The notes beneath the pieces are model-generated. The model searched no databases. It was not told where the DNA came from and saw only the letters and a program-made list of their open reading frames with translations. Shown here piece by piece: positions 1 to 64,000 of a stretch of 64,000 nucleotides of DNA. Both the position numbers and the translations under genes were made by a program. Origin of the DNA: Malachius bipustulatus (taxonomy: Eukaryota; Arthropoda; Insecta; Coleoptera; Melyridae); contig OU342639.1 of assembly GCA_910589415.1 (NCBI GenBank), positions 10,672,268 to 10,736,267 of the forward strand, written 5' to 3'. Position 1 is the stretch's first letter, and each line of letters starts with the position of its first letter.

Positions 1-816
1 ACCGAAGTACGTCAGTATGAAGTAATATTACTTTCCTTATGTGTTTTTATTTTTTAATTTTTGTATGGTAAAAATGTTGTCAAAAAGAGAATAAAATTTA
101 AATTTTTTTTTAAAACAATTGTTGACTATGAAAACTCTGTGATCTAGTCGGCTTGGAAAATTTTCGAAATATCAAATTGACAACTCTTGATGACTTTATG
201 TAAGTCTACTAATTTTTTATTAATTTTAAAAAAATAAAACAAGATATGGCTGAAATAAGGAATTTGGATTTTTTAGTTTTGTCAGGATATTTTAGCAACG
301 CCTGAAGTTTTCCCAAATTTTATTTCAGATTCTTAATAGGCATGAAATTGGACCTTTTCTCTAATTTAAGCGATCCTGTATCTCTTACTGTTTACGAGAT
401 CCTAATGATAGATAGTACAAAAATTTCCCACCCTGTATACAATAACAATTTCTTTGAATTCTGAATTAAAATATTTTATATCTTTTGTTCAAATTGTTAT
501 GATCTAACTAAACCATTACCGATTGTTTGTTAATATTCTGTAAAGTAATATTCTGTTGAAATGAAAGTAAATATAATTCTTTAGGTAGGTACTAAAACTT
601 ATAGAATAAAGTTTCAAAGGATCAAGATCAAACAAATTAAATTAAATAAGTCGAAATTCCACAATCAAAGAATTTGTTAATTTTGTGTACAATTTTTGTA
701 ATTTTTAAAACATTTTCGGGTTCTGTTTAATGAATGATGAACACGCAAATGCCGCCCCCCAAATTCTAGCGCCCTAGGCGGTCGCCTAGTTCGCCTATAT
801 GGACGGGCCGGCCCTG
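1..816. mobile_element. Right-terminal part of an hAT-like DNA transposon
   Basis: This stretch is unrelated to the array and stops abruptly at 816, where array sequence (atcaactattgatcgataaa) resumes. Its last bases, gacgggccggccctg, give CAGGGCCGGCCCGTC when read inward. That is the kind of terminus known for Zaphod/Tip100-like hAT elements. A CACCCTGTAT motif near 430 suggests an older small element inside. No transposase reading frame is visible, and the left part lies outside the window. The family call rests only on the terminus, so it is tentative; the boundary itself is well supported by other array copies. Confidence 0.55.
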
Positions 817-1577
817 CATCAACTATTGATCGATAAAAAACTGAGAATTAAAATTTCATCGATTCAGACTCAGAAAGTACGAATTTGGATAAAAAAGAAA
901 GAAGAAAATCTTCTAGAAAATTACAGAAGTGCGCTAATTTCCACACCACCCAAGAGGTATAGCGCGTGGCGCGTTTTTTTTAACGTGGTCTCCCCTGAGA
1001 GGCCTAAATCCACGATGAAGTTCAAAGGTAACCTATATACCACCTGTATACATAAAGGATAAATTTACTTACATATGATCTTTTCCTCTCAAAAATGATT
1101 AAAAGGGTTACATTTGTTCTCAGATCCACTAATGACTTCACGATTAGTTAAACGGTGAAATCAAAAGCCGATCTCAAAACAATGTCTCCCTCGCCTCTGG
1201 ATACTTACTGATAAGTTTCTTCTTGTCTGTTACAGTCTCGAGATCTGAAAATTAGGAGGCTTAAATGTACTTACCGAATCAACGCAAATAATAATTCGAA
1301 TTGTGAAATTTTACAGTAATTTCTAAAAAAATACAATCACTTAAGACTAAGAATAAAAAAATGAGAGGGTATAAACTTCTATTTTCCGTTCACCTACTTT
1401 TTCCTTTCTTTTTAGAACTAAGTTTCTTACCAACAAAAAAAGTGCGTACGATTACAAATCACGTTTCACCGAGCCTCACTTGTTGTAGGTATCTAAATCC
1501 AGAAAAACAATATTGGAATAACTTGCTCAGTGATCTTCGTCTCCTGGCAAGATCGGTGAAAAGGTTCGAAAGTTTAT

Positions 1578-1632
1578 ACATTTAGCACCGGCTCTCTACG
1601 ATTAAATATACGCAGACAACCGGACTAAATGT
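1578..1632. repeat. Array hairpin 1
   Basis: The outer stem is ACATTTAG/CTAAATGT. The inner arms are CACCGGCTCTCTACG and CGCAGACAACCGGA around an ATTAAATATA loop. CCGG pairs with CCGG and TCT.ACG pairs with CG.AGA. Confidence 0.8.
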
Positions 1633-2641
1633 GAAAACAATCAACTTGACGCTTTTCTTCTCGCACAGTTATCCATATCTGGAAAAGAATGGATGAAAGA
1701 AAAGTAAAACTTACAGAATCTAAAATAATTTAAATGCGAATGGCGAAGCCTGTTCACATTAATTTCCTTAACATGTTTCCAGTCACTACAAAAAGTCGAA
1801 AATCAGATAAATATCTTTTAAAAGAAAACTTGGCAACAGATGAAACATTTGGCAACAGTGTAAGCTGATAATGAGTCATAATTACAAAGACAGGAATTGA
1901 GAGTAACTAAGATTTTGAGAGTCACCCAATGAGGGAACTACTAAGAAGATGTGTTACAAGATGAGATTACACAATTGTCATTAGAACTTTTACATTTTAG
2001 ATTTTTCCATAGCGCGGTATGCTTTCCTCTCTCTGACAGACCCAATCAGGGAAAATCTCGAAAGATTCGCCAATACTCGCATTGTGGGAGGGATGATACA
2101 TTGTCCCATCTTCAAGAGAGGTGACAAGGAAACTACTTAAAATTGTGGGCTACCCTGCATGTACGAGAAAATTGGCTTAAAAAAGCCAGTTTAAAATGAA
2201 AAAAAAACTGTTATTTGGTAGGAGGTTTTCGAGATCTGGCCATGAAAAATTACAAGTTGGAGCGATGTCAACGCATTGTCACACTGTCAACATTTTTTTG
2301 AAAATCAGTGAAATTCCATCCATGTTAAAAAAGATTTTTGAAGAGGTTGGGATGAATTTATTGTTCGATAAAAAATCAAAAATTTGAATTTCATCGACTC
2401 AGACTAAGAGGAAAGAATCTGGATAAAAAAGAAAGAAGGAATCTTCTAGAAAATTACAGAAGAGCGCTAATTTCCACACCACCCTAGAGGTATAGCGCGT
2501 GGCGCGTTTTTTTAACGTGGTCTCCCCTGAGAGGCCTAGTCCACTGAGAAACTAAATGATATACGCTTACAGTAAAATAAATTATATTATTTGATAATCT
2601 TCGTTTAGTGCAATTTTTGACGAAAATGTTCGAACGTTTTT

Positions 2642-2694
2642 ACATTTAGTCCGTGTGCCTACGATTAAATATACGCAGACACCCGGACTAAATA
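2642..2694. repeat. Array hairpin 2
   Basis: The inner arms are TCCGTGTGCCTACG and CGCAGACACCCGGA. GTG pairs with CAC and CT with AG. The 3' outer arm is CTAAATAT, with one mismatch. Confidence 0.8.
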
Positions 2695-3210
2695 TGAAAA
2701 CAATCAACTTGGTGCTTTCATTCTGTTTTCTCACTTTCCACGAGCTCTGAAAAGTGTAAGTAATTGCGATTTTAAGTATACCCACCGAACCAACACAAAT
2801 ATATTGTAAATGTGAAGTTCTGAGAATGTTTACAATTGTTTCTTAAAAAAGAGTTGCACTTAACACTAAGAAGCACTTGAGACTAAGAATAAAAAATTAG
2901 AACGTATGAGCTTCTCTCGTTCGTCCATCTTCTTTTTACTTTCTTTTCAAAGTAAGCAGATTTCTCACCAAATACAGCAACTGATGCCCCGCAATACGAT
3001 TATAAATCACGTAATTGCACAGCTCACTTGCTGTACCTAATGAAACAAACACTTTTAAACTTTCCTCTCTTCGTAGTAATCCATCATAGCAGCATTGATG
3101 TTTCCTGCGATTCGAAAATAAATCATTCCGTAAACGCGGTGGAGGTGCAAAAATGTCAAAAGTAATCTTCGTCTCCTGGCAAGATTTGACGAAAATGTTT
3201 GAACGTTTTC

Positions 3211-3266
3211 ACATTTAGTGCCGAATTCAGTACGATTAAATATACGCACTAACTCGGACTAAATGT
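3211..3266. repeat. Array hairpin 3
   Basis: The inner arms are TGCCGAATTCAGTACG and CGCACTAACTCGGA. CCGA pairs with TCGG and AGT with ACT, with one bulged base. Confidence 0.8.
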
Positions 3267-3922
3267 AAAAACAATCAACTCTTACACTTTGATAATTTTA
3301 TTCTCTCTTCTCATTGTTCTCGATAGCTGGAAAGAAATGGAAAGTGAGACTTACTTACATAATCTAAAATAATGAATTTTATTACAGTGCGAATTCCGAA
3401 GCCTGTTTACTGTTTACATTAACTTCTTTAAAATGTTTACACTCATTACAAAAATTAAAAAATCTTAGCTCGTTTAAATGAAAACTACCTATAAAAAACA
3501 TTTGGCAACAGTGTCATGTGGTAATGAATCACAATTCTTGGGAGAGGAATTGAGAGTAACGTAGAGTGGGCCGGATAATATTGAGAGTCACCCAATGTGG
3601 TATAGATAGAGAGATAGAAGATGACATAGAACAATCTTCACTTGCATGAACTTCTACATTTTAATTTTAGATTCCTCCATATAATGAGGAAACTAACTAA
3701 TCCATGGAGAAACTCAAAAATATCCGTTCCTCGCTTGCACCAGGGAAATCAATATTGAACATAAACTAAACAATCTCTTACATTAATCTCCCTCTTTTCT
3801 GAAAAGTGATGAAAAGAGTTACATAATCAGATTCACTAGTGACTTCACGATTAGTTATAATTAATACTAAAGTAATAATCTTCGTTCCCTGTCAAGATCG
3901 GTGAAAAGGTACGAAAGTTTAT

Positions 3923-3977
3923 ACATTTAGCTCTACTGTGCACGATCAAGTGTACGTCCACAGCAAGAGCAAAATGT
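3923..3977. repeat. Array hairpin 4 (divergent class)
   Basis: The arms are GCTCTACTGTGCACG and CGTCCACAGCAAGAGC around ATCAAGTGTA. GCTCT/AGAGC, CTGTG/CACAG and ACG/CGT all pair. Almost every stem base differs from hairpin 3, yet the fold is the same. Confidence 0.8.
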
Positions 3978-6279
3978 GAAAACAATCAAACTTATGCTTT
4001 TCTTCTCGCATAGTTATCGATATCTGGAAAAGAATGAATTAAAGAAAAGTAAAACTTACAGAATCTAAAATAATTGAAATGCGAATGGCGAAGCATGTTC
4101 ACATTAATTTCCTTAGAATGATTTCAGTCGCTACAAGAAGTCGAAAATCAGAGAAATATCTTTTAAAAGAAAACTTGGCAACAGATGAAACATTTGGCAA
4201 CAGTGTAATGTGATAATGAGTCATAATTACAAAGACAGGAATTGAGAGTAACTAAGATTTTGAAAAAGAAAAAACTGTTATTTGGTAGGAGGTTTTCGAG
4301 ATCTGGCCATGAAAAATTACGACAACTTGATGCGATTTCAACGCATTGTCACACTATCAACAAGATTTGAAAATCAGTGAAATTCCTTCCACGCTATAGA
4401 AAAGATTTTTTGAAGAGGTGGGTTGAATCTATTGATCGATAAAAAATTAAAAAAATTAATTTAATCGATTCAGACTCAGAAGGTATGAATTTGGATAAAA
4501 ACGAAGATAGGAAGTCTTCTAGAATATTACAGAAGAGCGCTAATTTCCACACCACCCAAGAGGTATAGCGCGTGGCGCGTTTTTTTTTTTAATGTGGTCT
4601 CCCCTGAGTGGCCTAATCCACTGAGAAACTATATGATATACGCTAACAGTAAAATAAATTATATAATTTGATAATCTTCGTTTCGTGCAAGATTTTACGA
4701 AAATGTTCGAATGATTTGTATAAGAAAAGCATAAGTGCGATTTTAAGTGTATACCCACCGCACCAACACAAATAATTGTAATGTGAATTTCCAAGAATGT
4801 TTACAATTGTTTCTTAAAAAATAGTTGCACTTAACACTAATAAGCACTTAAGACTAAGAATAAAAAATCAGAACGTATGAGCTTCTCTCGTTCGTCCATC
4901 TTCTTTTTACTTTCTTTTCAAAGTAAGAAGATTTCTCACCAAATACAGCAACTGATGCCATGCAATACGATTATAAATCACGTAATTGCACAGCTCAGTT
5001 GCTGTACCTAATGAAACAAACACTTTCAAACTTATTTCCTCTCTTCGTAGTAATCCATCATAGCAGCATTGATGTTTCCTGCGATTCGAAAAAAAATCAT
5101 TCCGTAAATGCGGTGGAGGTACAAAAATGTCCAAGAAGAGATGAAATGCAAATGAAAATTTATTCAAAATACTGCCACTTTCATTCATATCTGCAGAGAA
5201 GGATAAAAACAGTTGGAAAAAACCGAGAAAAACAAAAATTATAGTGTTCAAAATGAAAACAAAAAAAACATTTTTTTTAGGAGATTTTAAAAATCTGACA
5301 GTGAAAAACCACGACAAGGCGCGGTGTCAGCGCATTGTCACTGTCACACTGTCACACCCAGGATAGACTATAAATCTTTTGAAAAAGTGGGATCAACTAT
5401 TGATCGATAAAAAAATTGAGAATTAAAATTTCATCGATTCAGACTCAGAAAGTACGAATTTGGATAAAAAAGAAAGAAGGAAATCTTCTAGAAAATTACA
5501 GAAGTGCGCTAATTTCCACACCACCCAAGAGGTATAGCGCGTGGGGCGTTTTTTTAACGTGGTCTCCCCTGAGAGGCCTAAATCCACGATGAAGTTCAAA
5601 GGTAACCTATATACCACCTGTATACATAAAGGATAAATTTACTTACATATGATCTTTTCCTCTCAAAAATGATTAAAAGGGTTACATTTGTTCTCAGATC
5701 CACTAATGACTTCACGATTAGTTAAACGGTGAAATCAAAAGCCGATCTCAAAACAATGTTTCCCTCGCCTCTGGATAGGTACGTACTGATAAGTTTCTTC
5801 TCGTCTGTTACAGTCTCGAGATCTGAAAATTAGGAGGCTTAAATGTACTTACCGAATCAACGCAAATAATAATTCGAATTGTGAAATTTTACAGTAATTT
5901 CTAAAAAAAAAAACTTTCACTTAAGACTAAGAATAAAAAAATGAGAGGGTATAAACTTCTATTTTCCGTTCATCTTCTTTTTCCTTTCTTTTTAGAACTA
6001 AGCTTCTTACCAACAAAAAAAGTGCGTACGATTACAAATCACGTTCCACCGAGCCTCACTTGTTGTAGGTATCTAAATCCAGAAAAACAATATTGGAATA
6101 AGATAGGAAGAGACATATGCCTGTTTTGTTTGTCGTAGTCTCCCTCGACAGCACCAAACCTAAATGAAGATTAAATTCAGGAGAAACTCAATGATATGCG
6201 CGCATGCAGTAAAATAAATTCTCTTGCTCAGTAATCTTCGTCTCCTGGCAAGATTTGACGAAAATGTTCGAACGTTTTC

Positions 6280-6333
6280 ACATTTAGTGCCGAGGTAAAC
6301 GATTAAATATACGCACTACCCCGGACTAAATGT
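6280..6333. repeat. Array hairpin 5
   Basis: The inner arms are TGCCGAGGTAAACG and CGCACTACCCCGGA. CCG/CGG and GGTA/TACC pair across one mismatch. Confidence 0.8.
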
Positions 6334-6599
6334 GAAAACAATCAACTCTAGACTTTGATAATTTTATTCTCTCTTCTCCCTGTTCTCGATATCTGGAAAG
6401 AAATGGAAAGTGAAACTAACATGATCTAAAATAATAAATTTAATTGAAACGTTGTCATCACTGCGGCTACAAAAATTCAAAAATCACAGGGGTCATTTGA
6501 AAGAAAATTTTAAAACATTGTCAATGCATTGTCACCCTGTCAACATTTAAGTGTATTTTTTTAATAAAAAACGCAGTATTGAGGACGACATCACTTTTC

Positions 6600-7187
6600 G
6601 AAAATCACCCAAACTCATGAAATGTTCACCGATCCTGACCCCCAGATCACGAAAAAGGGGTTTTCCAAAATTCACCTGTCCACGATATGTGGGGGTCATG
6701 ATCGGTGGACGTTTGATTATTTATACATTTATATATATACCGGGTGTCCCATTAGTACAGGATTGTTCTCTGGCAGCTTTCTTTTTGAAGTTAGAAAAAA
6801 AAAGATGTGACAGAAAAGTTGTGTGGTTTGAAGAGAATCTATACAACCTAAAATAATTTTCAGCTATACACGGTGGCCCAATATCGCTGTACGCCTTACA
6901 ACTTTGTTATCTTAAGTAGGACACCCTATAAATTATTACATTTTTAGATTGTCTGAGAACATTCAGTAAGAATGGTTTTCACAGTTTGAATTTAAACTGA
7001 ACTGTGGTCAGAGTTATAAGCAAGTGAAAATTGCCATTTTTCATTTTCAAAGCAGCTTAATACAATGAAAACGGCTCAAGACAGCAGAAAACGGTTTACA
7101 TGTCCCTTTCTTAATTTTTCACCTGGTATCCCATCGTGCGGATGAAATTATTATAAAGGGTGATGAAAATTATCAGGTTTTTCATCA
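6600..7187. repeat. Dispersed repeat block G, copy 1
   Basis: This block occurs three times in the window. It holds three parts. At 6622-6712 a long-loop hairpin has arms TTCACCGATCCTGACCCCC and GGGGGTCATGATCGGTGGA. At 6737-6932 a small element has inverted ends GGGTGTCC/GGACACCC. At 6935-7165 there is sequence like one half of the foldback at 43910-44794 (shared tattacatttttagattgtctgagaa and aaaacggct motifs). It looks like a pile-up of non-autonomous elements. Two overlapping short ORFs at 6551-6856 are not preserved in the other copies. Confidence 0.65.
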
Positions 7188-8214
7188 CTTGTCAAATATA
7201 CATCCCTCGCTTGCGCCAGGGCGATCAATAATAAAAATAAACTACATAATCTCTAATGAAATAACAAAGGGTTACATGATAATTATGTTCTCAGATTCAC
7301 TAATGAATTCCCGATTAGTCATACGCAGAAGTAATAATAAATAAATAATCTTCGTTTCCTGGCAAGATCGGTGAAAAAGTATAAAAGTTTATACATTTAG
7401 TAGGGGCAACTACGATTAAATATACGCAGTTACCGGAACTAAATGTGAAAACAATCAACTTGACGCTTTTCTTCTCGCACAGTTATCGATATCTGGAAGA
7501 GAATGACTGAAAGAAAAGTAAAACTTACAGAATCTAAAATATTTGAAATGCGAATGTCGAAGCCTGTTCACATTAATTTCCTTAAAATGTTTTCAGTCCC
7601 TATACAAAAAGTAGAAAATCAGAGAAATCTATTTTAAAAGAAAACTTGGCAACAGAGATGAAACATTTGGCAACAGTGTAATGTTATAATGAGTCATAAT
7701 TATAGGGAGAGGAATTGAGTGTAACGAAGATTTTGAGAGGCACCCAATGAGGGAACTACTAAGAAGATGTGTTACAAGTTACAAGATGAGATTACCCAAT
7801 TTTCATTAGAAATTTTACATTTTAGATTTTTCCATAGCGTGGTATGCTTTCCTCTGACAGACCCAATCAGGGAAAATCTCGAAAGATTCGCCAATACTCG
7901 CATTGTCGGAGGGATGATACATTGTCCCATGTTCAAGAGAGGTGACAAGGAAACTACTTAAAATTGTGGGCTACCCTGCTTGAATCGAGAAAATTGGCTT
8001 AAAAAAAACAGTCTCAAATTAAAAAAAAACTGTTATTTGGTAGGAGGTTTTCGAGATCTGGCCATGAAAAATTACGACAACTTGATGCGATGTCAACGCA
8101 TTGTCACACTATCAACACGTTTTGAAAATCAGTGAAATTCCTTCCACGCTAGAAAAGATTTTTTTGAAGAGGTGGGATGAATCTATTGATCGATAAAAAA
8201 TTAAATGTATTTTT
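7188..8214. repeat. Complex repeat array, segment 2
   Basis: Array sequence resumes at tcaaatatacatccctcgc. It carries the hairpin at 7393, the tandem TTGGCAACAG motif pair, an AP-1-like TGAGTCA at 7690-7696, and the ttatttggtaggaggttttcgagatct module. It ends where the transposon arm begins. No gene is visible. Confidence 0.85.
7393..7446. repeat. Array hairpin 6
   Basis: The inner arms are TAGGGGCAACTACG and CGCAGTTACCGGAA. AACT pairs with AGTT and GG with CC. Three mismatches sit between the inner stem and the ACATTTAG/CTAAATGT outer stem. Confidence 0.75.
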
Positions 8215-9485
8215 TATTATTATACATATATCTACCATAACAACCGGATAAGGTGACAACTGCAGTGCTTTCCAGCAACGTTGCATTTCCCAGGATGTGT
8301 TCTGTAAAGTATGACATCAGAATGAACTATATTTATAAGAGTGTTAATTAGGCATTTTCTTATTGTTAGACCTAGGTAAGATAGAATAATTCAGTTTAGC
8401 TTTGCTGTCCAGCCTTAACAGTTTGAGTTAGCTTATTAGTTTTACTAGCATCGTAAACTTATTAAGTAATTTTAATTTGTAATTGTAATAAAAAAACTAA
8501 TAAAGTTTTTTTTATAAACAAATTCGATTACCCGAATTTATCTCGCGGATAAATTCTTCTCCCGTAATGAAGGTGATCTGGATACCGTGCCGCGCGTACT
8601 GTCTTGCAGCTATAGCTGCATTTTGAAAACACTCGAAATCAATCGCAATCATGTCAACGGATTCATTATTTGTGAGAGGCATTTTGGTTAAAAAGTACGC
8701 AAATTATATGCAATCAACAATAATAGTGGACTGAGTGTGACAGAAGATTGACGTTATACTTATTGCCAATATTTTAGTTAGGAGTCTGTCTTTTATTTCC
8801 ATGGCCCACTACTTGCCTTCTTATCGAAAGCGACCGATGCATTTTTATATGGGGGTATATGAATTTTCTTGGTTTGGTATTTTTTTAATAATTTGAGTTA
8901 AGAAAAAGATATTAAGATGCGGTTTGATCAAGCTTATTGGTTGATCATTTGTCTATTTTCTAGTCTAAAAAAAGTCATATCATTGCATTTAAATTTTTTG
9001 AGAAAATCCAATATTTTGGTTATAATATCGAATAACGCCCTCTATCGGCGGCCGTGTAGGTCATAACCGTCATTATCACAAGAAACCTAAAAGCCCAAGA
9101 AATGCTCTTTCCAATTGTACCAAATTTATCCAAATCTATTAAAGCCGTTTCGAATTACAGGCATTTTTTTAAAACAACATTCAAATACCCCCCACCACTT
9201 TATTTCAAAAGATAGAGAAAAATTGTTTCTACAAAAAATGTTCGACTTTAAGTTAACATTAAAACGCAAATACTTTTTTGTGACATTCATTGGGAAAAAT
9301 CACAAGAAACGTAACTTTATGTAATTCAAGATGGTGCAAACGCCCTCTGGCAGCCATCTTGGAAACTTGATAATAATTTCCAGCATTTTCCCTTCCCACT
9401 TAACCTATAAAATTTTTTACCGCAACTCTCTACGATTATTAGTTTCTGAGATACAGCCGCTTACCTCGCTTATTGGCCCACCCTG
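8215..9485 (-). mobile_element. Solo arm of the long-TIR transposon (family F)
   Basis: This 1.27-kb stretch matches each inverted arm of the element at 37592-42097. It ends at 9485 with GGCCCACCCTG followed by TA. At its inner end (8215-8240) it keeps about 20 bases resembling the interior of the full element (tgtatttttt...tatacatatatctacc), so it is a deletion derivative and not an independent terminus. The array directly to its right carries the same private variant (aaatagaaattcg) as the array right of 42097, which indicates that junction and flank were copied together. Confidence 0.75.
8512..8682 (-). pseudogene. Transposase N-terminal remnant in family F arm
   Basis: A 56-codon frame begins MPLTNNESVDMIAIDFE and contains CFQNAAIAARQYA. 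This resembles the N-terminal helix-turn-helix region (DUF4817-type) seen in insect mariner-like elements, usually followed by a much longer protein. Here it stops after NSGNRICL. The same frame occurs in both arms of the full element, so the truncation predates copying. It is probably a decayed transposase start with no activity; the family assignment is from memory of the motif and is tentative. Confidence 0.5.
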
Positions 9486-9919
9486 TACTTACCGAATCAA
9501 CGCAAATAGAAATTCGAATTGTGAAATTTTACAGTAATTTCTAAAAAAAAATACTTTCACTTAAGACTAAGAATAAAAAAATGAGAGGGTATAAACTTCT
9601 ATTTTCCGTTCATCTTCTTTTTCCTTTCTTTTTAGAACTAAGCTTCTTACCAACAAAAAAAGTGCGTACGATTACAAATCACGTTCCACCGAGCCTCACT
9701 TGTTGTAGGTATCTAAATCCAGAAAAACAATACTGGAATAAGATGGGAAGAGACATATGCCTGTTTTGTTTGTCGTAGTCTCCCTCGACAGCACCAAACC
9801 TAAATGAAGATTAAATTCAGGAGAAACTCAATGATATGCGCGCATGCAGTAAAATAAATTCTCTTGCTCAGTAATCTTCGTTTTCTGACAAGATTTGACG
9901 AAAATGTTCGAACGTTTTC

Positions 9920-9973
9920 ACATTTAGTGCCGAGGTAAACGATTAAATATACGCACTACCCCGGACTAAATGT
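9920..9973. repeat. Array hairpin 7
   Basis: The inner arms TGCCGAGGTAAACG and CGCACTACCCCGGA are identical to hairpin 5. Confidence 0.8.
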
Positions 9974-10981
9974 GAAAGCAATCAACTTGACGCTTTTCTT
10001 CTCGCACAGTTATCGATATCTGGAAGAGAATGACTGAAAGAAAAGTAAAACTTACAGAATCTAAAATAATTGAAATGCGAATGGCGAAGCCTGTTCACAT
10101 TAATTTCCTTAAAATGTTTTCAGTCGCTACAAGAAGTCGAAAATCAGAGAAATCTCTTTTAAAAGAAAACTTGGCAACAGATGAAACATTTGGCAACAGT
10201 GTAATGTGATAATGAGTCATAATTACAAGGACAGGAATTGAGAGTAACTAAGATTTTGAGAGTCACCCAATGAGGGAACTACTAAGAAGATGTGTTACAA
10301 GATGAGATTACACAATTTTCATTAGAACTTCTACATTTTAGATTTTTCCATAGCGTGGTATGCTTTCCTCTGACAGACCCAATCAGGGAAAATCTCGAAA
10401 GATTCGCCAATACTCGCATTGTCGGAGGGATGATACATTGTCCATCTTCAAGAGAAATGACAAGGAAACTACTTAAAATTGTGGGCTACCCTGCTTGTAT
10501 CGAGAAAATTGGCTTAAAAAAGCAATTTCAAATGAAAAAAAACTGTTATTTGGTAGGAGGTTTTCGAGATCTGACCATGGAAAATTACAAGTTTGCGTGA
10601 TGTCAACGCATTGTCACACTGTCAACATTTTTTTGTAAATCAGTGAAATTCCATCCACGTTAAAAAAGATTTTTGAAGAGGTTGGGATGAATTTGTTGAT
10701 CGATAAAAAATTAAAAATTTGAATTTCATCGACTCAGACTAAGAGGATGGAATCTGGATAAAAAAGAAAGAAGGAATCTTCTAGAAAATTACAGAAGAGC
10801 GCTAATTTCCACACCACCCTAGAGGTATAGCGCGTGGCGCGTTTTTTTTAACGTGGTCTCCCCTGAGAGGCCTAGTCCACTGAGAAACTTTATGGTATAC
10901 GCTTACAGTAAAATAAATTATATTATTTGATAATCTATCTTCGTTTCGTGCAATTTTTGACGAAAATGTTCGAACGTTGTT

Positions 10982-11034
10982 ACATTTAGTCCGTGTAGCT
11001 ACGATTAAATATACGCAGTTATGCGGACTAAATA
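10982..11034. repeat. Array hairpin 8
   Basis: The inner arms are TCCGTGTAGCTACG and CGCAGTTATGCGGA. Read as plus-strand RNA the stem has three G-U wobbles and one A-C mismatch. Confidence 0.8.
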
Positions 11035-11855
11035 TGAAAACAAACAACTTGGTGCTTTCATTCTGTTTTCTCACTTTCCACGAACTCTGAAAAGTGTAAT
11101 TGCGATTTTAAGTATACCCACCGAACCAACACAAATATATTGTAAATGAGAAGTTCTGAGAATGTTTACAATTGTTTCTTAAAAAAGAGTTGCACTTAAC
11201 ACTAATAAGCACTTAAGACTAAGAATAAAAAATCAGAACGTATGAGCTTCTCTCGTTCGTCCATCTTCTTTTTACTTTCTTTTCAAAGTAAGAAGATTTC
11301 TCACCAAATACAGCAACTGATGCCATGCAATACGATTATAAATCACGTAATTGCACAGCTCAGTTGCTGTACCTAATGAAACAAACACTTTTAAACTTTC
11401 CTCTCTTCGTAGTAATCCATCATAGCAGCGTTGATGTTTCCTGCGATTCGAAAAAAAATCATTCCGTAAACGCGGTGGAGGTGCAAAAATGTCCAAGAAG
11501 AGATGAAATGATAATTAAAATTTATTCAAAATACTATAACTTTCATTCATATCTGCAGATAAGGATAAAAACAGTTGGAAAACCGAGAAAAACAAAAATT
11601 ATAGAGCCATGTGATTTAGAAGATTCAAATTTAGATTTTTTCCAATACATGTATAGCTTTTCTAGAATATATAGAAAAGGGGTGATTTCCACACAATCCA
11701 AGAGGTATAGATGTTGCCCCCCCTTTTTTTTAACGTGGTATCCCGTGCATGACGGAGAAACTCAATAATATGCGCTTGCAGGAAAATAAATTCTGTTGTA
11801 TGTATAGTAATCTTCATCTCCTGGCAAGTTTTGACGAAAATGTTTGAACGTTTTC

Positions 11856-11911
11856 ACATTTAGTGCCGAAGTCAGTACGATTAAATATACGCACTAACTC
11901 GGACTAAATGT
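11856..11911. repeat. Array hairpin 9
   Basis: The inner arms are TGCCGAAGTCAGTACG and CGCACTAACTCGGA. It resembles hairpin 3 with one change in the 5' arm. Confidence 0.8.
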
Positions 11912-12751
11912 AAAAACAATCAACTCTTAGACTTTGATAATTTTATTCTCTCTTCTTGCTGTTCTCGATATCTGGAAAGAAATGGAAAGTGAGACTTACT
12001 TACAGAATCTAAAATAATGATGAATTTTATTACAATGCGAATTCCGAAGCCTGTTTACATTAAGTTCTTTAAAATGTTTACACTCATTACAAAAATTCAA
12101 AAATCTTAGCTCTTTTTAAATGAAAACTATATATAATAAAACATTTGGCAACAGTGTCATGTGGTAATGAATCACAATTCTTGGGAGAGGAATTGAGAAT
12201 AACGAAAAGTGGGCCGGATATGATTGAGAGTCACCCAATGTGGTATAGATAGATAGATAGAAGCTGACATATTGACTCAAAAAAAGCAGTCCAAAATGAA
12301 CACAAAGAAAAAGCTGTTATTTGGTAGGAGGTTTTCGAGATCTGGCCATGAAAATTACGACAAGTTTGCGTCATGTCAACCCATTTTCACACTGTCAACA
12401 TTTTTTTGAAAATCAGTGAAATTACATTCACGTTAGAACAGATTTTTGAATAGGTTGGGATGAATTTATTTATCGATAAAAAATTAAAAATTAAATTTCA
12501 TCGATTCAGACTCAGATGGTATGAATTTGGATAAAAACGAAGATAGGAAGTCTTCTAGAATATTACAGAAGAGCGCTAATTTCCACACCACCCAAGAGGT
12601 ATAGCGCGTGGCGCGTTTTTTTTAACGTGGTCTCCCCTGAGAAGCCTAATCCACTGAGAAACTTTGTGATATACGCTAACAGTAAAATAAATTATATTAT
12701 TTGATAATCTTCGTTTCGTGCAATTCTTGACGAAAATGTTCGAACGTTGTT

Positions 12752-12804
12752 AAATTTAGTCCGCGTAGCTACGATTAAATATACGCAGTTATGCGGACTA
12801 AATA
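12752..12804. repeat. Array hairpin 10
   Basis: The inner arms are TCCGCGTAGCTACG and CGCAGTTATGCGGA. Compared with hairpin 8, a T to C change turns a T-G wobble into a C-G pair. Confidence 0.8.
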
Positions 12805-13603
12805 TGAAAACAAACAACTTGGTGCTTTCATTCTGTTTTCTCACTTTCCACGAGATCTGAAAAGTGTAATTGCGATTTTAAGTATACCCACCGAACCAAC
12901 ACAAATAATTGTAAATGAGAATTTCTGAGAATGTTTACAATTGTTTCTTAAAAAAGAATTGCACTTAACACTAATAAGCACTTAAGACTAAGAATAAAAA
13001 ATCAGAACGTATGAGCTTCTCTCGCTCGTCCATCTTCTTTAAAGTAAGAAGATTTCTCACCAAATACAGCAACTGAAGCGATGATTACGATTATAAACCA
13101 CGTAATTGCACAGCTTCCCTTGCTGGACCTAATGAAACAAACACTTTTAAACTTATTTCCTCTCTTCGTAGTAATCCATCATAGCAGCATTGATGTTTCC
13201 TGCGATTCGAAAATAAATCATTCCGTAAACGCGGTGGAGGTGCAAAAATGTCCAAGAAGAGATGAAATGCAAATGAAAATTTATTCAAAATACTGCCACT
13301 TTCATTCATATCTGCAGAGAAGGTAAAAACAGTTTGAAAAACCGAGAAAAGCAAAAATTATAGAGCCATGTGATTTAAAAGATTCAAATTTAGATTTTTT
13401 CCAATAAATGTATAGCTTTTCTAGAATATAGAAAAGGGGTAATTTCCACACAGCCCAAGAGGTATAGATGTTCCCCCCCTTTTTTTTAACGTGGTATCCC
13501 GTGACGGAGAGACTCAATAATATGCGCTTGCAGTAAAATAAATTCTGTTATTTAGTAATCTTCGTCTCCTGGCAAGATTTGACGAAAATGTTCGAACGTT
13601 TTT

Positions 13604-13660
13604 ACATTTAGCGCCGAGGTAGTACGATTAAATATATACGCACTAACTCGGACTAAATGT
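13604..13660. repeat. Array hairpin 11
   Basis: The inner arms are CGCCGAGGTAGTACG and CGCACTAACTCGGA. The loop is two bases longer (ATTAAATATATA). Confidence 0.8.
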
Positions 13661-14258
13661 GAAAACAATCAACTCTTAGACTTTGATAATTCTATTCTCT
13701 CTTCTCACTGTTCTCGATAGCTGGAAAGAAATGGAAAGTGAGACTTACTTACAGAATCTAAAATAATGAATTTTATTACAGTGAGAATTCCGAAGCCTGT
13801 TTACTGTTTACATTAACTTTTTCAAAATGTTTACACTCATTACAAAAATTAAAAAGTCTTAGCTCTTTTAAATGAAAACTACATATAATAAAACATTTGG
13901 CAACAGTGCCATGTGGTAATGAATCACAATTTTTGGAGAGGAATTGAGAATATCGAAGAGTGGGCCGAATAATATTGAGAGTCACCCAATGTGGTATAGA
14001 TAGATAGATAGAAGCTGACATAGAAGAATCTTCACTTGCATGCACTGTCAAATATATACATCACTCGCTTGCGCCAGGGAGATCAATAATAAAAATAAAC
14101 TAGAGAATCTTTAATGAACTACAAAAGGGTTACATAACAATTATGTTCTCAGATTCGCTATAATGTCTTCCCGATTAGTTATACGCAGAAGTAATAATAA
14201 GTAAATAATCTTCGTTTCCTGAAAGATCGAAGATCGGTGAAAAGGTTCAAAAGTTTTC

Positions 14259-14315
14259 ACATTTAGTTCCGGTTGAATACGATTAAATATATACGCATTC
14301 ACCCGGACTAAATGT
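14259..14315. repeat. Array hairpin 12
   Basis: The inner arms are TTCCGGTTGAATACG and CGCATTCACCCGGA. CCGG/CCGG and TGAAT/ATTCA pair. Confidence 0.85.
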
Positions 14316-15366
14316 GAAAACAATCAACACTTGTTGCTTTCATTCTGTTTTCTCACTGCCCATGAGATCTGAAAAGTGTAATTATAAATTTAATTGTACC
14401 GACCGAGCCAACACAAATAATAAATGTAATGTGAATTTCTGAGACTGTTTACAATAATTTCTTAAAAGATAGTTGCACTTAAGACTGTAAGAATAAAAAA
14501 TCAGAACGTAGGTAGGTACCTATAAGCTTCTCTCGTTCGTCCATCTTCTTTAATAAGCAGATTTCTCACCAAATATATCAAGTGCCGCTCCGTAATACGA
14601 TTATAAATCACGTAATTACAGAACTCCACTTGCTGTATCTAATGAAACAAACTCCTTTAAACTTTGTTTCTCTTCATATGTAGTTAATCGCCTTCATGAT
14701 TTCGATGTTTCCTGTGAATGCGGTTATAAAATAATCGGAAAAAATCTATCTTTCAGTAGACAAGGTTAAGGTTGACGAAAAATATGCAGGAAAGCAAAAA
14801 AGTGAAGAGACGTGATTTAGAGGATTTATAGATTTTACGGCCTATACTTACAGAATATTTCACAAATAGTTCGACATAATATAAATTCCTGTGACGACTG
14901 TTGACATTGCCGTTTATAAAACAATTATTTCACTTGAGACAAGAATTATTATTATAAAAAATTCGCTGAAAAAACTCTTCTCATTTTGTCCGTTTTCGTT
15001 CTATTGTCTTCCTCTGAAAATGAGTTTTCCTTTAAGAAACAACAATGGAAAAGTGTTCCACAAAATAAAACAGACTCACGCAAAAGTTAACAAGTCAAAA
15101 TTTACAGTTTTTAAGACCGTTGAAGCCGCAAAATTGAAATAGGCGAAGACTCGATTGCTCTATAGGAGAAGAGACTCTATGTTTCAGACATATCAACACG
15201 AAACATTCAAATGATTTAGAGGAATATAGAAAAGCAAATAAACAGACTAAAAAGACATGAATGAGAAAAAGTGAAAGATAGGACCAGACATGTTAATAAT
15301 AATAATAATAATATCCTTCATTGACCAACAGATTACTCTAATAACAGGACATATTAAAAGAAAAAA

Positions 15367-15782
15367 GGGTGAATATCTAGATGAGCGGCATGGGTATAGG
15401 GCGAAATGGCTTATACTATCGGATAGCTCGTGTCTCTAGGAGTATCAAGGTACCATTGAATTTTTGCGCCGGCAAGTAATAGTCGAGATATAAGGCCTTA
15501 AAGTGTCATCCTTGCCCTAATACGTATATTCGTCATATGATTGCGCTCGAACAGGAAACGCTCGATCGTCGTGTTTCCGACGGATAAGCGAGCTGCCTGT
15601 TCGCGCGTATAATGTTCGAATACACGTATTAGGGCAAGGATGAAACTTTAAGGCCTTATTTCTCGACTATTACGTGCCGGCGCAAAAATTCAATGGTACC
15701 TTGATACTCCTAGAGACACGAGCTATCCGATAGTATAAGCCATTTCGCCCTATACCCATGCCGCTCATCTAGATATTCACCC
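15367..15782. mobile_element. 416-bp near-perfect palindromic MITE
   Basis: The two halves are inverted copies of each other over nearly the whole length. The element begins GGGTGAATATCTAGATGAGC and ends with its reverse complement. The halves differ by scattered substitutions for about 160 bases and then more loosely toward the centre near 15575. It contains no ORF. The flanks are A-rich (aaaaaa before, aaag after), so a target duplication cannot be read with confidence. It sits inside the LINE E 3' region and is therefore younger than that insertion. Confidence 0.8.
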
Positions 15783-15906
15783 AAAGTTTTCTGAAAATAT
15801 ATAGGATGCATGTACACCCTTAAACTAATAATCATTCAATAATTTAAGAATTAACTCAAAAAACTTCTTCCGCGCAGGCTAGAATGCCTGTTAGCAGAGC
15901 TCGTAT

Positions 15907-16493
15907 TTAGATCGCAATATTCGCTAATTTGATTAAAAGTAGTCGACATAACATAAACTGGCGATCTCGAAAGCACATTGGACCTGGCAACTTTTGTGTA
16001 AAATATACATCAATATTTCTAGAGTTGAAACTTGGTATTCTGTAATTAAACTCTGAAAGCAGCTCAGGGCAGTCTACTTTGTTGTGGGATATGGAATATA
16101 GAAATTTCACTGCCGTCATCTGTCTCCTTTTGTCAAGTGATGCAACTCCAAATCGCTCCAATAACAAGGAGTGATCAATGCCTCTAGGCGGAAAGATATG
16201 ATACACTCTCACATTCAGGAGCTTAAGGAACTTCCTCTGCACCCTTTTCAGTTCGTCAATGTAGCAATAATACTGCGGGGACCAAACTATGCTGCAATAT
16301 TCTAATTTAGATTTGAGACGTACGCGTAATACAAGATTTTCAAAGAACGTGCATCTGTGAAATGCGTACTATTTCTGGATGTAAAATACCCTAGCATTCT
16401 CAAAGCATGTTTCGTCACGTATTCCACATGTCCAGAAAAGGACTTTCGTGAGTTAAAGACAACGCACAGTATCAGTACGAGTGAAAAGTACAT
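15907..16493 (-). pseudogene. LINE E reverse transcriptase C-terminal remnant
   Basis: Two minus-strand frames make up the remnant. The upstream one (16302-16493) includes FSGHVEYVTKHALRML and DARSLKILYYAYV. The downstream one (15907-16242) begins at the conserved QRKFLKLLNV and continues to a stop. Between them lies the expected LEYCSIVWSP stretch with a frameshift. This is the region after the palm domain of jockey-like reverse transcriptases. The catalytic YADD region and the endonuclease are absent because the copy is 5'-truncated, so it cannot be functional. Confidence 0.75.
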
Positions 16494-16503
16494 CTTTGTC
16501 TAA

Positions 16504-17760
16504 TATTGGCTAAAAAACCGTTCAAAATAAAAACAAAAAAAAACATTTTTTTTTAAGAAATTTTAAAAATCTGACAGTGAAAAACCACGACAAGGCGCGG
16601 TGTCAGCGCATTGTCACACTGTCACACTGTCACACCCAGGATAGACTATAGATCTTTTGAAAAGGTGAGATCAACTATTGATCGATAAAAAATTGAGAAT
16701 TAAAATTTCATCGATTCCGACTCAGAAGGTACGAATTTGGATAAAAAAGAAAGAAGGAAATCTTCTAGAACATTACAGAAGTGCGCTAATTTCCACACCA
16801 CCCAAGAGGTATAGCGCGTGGCGCGTTTTTTTTAACGTGGTCTCCCCTGAGAGGCCTAAATCCACGATGAAGTTCAAAGGTAACCTATATACCACCTGAA
16901 TACATAAAGGATAAATTTACTTACACATGATTCTTTTCCTCTCAAAAATGATGAAAAGGGTTACATTTGTTCTTAGATCCACTAATGACTTCACGATTAG
17001 TTAAACGGTGAAATCAAAAGCGGATCTGAAAACAATGTCTCCCTCGCCTCTGGATAGGTACTTGCTGATGAGTTTCTTCTTGTCTGTTACAGTCTCGAGA
17101 TCTGAACACTAGGAGGCTTTAAATGTACTTACCGAATCAACGCAAATAATAATTCGAATTGTGAAATTTTACAGTAATTTCTAAAAAAATACAATCACTT
17201 AAGACTAAGAATAAAAAAATGAGAGGGTATAAACTTCTATTTTCCGTTCATCTTCTTTTTCCTTTCTTTTTAGAACTAAGCTTCTTACCAACAAAAAAAA
17301 GTGCGTACGATTACAAATCACGTTTCACCGAGCCTCACTTGTTGTAGGTATCTAAATCCAGAAAAACAATATTGGAATAACTTGCTCAGTAATGTTCGTC
17401 TCCTGGCAAGATTTGACGAAAATATTCGAACGTTTTCACATTTAGAGCCGGATTAGTACGATTAAATATACGCACTAGCCTGGACTAAATGTGAAAACAA
17501 TCAACTCTAGACTTTGATAATTTTATTCTCTCTTCTCACTGTTCTCCATATCTGGAAAGAAATGGAAAGTGAAACTAACATAATCTAAAATAATAAATTT
17601 AATTGAAACGTTGTCATCACTGCGGCTACAAAAATTCAAAAATCACAGGGGTCTTTTGAAAGAAAATTTTAAAACATCGTCAATGCATTGTCACCCTGTC
17701 AACATTTAAGTGTATTTTTTTAATAAAAAACGCAGTATTGAGGACGACATCACTTTTCGA
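16504..17760. repeat. Complex repeat array, segment 4
   Basis: The array resumes at ggctaaaaaaccgttcaaaat. It holds the GC box at 16783-16856 and the hairpin at 17438. The segment around 16560-17340 corresponds to 5290-6080 in segment 1. No gene is visible. Confidence 0.85.
17438..17492. repeat. Array hairpin 13
   Basis: The inner arms are AGCCGGATTAGTACG and CGCACTAGCCTGGA. Most pairs hold, with two G-T oppositions. Confidence 0.8.
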
Positions 17761-18082
17761 AAATCACCCAAACTCATGAAATGTTCACCGATCCTGACCC
17801 CCAGATCACGAAAAAGGGGTTTTCCAAAATTCACCTGTCCACGATATGTGGGGGTCATGATCGGTGGACGTTTGATTGTTTATATATTTATATTTATACC
17901 GGGTGTCCCATTAGTACAGGATTGTTCTCTGGCAGCTTTACTTTTGAAGTTAGAAAAAAAAAGATGTGACAGAAAAGTTGTGTGGTTTGAAGAGAATCTA
18001 CAACCTAAAATAATTTTCAGCTATACACGGTGGCCCAATATCGCTGTACGCCTTAAAACTTTATTATTTTAAGTAGGACACC
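17761..18082. repeat. Dispersed repeat block G, copy 2, left part
   Basis: This matches 6602-6932, including the ACCGATC/GATCGGT hairpin arms and the GGGTGTCC/GGACACCC small element. It stops at ccctata, where the LINE A tail begins. The missing right part is found at 27553-27828, on the other side of the retrotransposon nest. Confidence 0.7.
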
Positions 18083-18083
18083 C

Positions 18084-18118
<35 letters not shown>

Positions 18119-18442
18119 CCTTTATTATCCACTTTTTAACAGCCCTTTAAGCTCATAAAGTAGCAATAAATAAATAAATATACTAAGTGGAAAGTAGGTT
18201 CAGATTCAGATCATAATAAATTATGACATCTGATCTACCATCTGCACCTTTAATATAATATAACAAAACATTATAACACATAAGGCTTACGGCCTATTAT
18301 TATTAATTTATATAATCTCACAACAAGAAAAAAAAATTGTATACAATTCCTACTAATCTATAACCTACAGCCAGCATAATAAACTACCTTAAACTTTAAT
18401 ACATTTTTCCCTTTGCTTCTGGAACAGACACTTCAGTCTCTT

Positions 18443-20870
18443 TCACTTGTTATATATAATTTTGAAATCTGGAAAGGGGATTGCTTCAACCACACACTTC
18501 CGCACGGCACTGACCCACAAACAACTGTTTATGGATATTTTTTTGAATGACACACATGACAGTCCGAATGTTGTTACCTTTAACCTGTTCATAGTCGACG
18601 CAACATTATAGGAAAATGATCTTTTATACAATTTTTTAATATGAATTGGTATAGTTAGGATGTTACGTCGTCGTATGTTCAGGTTATGCACATCTGTCCT
18701 GAATGTCAATCTTTCTAGCAGGTAAGGAGGCATCTTGTATTTTATTACTTTATAAAAATAACAAGCAGAATGCAACTGTCGCCTGTTGTACATATTCAAC
18801 CAACCAATATCCCTAAGTCTATGTGAAACTCTTTGCCGTCTTCGTATTCCAAAGATGAGCTTCAGGCATGAATTCCAAACTTTTTGAATTCTTCTCACAT
18901 CTGTTCTGTCGATTCATGGACCATATATGTTGTCACAATAGTTCAGCCTGGAGAGAACCAAAGAATCACACAATCTTTTTTTCATTTCCCCATTGAAGTA
19001 GTGCCTATGCGGATAAATCGCCTTCAGGGCAGAATATGCAGATCTCAGTAAACTGGATATATGGTCCTTAAATCTTAGTTTCCGGTCAATCGTTAGACCG
19101 AGGCTTCTTCCACAAGGCATGATATCAATTTTCTGCTCATCCAGAACAATTTGCAACTGAGATTTCAAAAAATCATAGTGTTTATCACTGCAAAAAAGAA
19201 CAGCAGTTGTTTTTCCTGGATTGAGTTTCAACGAATGCTCTGTGGAAGTGCTGAGTAACCTGCTTGAATCATCATTGATACATTGATTAACCTCAAGAAC
19301 ATCTTCTGGTTTGAATTCAAGGTAAAGCTGCGTATCGTCTGCATAAAAGTGATATTTACAATGTATAATGTTTGTCTCGAATTGAGAGGTATATAGAGCA
19401 TACATTAATGGTCCCAGCACACTCCCTTGAGGGACTCCGCTGTGTACAGTCAGGAAATCTGAATCTCTACCCCGATAAACGACACGCTGCTGTCTACCAG
19501 TTAAGAATGATCTTAATAATCCTATAGAATGAGGAGCAAACCTAAGGTAGTGCAAGAGAGAAATCAGGACCCTGTGGTCAATCAAATCAAATGCCCTGGT
19601 ATAATCAAGGAGGATCAAAATAGTGGCCTTGTCCCTGTCAAGACCTTGAATGATATCATTCGTGATATACGACAAAGCGGTATTACAATTGTAGCCACGT
19701 CTGAAACCTGACTGGTTCCTCGGCAAGATTTGGTTTTCCTCCAAAAATGACCCCATCTGAGCTGCCATAACCTTCTCTAAGACCTTCGACAAAATCGGTA
19801 AAATGCTTATTGACCTAATATGCTTCAGCTCAGATACGTTTACCTTTTTTGGCATAGCAATTACATCTGCTTTCTTCCACATGGCTGGAAAGTAGGAGTC
19901 TTCAATACATTTGTTGACAATAAAAGTTATGTATGGTACAATAAATGGACAGCACAGTTTTATCACAGTATCATTCAAACCATCAAAGCCGGTAGATTGA
20001 GTTTTTATTCTCAGTAAAATATTCGCAATAATATCATCAGTAACAATTTTAAATGAAAACTTCTGATAAATACCTGCCCTTACATTTGATTGATAGAACT
20101 TAATAACATCTTCAGATGCAGGTTGTTTTGTAGTTGTCACATCAGTAAAGAATTCATTCACTTTGTTTTGATCATTCATCAAACAAGTCGGCAGTATGTT
20201 ACTTTTCTTTTTCAAAATATTCAATTTTCCAACTTCTTTCCAAATCTCCCTATCACTAGCATTCCTCAGTCTATAATTTAAATATGCTTTTTTCTCTGAC
20301 TTGATAGCAGTTGTTGTAAAATTTCTGAGTTGTTTGTAGTAATCCCAATGTTCCTGTCTTGAGGTCTGTCTAAATCTATCTCGTGCTCTGTCCCGCAGTT
20401 TCTGCATTTTTCTAATATTTTCAGTTATCCAAGGTGACTGAGCATGTTTGTTATTATTTCTCATCCCTTTTACAGGAGCATGTATGTTCAACAGGTACAA
20501 TATATTATCTGTAATAAATTTGACCATGTCATCGATGCTATCCATTTGATAAATTAAGTTCCACGAAAGTGACTCAAGATCACTCTGAAAGTGCGCCAAA
20601 TTGATCTGTTTAATTGGTCTGTAAGTGTATAACTCTGGCATCCCTTTTATAACTTCTCGTCTATCTATATTAATACTAAAGTATATCCATGAATGATCTG
20701 CTATAAGAACGTCCCCCGTACCCGCATCTTGAACATCAAAATTTACAAACAACAAATCAATTAGTGTCTCAGAGGTAGGTGTAATGCGCGTTGGCTCATT
20801 TATTAATTGTGTAAGCCCAAACGTATTAATGATGTGTAATAGTTGTTTGGATAATTGTATCCACAATGAT
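18443..20870 (-). pseudogene. LINE A ORF2, endonuclease end and reverse transcriptase
   Basis: The frame reads from the distal endonuclease (INEPTRITP, TLIDLLF, LIADHSWIYF, which are the TRIT, SxID and DH motifs) through the reverse transcriptase. Visible motifs are ILILLDYTRAFDLIDH (first catalytic aspartate), HSGVPQGSVLGPLMYALYTS, and FYADDTQLY (catalytic DD), followed by LKLNPGKT. An in-frame TGA at 18914-18916 (after NYCDNIYGP) interrupts it; reading in the same frame continues (IDRTDVRRIQKVW) to a natural end at 18443. This single stop and the nested insertions make the copy inactive. The residues before about 20870 belong to LINE B. Confidence 0.85.
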
Positions 20871-21723
20871 GCCTTGCACTGGTGATATAAGCACACAGAC
20901 ACTAACCAATTATCCAACTCAACCTGAAGCAGGGTCAGTGTTATGCACCGGTGAGGGGACTGGAGTGACGGGAAGGAAGAAGAATAGCGGCAGGCATAAA
21001 GGTCAACCGCCAGAGAGGGGTGTTTTGGAGTTTGAAGAAGGAGCAGGCATCGTTGGGAAATTAACAGTAGAAGTGGGAGCTGTAGAAAAGGGAATCCACC
21101 CTAGTGTAACAACTCAAACAGCCGGAAGCAGCTCAAGACCGCAAATTCTCGTCCTCACGGACGAATCTGGTAGATTCGTTAGTAGGTTACTGAGGAAGAG
21201 GCTTCAGGACAAGTATCTGGTGACGACCATCTTCAAGCCGGAAGCACTGTTCATAGAGGTAATTCGGAACATTGACAAGTTAACGGAAAAACTGAAGGAA
21301 AATGACTTTGTAATTATATTTGCTGGACGTAATAATTTTAACAGTGGTTATTATGCTGATGTGCGCTGCTTAAAAGGTAAGCTAAAACACGTAAATGCAA
21401 AGATTGTAGTTTCATCGGTGCTTTATAGCTCAGATTCTGGCTTTAATAGTTTTGCATATAAACTTAACAGGGGGCTTTTTTCCTTGACAAGTGATAACAA
21501 GAGAATACAGTTAGTTGATGTAAATTTGTGTAAGGTAAAGACTTTTCTTGCCTCAAACCACTTTTTTGTTAGTGAATTTATACATTGTGTCATGAACGGG
21601 ACTCACATAGAATACGAACCATTGATAAACGGTAATCTTGTTAACATCCAGATATTAGATAATATTACAGCCTCTAATAAGTATTTTTTAGCACATCTAC
21701 CTTATCTGGGCCACGAGATGTAA
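20866..21723 (+). CDS. LINE B ORF1, SGNH-hydrolase-like protein
   Basis: This 285-residue protein has a low-complexity N-terminal region (about residues 1-85, rich in G, E and T). A domain follows whose first motif is LVLTDESGRF and whose later motif is FVIIFAGRNNF. These positions match the block I (GDS-like) and block III (GxND-like) motifs of the SGNH esterase fold found in ORF1 of CR1-like retrotransposons. The expected serine appears as S in DES. In that family ORF1 accompanies the element RNA. The frame ends 20 bases before the ORF2 start. The start may lie a few codons downstream, because the first bases are close to the insertion junction. Confidence 0.75.
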   Translation: MMPCTGDISTQTLTNYPTQPEAGSVLCTGEGTGVTGRKKNSGRHKGQPPERGVLEFEEGAGIVGKLTVEVGAVEKGIHPSVTTQTAGSSSRPQILVLTDESGRFVSRLLRKRLQDKYLVTTIFKPEALFIEVIRNIDKLTEKLKENDFVIIFAGRNNFNSGYYADVRCLKGKLKHVNAKIVVSSVLYSSDSGFNSFAYKLNRGLFSLTSDNKRIQLVDVNLCKVKTFLASNHFFVSEFIHCVMNGTHIEYEPLINGNLVNIQILDNITASNKYFLAHLPYLGHEM

Positions 21724-24700
21724 ATTCTGAGGGACATTTTGATTTGTATAATGATTGTATTGTTACAGAGAAGAATTTTATTACAATATGTACTGTCAAT
21801 GTTCAGTCTCTATCCAGTGGGATGGTTGACTTGGAGGGCTTTTGTGCTAGTTTTGATCCGGATGTGTTGTGTGTGACTGAGCACTGGTTCATGAATGACG
21901 ATGTAGAAAATATACGTCTTGGGAACTATGAGGTCATCTCTCATTTTTCTAGGGGATTGTATAGACACGGGGGTACTTTGATCCTGGCAAAGAGCTCTCT
22001 CCTTGTAGGTTCGTTTGAGTGCCGCAGGTTTTGTAGTGAACTTGATTTTGAGGTATGCGGCTGCACAATTAACTGTGATGGTACTAAGGTAATAGTTCTG
22101 TGTGTATATCGATCTGATAAGGGTGACTTTGGTGTGTTTTCGCGTAATTTTAGTAAGATTATTGAATCAACTAGTAGAATCAAAAACTGTAGATTATTGC
22201 TGTGTGGTGATTTAAATGTTAATTATTTGAAAACTATGGACCACCGTACAGTGGAGCTTTGCGATATCATGAGTGCTTCTGGACTTTACACAACTAACAC
22301 CCTGCCTACAAGGGTTTTCACGAATAAAAATGGACATACAAGTGTCTCATGTATAGATTATATATTGACGAACATTGAGGCAGCCCTAACTTCCCAGGTT
22401 GTTGATCCGTTTATTGCTGACCACTATGCCCTTATCTTGAGGGTTCCCTTGAACGAAGGGACCGGCAAAGAATGTGTATCTAGGGGTAATCTCAGGGCAG
22501 TACGCTCAATAAACGAAAATACCATGCTCCAACTAAAATATGAGATTTCGAGAACAGATTGGTCATTCATTGATGGGAAGAGTGTTGATGTATCTTTTCA
22601 GTTATTTTTTGGTCACCTTATATGGATCCTCGATACTCAATGTCCTTTAAGGCGTTCCAGTGTTAAGAGTCAAACTATAGGGAAACCTTGGTTAACTCGA
22701 GAGTTAGTAACTGAAAGTAAGGAGATTAGAGAATTTGGTAGACTATGTTCGATTGTCGATCTTTCCGGAAATCGGGACATTTACAAGGAAAGAATAAAAA
22801 AATTCCGTAAGAAAATTCGAGTTGAAAAAATGAATTATAATAATTCCAGGATAAACAACGCAACTAATAGAACACGGGCATTATGGCGAATGGTCAATGA
22901 AACATTAAAGAGGGGTAATAGAAGTAATGCTGTCTCTGAGATACTTTACGATGGCAACACTGTCGTGGAAAAAAACAGAATGGCAGATATTTTTGCAAAT
23001 CAGTTCGCTAACAGTACAGCTGACATCATCGGGGATTATTTCGGTTTTAACATGAGCTTACCATGCACCGTGACCCCGAGCATTGTGAATTCGATTTTTT
23101 TTGTGCCAATAACTGTTGGGGAGGTAGTGGATGTGATGAATACGATTAAGAATAAACATTCATGTGGCCAGGATGGCTATACCATTAGTATGATAAAGGA
23201 TATCATTGATTACATAAAATCACCCCTTTCTATTTTATTCAATAGATCAGTAGAGTCAGGTTATTTCCCTGTTGAACTTAAGACTGCAATTATAACACCT
23301 ATCTTTAAAAAGGGTGATTCCCGAGAGCCTGATAATTATAGACCAATTTCCATTTTGAGTTCCTTTTCTAAGATATTTGAAAAAGCCATGTATAACAGAA
23401 TTATATCATTTTTCAGGGACAACAGCATATTGTCTTCTGCGCAACACGGGTTCTTGGAGGGAAAATCCTCCGAGACCGCATTTTTTCAGCTTTTAAATTA
23501 TGTTCACAAGAATCTGGATTCTCAGAAGTATACGGTGATGATTTGCTTTGATTTCACTAAAGCATTTGACAGTGTATGCTGGAGTATACTCAGCAGGAAG
23601 CTCTCTGCAGTTGGTATACGAGGAAGCGTTCTCGATTGGCTACAGTCTTACCTGTCAGACAGGTACCTTAGAGTCAAGATTGATGGCTTAATGTCTGCGG
23701 CACGTGGTGTTTGTTTGGGTGTGCCACAGGGCTCCGTCCTGGGCCCTTTGCTGTTTTTGGTTTTTATAAACGACCTACCGCAGTTCGTTGATGCGGGATA
23801 CGTCACTCTGTATGCGGACGATGCAACAGTCACTGTTGCTGGAGACACTATTGAAGAATTGGAATCAAAGATCAGCCAAGTAATGAATGAGATGTTCATT
23901 TGGTGTCAACGCAATAGAATCATTTTAAATGAGCAGAAAACACTTGCTGTTAATTTTAGCATAAGAAGAGCTTTTCCTGATAACTTTTCCCTTCCAAAAG
24001 GATTGTGTTTCTCTCAGTCGGTCAGACTTTTAGGTGCCCTGATTGATGACCATTTGTCCTGGCGGGCCCATGTGGATCATCTGGCAAAGCAACTGCGCAA
24101 GTCATATTTTGCAATTCTTCAACTTAAATCAAGCTTGGGGACTGAATGTTTGCTGAAAGTTTATTATGCTCTGGTCTACTCTCATCTATCTTTTAATATT
24201 GTTGCTTGGGGTAGTAGTGCGCATGCCCAAAGAATTTTTATCCTACAGAAAAAAATTATACGTCTTTTATTTGGTCTGAAACCATTAGAGACATGTAGAT
24301 ATGCTTTTGCAAGCAATAAGATATTGACCTGCTGCTGTATATATATTCTTAAATGCGTTTGTTTTGTACATAAGCATAAGGACCTGTTCACTGAGGTGTC
24401 GTGCGGTCACGCATATTCAACGAGGTTTGGAAACAAAATCTGCTTGCCTATCCACCGCACGGCACTTTTTGAGAAATCTCCTTTGTATATGTGTGCGAAG
24501 TTATATAACCGCCTTCCTACGGATATTCTGGCTATAGAGGGAAACTATAATTTATTCAAGGCTAGTGTAAAGAAGTACCTCAATTCCAGAGTATTTTATA
24601 GTACTGCGGAATATTTTAATCGGTAGATTATATTTGTCCTGACCATGTTATTAGATCACATATTTGACAAGTGTTGTAATGCAATATGAATGTGTGCATA

Positions 24701-24865
24701 GGCATTTTATTTGTTAAGTTGCTGCTGTTTTGTTTTGTTTTGTGATCTTTTTTTGTTTTATTTTAAGTACATATAATACTGTAATGGTGAAGTTGACTTT
24801 CCATATGTACACTTTTGTACCTGATAATGGACAATAAAGATTGATTGATTGATTGATTGATTGAT
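20871..24865 (+). mobile_element. LINE B, apparently intact two-ORF non-LTR retrotransposon
   Basis: The element lies on the plus strand inside LINE A ORF2. It carries two long uninterrupted frames, a short 3' UTR, and ends in a TTGA-type tandem tail (ttgattgattgattgatt, 24840-24863). Immediately after the tail, LINE A protein resumes on the other strand (KYDWHV). The 5' boundary near 20870 is set by where LINE A coding ends and is uncertain by about 15 bases. I could not find a convincing target duplication. The intact frames suggest that it is the youngest element of the nest, or nearly so. Confidence 0.8.
21744..24626 (+). CDS. LINE B ORF2, endonuclease and reverse transcriptase
   Basis: This 960-residue polyprotein has no internal stop. 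Residues about 10-235 form an apurinic-type endonuclease: CTVNVQSL, VTEHWF (catalytic E), LLLCGDLNVNYL, SCIDYILTN and IADHYALIL (catalytic DH). The reverse transcriptase spans about 480-780: ITPIFKKGD, DNYRPISILSSFSKIFEK, MICFDFTKAFDSV (aspartate), GVPQGSVLGPLLFLVFINDL, and LYADDATV (DD). The C-terminal part has LVYSHLSFNIVAWG and no RNase H or zinc knuckle. It copies the element RNA at a nicked target. All catalytic residues I can check are present, so it may encode active enzyme. Confidence 0.9.
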   Translation: MYNDCIVTEKNFITICTVNVQSLSSGMVDLEGFCASFDPDVLCVTEHWFMNDDVENIRLGNYEVISHFSRGLYRHGGTLILAKSSLLVGSFECRRFCSELDFEVCGCTINCDGTKVIVLCVYRSDKGDFGVFSRNFSKIIESTSRIKNCRLLLCGDLNVNYLKTMDHRTVELCDIMSASGLYTTNTLPTRVFTNKNGHTSVSCIDYILTNIEAALTSQVVDPFIADHYALILRVPLNEGTGKECVSRGNLRAVRSINENTMLQLKYEISRTDWSFIDGKSVDVSFQLFFGHLIWILDTQCPLRRSSVKSQTIGKPWLTRELVTESKEIREFGRLCSIVDLSGNRDIYKERIKKFRKKIRVEKMNYNNSRINNATNRTRALWRMVNETLKRGNRSNAVSEILYDGNTVVEKNRMADIFANQFANSTADIIGDYFGFNMSLPCTVTPSIVNSIFFVPITVGEVVDVMNTIKNKHSCGQDGYTISMIKDIIDYIKSPLSILFNRSVESGYFPVELKTAIITPIFKKGDSREPDNYRPISILSSFSKIFEKAMYNRIISFFRDNSILSSAQHGFLEGKSSETAFFQLLNYVHKNLDSQKYTVMICFDFTKAFDSVCWSILSRKLSAVGIRGSVLDWLQSYLSDRYLRVKIDGLMSAARGVCLGVPQGSVLGPLLFLVFINDLPQFVDAGYVTLYADDATVTVAGDTIEELESKISQVMNEMFIWCQRNRIILNEQKTLAVNFSIRRAFPDNFSLPKGLCFSQSVRLLGALIDDHLSWRAHVDHLAKQLRKSYFAILQLKSSLGTECLLKVYYALVYSHLSFNIVAWGSSAHAQRIFILQKKIIRLLFGLKPLETCRYAFASNKILTCCCIYILKCVCFVHKHKDLFTEVSCGHAYSTRFGNKICLPIHRTALFEKSPLYMCAKLYNRLPTDILAIEGNYNLFKASVKKYLNSRVFYSTAEYFNR

Positions 24866-25034
24866 ACGTGCCAGTCATATTTGAAAAGATCTATGTTAAA
24901 ATCACCAAGGCAGATAATTTTATCATATGAAGGATAAAGACCAATCATTGTGTGTTCAATGTCAGTTAAAAAATCATTATATCGAGGATCTGTAGATGGC
25001 CTGTAGATAATCCCCCAACATGTAATCTACCCTA
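24866..25034 (-). pseudogene. LINE A endonuclease, middle fragment
   Basis: On the minus strand this piece reads IIRPSTDP at its start, then YPSYDKIICLGDFNIDLFKYDWHV. That is the GDFN motif region of the endonuclease, missing from the piece at 26211-26503 and expected just before the part ending near 20870. It is bounded on the right by the 12-base target duplication (25023-25034) of element C, and on the left by the tail of LINE B. Confidence 0.85.
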
Positions 25035-26198
25035 TTTGTATTTGTATTTTTGAGGGTGATCAAGTTACTGCGACCTAAAAGATCTATTGTATCCCCTCTA
25101 CTGTGCTTCGCCTGGTGTGGAATCCCTTTAGTGAAGCACCCTCTCCAAGTCCGTTTCCTTGAGAAACTTCAGGATTTTGAGAGGATCAAGGTCGGGTAAA
25201 TTCCCTGCCTCTAGCTGGTGGTGGCCCAGAACATTACTTCTTTTGAGTTCTATCGCATTGCAGTTGAGCAGCAGGTGACGTGGTGTCTCGTCTCTTTTCC
25301 CGCAGAATCTGCAGACGCCATTTTCTTCTATGTCTAACTTCCTCAGGTGTTCTCTCTCGGTTAAAATTCCCGAGAAGTTCTTTGGTTTCTCTCAACCCCG
25401 AGAGGTTCCTCCAATGGGTTTCTCTCAGTTTTCTTCTTCCTTTTGGAGTTCTGTTTGAAGAAAGTATCTTCGAAGCCACAGAATGGTTCTGGTCCTATGA
25501 AGGGTGTCGATGCTCCTTTTCTTGCCAATGCGTGGGCATTCTTCTTGCGCTCGAGGTGGTCTCGAGCACAAGGATTGTTTAGATTGCCGACCGTCTTGAC
25601 GGGTGACAAGCCTCGCTCGGTCAGCAGTCTGTTTTGCGGTGATGTCCCGCGATTTCTTGGTTTTTTGTTTCTTACCATGGTTGATCCCACGAGTAGCTAG
25701 GGAAGGGTGTTCCACCTATGCAGAGCCCCGCATGCAAAGGTGAGGGGATTGATACAGTGGGGTGCCCCCTGGTGCCCCAAGGTTGGATCCAGTAGGGCTG
25801 GTCTTCTATCCAGTCACGCATCCCATCAGCCTGGACCCCCGCCTTAGGATTTAGGTTTTTTTTAGTGAGGTTGTGTCCTCTTGGTTCCGGCGATTAAGCC
25901 CAGACCCCCGCATCTCTCTGTGCGCGGGACGTGACCACGACAACAGATGATACGGTATATCAGATAGTCCACAGTCGGACATCTCTGGCGCCGTTTCCCC
26001 TAGTGCAGAACTTTAGTCACGACACGACAACTAGGTTAGGGGAGGTGGTCCGCGGCAGGGCTTTGAGCTACCAGTCTAGAATTTTACCTCCGACGAGCTC
26101 TATCACCGCTGCTAACCTTACTCACTTACGCTCATTGTAAGGCCTTCCCCCTATCCGCCACCTGGGGACGCGCCCGATGGGTACTTAATCGCACGGGG
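25035..26198 (-). mobile_element. Element C, internally deleted RNase H-type LINE
   Basis: The element is flanked by an exact 12-base duplication, TAATCTACCCTA, at 25023-25034 and 26199-26210. It reads on the minus strand. It opens with CCCCGTGCGATTAAGTACCC and the GC-rich GCGCGTCCCCAGGTGGCGG, in the style of insect I/R1-type 5' UTRs. It then jumps to the end of an RNase H domain and a C-terminal zinc knuckle, and ends in TACAAA repeats. Endonuclease and reverse transcriptase are absent. The clean duplication shows it moved in this 1.16-kb form, presumably using enzymes from a full-length relative. Confidence 0.8.
25128..25720 (-). pseudogene. Element C RNase H end and zinc knuckle, frameshifted
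   Basis: In 5' to 3' order on the minus strand the frames contain NAHALARKGASTPFIGPEPF (the end of an RNase H domain with the LARKGAS motif). Next comes a basic KRKKKTERN stretch and HWRNLSGLRETKELL, and then VCRFCGKRDETPRHLLLNC, a CxxC...H...C knuckle. A stop follows at 25128-25130. Moving between these blocks requires changes of frame, so the copy is decayed. This order is typical of R1/Loa/I-group elements. Nothing upstream of RNase H is present. Confidence 0.75.
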
Positions 26199-26210
26199 TA
26201 ATCTACCCTA

Positions 26211-26503
26211 GCATGAGTTATCTTTATCCATATGTGTTCAAAAAATTCTGCACACTGACCAATGACAACCGCATATTTTATACTTTTTTTTATATATACA
26301 CAAATGCCTCCCGCCCTGCCGGGACGGTCCTGTCTTAAAATGTTATAATCATCAATTGTTACACGATCACTACCGATGCCACCGTGTAGCCAGGTCTCTG
26401 TCACCCCCACTATATCATATCGAGTATCCAGTATATGATCTCGTACTTCATTAAATTTAGGTAAAAGCGATCTAACGTTCACGTGAGAAAAACTGAGTGT
26501 CAT
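26211..26503 (-). pseudogene. LINE A endonuclease, N-terminal fragment
   Basis: The fragment starts MTLSFSHVNVRSLLPKFNEV and continues through YDIVGVTETWLHGG, which has the catalytic glutamate in TETW, then GGICVYIKKS and FEHIWIKITHA. This is the first third of the APE-type endonuclease. It is cut at 26210 by the target duplication of element C and resumes at 25034. It follows LINE A ORF1 after about 135 bases. Confidence 0.85.
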
Positions 26504-26640
26504 CCTCCAAAAATGAAAAAGAGAAAAGGGGGAAAAAAAGACAAATAAGAAACTCTAATCTAACCCCTATCTATTTATAATAACTACTATATCTATCGTT
26601 AACTATAATAGCCCAATACAGAACACAATACTTCATAAAA

Positions 26641-27411
26641 TTATTTATCCTTTATCGAATTTGATCGAGTCTTCATGTACTCAATTGGTTTTGTAGAGTT
26701 GGTTTGCTGTGAAGTATGCTTACTCTTCCCCGCCAATGTAGCATCAACTTCAAGTGCTGAGGTCGTCGACTTATCTTCTGTTGCTACTTCCTGTGTTTCC
26801 TCTTCCCCCTTTAACTCCTTCAATGTAAATCCCTTACCATTCAGCATTAATTTACCCCCAACTATATAGCAATTCTTATATTCTGCTTCCTGATATTGTT
26901 CCCTTAGATATTTTAATTGTTTATATTCTTCCCGCTGACACTCGGTCAGATCATCTACGATTGTGATGCCGGTATTCTTTAGTTTCCTTCTGTTTTGAAT
27001 TATAGTTCTCTTCTTCAGGTACGTTGTAAATTCTACCTTAATAGGAGCAGTACCTGTTTTACCAAGTGAATAGACGTTACCGATATCACCATCCTGTAGT
27101 TTCACCTGAAGTAGCTCTTCTATTTTAGTCTTAACTAATCCCGCATCAACTTTTTTTCCAGGTTCTTTTATGCCAAATACCAAGACATTATTTACCCTCT
27201 GGTCTCTTTTTAATTTTTCGACTTTGTTCCGTAATATATTATTTTCATCCTCAAGTTTTCTTATTCTGTTCTTCTGCTCCTCCAATTTCATTAATATTCT
27301 GGCTTCATTGGCATCAAGAGCATTTCTCAGCTCATTTTTACTACTTTTTATTTCTCCCAGTACCCGTTCAGATAACTGATCTAAAAGTTTCTTTATTGCC
27401 GCCTCATTCAT
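26641..27411 (-). CDS. LINE A ORF1, coiled-coil RNA-binding-like protein
   Basis: This 256-residue frame has no stop. Residues about 15-75 form a charged coiled coil (LEEQKNRIRKLEDENNILRN). A conserved-looking core follows with VNNVLVFGIKEP, KVEFTTYLKKRTIIQN and GITIVDDLT, the layout of L1/L2-type ORF1 proteins with a coiled coil followed by an RRM-like region. The tail (about 200-256) is polar and low in complexity. In such elements the protein coats the element RNA. It is in the correct position and strand for LINE A. The frame is open, but the element as a whole is dead. Confidence 0.75.
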   Translation of the reverse strand: MNEAAIKKLLDQLSERVLGEIKSSKNELRNALDANEARILMKLEEQKNRIRKLEDENNILRNKVEKLKRDQRVNNVLVFGIKEPGKKVDAGLVKTKIEELLQVKLQDGDIGNVYSLGKTGTAPIKVEFTTYLKKRTIIQNRRKLKNTGITIVDDLTECQREEYKQLKYLREQYQEAEYKNCYIVGGKLMLNGKGFTLKELKGEEETQEVATEDKSTTSALEVDATLAGKSKHTSQQTNSTKPIEYMKTRSNSIKDK

Positions 27412-27552
27412 TATAAATATATTATTAAAATAGATTTAATGTAAGGTGTATGGGCACCTTTAAAACTACATATCAGGACTTATGATATGCAGTTTTAAAG
27501 GTTACTTTTTTTTTATTAATCTCCTTATGATTACTTATGTAATCATATCATT

Positions 27553-27828
27553 TAATATTACTTATATATTATTACATTTTTAGATTGTCTGAGAACGTTC
27601 AGTAAGAATGGTTTTCACAGTTTGAATTTAAACTGAACTATAGTCAGAGTTATAAGCAAGTGAAAATTGCCATTTTTCATTTTCAAAGCAGCTTATACAA
27701 TGAAAACGGCTCAAGACAGCAGAAAACGGTTTACATGTCCCTTTCTTAATTTTTCACCTGGTATCCCATCGTGCGGATGAAATTATTATAAAGGGTGATG
27801 AAAATTATCAGGTTTTTCATCACTTGTC
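27553..27828. repeat. Dispersed repeat block G, copy 2, right part
   Basis: The sequence from ttattacatttttagattgtctg to aattatcaggttttt matches 6936-7180, the half-foldback part of block G. It continues the copy broken at 18082 and shows where LINE A landed. Confidence 0.7.
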
Positions 27829-28027
27829 AAATATACATCCCTCGCTTGCGCCAGGGCGATCAATAATAAAAATAAACTACATAATCTCTAATGAACTAAA
27901 AAAGGGTTACATGATAATTATGTTCTCAGTTTCGCTAATGAATTCCCGATTAGTCATACGCAGAAGTAATAATAAATAAATAATCTTCGTTTCCTGGAAA
28001 GATCGGTGAAAAGGTTCAAAAGTTTTC

Positions 28028-28082
28028 ACATTTATTGCCGGGGGAATACGATTAAATATACGCATTCGCCCGGATTAAATGT
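28028..28082. repeat. Array hairpin 14
   Basis: The inner arms are TGCCGGGGGAATACG and CGCATTCGCCCGGA. CCGGG/CCCGG and GAAT/ATTC pair across a single G-G opposition. The outer stem has matching single changes (ATTTAT and TTAAAT). Confidence 0.85.
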
Positions 28083-28592
28083 GAAAACAATCAACTTGTT
28101 GCTTTCATTCTGTTTTCTCACTGTCCACGAGATCTGAAAAGTGTAATTGCGATTTTAAGTATACCCACCGAACCAACACAAATAATTGTAAATGAGAATT
28201 TCTGAGAATGTTTACAATAGTTTCTTAAAAAATAGTTGCACTTAACACTAAGAAGCACTTGAGACTAAGAATAAAAAATTAGAACGTATGAGCTTCTCTC
28301 GTTCGTCCATCTTCTTTTTACTTTCTTTTCAAAGTAAGCAGATTTCTCACCAAATACAGCAACTGATGCCCCGCAATACGATTATAAATCACGTAATTGC
28401 ACAGCTCACTTGCTGTACCTAATGAAACAAACACTTTTAAACTTTCCTCTCTTCGTAGTAATCCTTCATAGCAGCATTGATGTTTCCTGCGATTCGAAAA
28501 TAAATCATTCCGTAAACGCGGTGGAGGTGCAATAATGTCAAAAGTAATCTTCGTCTCCTGGCAAGATTTGACGAAAATGTTTGAACGTTTTC

Positions 28593-28648
28593 ACATTTAG
28601 TGCCGAATTCAGTACGATTAAATATACGCACTAACTCGGACTAAATGT
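28593..28648. repeat. Array hairpin 15
   Basis: The inner arms TGCCGAATTCAGTACG and CGCACTAACTCGGA are identical to hairpin 3, within a larger duplicated segment. Confidence 0.8.
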
Positions 28649-30293
28649 AAAAACAATCAACACTTGTTGCTTTCATTCTGTTTTCTCACTGCCCATGAGA
28701 TCTGAAAAGTGTAATTATAAATTTAATCGTGCCGACCGAGCCAACACAAATAATAAATGTAATGTGAATTTCTGAGACTGTTTACAATAATTTCTTAAAA
28801 GATAGTTGCACTTAAGGCTAAGAATAAAAAATCAGAACGTAGGTACCTATAAGCTTCTCTCGTTCGTCCATCTTCTTTAAAGTAAGCAGATTTCTCACCA
28901 AATATATCAAGTGCCGCTCTGTAATACGATTATAAATCACGTAATTACAGAACTCCACTTGTATCTAATTGTCTTCTTGATGTATCTAATGAAACAAACT
29001 CCTTTAAACTTTGTTTCTCTTCATTTGTAGTAATCCTTCATGGTTTCGATGTTTCCTGTGAATGCGGTTATAAAATAATCGGAAAAAATCTATCACAAAG
29101 TAGACAAGGTTAAGGTTGACAAAAAAAAATGCAGAAAAGCAAAAAAGTGAAGAGACATGTGATTTAGAGGATTTAGATTTTACGGCTCATATACTTTCAG
29201 AATCTTTCACAAATATCTAGTTCGACATATAAATTTCTCTGATGACTATGAATGAACATTGCCGTTTATGAAACAATTTTTTCACTTAAAACAAGCATTA
29301 TAATTATAAAAAATCGGTGGAAAAACTCTTCTCATTTTGTCCGTTTTCGTTCTATTGTCTTCCTCCGAAAATGAGTTTTCCTTTAAGAAACAACAATGGA
29401 AAGTGTTCCACAAAATAAAACAGACTCACACAAAAGTTAACAAGTCAAAATTTACTGTTTTCAAGACCGTTGAAGCCGCAAAATTGAAATAGGCGAAGAC
29501 TCGATTGCTCTATAGGAGAAGAGGCTCTATGTTTCAGACATATCAACACGAAACATTCAAATGATTTGGAGGAATATATAAAAGCAAAGAAACAGACGAA
29601 AAAAGACATGAAAGAGAAAAAGTGAAAGATAGGAACAGACTCTTGGGAATTTAGAACAGTATCTACGACGAATACAAGAAGTTCTGAAACATAGATGAAG
29701 AAAAGGTATATCTAATGAAAAATTGTCGGAGGGATGATACATTGTCCCATCTTCAAGAGAGGTGATAAGGAAACTACTTAAAATTGTGGGTTTCCCTGCC
29801 AGTATCGAGAAATATTGATTCAAAAAAAGCAGTTCAAAATGAAAGCAAAGAAAAAACTGTTATTTGGTAGGAGGTTTTCGAGATCTGGCCATGAAAATTA
29901 CGACAAGTTTGCGTGATGTCAACCCATTTTCACACTGTCAACATTTTTTTGAAAATCAGTGAATTCCTTCCACGTTAGAACAGCTTTTTGATAGGTTGGG
30001 ATGAATTTATTTATCGATAAAAAATTAAAAATTAAATTTCATCGATTCAGACTCAGAAGGTATGCATTTGGATAAAAACGAAGATAGGAAGTCTTCTAGA
30101 ATATTACAGAAGAGCGCTAATTTCCACACCACCCAAGAGGTATAGCGCGTGGCGCGTTTTTTTTAACGTGGTCTCCCCTGAGAGGCCTAATCCACGGAGA
30201 AACTTTATGATATACGCTTGCCGTAAACTTAATTACATTATTTAGCAATCTTCGTTTCCGGACAAGATTGGACGAAAATGTTCGAAAGTTTCT

Positions 30294-30349
30294 ACATTTA
30301 ACCCCGACAGATAACGATCAAGTAAACGTAATCCGCCAGGGCTAAATGT
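30294..30349. repeat. Array hairpin 16 (divergent class)
   Basis: The arms are ACCCCGACAGATAACG and CGTAATCCGCCAGGGC around ATCAAGTAAA. CCC/GGG, AT/AT and ACG/CGT pair inside an ATTTA/TAAAT outer stem. Confidence 0.75.
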
Positions 30350-30987
30350 GAAAACAATCAACTTGACGCTTTCATTCTGTTTTCTCACTCTTCTCGATAT
30401 CTGGAAAGAAATGGAAAGTGAAACTTACTTACAGAATCTAAAATAATAAATTTTATTACAATGCAAATTCCGAAGCCTGTTTACATTAATTTCTTTAAAA
30501 TGCTTACACTCATTACAAAAATTCAAAAAGTCTTATCTGTTTTAAATGAAAACTACATATAATAAAACATTTGGCAACAGTGCCATGTGGTAATGAATCA
30601 CAATTCTTGGGAGAGGAATTGAGAGTAACGTAGAGTGGGCCGGATAAGATTGAGAGTCACCCAATGTGGTATAGATAGACAGAAGATGACATAGAACAAT
30701 CTTCACTTGCATGAACTTCTACATTTTAATTTTAGATTCCTCCATATAATGAGGAAACTAACTAATCCATGGAGAAACTCAAAAATATCAGTTCCTCGCT
30801 TGCACCGGGGAAATCAATATTGAACATAAACTAAAGAATCTCTTACATTAATCTCCCTCTTTTCTGAAAAGTGATGAAAAGAGTTACATAATCAGATTCA
30901 CTAGTGACTTCACGATTAGTTATAATTAATACTAAAGTAATAATCTTCGTTCCCTGTCAAGATCGGTGAAAAGGTACGAAAGTTTAT

Positions 30988-31042
30988 ACATTTAGCTCTA
31001 CTGTGCACGATCAAGTGTACGTCCACAGCAAGAGCAAAATGT
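30988..31042. repeat. Array hairpin 17
   Basis: The arms CTCTACTGTGCACG and CGTCCACAGCAAGAG are identical to hairpin 4. Confidence 0.8.
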
Positions 31043-31345
31043 GAAAACAATCAAACTTATGCTTTTCTTCTCGCACAGTTATCGATATCTGGAAGAGAAT
31101 GACCGAAAGAAAAGTAAAACTTACAGAATCTAAAATATTTGAAATGCGAATGTCGAAGCCTGTTCCCATTAATTTCCTTAAAATGTTTTCAGTCACTATA
31201 CAAAAAGTAGAAAATCAGAGAAATCTAGAGATGAAACATTTGGCAACAATGTAATGTGATAATGAGTCATAATTATAGGGAGAGGAATTGAGAGTAACGA
31301 AGATTTTGAGAATCACCCAATGAGGGAACTACTAAGAAGATGTGT

Positions 31346-31620
31346 TACAAGTTACAATAACAACAATAACAAGAATAATAATAATGTTTATTGCCCAACA
31401 GTTTACACCAATAGAGGACATTTCATATTCAAAATGATGTGGTATACATAACATAGGATATCTATCTGAGTACAGAAAGCAACAATAAATTAAGGTAAAC
31501 TTACATATAAGTAATCTAATCAACATTACAACTTAAAATAACTTTCTTTAATTATGAAACCCAAACCAGAATGATACATATCACAATTCGATGAGATCTT
31601 GTTAAAAACACTGCACATAA
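31346..31620 (-). mobile_element. LINE 3'-end fragment, same family as LINE E
   Basis: The left edge is an aataataat-type tail. Next come tttattgcccaacag and caatagaggacatt, which match the 3' end of LINE E. Only about 280 bases remain, covering the 3' UTR and a few C-terminal codons. The fragment runs directly into the foldback at 31621. Confidence 0.7.
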
Positions 31621-32356
31621 CATACAGTGCGCGAGAAAAGTAAGAAATAAATTCGATAAAACGGAGAGGGCTGGTTTTTTGAATAAATAAAAAACAGGTC
31701 GATTTTGTTTTTGAGTTGTTCAACTTTTGACATAATATTGGGGTATACAGGGTGATGCGCGAAAAAGTGGTGACGTCATCGGTATTTTTTTTAAATGGCA
31801 ACCCTTATTTTTTATTCCATTTTTTGATACTTCACTCAATTGCCAATACGGTAATGTAATTAATCATTTTGTAACCTTAAACGACGAAATTTCTGTCAAA
31901 ATAACTTAATTTGGAGACATTCAATTCAATAGACAGATTTAATTTAATAGATTTAATTTAATAGACAGATCTTATAAAATTATCAAGGAAACAGTCATTT
32001 TTATTTGATTTTTTTTTTTATCGCTAATGTTCCGATTTTCATATCAGTAAAAAGTGCACAATTTCGACTCACAAGCTGTTTTCTCAGAATTTTCCTTATT
32101 TAAGGTTACAAATTGATTACATTACCATACTGGCAATTGAATGAAGTATCAAAAAATGGAATAAAAAATAAGGGTTGCCATTTAAAAAAAATACCGATGA
32201 CGTCACCACTTTTTCGCGCATCACCCTGTATACCCCAATATTATGTCAAAAGTTGAACAACTCAAAAACAAAATCGACCTGTTTTTTTATTTTTTCAAAA
32301 CAACAGCCCTCTCCGTTTTATCGAATTTATTCCTTACTTTTCTCGCGCACTGTATG
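31621..32356. mobile_element. 736-bp foldback element
   Basis: The outer ends are CATACAGTGCGCGAGA and its exact inverse TCTCGCGCACTGTATG. The arms stay complementary for about 290 bases each. Within each arm a smaller terminus, TACAGGGTGATGCGCG, is followed by the GTGGTGACGTCATCGGT motif common in insect CAGGGTG elements. The centre (about 31915-32095) is not paired. Two short ORFs inside are mirror images of the arms and not genes. To its right the array resumes in a different phase (tatgatatacgctaacag), so some array sequence was lost at the insertion. Confidence 0.8.
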
Positions 32357-34003
32357 ATATACGCTAACAGTAAAATAAATTATATAATTTGATAATTTTC
32401 GTTTCGTGCAAGATTTTACGAAAATGTTCGAATGATTTGTATAAGAAAAGCATAAGTGCGATTTTAAGTGTATACCCACCGCACCAACACAAATAATTGT
32501 AATGTGAATTTCTAAGAATGTTTACAATAGTTTCTTAAAAAATAGTTGCACTTAACACTAATAAGCACTTAAGACTAAGAATAAAAAAATCAGAACGTAT
32601 GAGCTTCTCTCGTTCGTCCATCTTCTTTTTACTTTCTTTTCAAAGTAAGAAGATTTCTCACCAAATACAGCAACTGATGCCATGCAATACGATTATAAAT
32701 CACGTAATTGCACAGCTCAGTTGCTGTACCTAATGAAACAAACACTTTCAAACTTATTTCCTCTCTTCGTAGTAATCCATCATAGCAGCATTGATGTTTC
32801 CTGCGATTCGAAAAAAAATCATTCCGTAAATGCGGTGGAGGTACAAAAATGTCCAAGAAGAGATGAAATGCAAATGAAAATTTATTCAAAATACTGCCAC
32901 TTTCATTCATATCTGCAGAGAAGGATAAAAACAGTTGGAAAAAACCGAGAAAAACAAAAATTGTAGTGTTCAAAATGAAAACAAAAAAAACATTTTTTTT
33001 AGGAGATTTTAAAAATCTGACAGTGAAAAACCACGACAAGGCGCGGTGTCAGCGCATTGTCACTGTCACACTGTCACACCCAGGATAGACTATAAATCTT
33101 TTGAAAAGGTGGGATCAACTATTGATCGATAAAAAAATTGAGAATTAAAATTTCATCGATTCAGACTCAGAAAGTACGAATTTGGATAAAAAAGAAAGAA
33201 GGAAATCTTCTAGAAAATTACAGAAGTGCGCTAATTTCCACACCACCCAAGAGGTATAGCGCGTGGGGCGTTTTTTTAACGTGGTCTCCCCTGAGAGGCC
33301 TAAATCCACGATGAAGTTCAAAGGTAACCTATATACCACCTGTATACATAAAGGATAAATTTACTTACATATGATTCTTTTCCTCTCAAAAATGATGAAA
33401 AGGGTTACATTTGTTCTCAGATCCACTAATGACTTCACGATTAGTTAAACGGTGAAATCAAAAGCCGATCTCAAAACAATGTTTCCCTCGCCTCTGGATA
33501 GGTACGTACTGATAAGTTTCTTCTCGTCTGTTACAGTCTCGAGATCTGAAAATTAGGAGGCTTAAATGTACTTACCGAATCAACGCAAATAATAATTCGA
33601 ATTGTGAAATTTTACAGTAATTTCTAAAAAAAAAACTTTCACTTCAGACTAAGAATAAAAAAATGAGAGGGTATAAACTTCTATTTTCCGTTCATCTTCT
33701 TTTTCCATTATTTTTAGAACTAAGTTTCTTACCAACAAAAAAAAGTGCTTACGATTACAAATCATGTTTCACCGCGCCTCACTTGTTGTAAGTATCTAAA
33801 TCCAGAAAAACAATATTGGAATAAGATGGGAAGAGACATATGCCTGTTTTGTTTGTCGTAGTCTCCCTCGACAGCACCAAACCTAAATGAAGATTAAATT
33901 CAGGAAAAACTCGAATGATATGCGCGCATGCAGTAAAATAAATTCTCTTGCTCAGTTATCTTCGTTTTCTGACAAGATTTGACGAAAATGTTCGAACGTT
34001 TTC

Positions 34004-34058
34004 ACATTTAGCGCCGGATTATTACGATTAAATATACGCACTAACTCGGACTAAATGT
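34004..34058. repeat. Array hairpin 18
   Basis: The inner arms are CGCCGGATTATTACG and CGCACTAACTCGGA. Pairing is weaker, with a G-T wobble and two mismatches in the inner stem. Confidence 0.7.
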
Positions 34059-34649
34059 GAAAACAATCAACTCTTACACTTTGATAATTTTATTCTCTCT
34101 TCTCGCTGTTCTCGATATCTGGAAAAAAATGGAAAGTGAAACTTACTTACATAATCTAAAATAATGAATTTTATTACAGTGCGAATTCCGAAGCCTGTTT
34201 ACTGTTTACATTAACTTCTTTAAAATGTTTACACTCATTACAAAAATTAAAAAATCTTAGCTCGTTTAAATGAAAACTACCTATAAAAAACATTTGGCAA
34301 CAGTGCCATGTGGTAATGAATCACAATTTTTGGAGAGGAATTGAGAGTAATGAAGAGTGGGCCGAATAATATTGAGAGTCACCCAATGTGGTATAGATAG
34401 ATAGATAGAAGCTGACATAGAACAATCTTCACTTGCATGCACCGTCAAATATATACATCCCTCGCTTGCGCCAGGGAGATCAATAATAAAAATAAACTAG
34501 AGAATCTCTAATGAACTACAAAAGGGTTACATAACAATTATGTTCTCAGATTCGCTATAATGACTTCCCGATTAGTTATACGCAGAAGTAATAATAAGTA
34601 AATAATCTTCGTTTCCTGGTAAGATCGGTGAAAAGGTTCAAAAGTTTTC

Positions 34650-34706
34650 ACATTTAGTGCCGGTTGAATACGATTAAATATATACGCATTCACCCGGACT
34701 AAATGT
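34650..34706. repeat. Array hairpin 19
   Basis: The inner arms are TGCCGGTTGAATACG and CGCATTCACCCGGA. It is like hairpin 12 with one loop-distal change. Confidence 0.85.
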
Positions 34707-36346
34707 GAAAACAATCAACACTTGTTGCTTTCATTCTGTTTTCTCACTGTCCACGATATCTGAAAAGTGTAATTGTGATTTTAAGTGTACCCACCGAACC
34801 AACACAAATAATTGTAATGTGAATTTCTGAGACTGTTAACAATAATTTCCTAAAAGATAGTTGCACTTAAGAATAAAAAATCATAACGCAGGTATATACC
34901 TATAAGCTTCTCTCGTTCGTCCATCTTCTTTAAAGTAAGCAGATTTCTCACCAAATATATCAAGTGTCGCTCCGTAATACGATTATAAATCACGTAATTA
35001 CAGAACTCCACTTGCTGTATCTAATGAAACAAACTCCTTTAAACTTCTTTAAATTTTGTTTCTCTTCATATGTAGTAATCCTTCATGGTTTCGATGTTTC
35101 CTGTGAATGTGGTTATAAAATAATCGGAAAAAATCTATCTTTCAGTAGACAAGGTTAAGGTTGACGAAAAAAAATGCAGAAAAGCAAAAAAGTGAAGAGA
35201 CATGTGATTTAGAGGATTTAGATTTTACGGCTCATATACTTTCAGAATCTTTCACAAATATCTAGTTCGACATATAAATTTCTCTGATGACTATGAATGA
35301 ACATTGCCGTTTATGAAACAATTTTTTCACTTAAAACAAGCATTATAATTATAAAAAATCGGTGGAAAAACTCTTCTCATTTTGTCCGTTTTCGTTCTAT
35401 TGTCTTCCTCCGAAAATGAGTTTTTCTTTAAGAAACAACAATGGAAAGTGTTCCACAAAATAAAACAGACTCACACAAAAGTTAACAAGTCAAAATTTAC
35501 AGTTTTTAAGACCGTTGAAGCCGCAAAATAGAAATAGGCGAAGACTCGATTGCTTTATAGGAGAAGAGACTCTATGTTTCAGACATATCAACACGAAACA
35601 TTCAAATGATTTGGAGGAATATAGAAAAGCAAAGAAACAGACGAAAAAAGACATGAAAGAGAAAAAGTGAAGGATAGGAACAGAGACTCTTGGGAATATA
35701 GAACAGTATCTACGACGAATACAAGAAGTTCCGAATCATAGATGAAGAAAAGGTACTATACCTAATGAAAAATTTTCGGAGGGATGATACATTGTCCCAT
35801 CTTCAAGAGAGGTGACAAGGAAACTACTTAAAATTGTGGGTTACCCTGCCAGTGTCGAGAAATATTGACTCAAAAAAAGCAGTCCAAAATGAAAACAAAG
35901 AAAAAGCTGTTATTTGGTAGGAGGTTTTCGAGATCTGGCCATGAAAATTACGACAAGTTTGCGTCATGTCAACCCCTTTTTCACACTGTCAACATTTTTT
36001 TGAAAATCAGTGAAATTACATCCACGTTAGAACAGATTCTTGAATAGGTTGGGATGAATTTATTTATCGATAAAAAATTAAAAATTAAATTTCATCGATT
36101 CAGACTCAGAAGGTATGAATTTGGATAAAAACGAAGATAGGAAGTCTTCTAGGATATTACAGAAGAGCGCTAATTTCCACACCACCCAAGAGGTATAGCG
36201 CGTGGCGCGTTTTTTTTAACGTGGTCTCCCCTGAGAGGCCTAATCCACGGAGAAACTTTATGATATACGCTTGCCGTAAACTTAATTACAATATTTAGTA
36301 ATCTTCGTTTCCGGACAAGATTGGACGAAAATGTTCGAAAGTTTCT

Positions 36347-36402
36347 ACATTTAGCGACGACAGATAACGATCAAGTAAACGTAATCAGCCAGGGCTAAAT
36401 GT
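36347..36402. repeat. Array hairpin 20
   Basis: The inner arms are CGACGACAGATAACG and CGTAATCAGCCAGGG. This is the hairpin 16 class with weaker pairing outside the ACG/CGT and GAT/ATC core. Confidence 0.65.
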
Positions 36403-38393
36403 GAAAACAATCAAACTTATGCTTTTCTTCTCGCACGGTTATCGAAATCTGGAAAAGAATGAATTAAAGACAAGTAAAACTTACAGAATCTAAAATAATT
36501 GAAATGCGAATGGCGAAGCCTGTTCACATTAATTTCCTTAAAATGTTTTCAGTTGCTAAAAAAAGTCGAAAGTCAGAGGAATCTCTTTTAAAAGAAAACT
36601 TGGCAACAGATGAAACTTTTGGCAACAGTGTAATGTGATAACGAGTCATAATTACAAAGACAGGAATTGAGAGTAACTAAGATTTTGAGAGTCACCCAAT
36701 GAGGGAACTAAGAAGGGGTGTGTTCCAAGATGAGATTACACAATTGTCATTCGAACTTCTACATTTTAGATTTCTCCATAGCGTGGTATGATTTCCCCCG
36801 ACAGACCCAATCAGGGAATTTCTCGAAAGATTCAGCAATACTCGCATTGTCGGAGGGATGATACATTGTCCATCTTCAAGAGAAATGACAAGGAAACTAC
36901 TTACTTAAAATTGTGGGCTACACTGCTATAGTATCGAGAAATATTGGCTACAAAAAAAAAAACAGTTCAAAATGAGAAGGAAAAAAAACTGTTATTTGGT
37001 AGGAGGTTTTCGAGATCTGGCCATGAAAAATTACGCCAACTTGATGCGATGTCAACGCATTGTCACACTATCAACAACTTTTGAAAATCAGTGAAATTTC
37101 TTCCACGCAAGAAAAGATTTTTTGAAGAGGTGGGATGAATCTATTGATCGATAAAAAATTTAAAAAATGAATTTAATAGATTCAGACTCAGAAGGTATGA
37201 ATTTGGATAAAAAAGAAAGAAGGAAATCTTCTAGAAAATTACAGAAGAGCGCTAATTTCCACACCACCCAAGAGGTATAGCGCGTGGGGCGTTTTTTTAA
37301 CGTGGTCTCCCCTGAGAGGCCTAAATCCACGATGAAGTTCAAAGGTAACCTATATACCACCTGTATACATAAAGGATAAATTTACTTACATATGATTCTT
37401 TTCCTCTCAAAAATGATGAAAAGGGTTACATTTGTTCTCAGATCCACTAATGACTTCACGATTAGTTAAACGGTGAAATCAAAAGCCGATCTCAAAACAA
37501 TGTCTCCCTCGCCTCTGGATAGGTACTTACTGATAAGTTTCTTCTTGTCTGTTACAGTATCGAGATCTGAAAATTAGGAGGCTTAAATGTACAGGGTGGG
37601 CCAATAAGCGAGGTAAGCGGCTGTATCTCAGAAACTAATAATCGTAGAGAGTTTCGGTAAAAAATTTTATAGGTTAAGTGGGCAAGGGAAAATGCTGGAA
37701 ATTATTTTCAAGTTTCCAAGATGGCTGCCAGAGGGCGTTTGCACCATCTTGAATTACATAAAGTTACGTTTCTTGTGATTTTTCCCAATGAATGTCACAA
37801 AAAGGTATTTGCGTTTTAATGGTAACTTAAAGTCGAACATTTTTTGTAGAAACAATTTTTCTCTATCTTTTGAAATAAAGTGGTGGGGGGTATTTGAATG
37901 TTGTTTTAAACAAATGCCTGTAACTTCGAAACGGCTTTAATAGATTTGGATAAATTTGGTACAATTGGAAAGAGCATTTCTTGGGCTTTTAGGTTTCTTG
38001 TGATAATGACGGTTATGACCTACACGGCCGCCGATAGAGGGCGTTATTCGATATTATAACCAAAATATTGGATTTTCTCAAAAAATTTAAATGCAATGAT
38101 ATGACTTTTTTTAGACTAGAAAATAGACAAATGATCAACCAATAAGCTTGATCAAACCGCATCTTAATATCTTTTTCCTAACTCAAATTATTAAAAAAAT
38201 ACCAAACCAAGAAAATTCATATACCCCCATTTAAAAATGCATCGGTCGCTTTCGATAAGAAGGCAAGTAGTGGGCCATGGAAATAAAAGACAGACTCCTA
38301 ACTAAAATATTGGCAAGTATAACGTCAATCTTCTGTCACACTCAGTCCACTATTATTGTTGATTGCATATAATTTGCGTACTTTTTAACCAAA

Positions 38394-38564
38394 ATGCCTC
38401 TCACAAATAATGAATCCGTTGACATGATTGCGATTGATTTCGAGTGTTTTCAAAATGCAGCTATAGCTGCAAGACAGTACGCGCGGCACGGTATCCAGAT
38501 CACCTTCATTACGGGAGAAGAATTTATCCGCGAGATAAATTCGGGTAATCGAATTTGTTTATAA
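38394..38564 (+). pseudogene. Transposase N-terminal remnant, left arm
   Basis: This is the same 56-codon frame as at 8512-8682 (MPLTNNESVDMIAIDFE...). It starts after a plausible leader and ends at TAA in an A-rich stretch. It lies near the inner end of the left arm and points toward the interior, as a transposase would. No continuation of a transposase is found in the interior, so the gene was replaced or lost. Confidence 0.5.
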
Positions 38565-39227
38565 AAAAAACTTTATTAGTTTTTTTATTACAATTACAAA
38601 TTAAAATTACTTAATAAGTTTACGATGCTAGTAAAACTAATAAGCTAACTCAAACTGTTAAGGCTGGACAGCAAAGCTAAACTGAATTATTCTATCTTAC
38701 CTAGGTCTAACAATAAGAAAATGCCTAATTAACACTCTTATAAATATAGTTCATTCTGATGTCATACTTTACAGAACACATCCTGGGAAATGCAACGTTG
38801 CTGGAAAGCACTGCAGTTGTCACCTTATCCGGTTGTTATGGTAGATATATGTATAAGGATAAAAAAATAATACATACAAGTCGATTTCACTGTCCTCGTC
38901 CTCTGATTCGCTAGACGAAAGAGACGAAGATGTTGAATCCGAATCTTTCTTTAGTTTTATTTTATTGAAGTGCTTTTCCACTCTCTTCTTCTTTACTTCG
39001 ACATTCTTTACAGCGGCACTCGACTCCGATTCGTACTTCGAACTGTCACTGGATATAAGCTGACTGAAAAAATCCCATTTTATTATTCAAAAATCTAGTC
39101 TGGAGATAAATAGGATTAAAACAGGAACCGTAAAAATAAAATAAAAAACAGTGAAACAATGAAAAGTAAAAGATAGAAGCATACATTTTAGATGAGTCAT
39201 CCTTCTCTTCGGGTGGAAGTATTACAC

Positions 39228-39458
39228 CGAGGGGTAAACCGCAGGGGAATTTTAGTGTACACACTTCAGGAATTAGTAGGGAATTAGTGGGGAATTAGGG
39301 GAATTAGTAGGAAATTAGGGGAACTACTAGGGAATTAGGGGAATTACTAGGGAATTAGGGGAATTACTAGGGAATTAGGGGAATTACTAGGGAATTAGAG
39401 GGATTAGAAAGAATCTTGGGAATTAATGTACAAAATTTTTTCTGCGGTTTACCCCTCG
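39228..39458. mobile_element. Small hAT-like MITE inside the captured exon
   Basis: The element has perfect 17-base inverted ends, CGAGGGGTAAACCGCAG and CTGCGGTTTACCCCTCG. It is flanked by TATTACAC and CATTACAC, an 8-base duplication with one mismatch. Removing it restores an open exon frame across TSVILPPEE. Its interior is mostly a minisatellite. Confidence 0.75.
39270..39420. repeat. Minisatellite, 20-base unit
   Basis: About seven tandem units are built on ggggaattactagggaatta, with single-base variants at the left (agtagg) and decay at the right (agagggatt). It forms most of the MITE interior. Confidence 0.85.
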
Positions 39459-39575
39459 CATTACACTAGTGACATGATTCGGTATGCTTCGTTGCAAACC
39501 TTGAAGATTTGATTTTAAGAGTTTATCGTTTTTCCACTTGGCTTTATCGCGTTGTTCGTCGGAAGGAGGGTTTTT

Positions 39576-40000
39576 CTGAAAAAATTATTACAATGTAGAA
39601 ATAAAATTGTAAAGGAAAGAGTTCACTGTATCGTTCTTTCTCTGTGTTTGTTTCTAGATTCAGTGCCCTTGACCTTTGTCGAGTCACCGTTCGACTCTTC
39701 TGAATAATTCGAAGAACAAGGCAAAATTTTCCTTAATCTTTGATTAAGTGCCTAATCACAGATAACATCTGTTAATCTGTATTCAGTTTTCAGCACGGCT
39801 AAATTTTTAACTTTTGAACAACAGAAACTATGAGCTGAATGTGCTGAGTTACCTTTTTGAACAACCAGCCGTTAATATTCCAGTTTTTTTTTTTTATAAG
39901 AACAGTCAATCATTTTTCCTTTTGGTAATAATTAATAAAAAAGTACCTAACATTTTTATTGTTCACTAAAAGTTAATTATTTAATTTTTTATATACTTAC
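39576..40000. other. Intron-like interval of the captured fragment
   Basis: This AT-rich stretch lies between the donor at 40000-39995 and the acceptor at 39578-39576 on the minus strand. It holds no ORF or recognised repeat. Its presence means the capture was from genomic DNA and not from spliced RNA. Confidence 0.5.
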
Positions 40001-40204
40001 GTTGTTGGAAGCACTTTCTAAACGTATTATTCTCTTTTGTTCCTCTTTTCTCGCCTTTTTAGTCGCTCCAGCCAAAAGTCTTTGTCATCCATTACCTGCA
40101 ACAAGTCGGAAAATTAGATAATGCACAAAATTAATAAATTTTTATGATTCATTTACTTTTCTGAAAAGTAAAACTGACAGATTTAGTAATTTAAAAAAAG
40201 TGTC

Positions 40205-40840
40205 AAGGTTTTTTTATTAATTACTCAAAAACCTTTCAGCCGATTTAAATAAAATTTGGTAGGCTTATTTGTAGTTATAAGGAACTTCCTTTGATGGGAA
40301 TAACATAAATGTATTAGTTCCAGTGGCGTCTCAGAGGGCTACCTACTTGATACTTATAGGTAAAATTATGGTACGCCACTGCTCTTTTGACAATTTATAA
40401 TTTTTTTTAGATTAAGCAATCAATAATGTAACTTTCTTGCCTCCTGAGCTTTACTCGTTTCTAGCTTTGTTTCCAAGAAAAAAATCAAAATCTGTGCCAG
40501 GCCCTATCAAAATAAGTAATAAATTCACATCGATTATTGAGACTCATTTAATTTAATTCAGGTACCCCCCTGAGATGCCACTGGAATTAATAAATTCATG
40601 TTATTCCCATCAAAGGAAGGCCCTTATGAAAACATATAAGCCTATAAAATTTTATTTAAATTGGCTGAGAGGTTTTTGAGAAATTGATAAAAATCGTTTT
40701 TTTTTTCAAAATTTTACCCCCTGTATCTAGAAAACAAAGCAAGCTAGGACAAAGTAAGTTAGGACATGAAAAAAACTTCTTATTTTTGGCTGGCAAATAC
40801 GCCCTTAAAATATTTGCACTGAATTTTGAATCACCCTGTA
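40205..40840. mobile_element. CACCCTGTA-ended foldback MITE
   Basis: The arms at about 40215-40325 and 40570-40685 are inverted copies (TCAAAAACCTTTCAGCC against GGCTGAGAGGTTTTTGA, and CCTTTGATGGGAATAACAT against ATGTTATTCCCATCAAAGG). The right end continues to CACCCTGTA, directly abutting the right arm of family F. The matching outer part of the left arm is missing, so the copy is truncated or rearranged. Confidence 0.7.
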
Positions 40841-41125
40841 TATCTACCATAACAACCGGATAAGGTGACAACTGCAGTGCTTTCCAGCAACGTTGCATTT
40901 CCCAGGATGTGTTCTGTAAAGTATGACATCAGAATGAACTATATTTATAAGAGTGTTAATTAGGCATTTTCTTATTGTTAGACCTATAGGTAAGATAGAA
41001 TAATTCAGTTTAGCTTTGCTGTCCAGCCTTAACAGTTTGAGTTAGCTCATTAGTTTTACTAGCATCGTAAACTTATTAAGTAATTTTAATTTGTAATTGT
41101 AATAAAAAAACTAATAAAGTTTTTT

Positions 41126-41296
41126 TTATAAACAAATTCGATTACCCGAATTTATCTCGCGGATAAATTCTTCTCCCGTAATGAAGGTGATCTGGATACC
41201 GTGCCGCGCGTACTGTCTTGCAGCTATAGCTGCATTTTGAAAACACTCGAAATCAATCGCAATCATGTCAACGGATTCATTATTTGTGAGAGGCAT
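41126..41296 (-). pseudogene. Transposase N-terminal remnant, right arm
   Basis: This is the mirror copy of 38394-38564. It has the same 56 codons as far as I compared, which means the two arms are very similar and either young or homogenised. Confidence 0.5.
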
Positions 41297-42097
41297 TTTG
41301 GTTAAAAAGTACGCAAATTATATGCAATCAACAATAATAGTGGACTGAGTGTGACAGAAGATTGACGTTATACTTGCCAATATTTTAGTTAGGAGTCTGT
41401 CTTTTATTTCCATGGCCCACTACTTGCCTTCTTATCGAAAGCGACCGATGCATTTTTAAATGGGGGTATATGAATTTTCTTGGTTTGGTATTTTTTTAAT
41501 AATTTCAGTTAGGAAAAAGATATTAAGATGCGGTTTGATCAAGCTTATTGGTTGATCATTTGTCTATTTTCTAGTCTAAAAAAAGTCATATCATTGCATT
41601 TAAATTTTTTGAGAAAATCCAATATTTTGGTTATAATATCGAATAACGCCCTCTATCGGCGGCCGTGTAGGTCATAACCGTCATTATCACAAGAAACCTA
41701 AAAGCCCAAGAAATGCTCTTTCCAATTGTACCAAACTTATCCAAATCTATTAAAGCCGTTTCGAAGTTACAGGCATTTTTTTAAAACAACATTCAAATAC
41801 CCCCCACCACTTTATTTCAAAAGATAGAGAAAAATTGTTTCTACAAAAAATGTTCGACTTTAAGTTAACATTAAAACGCAAATACTTTTTTGTGACATTC
41901 ATTGGGAAAAATCACAAGAAACGTAACTTTATGTAATTCAAGATGGTGCAAACGCCCTCTGGCAGCCATCTTGGAAACTTGAAAATAATTTCCAGCATTT
42001 TCCCTTCCCACTTAACCTATAAAATTTTTTACCGCAACTCTCTACGATTATTAGTTTCTGAGATACAGCCGCTTACCTCGCTTATTGGCCCACCCTG

Positions 42098-43751
42098 TAC
42101 TTACCGAATCAACGCAAATAGAAATTCGAATTGTGAAATTTTACAGTAATTTCTAAAAAAAAATACTTTCACTTAAGACTAAGAATAAAAAAATGAGAGG
42201 GTATAAACTTCTATTTTCCGTTCATCTTCTTTTTCCTTTCTTTTTAGAACTAAGCTTCTTATCAACAAAAAGAAGTGCGTACGATTACAAATCACGTTCC
42301 ACCGAGCCTCACTTGTTGTAAGTATCTAAATCCAGAAAAACAATATTGGAATAAGATGGGAAGAGACATATGCCTGTTTTGTTTGTCGTAGTCTCCCTCG
42401 ACAGCACCAAACCTAAATGAAGATTAAATTCAGGAGAAACTCAATGATATGCGCGCATGCAGTAAAATAAATTCTCTTGCTCAGTAATCTTCGTTTTCTG
42501 ACAAGATTTGACGAAAATGTTCGAACGTTTTCACATTTAGTGCCGAGGTAAACGATTAAATATACGCACTACCCCGGACTAAATGTGAAAGCAATCAACT
42601 TGACGCTTTTCTTCTCGCACAGTTATCGATATCTGGAAGAGAATGACTGAAAGAAAAGTAAAACTTACAGAATCTAAAATAATTGAAATGCGAATGGCGA
42701 AGCTTGTTCACATTAATTTCCTTAAAATGTTTTCAGTCGCTACAAGAAGTCGAAAATCAGAGAAATCTCTTTTAAAAGAAAACTTGGCAAAAGATTAAAC
42801 ATTTGGCAACAGTGTAATGTGATAATGAGTCATAATTACAAGGACAGGAATTGAGAGTAACTAAGATTTTGAGAGTCACCCAATGAGGGAACTACTAAGA
42901 AGATGTGTTACAAGATGAGATTACACAATTTTCATTCGAACTTCTACATTTTAGATTTCTCCATAGCTAGGTATGATTCGGGGGAAATCATCACAGAACC
43001 AATCAGGGAATTTCTCGAAAGATATACCAATACTCGCATTGTCGGAGGGATGATACATTGTCCATCTTCAAGAGAAATGACAAGGAAACTACTCACTTAA
43101 AATTGTGGGCTACACTGCTAGTATCGAGAAATATTGGCTAAAAAAAAACAGCTCAAAATGAAAAGAAAAAAAACTGTTGAAAATCAGTGAAAATCCTTCC
43201 ACGCTAGAAAAGATTTTTTGAAGAGGTGGGATGAATCTATTGATCGATAAAAAATTAAAAAAATGAATTTAATCGATTCAGACTCAGAAGGTATGAATTT
43301 GGATAAAAAAGAAAGAAGGAAATCTTCTAGAAAATTACAGAAGTGCGCTAATTTCCACACCACCCAAGAGGTATAGCGCGTGGCGCGTTTTTTTTAACGT
43401 GGTCTCCCCTGAGAGGCCTAAATCCACGATGAAGTTCAAAGGTAACCTATATACCACCTGTATACATAAAGGATAAATTTACTTACATATGATTCTTTTC
43501 CTCTCAATAAATGATGAAAAGGGTTACATTTGTTCTCAGATCCACTAATGACTTCACGATTAGTTAAACGGTGAAATCAAAAGCGGATCTCAAAACAATG
43601 TTTCCCTCGCCTCTGGATACTTACTGATAAGTTTCTTCTCGTCTGTTACAGTCTCGAGATCTGAAAATTAGGAGGCTTAAATGTACTTACCGAATCAATG
43701 CAAATAATAATTTGAATTGTGAAATTTTACAGCAATTTCTAAAAAAAATAC
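42098..43751. repeat. Complex repeat array, segment 7
   Basis: It holds the hairpin at 42533 and the GC box at 43345-43418. The part 42098-42900 matches 9486-10290, including the junction with family F. After about 42900 the two diverge. The segment ends in the AATAC target duplication of the solo LTR (43747-43751). Confidence 0.85.
42533..42586. repeat. Array hairpin 21
   Basis: The inner arms TGCCGAGGTAAACG and CGCACTACCCCGGA are identical to hairpins 5 and 7. Confidence 0.8.
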
Positions 43752-44867
43752 TGTAATGTATGATAGTAGTTGATCAGCCTGTATGTAAGATAACGACGTT
43801 GTCGAGCGCAGGTCGCTGATAAGAGGCGGTTGGAAATGCAGCGCCGAAAAATGTAATTATTAATTATGAGAAGATTGCCTTAAATACTGTGCGTGTAAAT
43901 CAATTATTATATACAGGGTTATTCCCGGTATACACCACGGAAGATTATGACCGTGTCTCTGGATTTTAAGATCTTTTTATTTTTGGAGTGGATAGAGACC
44001 CGGCAGAGGTACGTTTTAAAATTATATTCATAATGTGCAGGTGTCCTAAAAGCATGAGACATATCAAAGCTATGTTTTTTTAAATGGAATACTCCTATGT
44101 TATTGCATTTTTAGATTGTCTGAGAAGAAAAAATAAGATTGGCTTTTACAGTTGGTATTTAAATTCAGAAGTTTTTGAGTTATAAACAAGTAAAAATCGT
44201 CATATTTCAAGTTCAAGGCCCTGTACAACGAAAACGGCTAAAGATAGAGAAAAACGGCTTAATGTCCCTATTTTAACTTTTCATGTACTATTCTATGGTA
44301 TAGAAACATTTGTACTTTCTTTGATTTTTTTATTTGGCGACGCGTGGAGAAATTTCAGAATTTTTTAAATTTTTTATCACCCTGTATAAACATTTCATCT
44401 ACATCGTAGGATAGTACATGAAAAGTTAAAATAGGGACATGTAAGCCGTTTTTCTCTATCTTCAGCCGTTTTCGTTGTACAGGGCCTTGAACTTGAAAAA
44501 TGACGATTTTTACTTGTTTATAACTCGAAAACTTCTGAATTTAAACATCAACTGTAAAAACCAATCTTTTTTTTTCTTCCCAGGGAATATAAAAATGCAA
44601 TAACATAGGAGCATTCCATTTAAAAAAACATAACTTTGATATGTTTCATGCTTTTGGGACAACCTGTACATTATGAATATAATTTTAAAACGTACCTCTG
44701 CCGGGTCTCTATCCACTTCAAAAATAAAAAGATCCTAAAATCCAGAGACACGGCCATAAACTTCCGTGGCGTATACCGTGAATAACCCTGTATAAACGTA
44801 CAAATAAATATCTGTGTAGTATCTATTAGTAATTACGATTGTTATTAGACAAACCCAAGATATAACA
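43752..44867. mobile_element. Solo LTR, split by a foldback element
   Basis: The insertion starts TGTAATGTATGATAG and ends GATATAACA, so it has TG...CA ends. It is flanked by a perfect 5-base duplication, AATAC (43747-43751 and 44868-44872). The empty site, aaaatactttcacttaagac, is present near 9546 and 42167. Without the foldback (43910-44794) the LTR is about 230 bases. No second LTR or internal region is present, as expected from LTR-LTR recombination. Size and termini suggest a Copia-like element, but the family is not certain. Confidence 0.8.
43910..44794. mobile_element. 885-bp foldback element inside the solo LTR
   Basis: The ends TATACAGGGTTATTC and GAATAACCCTGTATA are inverse. The arms remain complementary for about 380 bases (for example GAGACCCGGCAGAGGTACGT against ACGTACCTCTGCCGGGTCTC), with an unpaired centre near 44295-44395. 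Its inner arm resembles one half of block G. A 68-codon ORF at 44510-44716 lies within the arm and I do not regard it as a gene. Confidence 0.8.
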
Positions 44868-45118
44868 AATACTTTCACTTAAGACTAAGAATAAAAAAAA
44901 TGAGAGGGTATAAACTTCTATTTTCCGTTCATCTTCTTTTTCCTTTCTTTTTAGAACTAAGTTTCTTACCAACAACAAAAAGTGCGTACGATTACAAATC
45001 ACGTTCCACCGAGCCTTACTTGTTGTAGGTATCTAAATCCAGAAAAACAATATTGGAATAACTTGCTCAGTAATCTTCGTCTCCTGGCAAGATTTGACGA
45101 AAATGTTCGAACGTTTTC

Positions 45119-45174
45119 ACATTTAGTGCCGAGTTCAGTACGATTAAATATACGCACTAACTCGGACTAAATGT
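45119..45174. repeat. Array hairpin 22
   Basis: The inner arms are TGCCGAGTTCAGTACG and CGCACTAACTCGGA. CCGAGTT/AACTCGG and AGT/ACT pair with one bulged C. This is one of the best-paired copies. Confidence 0.85.
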
Positions 45175-46192
45175 GAAAACAATCAACTTGACGCTTTCCT
45201 TCTCGCACAGTTATCGATATCTGGAAAACAATGGATGAAAGACAAGTAAAACTTACAGAATCTAAAATAATTGAAATGCGAATGGCGAAGCCTGTTCACA
45301 TTAATTTCCTTAAAATGTTTTCAGTCACTATACAAAAAGTCGAAAATCAGAGAAATCTCTTTAAAAAAAAAACTTGGCAACAGATGAAGCATTTGGCAAC
45401 AGTGTAATGTGATAATGAGTCATAATTACAAAGACAGGAATTGAGAGTAACTAAGATTTTGAGAGTGACCCAATGAGGGAACTACTAAGAAGATGTGTTA
45501 CAAGTTACAAGATGAGATTACCCAATTTTCATTAGAACTTCTACATTTTAGATTTTTCCATAGCGTGGTATGCTTTCCTCTGACAGACCCAATCAGGGAA
45601 AATCTCGAAAGATTCGCCAATACTCGTATTGTCGGAGGGATGATACATTGTCCATCTTCAAGAGAGGTGACAAGGAAACTACTTAAAATTGTGGGCTACC
45701 CTGCTTGTATCGAGAAAATTGGCTTAAAAAAGCAATTTCAAATGAAAAAAAAACTGTTATTTGGTAGGAGGTTTTCGAGATCTGACCATGGAAAATTACA
45801 AGTTGGCGTGATGTCAACGCATTGTCACACTGTCAACATTTTTTTGTAAATCAGTGAAATTCCATCCACGTTAAAAAAGATTTTTGAAGAGGTTGGGATG
45901 AATTTGTTGATCGATAAAAAATAAAAAATTTGAATTTCATCGACTCAGACTAAGAGGATGGAATCTGGATAAAAAAGAAAGAAGGAATCTTCTAGAAAAT
46001 TACAGAAGAGCGCTAATTTCCACACCACCCTAGAGGTATAGCGCGTGGCGCGTTTTTTTTAACGTGGTCTCCCCTGAGAGGCCTAGTCCACTGAGAAACT
46101 TTATGGTATACGCTTACAGTAAAATAAATTATATTATTTGATAATCTATCTTCGTTTCGTGCAATTTTTGACGAAAATGTTCGAACGTTGTT

Positions 46193-46246
46193 ACATTTAG
46201 TCTGTGTAGCTACGATTAAATATACGCAGTTATGCGGACTAAATAT
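46193..46246. repeat. Array hairpin 23
   Basis: The inner arms are TCTGTGTAGCTACG and CGCAGTTATGCGGA. It is hairpin 8 with one C to T change that keeps a T-G opposition. Confidence 0.8.
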
Positions 46247-47063
46247 GAAAACAAACAACTTGGTGCTTTCATTCTGTTTTCTCACTTTCCACGAACTCTG
46301 AAAAGTGTAATTGCGATTTTAAGTATACCCACCGAACCAACGCAAATATATTGTAAATGTGAAGTTCTGAGAATGTTTACAATTGTTTATTAAAAAAGAG
46401 TTGCACTTAACACTAATAAGCACTTAAGACTAAGAATAAAAAATCAGAACGTATGAGCTTCTCTCGTTCGTCCATCTTCTTTTTACTTTCTTTTCAAAGT
46501 AAGAAGATTTCTCACCAAATACAGCAACTGATGCCATGCAATACGATTATAAATCACGTAATTGCACAGCTCAGTTGCTGTACCTAATGAAACAAACACT
46601 TTTAAACTTTCCTCTCTTCGTAGTAATCCATCATAGCAGCATTGATGTTTCCTGCGATTCGAAAAAAAATCATTCCGTAAACGCGGTGGAGGTGCAAAAA
46701 TGTCCAAGAAGAGATGAAATGATAATTAAAATTTATTCAAAATACTATAACTTTCATTCATATCTGCAGATAAGGATAAAAACAGTTGGAAAAACCGAGA
46801 AAAACAAAAATTATAGAGCCATGTGATTTAGAAGATTCAAATTTAGATTTTTTCAAATACATGTATCGCTTTTCTAGAATACAGAAAAGGGGTAATTTCC
46901 ACACAACAAAGAGGTATAGATGTTGCCACCCCCCCTTTTTTTTAACGTGGTATCCCGTGCATGACGGAGAAACTCAATAATATGCGCTTGCAGTAAAATA
47001 AATTCTGTTATTTAGTAATCTTCGTCTCCTGGCAAGATTTGACGAAAATGTTCGAACGTTTTT

Positions 47064-47118
47064 ACATTTAGCGCCGAGGTAGTACGATTAAATATACGCA
47101 CTAACCCGGACTAAATGT
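47064..47118. repeat. Array hairpin 24
   Basis: The inner arms are CGCCGAGGTAGTACG and CGCACTAACCCGGA. It is similar to hairpin 11 with one change in the 3' arm. Confidence 0.8.
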
Positions 47119-47770
47119 GAAAACAATCAACTCTAGACTTTGATCATTTTATTCTCTCTTCTCAGTTTCTCACTGTTCCGATATCTGGAAAGAAATGGAA
47201 AGTGAAACTTACTTACAGAATCTAAAATAATGAATTTTATTACAGTGCAAATTCCGAAGCCTGTTTACTGTTTACATTAACTTTCTTTAAAATGTTTACA
47301 CTCATTACAAAAATTAAAAAATCTTAGCTCGTTTAAATGAAAACTACCTATAAAAAACATTTGGCAACAGTGTCATGTGGTAATGAATCACAATTCTTGG
47401 GAGAGGAATTGAGAGTAACGAAGACTGAGCCGGATAATATTGAGAGTCACCCAATGTGGTATAGATAGACAGATAGAAGATGACATAGAACAATCTTCAT
47501 TTGCATGCACTTCTACATTTCAGATTGTTCCATAACGTGGAAACTATAACTAATCCATGGAGAAACTCAAAAATATCCATTCCTCGCTTGCGCCATGGAG
47601 ATCATTGATAACAATAAACTAAAGAATCTCTAATGAACTAAGAAAGGGCTACATAATAATTATGTTCTCAGATTCACTAATGACTTCACGATTAGTTACA
47701 CGCAGAATTAATGCTAAAATTAATAATCTTCGTTTCCTGGCAAGGTCGGTGAAAAAGTTCAAAATTTTTC

Positions 47771-47824
47771 ACATTTAGTAGGGCTCTCTACGATTGAATA
47801 TACGCAGAGACCCGGACTAAATGT
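47771..47824. repeat. Array hairpin 25
   Basis: The inner arms are TAGGGCTCTCTACG and CGCAGAGACCCGGA. TCTCT/AGAGA pairs without a break, unlike the related hairpin 1. Confidence 0.85.
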
Positions 47825-48680
47825 GAAAACAATCAACTTGGTGCTTTTATTCTGTTTTCTCACTGTCCACGATACCTTCTAGAAAATTACAGAAGTGCGC
47901 TAATTTCCACACCACCCAAGAGGTATAGTGCGTGGCGCGTTTTTTTTTAACGTGGTCTCCCCTGAGAGGCCTAAATCCACGATGAAGTTTAAAGTAAAGG
48001 TAACCTATATACCACCCGAATACATAAAGGATAAATTTACTTACATATGATTCTTTTCCTCTCAAAAATGATGAATAGGGTTACATTTGTTCGCAGATCC
48101 ACTAATGACTTCACGATTAGTTAAACGGTGAAATCAAAAGCGGATCTGAAAACAATGTCTCCCTCGCCTCTGGATAGGTACTTGCTGATAAGTTTCTTCT
48201 TGTCTGTTACAGTCTCGAGATCTGAAAACTAGGAGGCTTTAAATGTACTTACCGAATCAACGCAAATAATAATTCGAATTGTGAAATTTTACAGTAATTT
48301 CTAAAAAAATACAATCACTTCAGACTAAGAATAAAAAAATGAGAGGGTATAAACTTCTATTTTCCGTTCATCTTCTTTTTCCATTATTTTTAGAACTAAG
48401 TTTCTTACCAACAAAAAAAAAAGTGCGTATGATTACAAATCACGTTCCACCGAGCCTCACTTGTTGTAGGTATCTAAATCCAGAAAAACAATACTGGAAT
48501 AAGATGGGAAGAGACATATGCCTGTTTTGTTTGTCGTAGTCTCCCTCGACAGCACCAAACCTAAATGAAGATTAAATTCAGGAGAAACTCAATGATATGC
48601 GCGCATGCAGTAAAATAAATTCTCTTGCTCAGTAATGTTCGTCTCCTGGCAAGATTTGACGAAAATGTTCGAACGTTTTC

Positions 48681-48734
48681 ACATTTAGTGCCGAGGTAAA
48701 CGATTAAATATACGCACTACCCCGGACTAAATGT
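48681..48734. repeat. Array hairpin 26
   Basis: The inner arms TGCCGAGGTAAACG and CGCACTACCCCGGA are identical to hairpin 5. Confidence 0.8.
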
Positions 48735-48989
48735 GAAAGCAATCAACTCTAGACTTTGATAATTTTATTCTCTCTTCTCCCTGTTCTCGATATCTGGAAA
48801 GAAATGGAAAGTGAAACTAACATAATCTAAAATAATAAATTTAATTGAAACGTTGTCATCACTGCGGCTACAAAAATTCAAAAATCACAGGGGTCATTTG
48901 AAAGAAAATTTTAAAACATTGTCAATGCATTGTCACCCTGTCAACATTTAAGTGTATTTTTTTAATAAAAAACGCAGTATTGAGGACGA

Positions 48990-49600
48990 CAACACTTTTC
49001 GAAAATCACCCAAACTCATGAAATGTTCACCGATCCTGACCCCCAGATCACGAAAAAGGGGTTTTCCAAATTCAGCTGTCCACGATATGTGGTCATGATC
49101 GGTGGACCTTTGATTATTTATATATTTATATATATACCGGGTGTCCCATTAGTACAGGATTGTTCTCTGGCAGCTTTACTTTTGAAGTTAGAAAAAAAAA
49201 AGATGTGACAGAAAAGTTGTGTGGTTTGAAGAGAATCTACAACCTAAAATAATTTTCAGCTATACACGGTGGCCCAGCAATATCGCTGTACGCCTTAAAA
49301 CTTTGTTATTTTAAGTAGGACACCCTATACCTATATTATTACATTTTTAGATTGTCTGAGAACATTCAGTAAGAATGGTTTTCACAGTTTGAATTTAAAC
49401 TGAACTGTAGTCTGAGTTAGAAACAAGTGAAAATTGCCATTTTTCATTTTCAAAGCAGCTTAATACAATGAAAACGGCTCAAGACAGCAGAAAACGGTTT
49501 ACATGTCCCTTTCTTAATTTTTCACCTGGTATCCCATCGTGCGGATGAAATTATTATAGAGGGTGATGAAAATTATCAGGTTTTTCATCACTTGTCAAAT
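48990..49600. repeat. Dispersed repeat block G, copy 3
   Basis: It has the same order as copy 1: an ACCGATC/GATCGGT hairpin with a shortened 3' arm (gtggtcatgatcggtgg), the GGGTGTCC/GGACACCC small element, and the half-foldback part. A few extra bases (tacctata) sit before the last part. Confidence 0.65.
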
Positions 49601-49795
49601 ATACATCCCTCGCTTGCGCCAGGGCGATCAATAATAAAAATAAACTAGAGAATCTCTAATGAACTAAGAAAGGGTTACATAATAATTATGTTCTCAGATT
49701 CGCTAATGACTTCCCGATTAGTCATACGCAGAAATAATAATAAATAAATAATCTTCGTTTCCTGGCAAGATCGGTGAAAAGGTTCGAAAGTTTAT

Positions 49796-49852
49796 TCATT
49801 TAGCATTTGCTCTCTACGATTAAAAATATACGTAGACAACAAAACTAAATGT
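49796..49852. repeat. Array hairpin 27
   Basis: The inner arms are CATTTGCTCTCTACG and CGTAGACAACAAAA. TTTG pairs with CAAA and TCT.CTACG with CGTAG.A. The pair next to the loop core is A-T here in place of the usual A-C. Confidence 0.8.
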
Positions 49853-50868
49853 GAAAACAATCGACTTGACGCTTTTCTTCTCGCACAGTTATCGGTATCT
49901 GGAAAAGAATGACTGAAAGAAAAGTAAAACTTACAGAATCTAAAATATTTTAAATGCGAATGGCGAAGCCTGTTCACATTATTAATTTCCTTAAAATGTT
50001 TTCAGTCACTACAAAAAGTCGAAAATCAGATAAATCTCTTTTAAAAGAAAACTTGGCAACAGATGAAACATTTGGCAACAGTGTAATGTGATAATGAGTC
50101 ATAATTACAAAGACAGGAATTGAGAGTAACTAAGATTTTGAGCGTCACACAATGAGGGAACTACTTAGAAGTTGTGTTACAAGATGAGATTACACAATTG
50201 TCATTCGAACTTCTACATTTTAGTTTTCTCCATAGCGTGGTATGCTTTCCTCTCACTGACAGACCCAATCAGGGAAAATCTCGAAAGACTCGCCAATACG
50301 CGCATTGTCGGAGGGATGATACATTGTCCATCTTCAAGAGAGGTGACAAGGAGACTACTTAAAATTGTGGGCTACCCTGCTTGTATCGAGAAAATTGGCT
50401 TAAAAAAAACAGTCTCAAATGAAAAAAAAACTGTTATTTGGTAGGAGGTTTTCGAGATCTGGCCATGAAAAATTACAAGTTGGAGCAATGTCAACGCATT
50501 GTCACACTGTCAACATTTTTTTGAAAATCAGTGAAATTCCATCCACGTTAAAAAAGATTTTTGAAGAGGTTGGGATGAATTTGTTGATCGAAAAAAAATT
50601 AAAAAATTGAATTTCATCGACTCAGACTAAGAAGGTATGAATTTGGATAAAAACGAAGATAGGAAGTCTTCTAGAATATTACAGAAGAGCGCTAATTTCC
50701 ACACCACCCAAGAGGTATAGCGCGTGGCGCGTTTTTTTTAACGTGGTCTCCCCTGAGAGGCCTAATCCACGGAGAAACTTTATGATATACGCTTGCCGTA
50801 AACTTAATTACAATATTTAGTAATGTTCGTTTCCGGACAAGATTGGACAAAAATGTTCGAAAGTTTCT

Positions 50869-50924
50869 ACATTTAGCGACGACAGATAACGATCAAGTAA
50901 ACGTAATCAGCCAGGGCTAAATGT
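50869..50924. repeat. Array hairpin 28
   Basis: The inner arms CGACGACAGATAACG and CGTAATCAGCCAGGG are identical to hairpin 20. The LINE D tail begins about 13 bases downstream. Confidence 0.65.
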
Positions 50925-50936
50925 GAAAACAATCAA

Positions 50937-53900
50937 CTTAATAATAATAATAAACAAATTTTATTTAGTGGAGATGCCAATTACAAGCAGAGACTACAAT
51001 GCAAGTGGGTCTAACCTAAATAATCGTCATAAATATTGTATTTCGTTACTCCGCATGGGAGCCGTGTTGCAGATATTCGCCCATTGAATAGGGTTCTATT
51101 TCCAAGAGTAGTTTGAAAATTGCAATTTTGAATTTTTTCAAACTTGAGATGCATTTTATATTACTTGGTAACCCATTATACAGTTTTAAACAGTTATACA
51201 GTACATTTTTCTCTGTTAGAGCTAGCCTGTGCCGTGGGTAGCAGTACTCATAGGTATCTCTTGTATTGTAAACAGTTGATTGTTTTTTATGATCTTTAAA
51301 ATAGTTTTGGTGCTTGTGCAGGAACAGCAAACATTCCTGGATAAATATCTCATAAAACGTCAACAGGCCATTATTTTTAAAGCGACCTCTGCATGATTCC
51401 CCCGTGCTAAATTCCAGAGTGATTCGCAACGATCTTTTTTGTATAATAAAAACTTTACTTGCATCTTTGCTGTTGCCATAAAATATGATTCCATATCTAA
51501 TGTGTGATTCTATTATAGCATGGTAGACCATTTTTAGCGTGTTTAGATTCAAATATTTTCCGAGTATTCTGAGTCTATAACATGAGGAGCTCAATTTGGA
51601 GCCCAGATGTTTAATATGGGTGTCCCAGCTCATCATCTCTTCTATGTATACCCCTAGGAACTTAACGTTATTCGATATTGTTAGTTTGGTGTCGTTTAAA
51701 TTGATCTCTGGTGCTCTCCTGCAACGGTTAGAATGATTAGTGGTGAACATCATAATCTTTGTTTTTTCCCTGTTGAGCACTTGTTTGTTTTTCAGAAACC
51801 ATTTGTTTGATTTCTCTACTGACGTGTCCAGGGTGTTCACTGCATCAATAAGTGTGTTCGCATGTACCAGAAGGTTAGTGTCGTCTGCGTAGCATGTAAA
51901 GCTACCCCGGCTCAGGCCAACTTCACTGAAAATCCCATTCATATAAATAATGAATAGAATCGGGCTTATCGTGCTACCCTGAGGTACTCCCATCGGTAAG
52001 ATCTCCTCATCTGACATGATTTCTTTGTTATTTTTTACAATTACTACCCTTTGCTTTCTATTACAAAGATAAGACTTGAACCATTTTAGGACTGGTCCCC
52101 TAATTCCACACTTATCTAGTTTCTGAAATAATATGCTATGATCCAGACAGTCATATGCCTTAGACATATCGAGAAAAGCTCCCAGTGCCACCTCTCTCTG
52201 CTCCAGACTATTTAATATATTACAAACAAACTCAAAGATTGCCGTTTGAGTAGATTTTCCTCTTTGATATCCATGCTGACTTGGATTCAGAATGTTGTTT
52301 TGATTCAGCCAGCTTATCAGTCTTAGGCACATAACTTTCTCAAAAATTTTCGAAAAAGAAGATAGAATGCTGATTGGTCTATAGTTTTCTATTAGAGAGG
52401 TGTCACCTTTTTTGTGTATAGGTTTTACAAGAGCTATTTTTAATCTTTCTGGAAAGATGCCATATTTTATTAGGGAGTTGTTTATAATGTGCGTTAACGG
52501 ATCACAAATATATTGGATACAAGATTTAATTATGTTAATTGATATGTCATCGTTTCCACTACTGTGTTTGTTACGGAAACCCCTCACAATACTTACTATG
52601 TCCTCAGGCGACTGGCCGGATAAACATAGACCCCGAGAGATATTCACTGTCATTCGTGTATGGTATATTTTCTATTTGATTTAATAGTAGTCTAGGTGCG
52701 TTAATCATGAAATTGTTTATTTCGTTTGCAACCTGTAACGGTTCTCCTGGAATCTGGATTTCATTTCCAGAGTCCAAGGGGTGGTTGCCTGTTATCTCCC
52801 TTATTATATTCCAAGTGCATTTGTTTTTATTATCAGATGAAGATATCTTTTGCTGATACATTTTTGCTCTACTATCTATCAGTATGCTATTATATTTCCT
52901 TTTGATGCTTTTATATAGTTCTTTATAGGACTCGTCCACTGCACTTAGTGTGTACAGCAAATCCAGTTTTTTTTTGCATTCAACGACCTCAGGCACGTTC
53001 GCTAAATTTTTCCTTTTTCCAATGGATTGTAACTTTTGTTTTGGTGGAAAACTACAATTAAAATGAAATATGAAGTTTTCATGAAACACTTCCCATTGTT
53101 TATTGACATTACTGTCACTAATATGGTATATTTTGTCCCAGTTTACTATTTTAAGTCTGTCATTGAAGTTATATTTTTATTTTCCTCGCTAAAGATTCGC
53201 TGAGGTGTAGTTTTATCTATTTCCGGTATTATATTATAAATTTCAATTTTTTGGGCGGTGTGATCTGAGATCATCGAATGCAGTACAGTTGTGCTGTATG
53301 GGTTCTTCACATTAGTTAGTATAGGTATTATCTACACATGACTTACTACTGGCAGTGATGCGTGTTGGTTCTTCTGTGGTGTGGCTTATAACGAACGAGT
53401 TTATCACCGAACAGATTTCCGACCTCTGCCGGTTATCTGTGTCAAATCGTATGTTGAAATCTCCTCCAATTACTACACTGCAGCCCTCTTGTCCTATTCT
53501 GTTCAGGATCGATTCTATGATTCTCAGTGAAGTCTGCAATTCACTTTTTGGCGGTCTGTACACTGAGCATATTATGAACTTATGCTTGTTCACTTTCACC
53601 TCACAGCCACAACACTCAGCTTGGCCTTCCTCTGACATCTTTGATATGTCCTTTCTTTACTTGCTATCGGGTTCCTTATGTACACCGCACTACCTCCATG
53701 TTTACCCTCCACTTTACGACAAAAACTTGCCGATAATTTATATCCCAGGATTCCATACGAGGTCAACTGGTCCCTTGTCTTCCAATGTTCTGTAATACAG
53801 ACAGCTATGCAGTCACTCTGCTTATTTAGAAATGCGTTTCCTATAGATTGGATGTTTTGGTGAACTATGCTAATCCTTCTATTTTTTTCCTCGGTTGGTT

Positions 53901-53998
53901 GATGACAAATAATTCCTGACGCAGGTTGATCAGCTGAGTTATTGCTTTTTACTTGAGTTCCCATTGAAGGGTCGAAAAAAGTTAGTGACTAGTGTTCC
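50937..53998 (-). mobile_element. LINE D, near full-length non-LTR retrotransposon, decayed
   Basis: The element lies on the minus strand. Its 3' tail (ATT)n appears as aataataataataa at 50940. Its 5' end is near 53998. The flanking array sequence, caatcaactt on the left and cttgacgctttcattctg on the right, rejoins to the usual caatcaacttgacgctttc, which places the insertion just after hairpin 28. Coding for one protein with endonuclease and reverse transcriptase is present. I saw no separate ORF1. Confidence 0.85.
51046..53964 (-). pseudogene. LINE D endonuclease-reverse transcriptase, frameshifted
   Basis: Four frames follow in order. Endonuclease start, 53964-53596: ISIVHQNIQSI, CITEHWK, GGSAVYI. 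Endonuclease middle, 53638-53312: ICSVYRPP, VVIGGDFNIRF, EEPTRIT, and the S-x-VDN motif. Linker, 53089-52604: SIKRKYNS, TWNIIREITG. Reverse transcriptase, 52653-51046: VKPIHKKGD, NYRPISILSSFSKIFEK, LGAFLDMSKAYDCLDH, GVPQGSTISPILFIIYMNGI and CYADDTNLL. The reverse transcriptase frame is open with its catalytic DD intact. The endonuclease is broken by at least two frame changes, and its DH motif lies in a damaged stretch near 53250. The copy is inactive. Confidence 0.85.
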
Positions 53999-54233
53999 CT
54001 TGACGCTTTCATTCTGTTTTCTCACTGTCCACGATATCTGAAAAGTGTAATTATAAATTTAATTGTACTCACCGAACCAACGCAAATAATTGTACTGTGA
54101 ATTTCTGAGAATGTTTCCAATAGTTTCTTAAAAAATAGTTGCACTTTAATATGCGCTTGCAGTAAAATAAATTCGGTTATTAAGGAATCTTCGTCCCCTG
54201 GAAAGATTTGACGAAAATGTTCGAAAGTTTTAT

Positions 54234-54289
54234 ACATTTAACCCCGCCAGATAACGATCAAGTAAACGTAATCCGCCAGGGCTAAATGT
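54234..54289. repeat. Array hairpin 29
   Basis: The inner arms are ACCCCGCCAGATAACG and CGTAATCCGCCAGGGC. It is of the hairpin 16 class, with one substitution in the 5' arm. Confidence 0.75.
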
Positions 54290-55575
54290 GAAAACAATCA
54301 ACGTGACGCTTTCATTCTGTTTTCTCACTGTCCACGAGATCTGAAAAGTGTAATTATAAATTTAATTGTACCGACCGAGCCAACACAAATAGTAAATGTA
54401 ATGTGAATTTCTGAGACTGTTTACAATAGTTTCTTAAAAGATATTACCACTTAAGACTAAGAATAAAAAATCAGAACGTAGGTACCTAAAGCTTCTCTCG
54501 TTCGTCCATCTTCTTTAAAGTAAGTAGATTTCTCACCAAATATATCAAGTGCCGCTCTGTAATACGATTATAAATCACGTAATTACAGAACTCCACTTGC
54601 TGTATCTAATGAAATTAATTCCTTTTAACTTTGCTTCTCTTCATATGTAGTAATCCTTCATGGTTTCGATGTTTCCAGTGAATGCGGTTACAAAATAATC
54701 GGAAAAAATCTATCTTTCAGTACATAAGGTTATTAAGGTTGACGAAAAAAAAGGCAGAAAAGCAAAAAAGTGAAGAGACATATGTGATTTAGAGGATTTA
54801 GATTTTACGGCTCATACTTCCAGAATCTTTCACAAAAATCTAGTTCTACATATAACATTGCTGTTGATAAAACAATTTTTTCACTTAAAACAAGCATTAT
54901 TATTATAAAAAATTCGCTGAAAAAACTCTTCTCATTTTGTCCGTTTTCGTTCTATTGTCTTCCTCCGAAAATGAGTTTTCCTTTAAGAAACAACAATGGA
55001 AAGTGTTCCACAAAATAAAACAGACTCACACAAAAGTTAACAAGTCAAAATTTACAGTTTTTTCGATCACCAATCAAATAGATAAATTTTATAGGAATTT
55101 TTCACACGCTACAAAAATTCGAAAATCAGAGTCTTTTGAGAGAAAATTAAATTAAAACATTTGACAACAGTGCCATGTGGTAATGAATCACAATCCTTGG
55201 GAGAGGAATTGAGAATAACGAAGAGTGGGCCGGATAATATTGAGAGTCACCCAATGTGGTATAGATAGATAGATAGAAGCTGACATAGAACAATCTTCAT
55301 TTGCATGCACTTTTACATTTTAATTTTGGATTCTTCCATAACGAGGAAACTATAACTAATCCATGGAGAAACTCAAAAATATCCATTCCTCGCTTGCGCC
55401 ATGGGGATCAATAATAAAAATAAACTAGAGAATCTCTAATGAACTAAGAAAGGGTTACATAATAATTATGTTCTCAGATTCGCTAATGACTTCCCGATTA
55501 GTCATACGCAGAAATAATAATAAATAAATAATCTTCGTTTCCTGGCAAGATCGGTGAAAAGGTTCGAAAGTTTAT

Positions 55576-55630
55576 TCATTTAGCATTTGCTCTCTACGAT
55601 TAAATATACGTAGACAACAAAACTAAATGT
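55576..55630. repeat. Array hairpin 30
   Basis: The inner arms CATTTGCTCTCTACG and CGTAGACAACAAAA are identical to hairpin 27, 5,782 bases away. Confidence 0.8.
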
Positions 55631-56651
55631 GAAAACAATCGACTTGACGCTTTTCTTCTCGCACAGTTATCGGTATCTGGAAAAGAATGACTGAAAGAAA
55701 AGTAAAACTTACAGAATCTAAAATATTTTAAATGCGAATGGCGAAGCCTGTTCACATTATTAATTTCCTTAAAATGTTTTCAGTCACTACAAAAAGTCGA
55801 AAATCAGATAAATCTCTTTTAAAAGAAAACTTGGCAACAGATGAAACATTTGGCAACAGTTTAATGTGATAATGAGTCATAATTACAAAGACAGGAACTG
55901 AGAGTACCTAACTAAGATTTTGAGCGTCACACAATGAGGGAACTACTTAGAAGTTGTGTTACAAGATGAGATTACACAATTGTCATTCGAACTTCTACAT
56001 TTTAGTTTTCTCCATAGCGTGGTATGCTTTCCTCTCACTGACAGACCCAATCAGGGAAAATCTCGAAAGATTCGCCAATACGCGCATTGTCGGAGGGATG
56101 ATACATTGTCCATCTTCAAGAGAGGTGACAAGGAAACTACTTAAAATTGTGGGCTACCCTGCTTGTATCGAGAAAATTGGCTTAAAAAAAACAGTCTCAA
56201 ATGAAAAAAAAACTGTTATTTGGTAGGAGGTTTTCGAGATCTGGCAATGAAAAATTACGACAACTTGATGCGATGTCAACGCATTGTCACACTATCAACA
56301 CGTTTTGAAAATCAGTGAAATTCCTTCCACGCTAGAAAAGATTTTTTTGAAGAGGTGGGATGAATCTATTGATCGATAAAAAATTAAAAAAATTAATTTA
56401 ATCGATTCAGACTCAGAAGGTATGAATTTGGATAAAAACGAAGATAGGAAGTCTTCCAGAATATTACAGAAGAGCGCTAATTTCCACACCACCCAAGAGG
56501 TATAGCGCGTGGCGCGTTTTTTTTAACGTGGTCTCCCCTGAGAGGCCTAATCCACTAAGAAACTTTATGATATGCGCTAAAAGTATACTAAATTATATTA
56601 TTTGATAATCTTCGTTTCGTGCAAGATTTGACGAAAATGTTCGAACGTTTT

Positions 56652-56708
56652 CATATTTTAGCGCCGAGGTAGTACGATTAAATATACGCACTAACTCGGA
56701 CTAAATGT
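56652..56708. repeat. Array hairpin 31
   Basis: The inner arms are CGCCGAGGTAGTACG and CGCACTAACTCGGA. The outer 5' arm is altered (ATATTTTAG). Confidence 0.75.
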
Positions 56709-57303
56709 AAAAACAATCAACTCTAAAATTACACTTTGATAATTTTATTCTCTCTTCTCACTGTTCTCGATATCTGGAAAGATATGGAAAGTGAAACTTA
56801 CTTACAGAATCTAAAATAATGATGAATTTTATTACAGTGCGAATTCCGAAGCCTGTTTACATTAATTTCTTTAAAATGTTTACACTCATTACAAAAATTC
56901 AAAAAGTCTTAGCTCTTTTAAATGAAAACTACTTACAATAAAACATTTGGCAACAGTGCCATGTGGTAATGAATCACAATTCTTGGGAGAGGAATTGAGA
57001 GTAATGAAGAGTGGGCCGAATAATATTGAGAGTCACTAAATGTGGTATAGATAGATAGATAGAAGCTGACATAGAACAATCTTCACTTGCATGCACTGTC
57101 AAATATACATCCCTCGCTTGCGCCAGGGAGATCAATAATAAAAATAAACTAGAGAATCTCTAATGAACTACAAAAGGGTTACATAATAATTATATGTTCT
57201 CAGATTCGCTATAATGACTTCCCGATTAGTTATACGCAGAAGTAATAATAAGTAAATAATCTTCGTTTCCTGGAAAGATCGGTGAAAAGGTTCAAAAGTT
57301 TTC

Positions 57304-57358
57304 ACATTTATTGCCGGGGGAATACGATTAACTATACGCATTCACCCGGACTAAATGT
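57304..57358. repeat. Array hairpin 32
   Basis: The inner arms are TTGCCGGGGGAATACG and CGCATTCACCCGGA. CCGGG/CCCGG and GAAT/ATTC pair. The loop is ATTAACTATA. Confidence 0.85.
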
Positions 57359-58957
57359 GAAAACAATCAACTTGTTGCTTTCATTCTGTTTTCTCACGTC
57401 CCATGAGATCTGAAAAGTGTAATTATAAATTTAATCGTGCCAACCGAGCCAACACAAATCATAAATGTAATGTGAATTTCTGAGACTGTTTACAATAATT
57501 TCTTAAAAGATAGTTGCACTTAAGGCTAAGAATAAAAAATCAGAACGTAGGTACCTATGAGCTTCTCTCGTTCGTCCATCTTCTTTTAACTTTCTTCTCA
57601 AAGTAAGCAGATTTCTAAACAAATATATCAAATGCTGCTCTGCCATACGTTTATAAATCACGTTTTGCAGAACTCACTTGCTGTATCTAATGAAACAAAC
57701 TCCTTTAAACTTTGTTTCTCTTCATATGTAGTAATCCTTCATGATTTCGATGTTTCCTGTGAATGCGGTTATAAAATAATCGGAAAAAATTTATCTTTCA
57801 GTAGACAAGGTTAAGGTTGACAAAAAAAATGCAGAAAAACAAAAAAGTGAAGAGACATATGTGATTTAGAGGATTTAGATTTTACGGCCCATACTTCTAG
57901 AGTCTTTCACAAATATCTAGTTCGACATATAAATTTCTTTGACGACTATGAACATTGCTGTTGATAAAACAATTTTTTCACTTAAAACAAGCATTATTAT
58001 TATAAAAAATCGGTGGAAAAACTCTTCTCATTTTGTCCGTTTTCGTTCTATTGTCTTCCTCCGAAAATGAGTTTTTCTTTACGAAACAACAATGGAAAGT
58101 GTTCCACAAAATAAAACAGACTCACACAAAAGTTAACAAGTCAAAATTTACAGTTTTTAAGATCGTTGAAGCCGCAAAATTGAAATAGGGGAAGACCCGA
58201 TTGCTTTATAGGAGAAGAGACTCTATGTTTCAGACATATCAACACGAAACATTCAAATGATTTGGAGGAATATAGAAAAGCAAAGAAACAGACGAAAAAA
58301 GAAATGAAAGAGAAAAATTGAAAGATAGGAACAGACTCTTGAGAATATAGAACAGTATCTACGACGAATACAAGAAGTTCGGAATCATAGATGAAGAAAA
58401 GGTATATATATCTAATGAAAAATTGTCGGAGGGATGATACATTGTCCCATCTTCAAGAGAGGTGACAAGGAAACTACTTAAAATTGTGGGTTACCCTGCC
58501 AGTAAAAACAAAGAAAAAACTGTTATTTGGTAGTAGGTTTGCGAGATCTGGCCATGTAAATTACGACAAGTTGGCGCGATATCGACCCATTTTCACACTG
58601 TCAAAAAATTTTTGAAATCAGTGAAATTACATCCACGTTAGAAAAGATTTTTGAAGAGGTTGGGATGAATTTATTTATCGATAAAAAATTAAAAATTAAA
58701 TTTCATCGATTCAGACTCAGAAGGTATGAATTTGGATAAAAACGAAGATAGGAAGTCTTCCAGAATATTACAGAAGAGCGCTAATTTCCACACCACCCAA
58801 GAGGTATAGCGCGTGGCGCGTTTTTTTTAACGTGGTCTCCCCTGAGAGGCCTAATCCACTGAGAAACTTTATGATATACGCTTGCCGTAAACTTAATTAC
58901 ATTATTTAGTAATCTTCGTTTCCGGACAAGATTGGACGAAAATGTTCGAAAGTTTCT

Positions 58958-59013
58958 ACATTTAACCCCGACAGATAACGATCAAGTAAACGTAATCAGC
59001 CAGGGCTAAATGT
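58958..59013. repeat. Array hairpin 33
   Basis: The inner arms are ACCCCGACAGATAACG and CGTAATCAGCCAGGGC. It is intermediate between hairpins 16 and 20. Confidence 0.7.
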
Positions 59014-59657
59014 GAAAACAATCAACTTGACGCTTTCATTCTGTTTTCTCACTCTTCTAGATATCTGGAAAGATATGGAAAGTGAAACTTACTTACAGAA
59101 TCTAAAATAACGAATTTTATTACAATGCAAATTCCGAAGCCTGTTTACATTAATTTCTTCAAAATGTTTACACTCATTACAAAAATTCAAAAAGTCTTAT
59201 CTCTTTTAAATGAAAACTACTTACAATAAAACATTTGGCAACAGTGCCATGTGGTAATGAATCACAATTCTTGGGAGAGGAATTGAGAGTAACGTAGAGT
59301 GGGCCGGATAATATTGAGAGTCACCCAATGTGGTATAGATAGACAGATAGAAGATGACATAGAACAATCTTCACTTGCATGCACTTCTACATTTTAATTT
59401 TAGATTCTTCCATAACGAGGAAACTATATAACTAATCCATGGAGAAACTCAAAAATATCCGTTCCTCGCTTGCACCAGGGAAATCAATATTGAACATAAA
59501 CTAAAGAATCTCTTACATTAATCTCCCTCTTTTCTGAAAAGTGATGAAAAGAGTTACATAATCAGATTCACTAGTGACTTCACGATTAGTTATAATTAAT
59601 ACTAAAGTAATAATAATCGTTTCCTGTCAAGATCGGTGAAAAGGTACGAAAGTTTAT

Positions 59658-59712
59658 ACATTTTGCACGGCTGTGCACGATCAAGTGTACGTCCACAGCA
59701 AGAGCAAAATGT
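59658..59712. repeat. Array hairpin 34
   Basis: The outer stem ACATTTTGC/GCAAAATGT is perfect, repairing the A-A mismatch of hairpins 4 and 17. The inner arms GGCTGTGCACG and CGTCCACAGCA keep CTGTG/CACAG. Confidence 0.85.
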
Positions 59713-61332
59713 GAAAACAATCAAACTAATGCTTTTCTTCTCGCACAGTTATCGATATCTGGAAGAGAATGACTGTAAGAAAAGTAAAACTTACAGAATC
59801 TAAAATATTTGAAATGCGAATGGCGAAGCCTGTTCACATTAATTTCCTTAAAATGTTTTCAGTCACTACAAAAAGTCGAAAATCAGAGAAATCTATTTTA
59901 AAAGAAAACTTGGCAACAGATGAAACATTTGGCAACAGTGTCATGTGATAATGAGTCATAATTACAAAGACAGGAATTGAGAGTAACTAAGATTTTGAGA
60001 GTCACCCAATGAGGGAACTACTAAGAAGATGTGTTACAAGATGAGATTACACAATTGTCATTCGAACTTCTACATTTTAGATTTCTCCATAGCGTGGTAT
60101 GATTTCCCCCGACAGAACCAATCAGGGAATTTCTCGAAAGATATACCAGTACTCGCATTGTCGGAGGGATGATACATTGTCCATCTTCAAGAGAAATGAC
60201 AAGGATACTACTCACTTAAAATTGTGGGCTACACTGCTAGTATCGAGAAATAGTGGCTAAAAAAAAACAGTTCAAAATGAGAAGGAAAAAAAACTGTTAT
60301 TTGGTAGGAGGTTTTCGAGATCTGGCCATGAAAAATTACGACAACTTGATGCGATGCCAACGCATTGTCACACTATCAACACGTTTTGAAAATCAGTGAA
60401 ATTCCTTCCACGCTAGAAAATATTTTTTGAAGAGGTGGGATGAATCATTAATCGATAAAAAATTGAAAAAAATGAATTTAATCGATTCAGACTCAGAAGG
60501 TACGAATTTGGATAAAAAAGAAAGAAGGAAATCTTCTAGAAAATTACAGAAGTGCGCTAATTTCCACACCACCCAAGAGGTATAGCGCGTGGCGCGTTTT
60601 TTTTAACGTGGTCTCCCCTGAGAGGCCTAAATCCACGATGAAGTTCAAAGGTAACCTATATACCACCTGAATACGTAAAGGATAAATTTACTTACATATG
60701 ATTCTTTTCCTCTCAAAAATGATGAAAAGGGTTACATTTGTTCGCAGATCCACTAATGACTTCACGATTAGTTAAACGGTGAAATCAAAAGCGGATCTGA
60801 AAACAATGTCTCCCTCGCCTCTGGATAGGTACTTGCTGATAAGTTTCTTCTTGTCTGTTACAGTCTCGAGATCTGAAAACTAGGAGGCTTTAAATGTACT
60901 TACCGAATCAACGCAAATAATAATTCGAATTGTGAAATTTTACAGTAATTTCTAAAAAAATACAATCACTTCAGACTAAGAATAAAAAAAATGAGAGGGT
61001 ATAAACTTCTATTTTCCGTTCATCTTCTTTTTCCTTTATTTTTAGAACTAAGTTTCTTACCAACAAAAAAAAGTGCTTACGATTACAAATCATGTTTCAC
61101 CGAGCCTCACTTGTTGTAGGTATCTAAATCCAGAAAAACAATACTAGAATAAGATGGGAAGAGACATTATGCCTGTTTTGTTTGTCGTAGTCTCCCTCGA
61201 CAGCACCAAACCTAAATGAAGATTAAATTCAGGAAAAACTCGAATGATATGCGCGCATGCAGTAAAATAAATTCTCTTGCTCAGTAATCTTCGTTTTCTG
61301 ACAAGATTTGACGAAAATGTTCGAACGTTTTC

Positions 61333-61387
61333 ACATTTAGCGCCGGATTATTACGATTAAATATACGCACTAACTCGGACTAAATGT
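61333..61387. repeat. Array hairpin 35
   Basis: The inner arms CGCCGGATTATTACG and CGCACTAACTCGGA are the same as hairpin 18. Confidence 0.7.
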
Positions 61388-61999
61388 GAAAACAATCAAC
61401 TCTTACACTTTGATCATTTTATTCTCTCTTCTCAGTTTCTCACTGTTCCGATATCTGGAAAGAAATGGAAAGTGAAACTTACTTACAGAATCTAAAATAA
61501 TGAATTTTATTACAGTGCAAATTCCGAAGCCTGTTTACTGTTTACATTAATTTCTTTAAAATGTTTACACTCATTACAAAATTTCAAAAATCTTAGCTCT
61601 TTTAAATGAAAACTACTTACAATAAAACATTTGGCAACAGTGCAATGTGGTAATGAATCACAATTCTTGGGAGAGGAATTGAGAGTAATGAAGAGTGGGC
61701 CGAATAATATTGAGAGTCACCCAATGTGGTATATGGATAGATAGATAGATAGAAGCTGACATAGAACAATCTTCACTTGCATGCACCGTCAAATATATAC
61801 ATCCCTCGCTTGCGCCAGGGAGATCAATAATAAAAATAAACTAGAGAATCTCTAATGAACTACAAAAGGGTTACATACAATTATGTTCTCAGATTCGCTA
61901 CAATGACTTCCCGATTAGTTATACGCACTACGCAGAAGTAATAATAAGTAAATAATCTTCGTTTCCTGGAATGATCGGTGAAAAGGTTCAAAAGTTTTC

Positions 62000-62056
62000 A
62001 CATTTAGTGCCGGTTGAATACGATTAAATATATACGCATTCACCCGGACTAAATGT
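62000..62056. repeat. Array hairpin 36
   Basis: The inner arms TGCCGGTTGAATACG and CGCATTCACCCGGA are the same as hairpin 19. Confidence 0.85.
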
Positions 62057-62865
62057 GAAAACAATCAACACTTGTTGCTTTCATTCTGTTTTCTCAGTGT
62101 CCACGATATCTGAAAAGTGTAATTGCGATTTTAAGTATACCCACCGAACCAACGTAAATAATTGTAATGAGAATTTCTGAGAATGTTTACAATAGTTTCT
62201 TAAAAAATAGTTGCACTTAACACTAATAAGCACTTAAGACTAAGAATAAAAAATCAGAACGTATGAGCTTCTCTCGTTCGTCCATCTTCTTTTTACTTTC
62301 TTTTCAAAGTAAGAAGATTTCTCACCAAATACAGCAACTGATGCCAGGCAATACGATTATAAATCACGTAATTGCACAGCTCAGTTGCTGTACCTAATGA
62401 AACAAACACTTTCAAAATTTCCTCTCTTCGTAGTTGTCCTTCATAGTAGCATTGATATTTCCTGCGATTCGAAAATAAATCATTCCGTAAACGCGGTGGA
62501 GGTGCAAAAATGTCCAAGAAGAGATGAAATGCAAATGAAAATTTATTCAAAATACAGCCACTTTCATTCATATCTGCAGAGAAGGATAAAAACAGTTGGA
62601 AAAACCGAGAAAAACAAAAATTATAGAGCCATGTGATTTAGAAGAACCAAATTTAGATTTTTCAAATATATGTATAGCTTTTCTAGAATATAGAAAAGGG
62701 GTAATTTCCACACAGCCCAAGAGGTATAGATGTTCCCCCCCTTTTTTTTAACGTGGTATCCCGTGACGGAGAAACTCAATAATATGCGCTTGCAGTAAAA
62801 TAAATTCTCTTGCTCAGTAATCTTCGTTTTCTGACAAGATTTGACGAAAATGTTCGAACGTTTTC

Positions 62866-62920
62866 ACATTTAGCGCCGGATTATTACGATTAAATATACG
62901 CACTAACTCGGACTAAATGT
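62866..62920. repeat. Array hairpin 37
   Basis: The inner arms CGCCGGATTATTACG and CGCACTAACTCGGA are the same as hairpin 18. Confidence 0.7.
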
Positions 62921-63524
62921 AAAAACAATCAACTCTAAAATTACACTTTGATAATTTTATTCTCTCTTCTCACTGTTCTCGATATCTGGAAAGATATGGA
63001 AAGTGAAACTTACTTACAGAATCTAAAATAATGATGAATTTTATTACAGTGCGAATTCCGAAGCCTGTTTACATTAAGTTCTTTAAAATGTTTACACTCA
63101 TTACAAAAATTCCAAAATCTTAGCTCTTTTAAATGAAAACTACATATAATAAAACATTTGGCAACAGTGCCATGTGGTAATGAATCACAATTTTTGGAGA
63201 GGAATTGAGAGTATCGAAGAGTGGGCCGAATAATATTGAGTCACCCAATGTGTGGTATATATACCTAGGTAGATAGAAGCTGACATAGAACAATCTTCAC
63301 TTGCATGCACTGTCAAATATATACAACCCTCGCTTGCGCCAGGGAGATCAATAATAAAAATAAACTAGAGAATCTCTAATGAACTACAAAAGGGTTACAT
63401 AATAATTATGTTCTCAGATTCGCTACAATGACTTCCCGATTAGTTATACGCACTACGCAGAAGTAATAATAAGTAAATAATCTTCGTTTCCTGGAAAGAT
63501 CGGTGAAAAGGTTCAAAAGTTTTC

Positions 63525-63581
63525 ACATTTAGTTCCGGTTGAATACGATTAAATATATACGCATTCACCCGGACTAAATGT
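63525..63581. repeat. Array hairpin 38
   Basis: The inner arms TTCCGGTTGAATACG and CGCATTCACCCGGA are the same as hairpin 12. Confidence 0.85.
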
Positions 63582-64000
63582 GAAAACAATCAACACTTGT
63601 TGCTTTCATTCTGTTTTCTCACTGTCCATGAGATCTGAAAAGTGTAATTATAAATTTAATCGTGCCGACCGAGCCAACACAAATAATAAATGTAATGTGA
63701 ATTTCGGAGACTGTTTACAATAATTTCTTAAAAGATAGTTGCACTTAAGACTAAGAATAAAAAATCAGAACGTAGGTACCTAAAAGCTTCTCTCGTTCGT
63801 CCATCTTCTTTAAAGTAAGCAGATTTCTCACCAAATATATCAAGTGCCGCTCTGTAATACGATTATAAATCACGTAATTACAGAACTCCACTTGCTGTAC
63901 CTAATGAAACAAACTCCTTTAAACTTTGTTTCTCTTCATATGTTGTAAATCCTTCATGGTTTCGATGTTTCCTGTGAATTCGGTTGTAAAATATTCGAAA

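Follow-up and report, generated by a model that had tools for sequence, protein, structure and literature searches.

A candidate minus-strand cluster of tandem microRNA precursors, with covarying hairpin stems, in a beetle genome

Hairpin families and their poorly paired relatives

The window analyzed here, a 64-kb stretch of Malachius bipustulatus DNA, carries an array of short hairpins, the coordinates of which are presented in Table 1. The 38 hairpins reported by the first-pass annotation (family H1) proved to be real: 38 loops were counted, and the covariance model gave 38 matches at E<=1e-12 between 1572 and 63587. The locus is larger than that description, with two further minus-strand families, D (n = 14) and H2 (n = 8), interspersed among the H1 copies, giving 60 stable hairpins of three families in 64 kb. 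Another 22 elements are poorly paired relatives, 13 of them H2-like (h2x, mean dG -10.4 kcal) and nine D-like (dx, mean dG -15.5 kcal), and these are probably decayed H2 and D copies. Block duplication is evident within the array, where the 60 longest self-matches are 80–98% identical. The setting of the array is rich in transposons, and its LINE matches point weakly to a beetle.

The frame that the annotation assigned to every H1 copy was overstated: ACATTTAG is exact in 28 of 38 copies, CTAAATGT in 30, and both in only 23. The hairpins are pre-miRNA sized and, with the GTTTTC/GAAAAC stem taken as their outer limit, measure 66–69 nt. Searches with the family models indicated that the three families resemble one another. 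The H1 model detected 8/8 H2 (E 1.5e-6 to 1.8e-3) and 5/14 D hairpins (E 3e-3 to 0.38), on the minus strand only, and gave no match to unrelated hairpins of the window. The D model in turn detected H1 copies (best E 6.7e-5), as did the H2 model, while D hairpins were not listed by the H2 model, nor H2 hairpins by the D model. The loop motif AUCGU is present in 59 of the 60 hairpins (38/38 H1, 13/14 D and 8/8 H2), and AUUUAAUCGU is the loop version in 27/38 H1.

Table 1 Hairpins and poorly paired relatives in the 64-kb window
Feature	Position	Strand	Score or remark
H1 hairpin	1572..1638	-	R1 model 83.9 bits
H1 hairpin	2636..2701	-	80.2 bits
H1 hairpin	3205..3272	-	85.5 bits
H1 hairpin	3917..3983	-	65.6 bits
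H1 hairpin	6274..6339	-	81.8 bits
H1 hairpin	7387..7452	-	76.3 bits
H1 hairpin	9914..9979	-	77.2 bits
H1 hairpin, one of three folding better on plus	10976..11041	-	70.8 bits
H1 hairpin	11850..11917	-	85.4 bits
H1 hairpin, one of three folding better on plus	12746..12811	-	72.1 bits
H1 hairpin	13598..13666	-	82.5 bits
H1 hairpin	14253..14321	-	87.3 bits
H1 hairpin	17432..17498	-	83.2 bits
H1 hairpin	28022..28088	-	83.7 bits
H1 hairpin	28587..28654	-	85.5 bits
H1 hairpin	30288..30355	-	70.7 bits
H1 hairpin	30982..31048	-	65.6 bits
H1 hairpin	33998..34064	-	85.8 bits
H1 hairpin	34644..34712	-	87.7 bits
H1 hairpin	36341..36408	-	70.1 bits
H1 hairpin	42527..42592	-	77.2 bits
H1 hairpin	45113..45180	-	87.1 bits
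H1 hairpin, one of three folding better on plus	46187..46252	-	67.2 bits
H1 hairpin	47058..47124	-	87.3 bits
H1 hairpin	47765..47830	-	73.1 bits
H1 hairpin	48675..48740	-	77.2 bits
H1 hairpin	49790..49858	-	69 bits
H1 hairpin	50863..50930	-	70.1 bits
H1 hairpin	54228..54295	-	63.3 bits
H1 hairpin	55570..55636	-	75.9 bits
H1 hairpin	56647..56714	-	75 bits
H1 hairpin	57298..57364	-	81.9 bits
H1 hairpin	58952..59019	-	70.3 bits
H1 hairpin	59652..59718	-	66.4 bits
H1 hairpin	61327..61393	-	85.8 bits
H1 hairpin	61994..62062	-	87.7 bits
H1 hairpin	62860..62926	-	83.9 bits
H1 hairpin	63519..63587	-	87.3 bits
D hairpin	2959..3043	-	103.5 bits
D hairpin	4930..5014	-	110.2 bits
D hairpin	11295..11379	-	110.2 bits
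D hairpin	13051..13135	-	73.6 bits
D hairpin	14560..14645	-	104.3 bits
D hairpin	28341..28425	-	103.5 bits
D hairpin	28889..28971	-	90.3 bits
D hairpin	32652..32736	-	110.2 bits
D hairpin	34942..35027	-	104.2 bits
D hairpin	46506..46590	-	110.2 bits
D hairpin	54527..54612	-	106 bits
D hairpin, weakest fold (-21.8 kcal), loop AACGU not AUCGU	57610..57693	-	86.9 bits
D hairpin	62316..62400	-	106.1 bits
D hairpin	63822..63907	-	105.8 bits
H2 hairpin	1099..1192	-	114.9 bits
H2 hairpin	5673..5766	-	114.8 bits
H2 hairpin	16952..17045	-	113.7 bits
H2 hairpin	33396..33489	-	115.1 bits
H2 hairpin	37417..37510	-	115.1 bits
H2 hairpin	43515..43608	-	115 bits
H2 hairpin	48072..48165	-	108.6 bits
H2 hairpin	60723..60816	-	111.4 bits
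h2x, poorly paired H2 relative, probably decayed	3806..3898	-	group mean dG -10.4
h2x, poorly paired H2 relative	7270..7363	-	
h2x, poorly paired H2 relative	14128..14221	-	
h2x, poorly paired H2 relative	27905..27996	-	
h2x, poorly paired H2 relative	30871..30963	-	
h2x, poorly paired H2 relative	34525..34620	-	
h2x, poorly paired H2 relative	47647..47740	-	
h2x, poorly paired H2 relative	49673..49766	-	
h2x, poorly paired H2 relative	55453..55546	-	
h2x, poorly paired H2 relative	57179..57274	-	
h2x, poorly paired H2 relative	59541..59633	-	
h2x, poorly paired H2 relative	61868..61961	-	
h2x, poorly paired H2 relative	63393..63486	-	
dx, poorly paired D relative, probably decayed	1412..1494	-	group mean dG -15.5
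dx, poorly paired D relative	5992..6073	-	
dx, poorly paired D relative	9632..9713	-	
dx, poorly paired D relative	17271..17353	-	
dx, poorly paired D relative	33715..33797	-	
dx, poorly paired D relative	42245..42326	-	
dx, poorly paired D relative	44952..45033	-	
dx, poorly paired D relative	48393..48474	-	
dx, poorly paired D relative	61043..61125	-	

Covariation and conservation of the hairpins

Among the H1 stem cells, 90.0% are paired, compared with 28–47% for slid partners, and 68 cells carry double changes, a number reached in 0/500 shuffles (mean 24.8). Under a tree-aware null, the expectation for double changes was about 22–27, and the observed values were matched in 0/1000 cases for pairing and in 1/1000 or 0/1000 for double changes. 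The D family likewise has nine double-change cells against 3.6 expected (0/500). Depending on the tree, 11 or 13 single-change branch events in H1 convert a mismatch into a Watson–Crick pair. The individual changes quoted by the annotation, at the fifth and seventh pairs and in hairpin 34, which repairs a mismatch of hairpin 4, are correct when read by eye in the sequences. Compensatory change of the kind looked for in a microRNA gene was thus found against both the shuffle and the tree-aware nulls, which supports the earlier proposal that selection acts on the hairpin structure.

Conservation is unevenly distributed along H1. The 5′ arm is the better conserved of the two arms (15 columns against 5, of 27; p = 0.028), with the predicted seed CAUUUAG present in 30/38 copies, and the loop has a mean column entropy of 0.28 with 5/10 columns invariant. 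The mid-stem (pairs 19–25) is freer than the loop, its column entropy rising to 1.97. The outer 5′ arm and a portion of the loop carry the constraint; the mid-stems drift but are still paired. The D arms do not differ from each other in conservation (p = 0.74). Conservation also extends beyond the hairpins, being fairly high (0.70–0.85) over about 20–40 nt on each side of H1, while the flanks of H2 and D type 1 are nearly as conserved as the hairpins themselves (for H2, 0.985 in the downstream 100 nt vs 0.968 in the hairpin).

A neutral satellite, in which a once-functional hairpin was multiplied in tandem and the covariation reflects shared ancestry, is the least probable reading that we weighed. 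Tandem arrangement, turnover by block duplication and the presence of poorly paired relatives would all suit it, but both nulls argue against it, as does a near-invariant seed-side arm beside freely drifting mid-stems. Relatives without stable pairing exist, and therefore pairing is not an automatic outcome of duplication.

Strand preference of the hairpins

The minus-strand fold is the more stable one in 57 of the 60 hairpins (35/38 H1, 14/14 D and 8/8 H2), whereas control hairpin windows favoured minus in 32/63 cases (57:3 vs 32:31; Mann–Whitney 1e-10), and controls inside the array itself in 17/32. The annotation, which had suggested a miRNA/hpRNA cluster, finds support as to the size of such hairpins and had read the strand that folds more poorly. 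Against dinucleotide shuffles, three H1 copies gave z-scores of -9.1, -8.1 and -8.5 on minus and -7.9, -6.0 and -3.8 on plus; over all seven hairpins tested, the range was -6.5 to -9.7 on minus, with plus also significant (-3.3 to -7.9).

The mismatches point in the same direction. The A·C mismatch noted in H1 on the plus strand reads as G·U on minus, and 22 of the 30 distinct H1 rows retain this pair. Cells with G·U outnumber those with A·C in H1 (59:25), D (46:5) and H2 (12:1). At the level of events, changes from Watson–Crick to G·U and to A·C numbered 15:9 and 17:10 on the H1 trees, and the event-level comparison for H1 alone (17 vs 11, p = 0.17) is not significant. The hairpins apparently belong to the minus strand.

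These results bear on a DNA-level origin, in which quasi-palindromes lacking any RNA function are perfected by template switching or serve as cruciforms. The outer stem is indeed a near-perfect palindrome in many copies, and the mismatch-to-Watson–Crick repairs described above are in its favour. Neither the strand asymmetry nor the excess of G·U over A·C is expected of a strand-symmetric process; the A·C/G·U pair is retained across most H1 rows, and the h2x and dx copies have no stable pairing. We regard this origin as very improbable, and the cruciform role proposed by the annotation is disfavoured because the mismatches are not strand-symmetric, although the H1 event counts alone do not reach significance.

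Precursor anatomy and interpretation

CNNC motifs occur in a subset of pri-miRNAs, and their distance is counted from the Drosha cut. On the minus strand, CNNC lies 18 nt past the predicted cut in 36/38 H1 and 17 nt past it in 13/14 D, whereas at 16–18 nt on the plus strand it was found in 0/52 H1 and D hairpins (chance rate 0.094 per 3-position window). In pri-miRNAs, the motif is located 16–18 nt along the 3p basal segment, according to an excerpt of PMC7174388. For H2, the basal rule places CNNC at 15, giving 0/8 within 16–18, and an apical rule, which was tried afterwards, places it at 18 in 6/8. The 5′-side stem span with 14-nt flanks is 34–35 nt in 21/38 H1, 45–49 in 13/14 D and 41–51 in 7/8 H2. 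The H1 terminal loops measure about 10–12 nt, most being 10 nt, the lower limit of the pri-miRNA norm, which an excerpt of PMC10954719 gives as a stem of about 35 ± 1 bp with a terminal loop >10 nt.

A search of Rfam returned only sub-threshold miRNA matches (13 rows). The best, mir-3012 (RF03996) over H2 on minus, scored 28.6 bits against a cut-off of 90 (E 0.31), and membership in this family was rejected on that score. Bantam (RF00727) over H2 (28.1 vs a gathering score of 61) and mir-310 (RF04249) over H1 (26.1 vs 48), both on minus, also fell far below their gathering scores, and we claim no membership for H1 or H2. One of the 13 rows was mir-460, on the plus strand over an H1. In the usual miRNA, the mature arm and above all its seed are conserved and the loop is freer; set beside this pattern, an H1 loop more conserved than the mid-stem is unusual.

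Taken together, we consider it probable (about 0.7) that the locus is a tandem pri-miRNA cluster on the minus strand of an insect genome. The hairpins, their strand preference, their covariation, the family similarity at model level, the poorly paired relatives and the CNNC position in H1 and D are observed; transcription, processing, the guide arm, targets and decay are inferred. MicroRNA precursor genes would have been duplicated in tandem and would be transcribed from the minus strand, and the 60 hairpins of three paralogous families would pass through Microprocessor and Dicer to yield ~22-nt RNAs. The likely H1 guide is the 5′ arm, about ACAUUUAGUCC plus a variable tail. Multi-hairpin blocks would duplicate, by which the cluster would grow and decay. 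Selection would keep the seed-bearing outer 5′ arm, part of the loop and the pairing itself, so that mid-stem bases would drift by compensatory change. More tentatively, the locus could be a lineage-specific insect super-cluster in which the shared AUCGU core gates processing through a protein and the small RNAs diversify; dozens of diverging small RNAs would then be switched on together, with mid-stems and 3′ ends free.

The same loop core, together with the outer stem, might instead form a protein-binding site in repeated structured domains of a minus-strand lncRNA, where the middle of the stem needs only to pair and its sequence is free. Such domains would agree with the near-universal AUCGU, the common AUUUAAUCGU loop, the covarying mid-stem, the minus-strand asymmetry and the fairly conserved H1 flanks. 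They would not predict the minus-strand CNNC placement, the pre-miRNA size or the H1 5′-arm bias, and one repeated domain requires fewer than three families with separate arm sequences, which leaves this explanation unlikely. Less probable still is an hpRNA (endo-siRNA) locus, in which the hairpins would yield siRNAs against transposons or selfish genes and their variable mid-arms would follow targets that change. The tandem arrangement, the rapid change of arms with pairing kept and the transposon-rich surroundings are compatible with it. Known hpRNAs, however, are long inverted repeats, and the covariance models built here have 27, 28 and 35 base pairs and short loops, a pre-miRNA size without such long arms; CNNC and the conserved seed segment also speak against an hpRNA.

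A tandem pri-miRNA cluster would have known parallels. Large tandem miRNA clusters include human C19MC and rodent miR-290-295, vertebrate loci that resemble the window in this respect. An excerpt of PMC10417697, which mentions the miR-290-295 family and the Alu link of C19MC, describes zebrafish miR-430 as tandem triplets of a, b and c variants. Like the fish array, the window holds several hairpin variants in tandem and many copies with a common seed. Unlike it, the predicted seed is CAUUUAG rather than AAGUGCU, the loop core is common to three families, D and H2 have diverged far from H1, and many relatives no longer pair. In insects, local duplication has likewise produced 11 tightly clustered tandem miRNA hairpins in locust, six of them similar (excerpt of PMC4556993), and nine cockroach clusters of 2–12 usually paralogous genes each over 4–70 kb (excerpt of PMC5637074). 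The hairpins of the window, which are predicted miRNAs, are several times as numerous as those of the locust and cockroach clusters so described.

If transcribed, the array would be much larger than these insect clusters and a parallel of the fish miR-430 array. Dozens of hairpin paralogs lie side by side in it, beside poorly paired copies that serve as internal controls, and the rules by which pri-miRNAs evolve in seed, loop, pairing and CNNC could be read from them. The common loop core on covarying stems hints at loop-dependent, coordinated processing.

Three hairpin families in a degenerate tandem array

In the 64,000-base window (A+T 65% by base counts) there are 38 hairpins, here called H1, with the frame described in the first-pass annotation, as found by loop count and covariance-model matches. 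The statement there that every copy has the frame ends was too strong, as 28 of the 38 have ACATTTAG exactly, 30 have CTAAATGT exactly and 23 have both, while the pair changes it quoted could be seen by eye in the hairpin sequences. The hairpins are set in a degenerate tandem array: self-comparison of the window gave 805 direct matches vs 8 inverted, and the 60 longest direct matches show 80–98% identity over lengths of up to 2.75 kb. Two further hairpin families lie on the minus strand, D with 14 copies and H2 with 8, and their folding energies range from −22 to −45 kcal/mol. The spacing of the 60 hairpins has a median of 667 bases, and certain minus-strand orders recur, for example D, ~300 bases, H1, ~120 bases, a poorly paired relative of H2 (h2x), ~530 bases, H1.

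Covariance models of the families, whose E-values are rough, matched across family borders. Apart from the 38 H1 on both strands (76 of 90 matches), the H1 model matched all 8 H2 (E = 1.5e-6 to 1.8e-3), 5 of the 14 D (E = 3e-3 to 0.38) and a single h2x (E = 0.41), all on the minus strand only. The D model matched H1 copies on the minus strand (best E = 6.7e-5), and among the H1 copies matched by the H2 model two reached E = 2e-4 and 4.4e-4, the others being weaker; in the window search, H2 was absent from the D-model matches and D from the H2-model matches. At the loop, AUCGU occurs in 38/38 H1, 13/14 D and 8/8 H2, and the longer loop string AUUUAAUCGU in 27/38 H1. Relatives without stable pairing comprise 13 h2x (mean −10.4 kcal/mol) and 9 relatives of D, dx (mean −15.5), which we infer to be decayed copies.

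The array is interrupted by LINE-type retrotransposons and other repeats, whose positions are collected in the table.

Interspersed repeats and coding features of the window (RT, reverse transcriptase)
Feature	Positions	Strand or orientation	Description
RT domain	18914-21100	minus	LINE-type
RT domain	21681-24626	plus	LINE-type
RT domain	51046-52671	minus	LINE-type
LINE-type retrotransposons	18443-27435 and 51046-53988	both orientations	three RT domains, endonuclease matches
RT-like frame	15907-16368	minus	153 codons
~1.3 kb element, three copies	8210-9488, 37589-38866, 40839-42100	both orientations	~99% identical
Long hairpin, MITE-like	6611-6720 and 49011-49120		CACCGATC...GATCGGTG
G+C-rich foldback	~711-820		with GGGCCGGCCC
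Tandem repeat	39269-39406		GGAATTAGGGGAATTACTAG, 6.8 copies

Among 16 stop-to-stop open frames of at least 120 aa, three carry RT domains in Pfam, one has an endonuclease match just below the Pfam cut-off, and the other 12 match nothing in Pfam; one LINE-type retrotransposon has an open frame of 981 codons. The 153-codon frame, which by eye resembles the terminal part of another LINE RT, had no Pfam match. For two of the RTs, the organism-named relatives are beetles only (among 120 of 246 and 120 of 3504 matches), with 4 and 5 rows naming Photinus, Callosobruchus and Henosepilachna at 36–46% identity among the matches listed. These relatives hint weakly at an insect host, perhaps a beetle, against which counts the third reverse transcriptase, whose 19 matches name a leafhopper and a frog. 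The three-copy element, with a longest frame of at most 77 codons in the one copy checked, is probably a recent mobile element. The MITE-like hairpin is about equally stable on both strands, and the foldback is reminiscent of a hAT transposon end.

Covariation and strand of the stems

Covariation was assessed in an H1 alignment of 38 rows (30 distinct, 27 pairs), with identical hairpins collapsed. In this alignment, which was fitted to the structure and so favours the pairing score, 90.0% of 808 stem cells are paired, vs 28–47% for slid partners. Double-change cells numbered 68, vs 24.8 ± 4.1 in shuffles, and the covariation score was 0.255 vs 0.121 ± 0.010 (neither reached in 500 shuffles). 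The 10 pairs with a double change and the 29 further pair types were unexceptional (reached by 72 and 48 of 500 shuffles, respectively). An RNAalifold check on an unfitted MAFFT alignment of H1 also found double changes, in 7 of 17 pairs. The first-pass reading of the stems as covarying further held against shared ancestry under a tree-aware null, our own simplified substitute for R-scape: 66 double changes were counted, vs 22.2 ± 7.5 expected on a tree built from the hairpins with their flanks (1 of 1000 reaches this) and 27.0 ± 8.4 on a flanks-only tree (0 of 1000), and the paired percentage was reached under neither tree. In D (14 rows, 10 distinct, collapsed in the same way for covariation), 95.3% of the stem is paired and there are 9 double-change cells vs 3.6 (0/500 reach), with 3 pairs showing double changes (202/500 reach) and 8 further pair types (422/500), both unremarkable.

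Folding of the 38 H1 on both strands gave mean energies of −30.4 (minus) vs −24.3 kcal/mol (plus), with the minus strand favoured in 35 copies. At the third pair, counted from the loop, most copies have an A·C mismatch on the plus strand that becomes G·U on the minus strand, where the distinct rows have G-U in 22 and A-U in 8 of 30. Scanning both strands over the full window revealed the same minus preference in two other recurrent hairpins. At fixed coordinates, the minus strand is more stable in 35/38 H1, 14/14 D and 8/8 H2, as well as in 9/13 h2x and 9/9 dx, vs 32 minus and 31 plus among 63 other stable hairpin windows (17 and 15 inside the array); the strand preference of family hairpins differs from these controls at p = 1e-10 (Mann-Whitney). 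For seven hairpins compared with shuffles, z was −6.5 to −9.7 on the minus strand and −3.3 to −7.9 on the plus strand, the latter as expected of near-palindromes.

A structure acting as a DNA cruciform, one of the roles first suggested, is disfavoured by this strand preference over controls and by the balance of G·U and A·C. In a strand-neutral arm alignment with identical hairpins collapsed, G·U vs A·C cells on the minus strand were 59:25 in the 29 distinct H1, 46:5 in the 10 distinct D and 12:1 in the 4 distinct H2. Counted as distinct events, the balance is significant in D (20:2, some inflated by register shifts), not significant in H1 alone (17:11, p = 0.17) and 3:1 in H2. On the two trees of H1, changes from Watson-Crick to G·U vs to A·C were 15:9 and 17:10, and returns to Watson-Crick from G·U vs from A·C were 11:6 and 19:5.

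Predicted precursor anatomy and sites of constraint

Under the rule that places the 5p start 13 nt above the basal junction, as given in PMC7174388, the predicted 5p product of H1, counted from the presumed junction, starts ACAUUUAG, with predicted seeds CAUUUAG (30/38), UAUUUAG (4), CAUUUUG (3) and CAUUUAA (1). On the minus strand, the pri-miRNA motif CNNC starts 18 nt beyond the predicted 3p end in 36/38 H1 and 17 nt beyond it in 13/14 D, and on the plus strand it is so placed in 0/38 and 0/14. The chance per 3-position window is 0.094; given that the copies are related, these counts amount to about one observation per family, scored after the 3′ flanks had already been seen. In H2, CNNC falls outside the 16–18 range under the basal rule (6/8 at 15) and at 18 in 6/8 under an apical rule, tried after the basal rule missed. 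The stem spans 34–35 nt in 21/38 H1, which fits 35 nt, and more than 35 nt in most D and H2. A transcript of the plus strand was rejected on folding, strand preference over controls and CNNC placement.

H1 copies show almost no variation in the outer 5′ arm and in parts of the loop, and their mid-stem varies as much as flanks far from the hairpin. Conservation is higher in the 5′ arm, the predicted guide arm, than in the 3′ arm (15 vs 5 of 27 pairs, p = 0.028); no such difference was found in D (6 vs 6 of 28, p = 0.74). The loop has a mean entropy of 0.28 in H1 (5/10 columns invariant) and 0.09 in D (9/11). In H2 and D type 1 (profile from 7/14 copies), conservation of the nearest 100 flank bases falls only slightly short of that of the hairpin, and in D type 2 (6/14 copies) hairpin conservation is 0.94 vs 0.83 and 0.84 for the flanks. 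A second block, near CTTGCCAGGAAACGAAGATTA, lies ~20–45 bases 3′ of H1 on the minus strand in 33/38 copies (at most 4 substitutions).

Nature of the locus

As miRNA precursors these hairpins are candidates rather than proven members, and their conserved loop is unusual for miRNAs. No known RNA family scored above gathering among 13 Rfam rows, and no paper on mir-3012 or six hairpin arm strings was found in the open-licence papers searched. A tRNA-derived origin was rejected, as no tRNA was found. The aphid 'Ya' lncRNA array, a candidate on which the open-licence papers searched yielded nothing, was set aside on account of the named LINE relatives. One pattern and one 4.9-kb stretch gave no match in viral, prokaryote, plasmid and phage collections, a result of little weight in non-insect collections.

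Among published arrays, that of fish miR-430 provides a likeness (PMC10417697), whereas the clusters described in cockroach (2–12 genes; PMC5637074) and locust (11 genes; PMC4556993) are far smaller. The evidence as a whole fits a minus-strand cluster of tandemly repeated miRNA precursors, turning over by duplication and decay.
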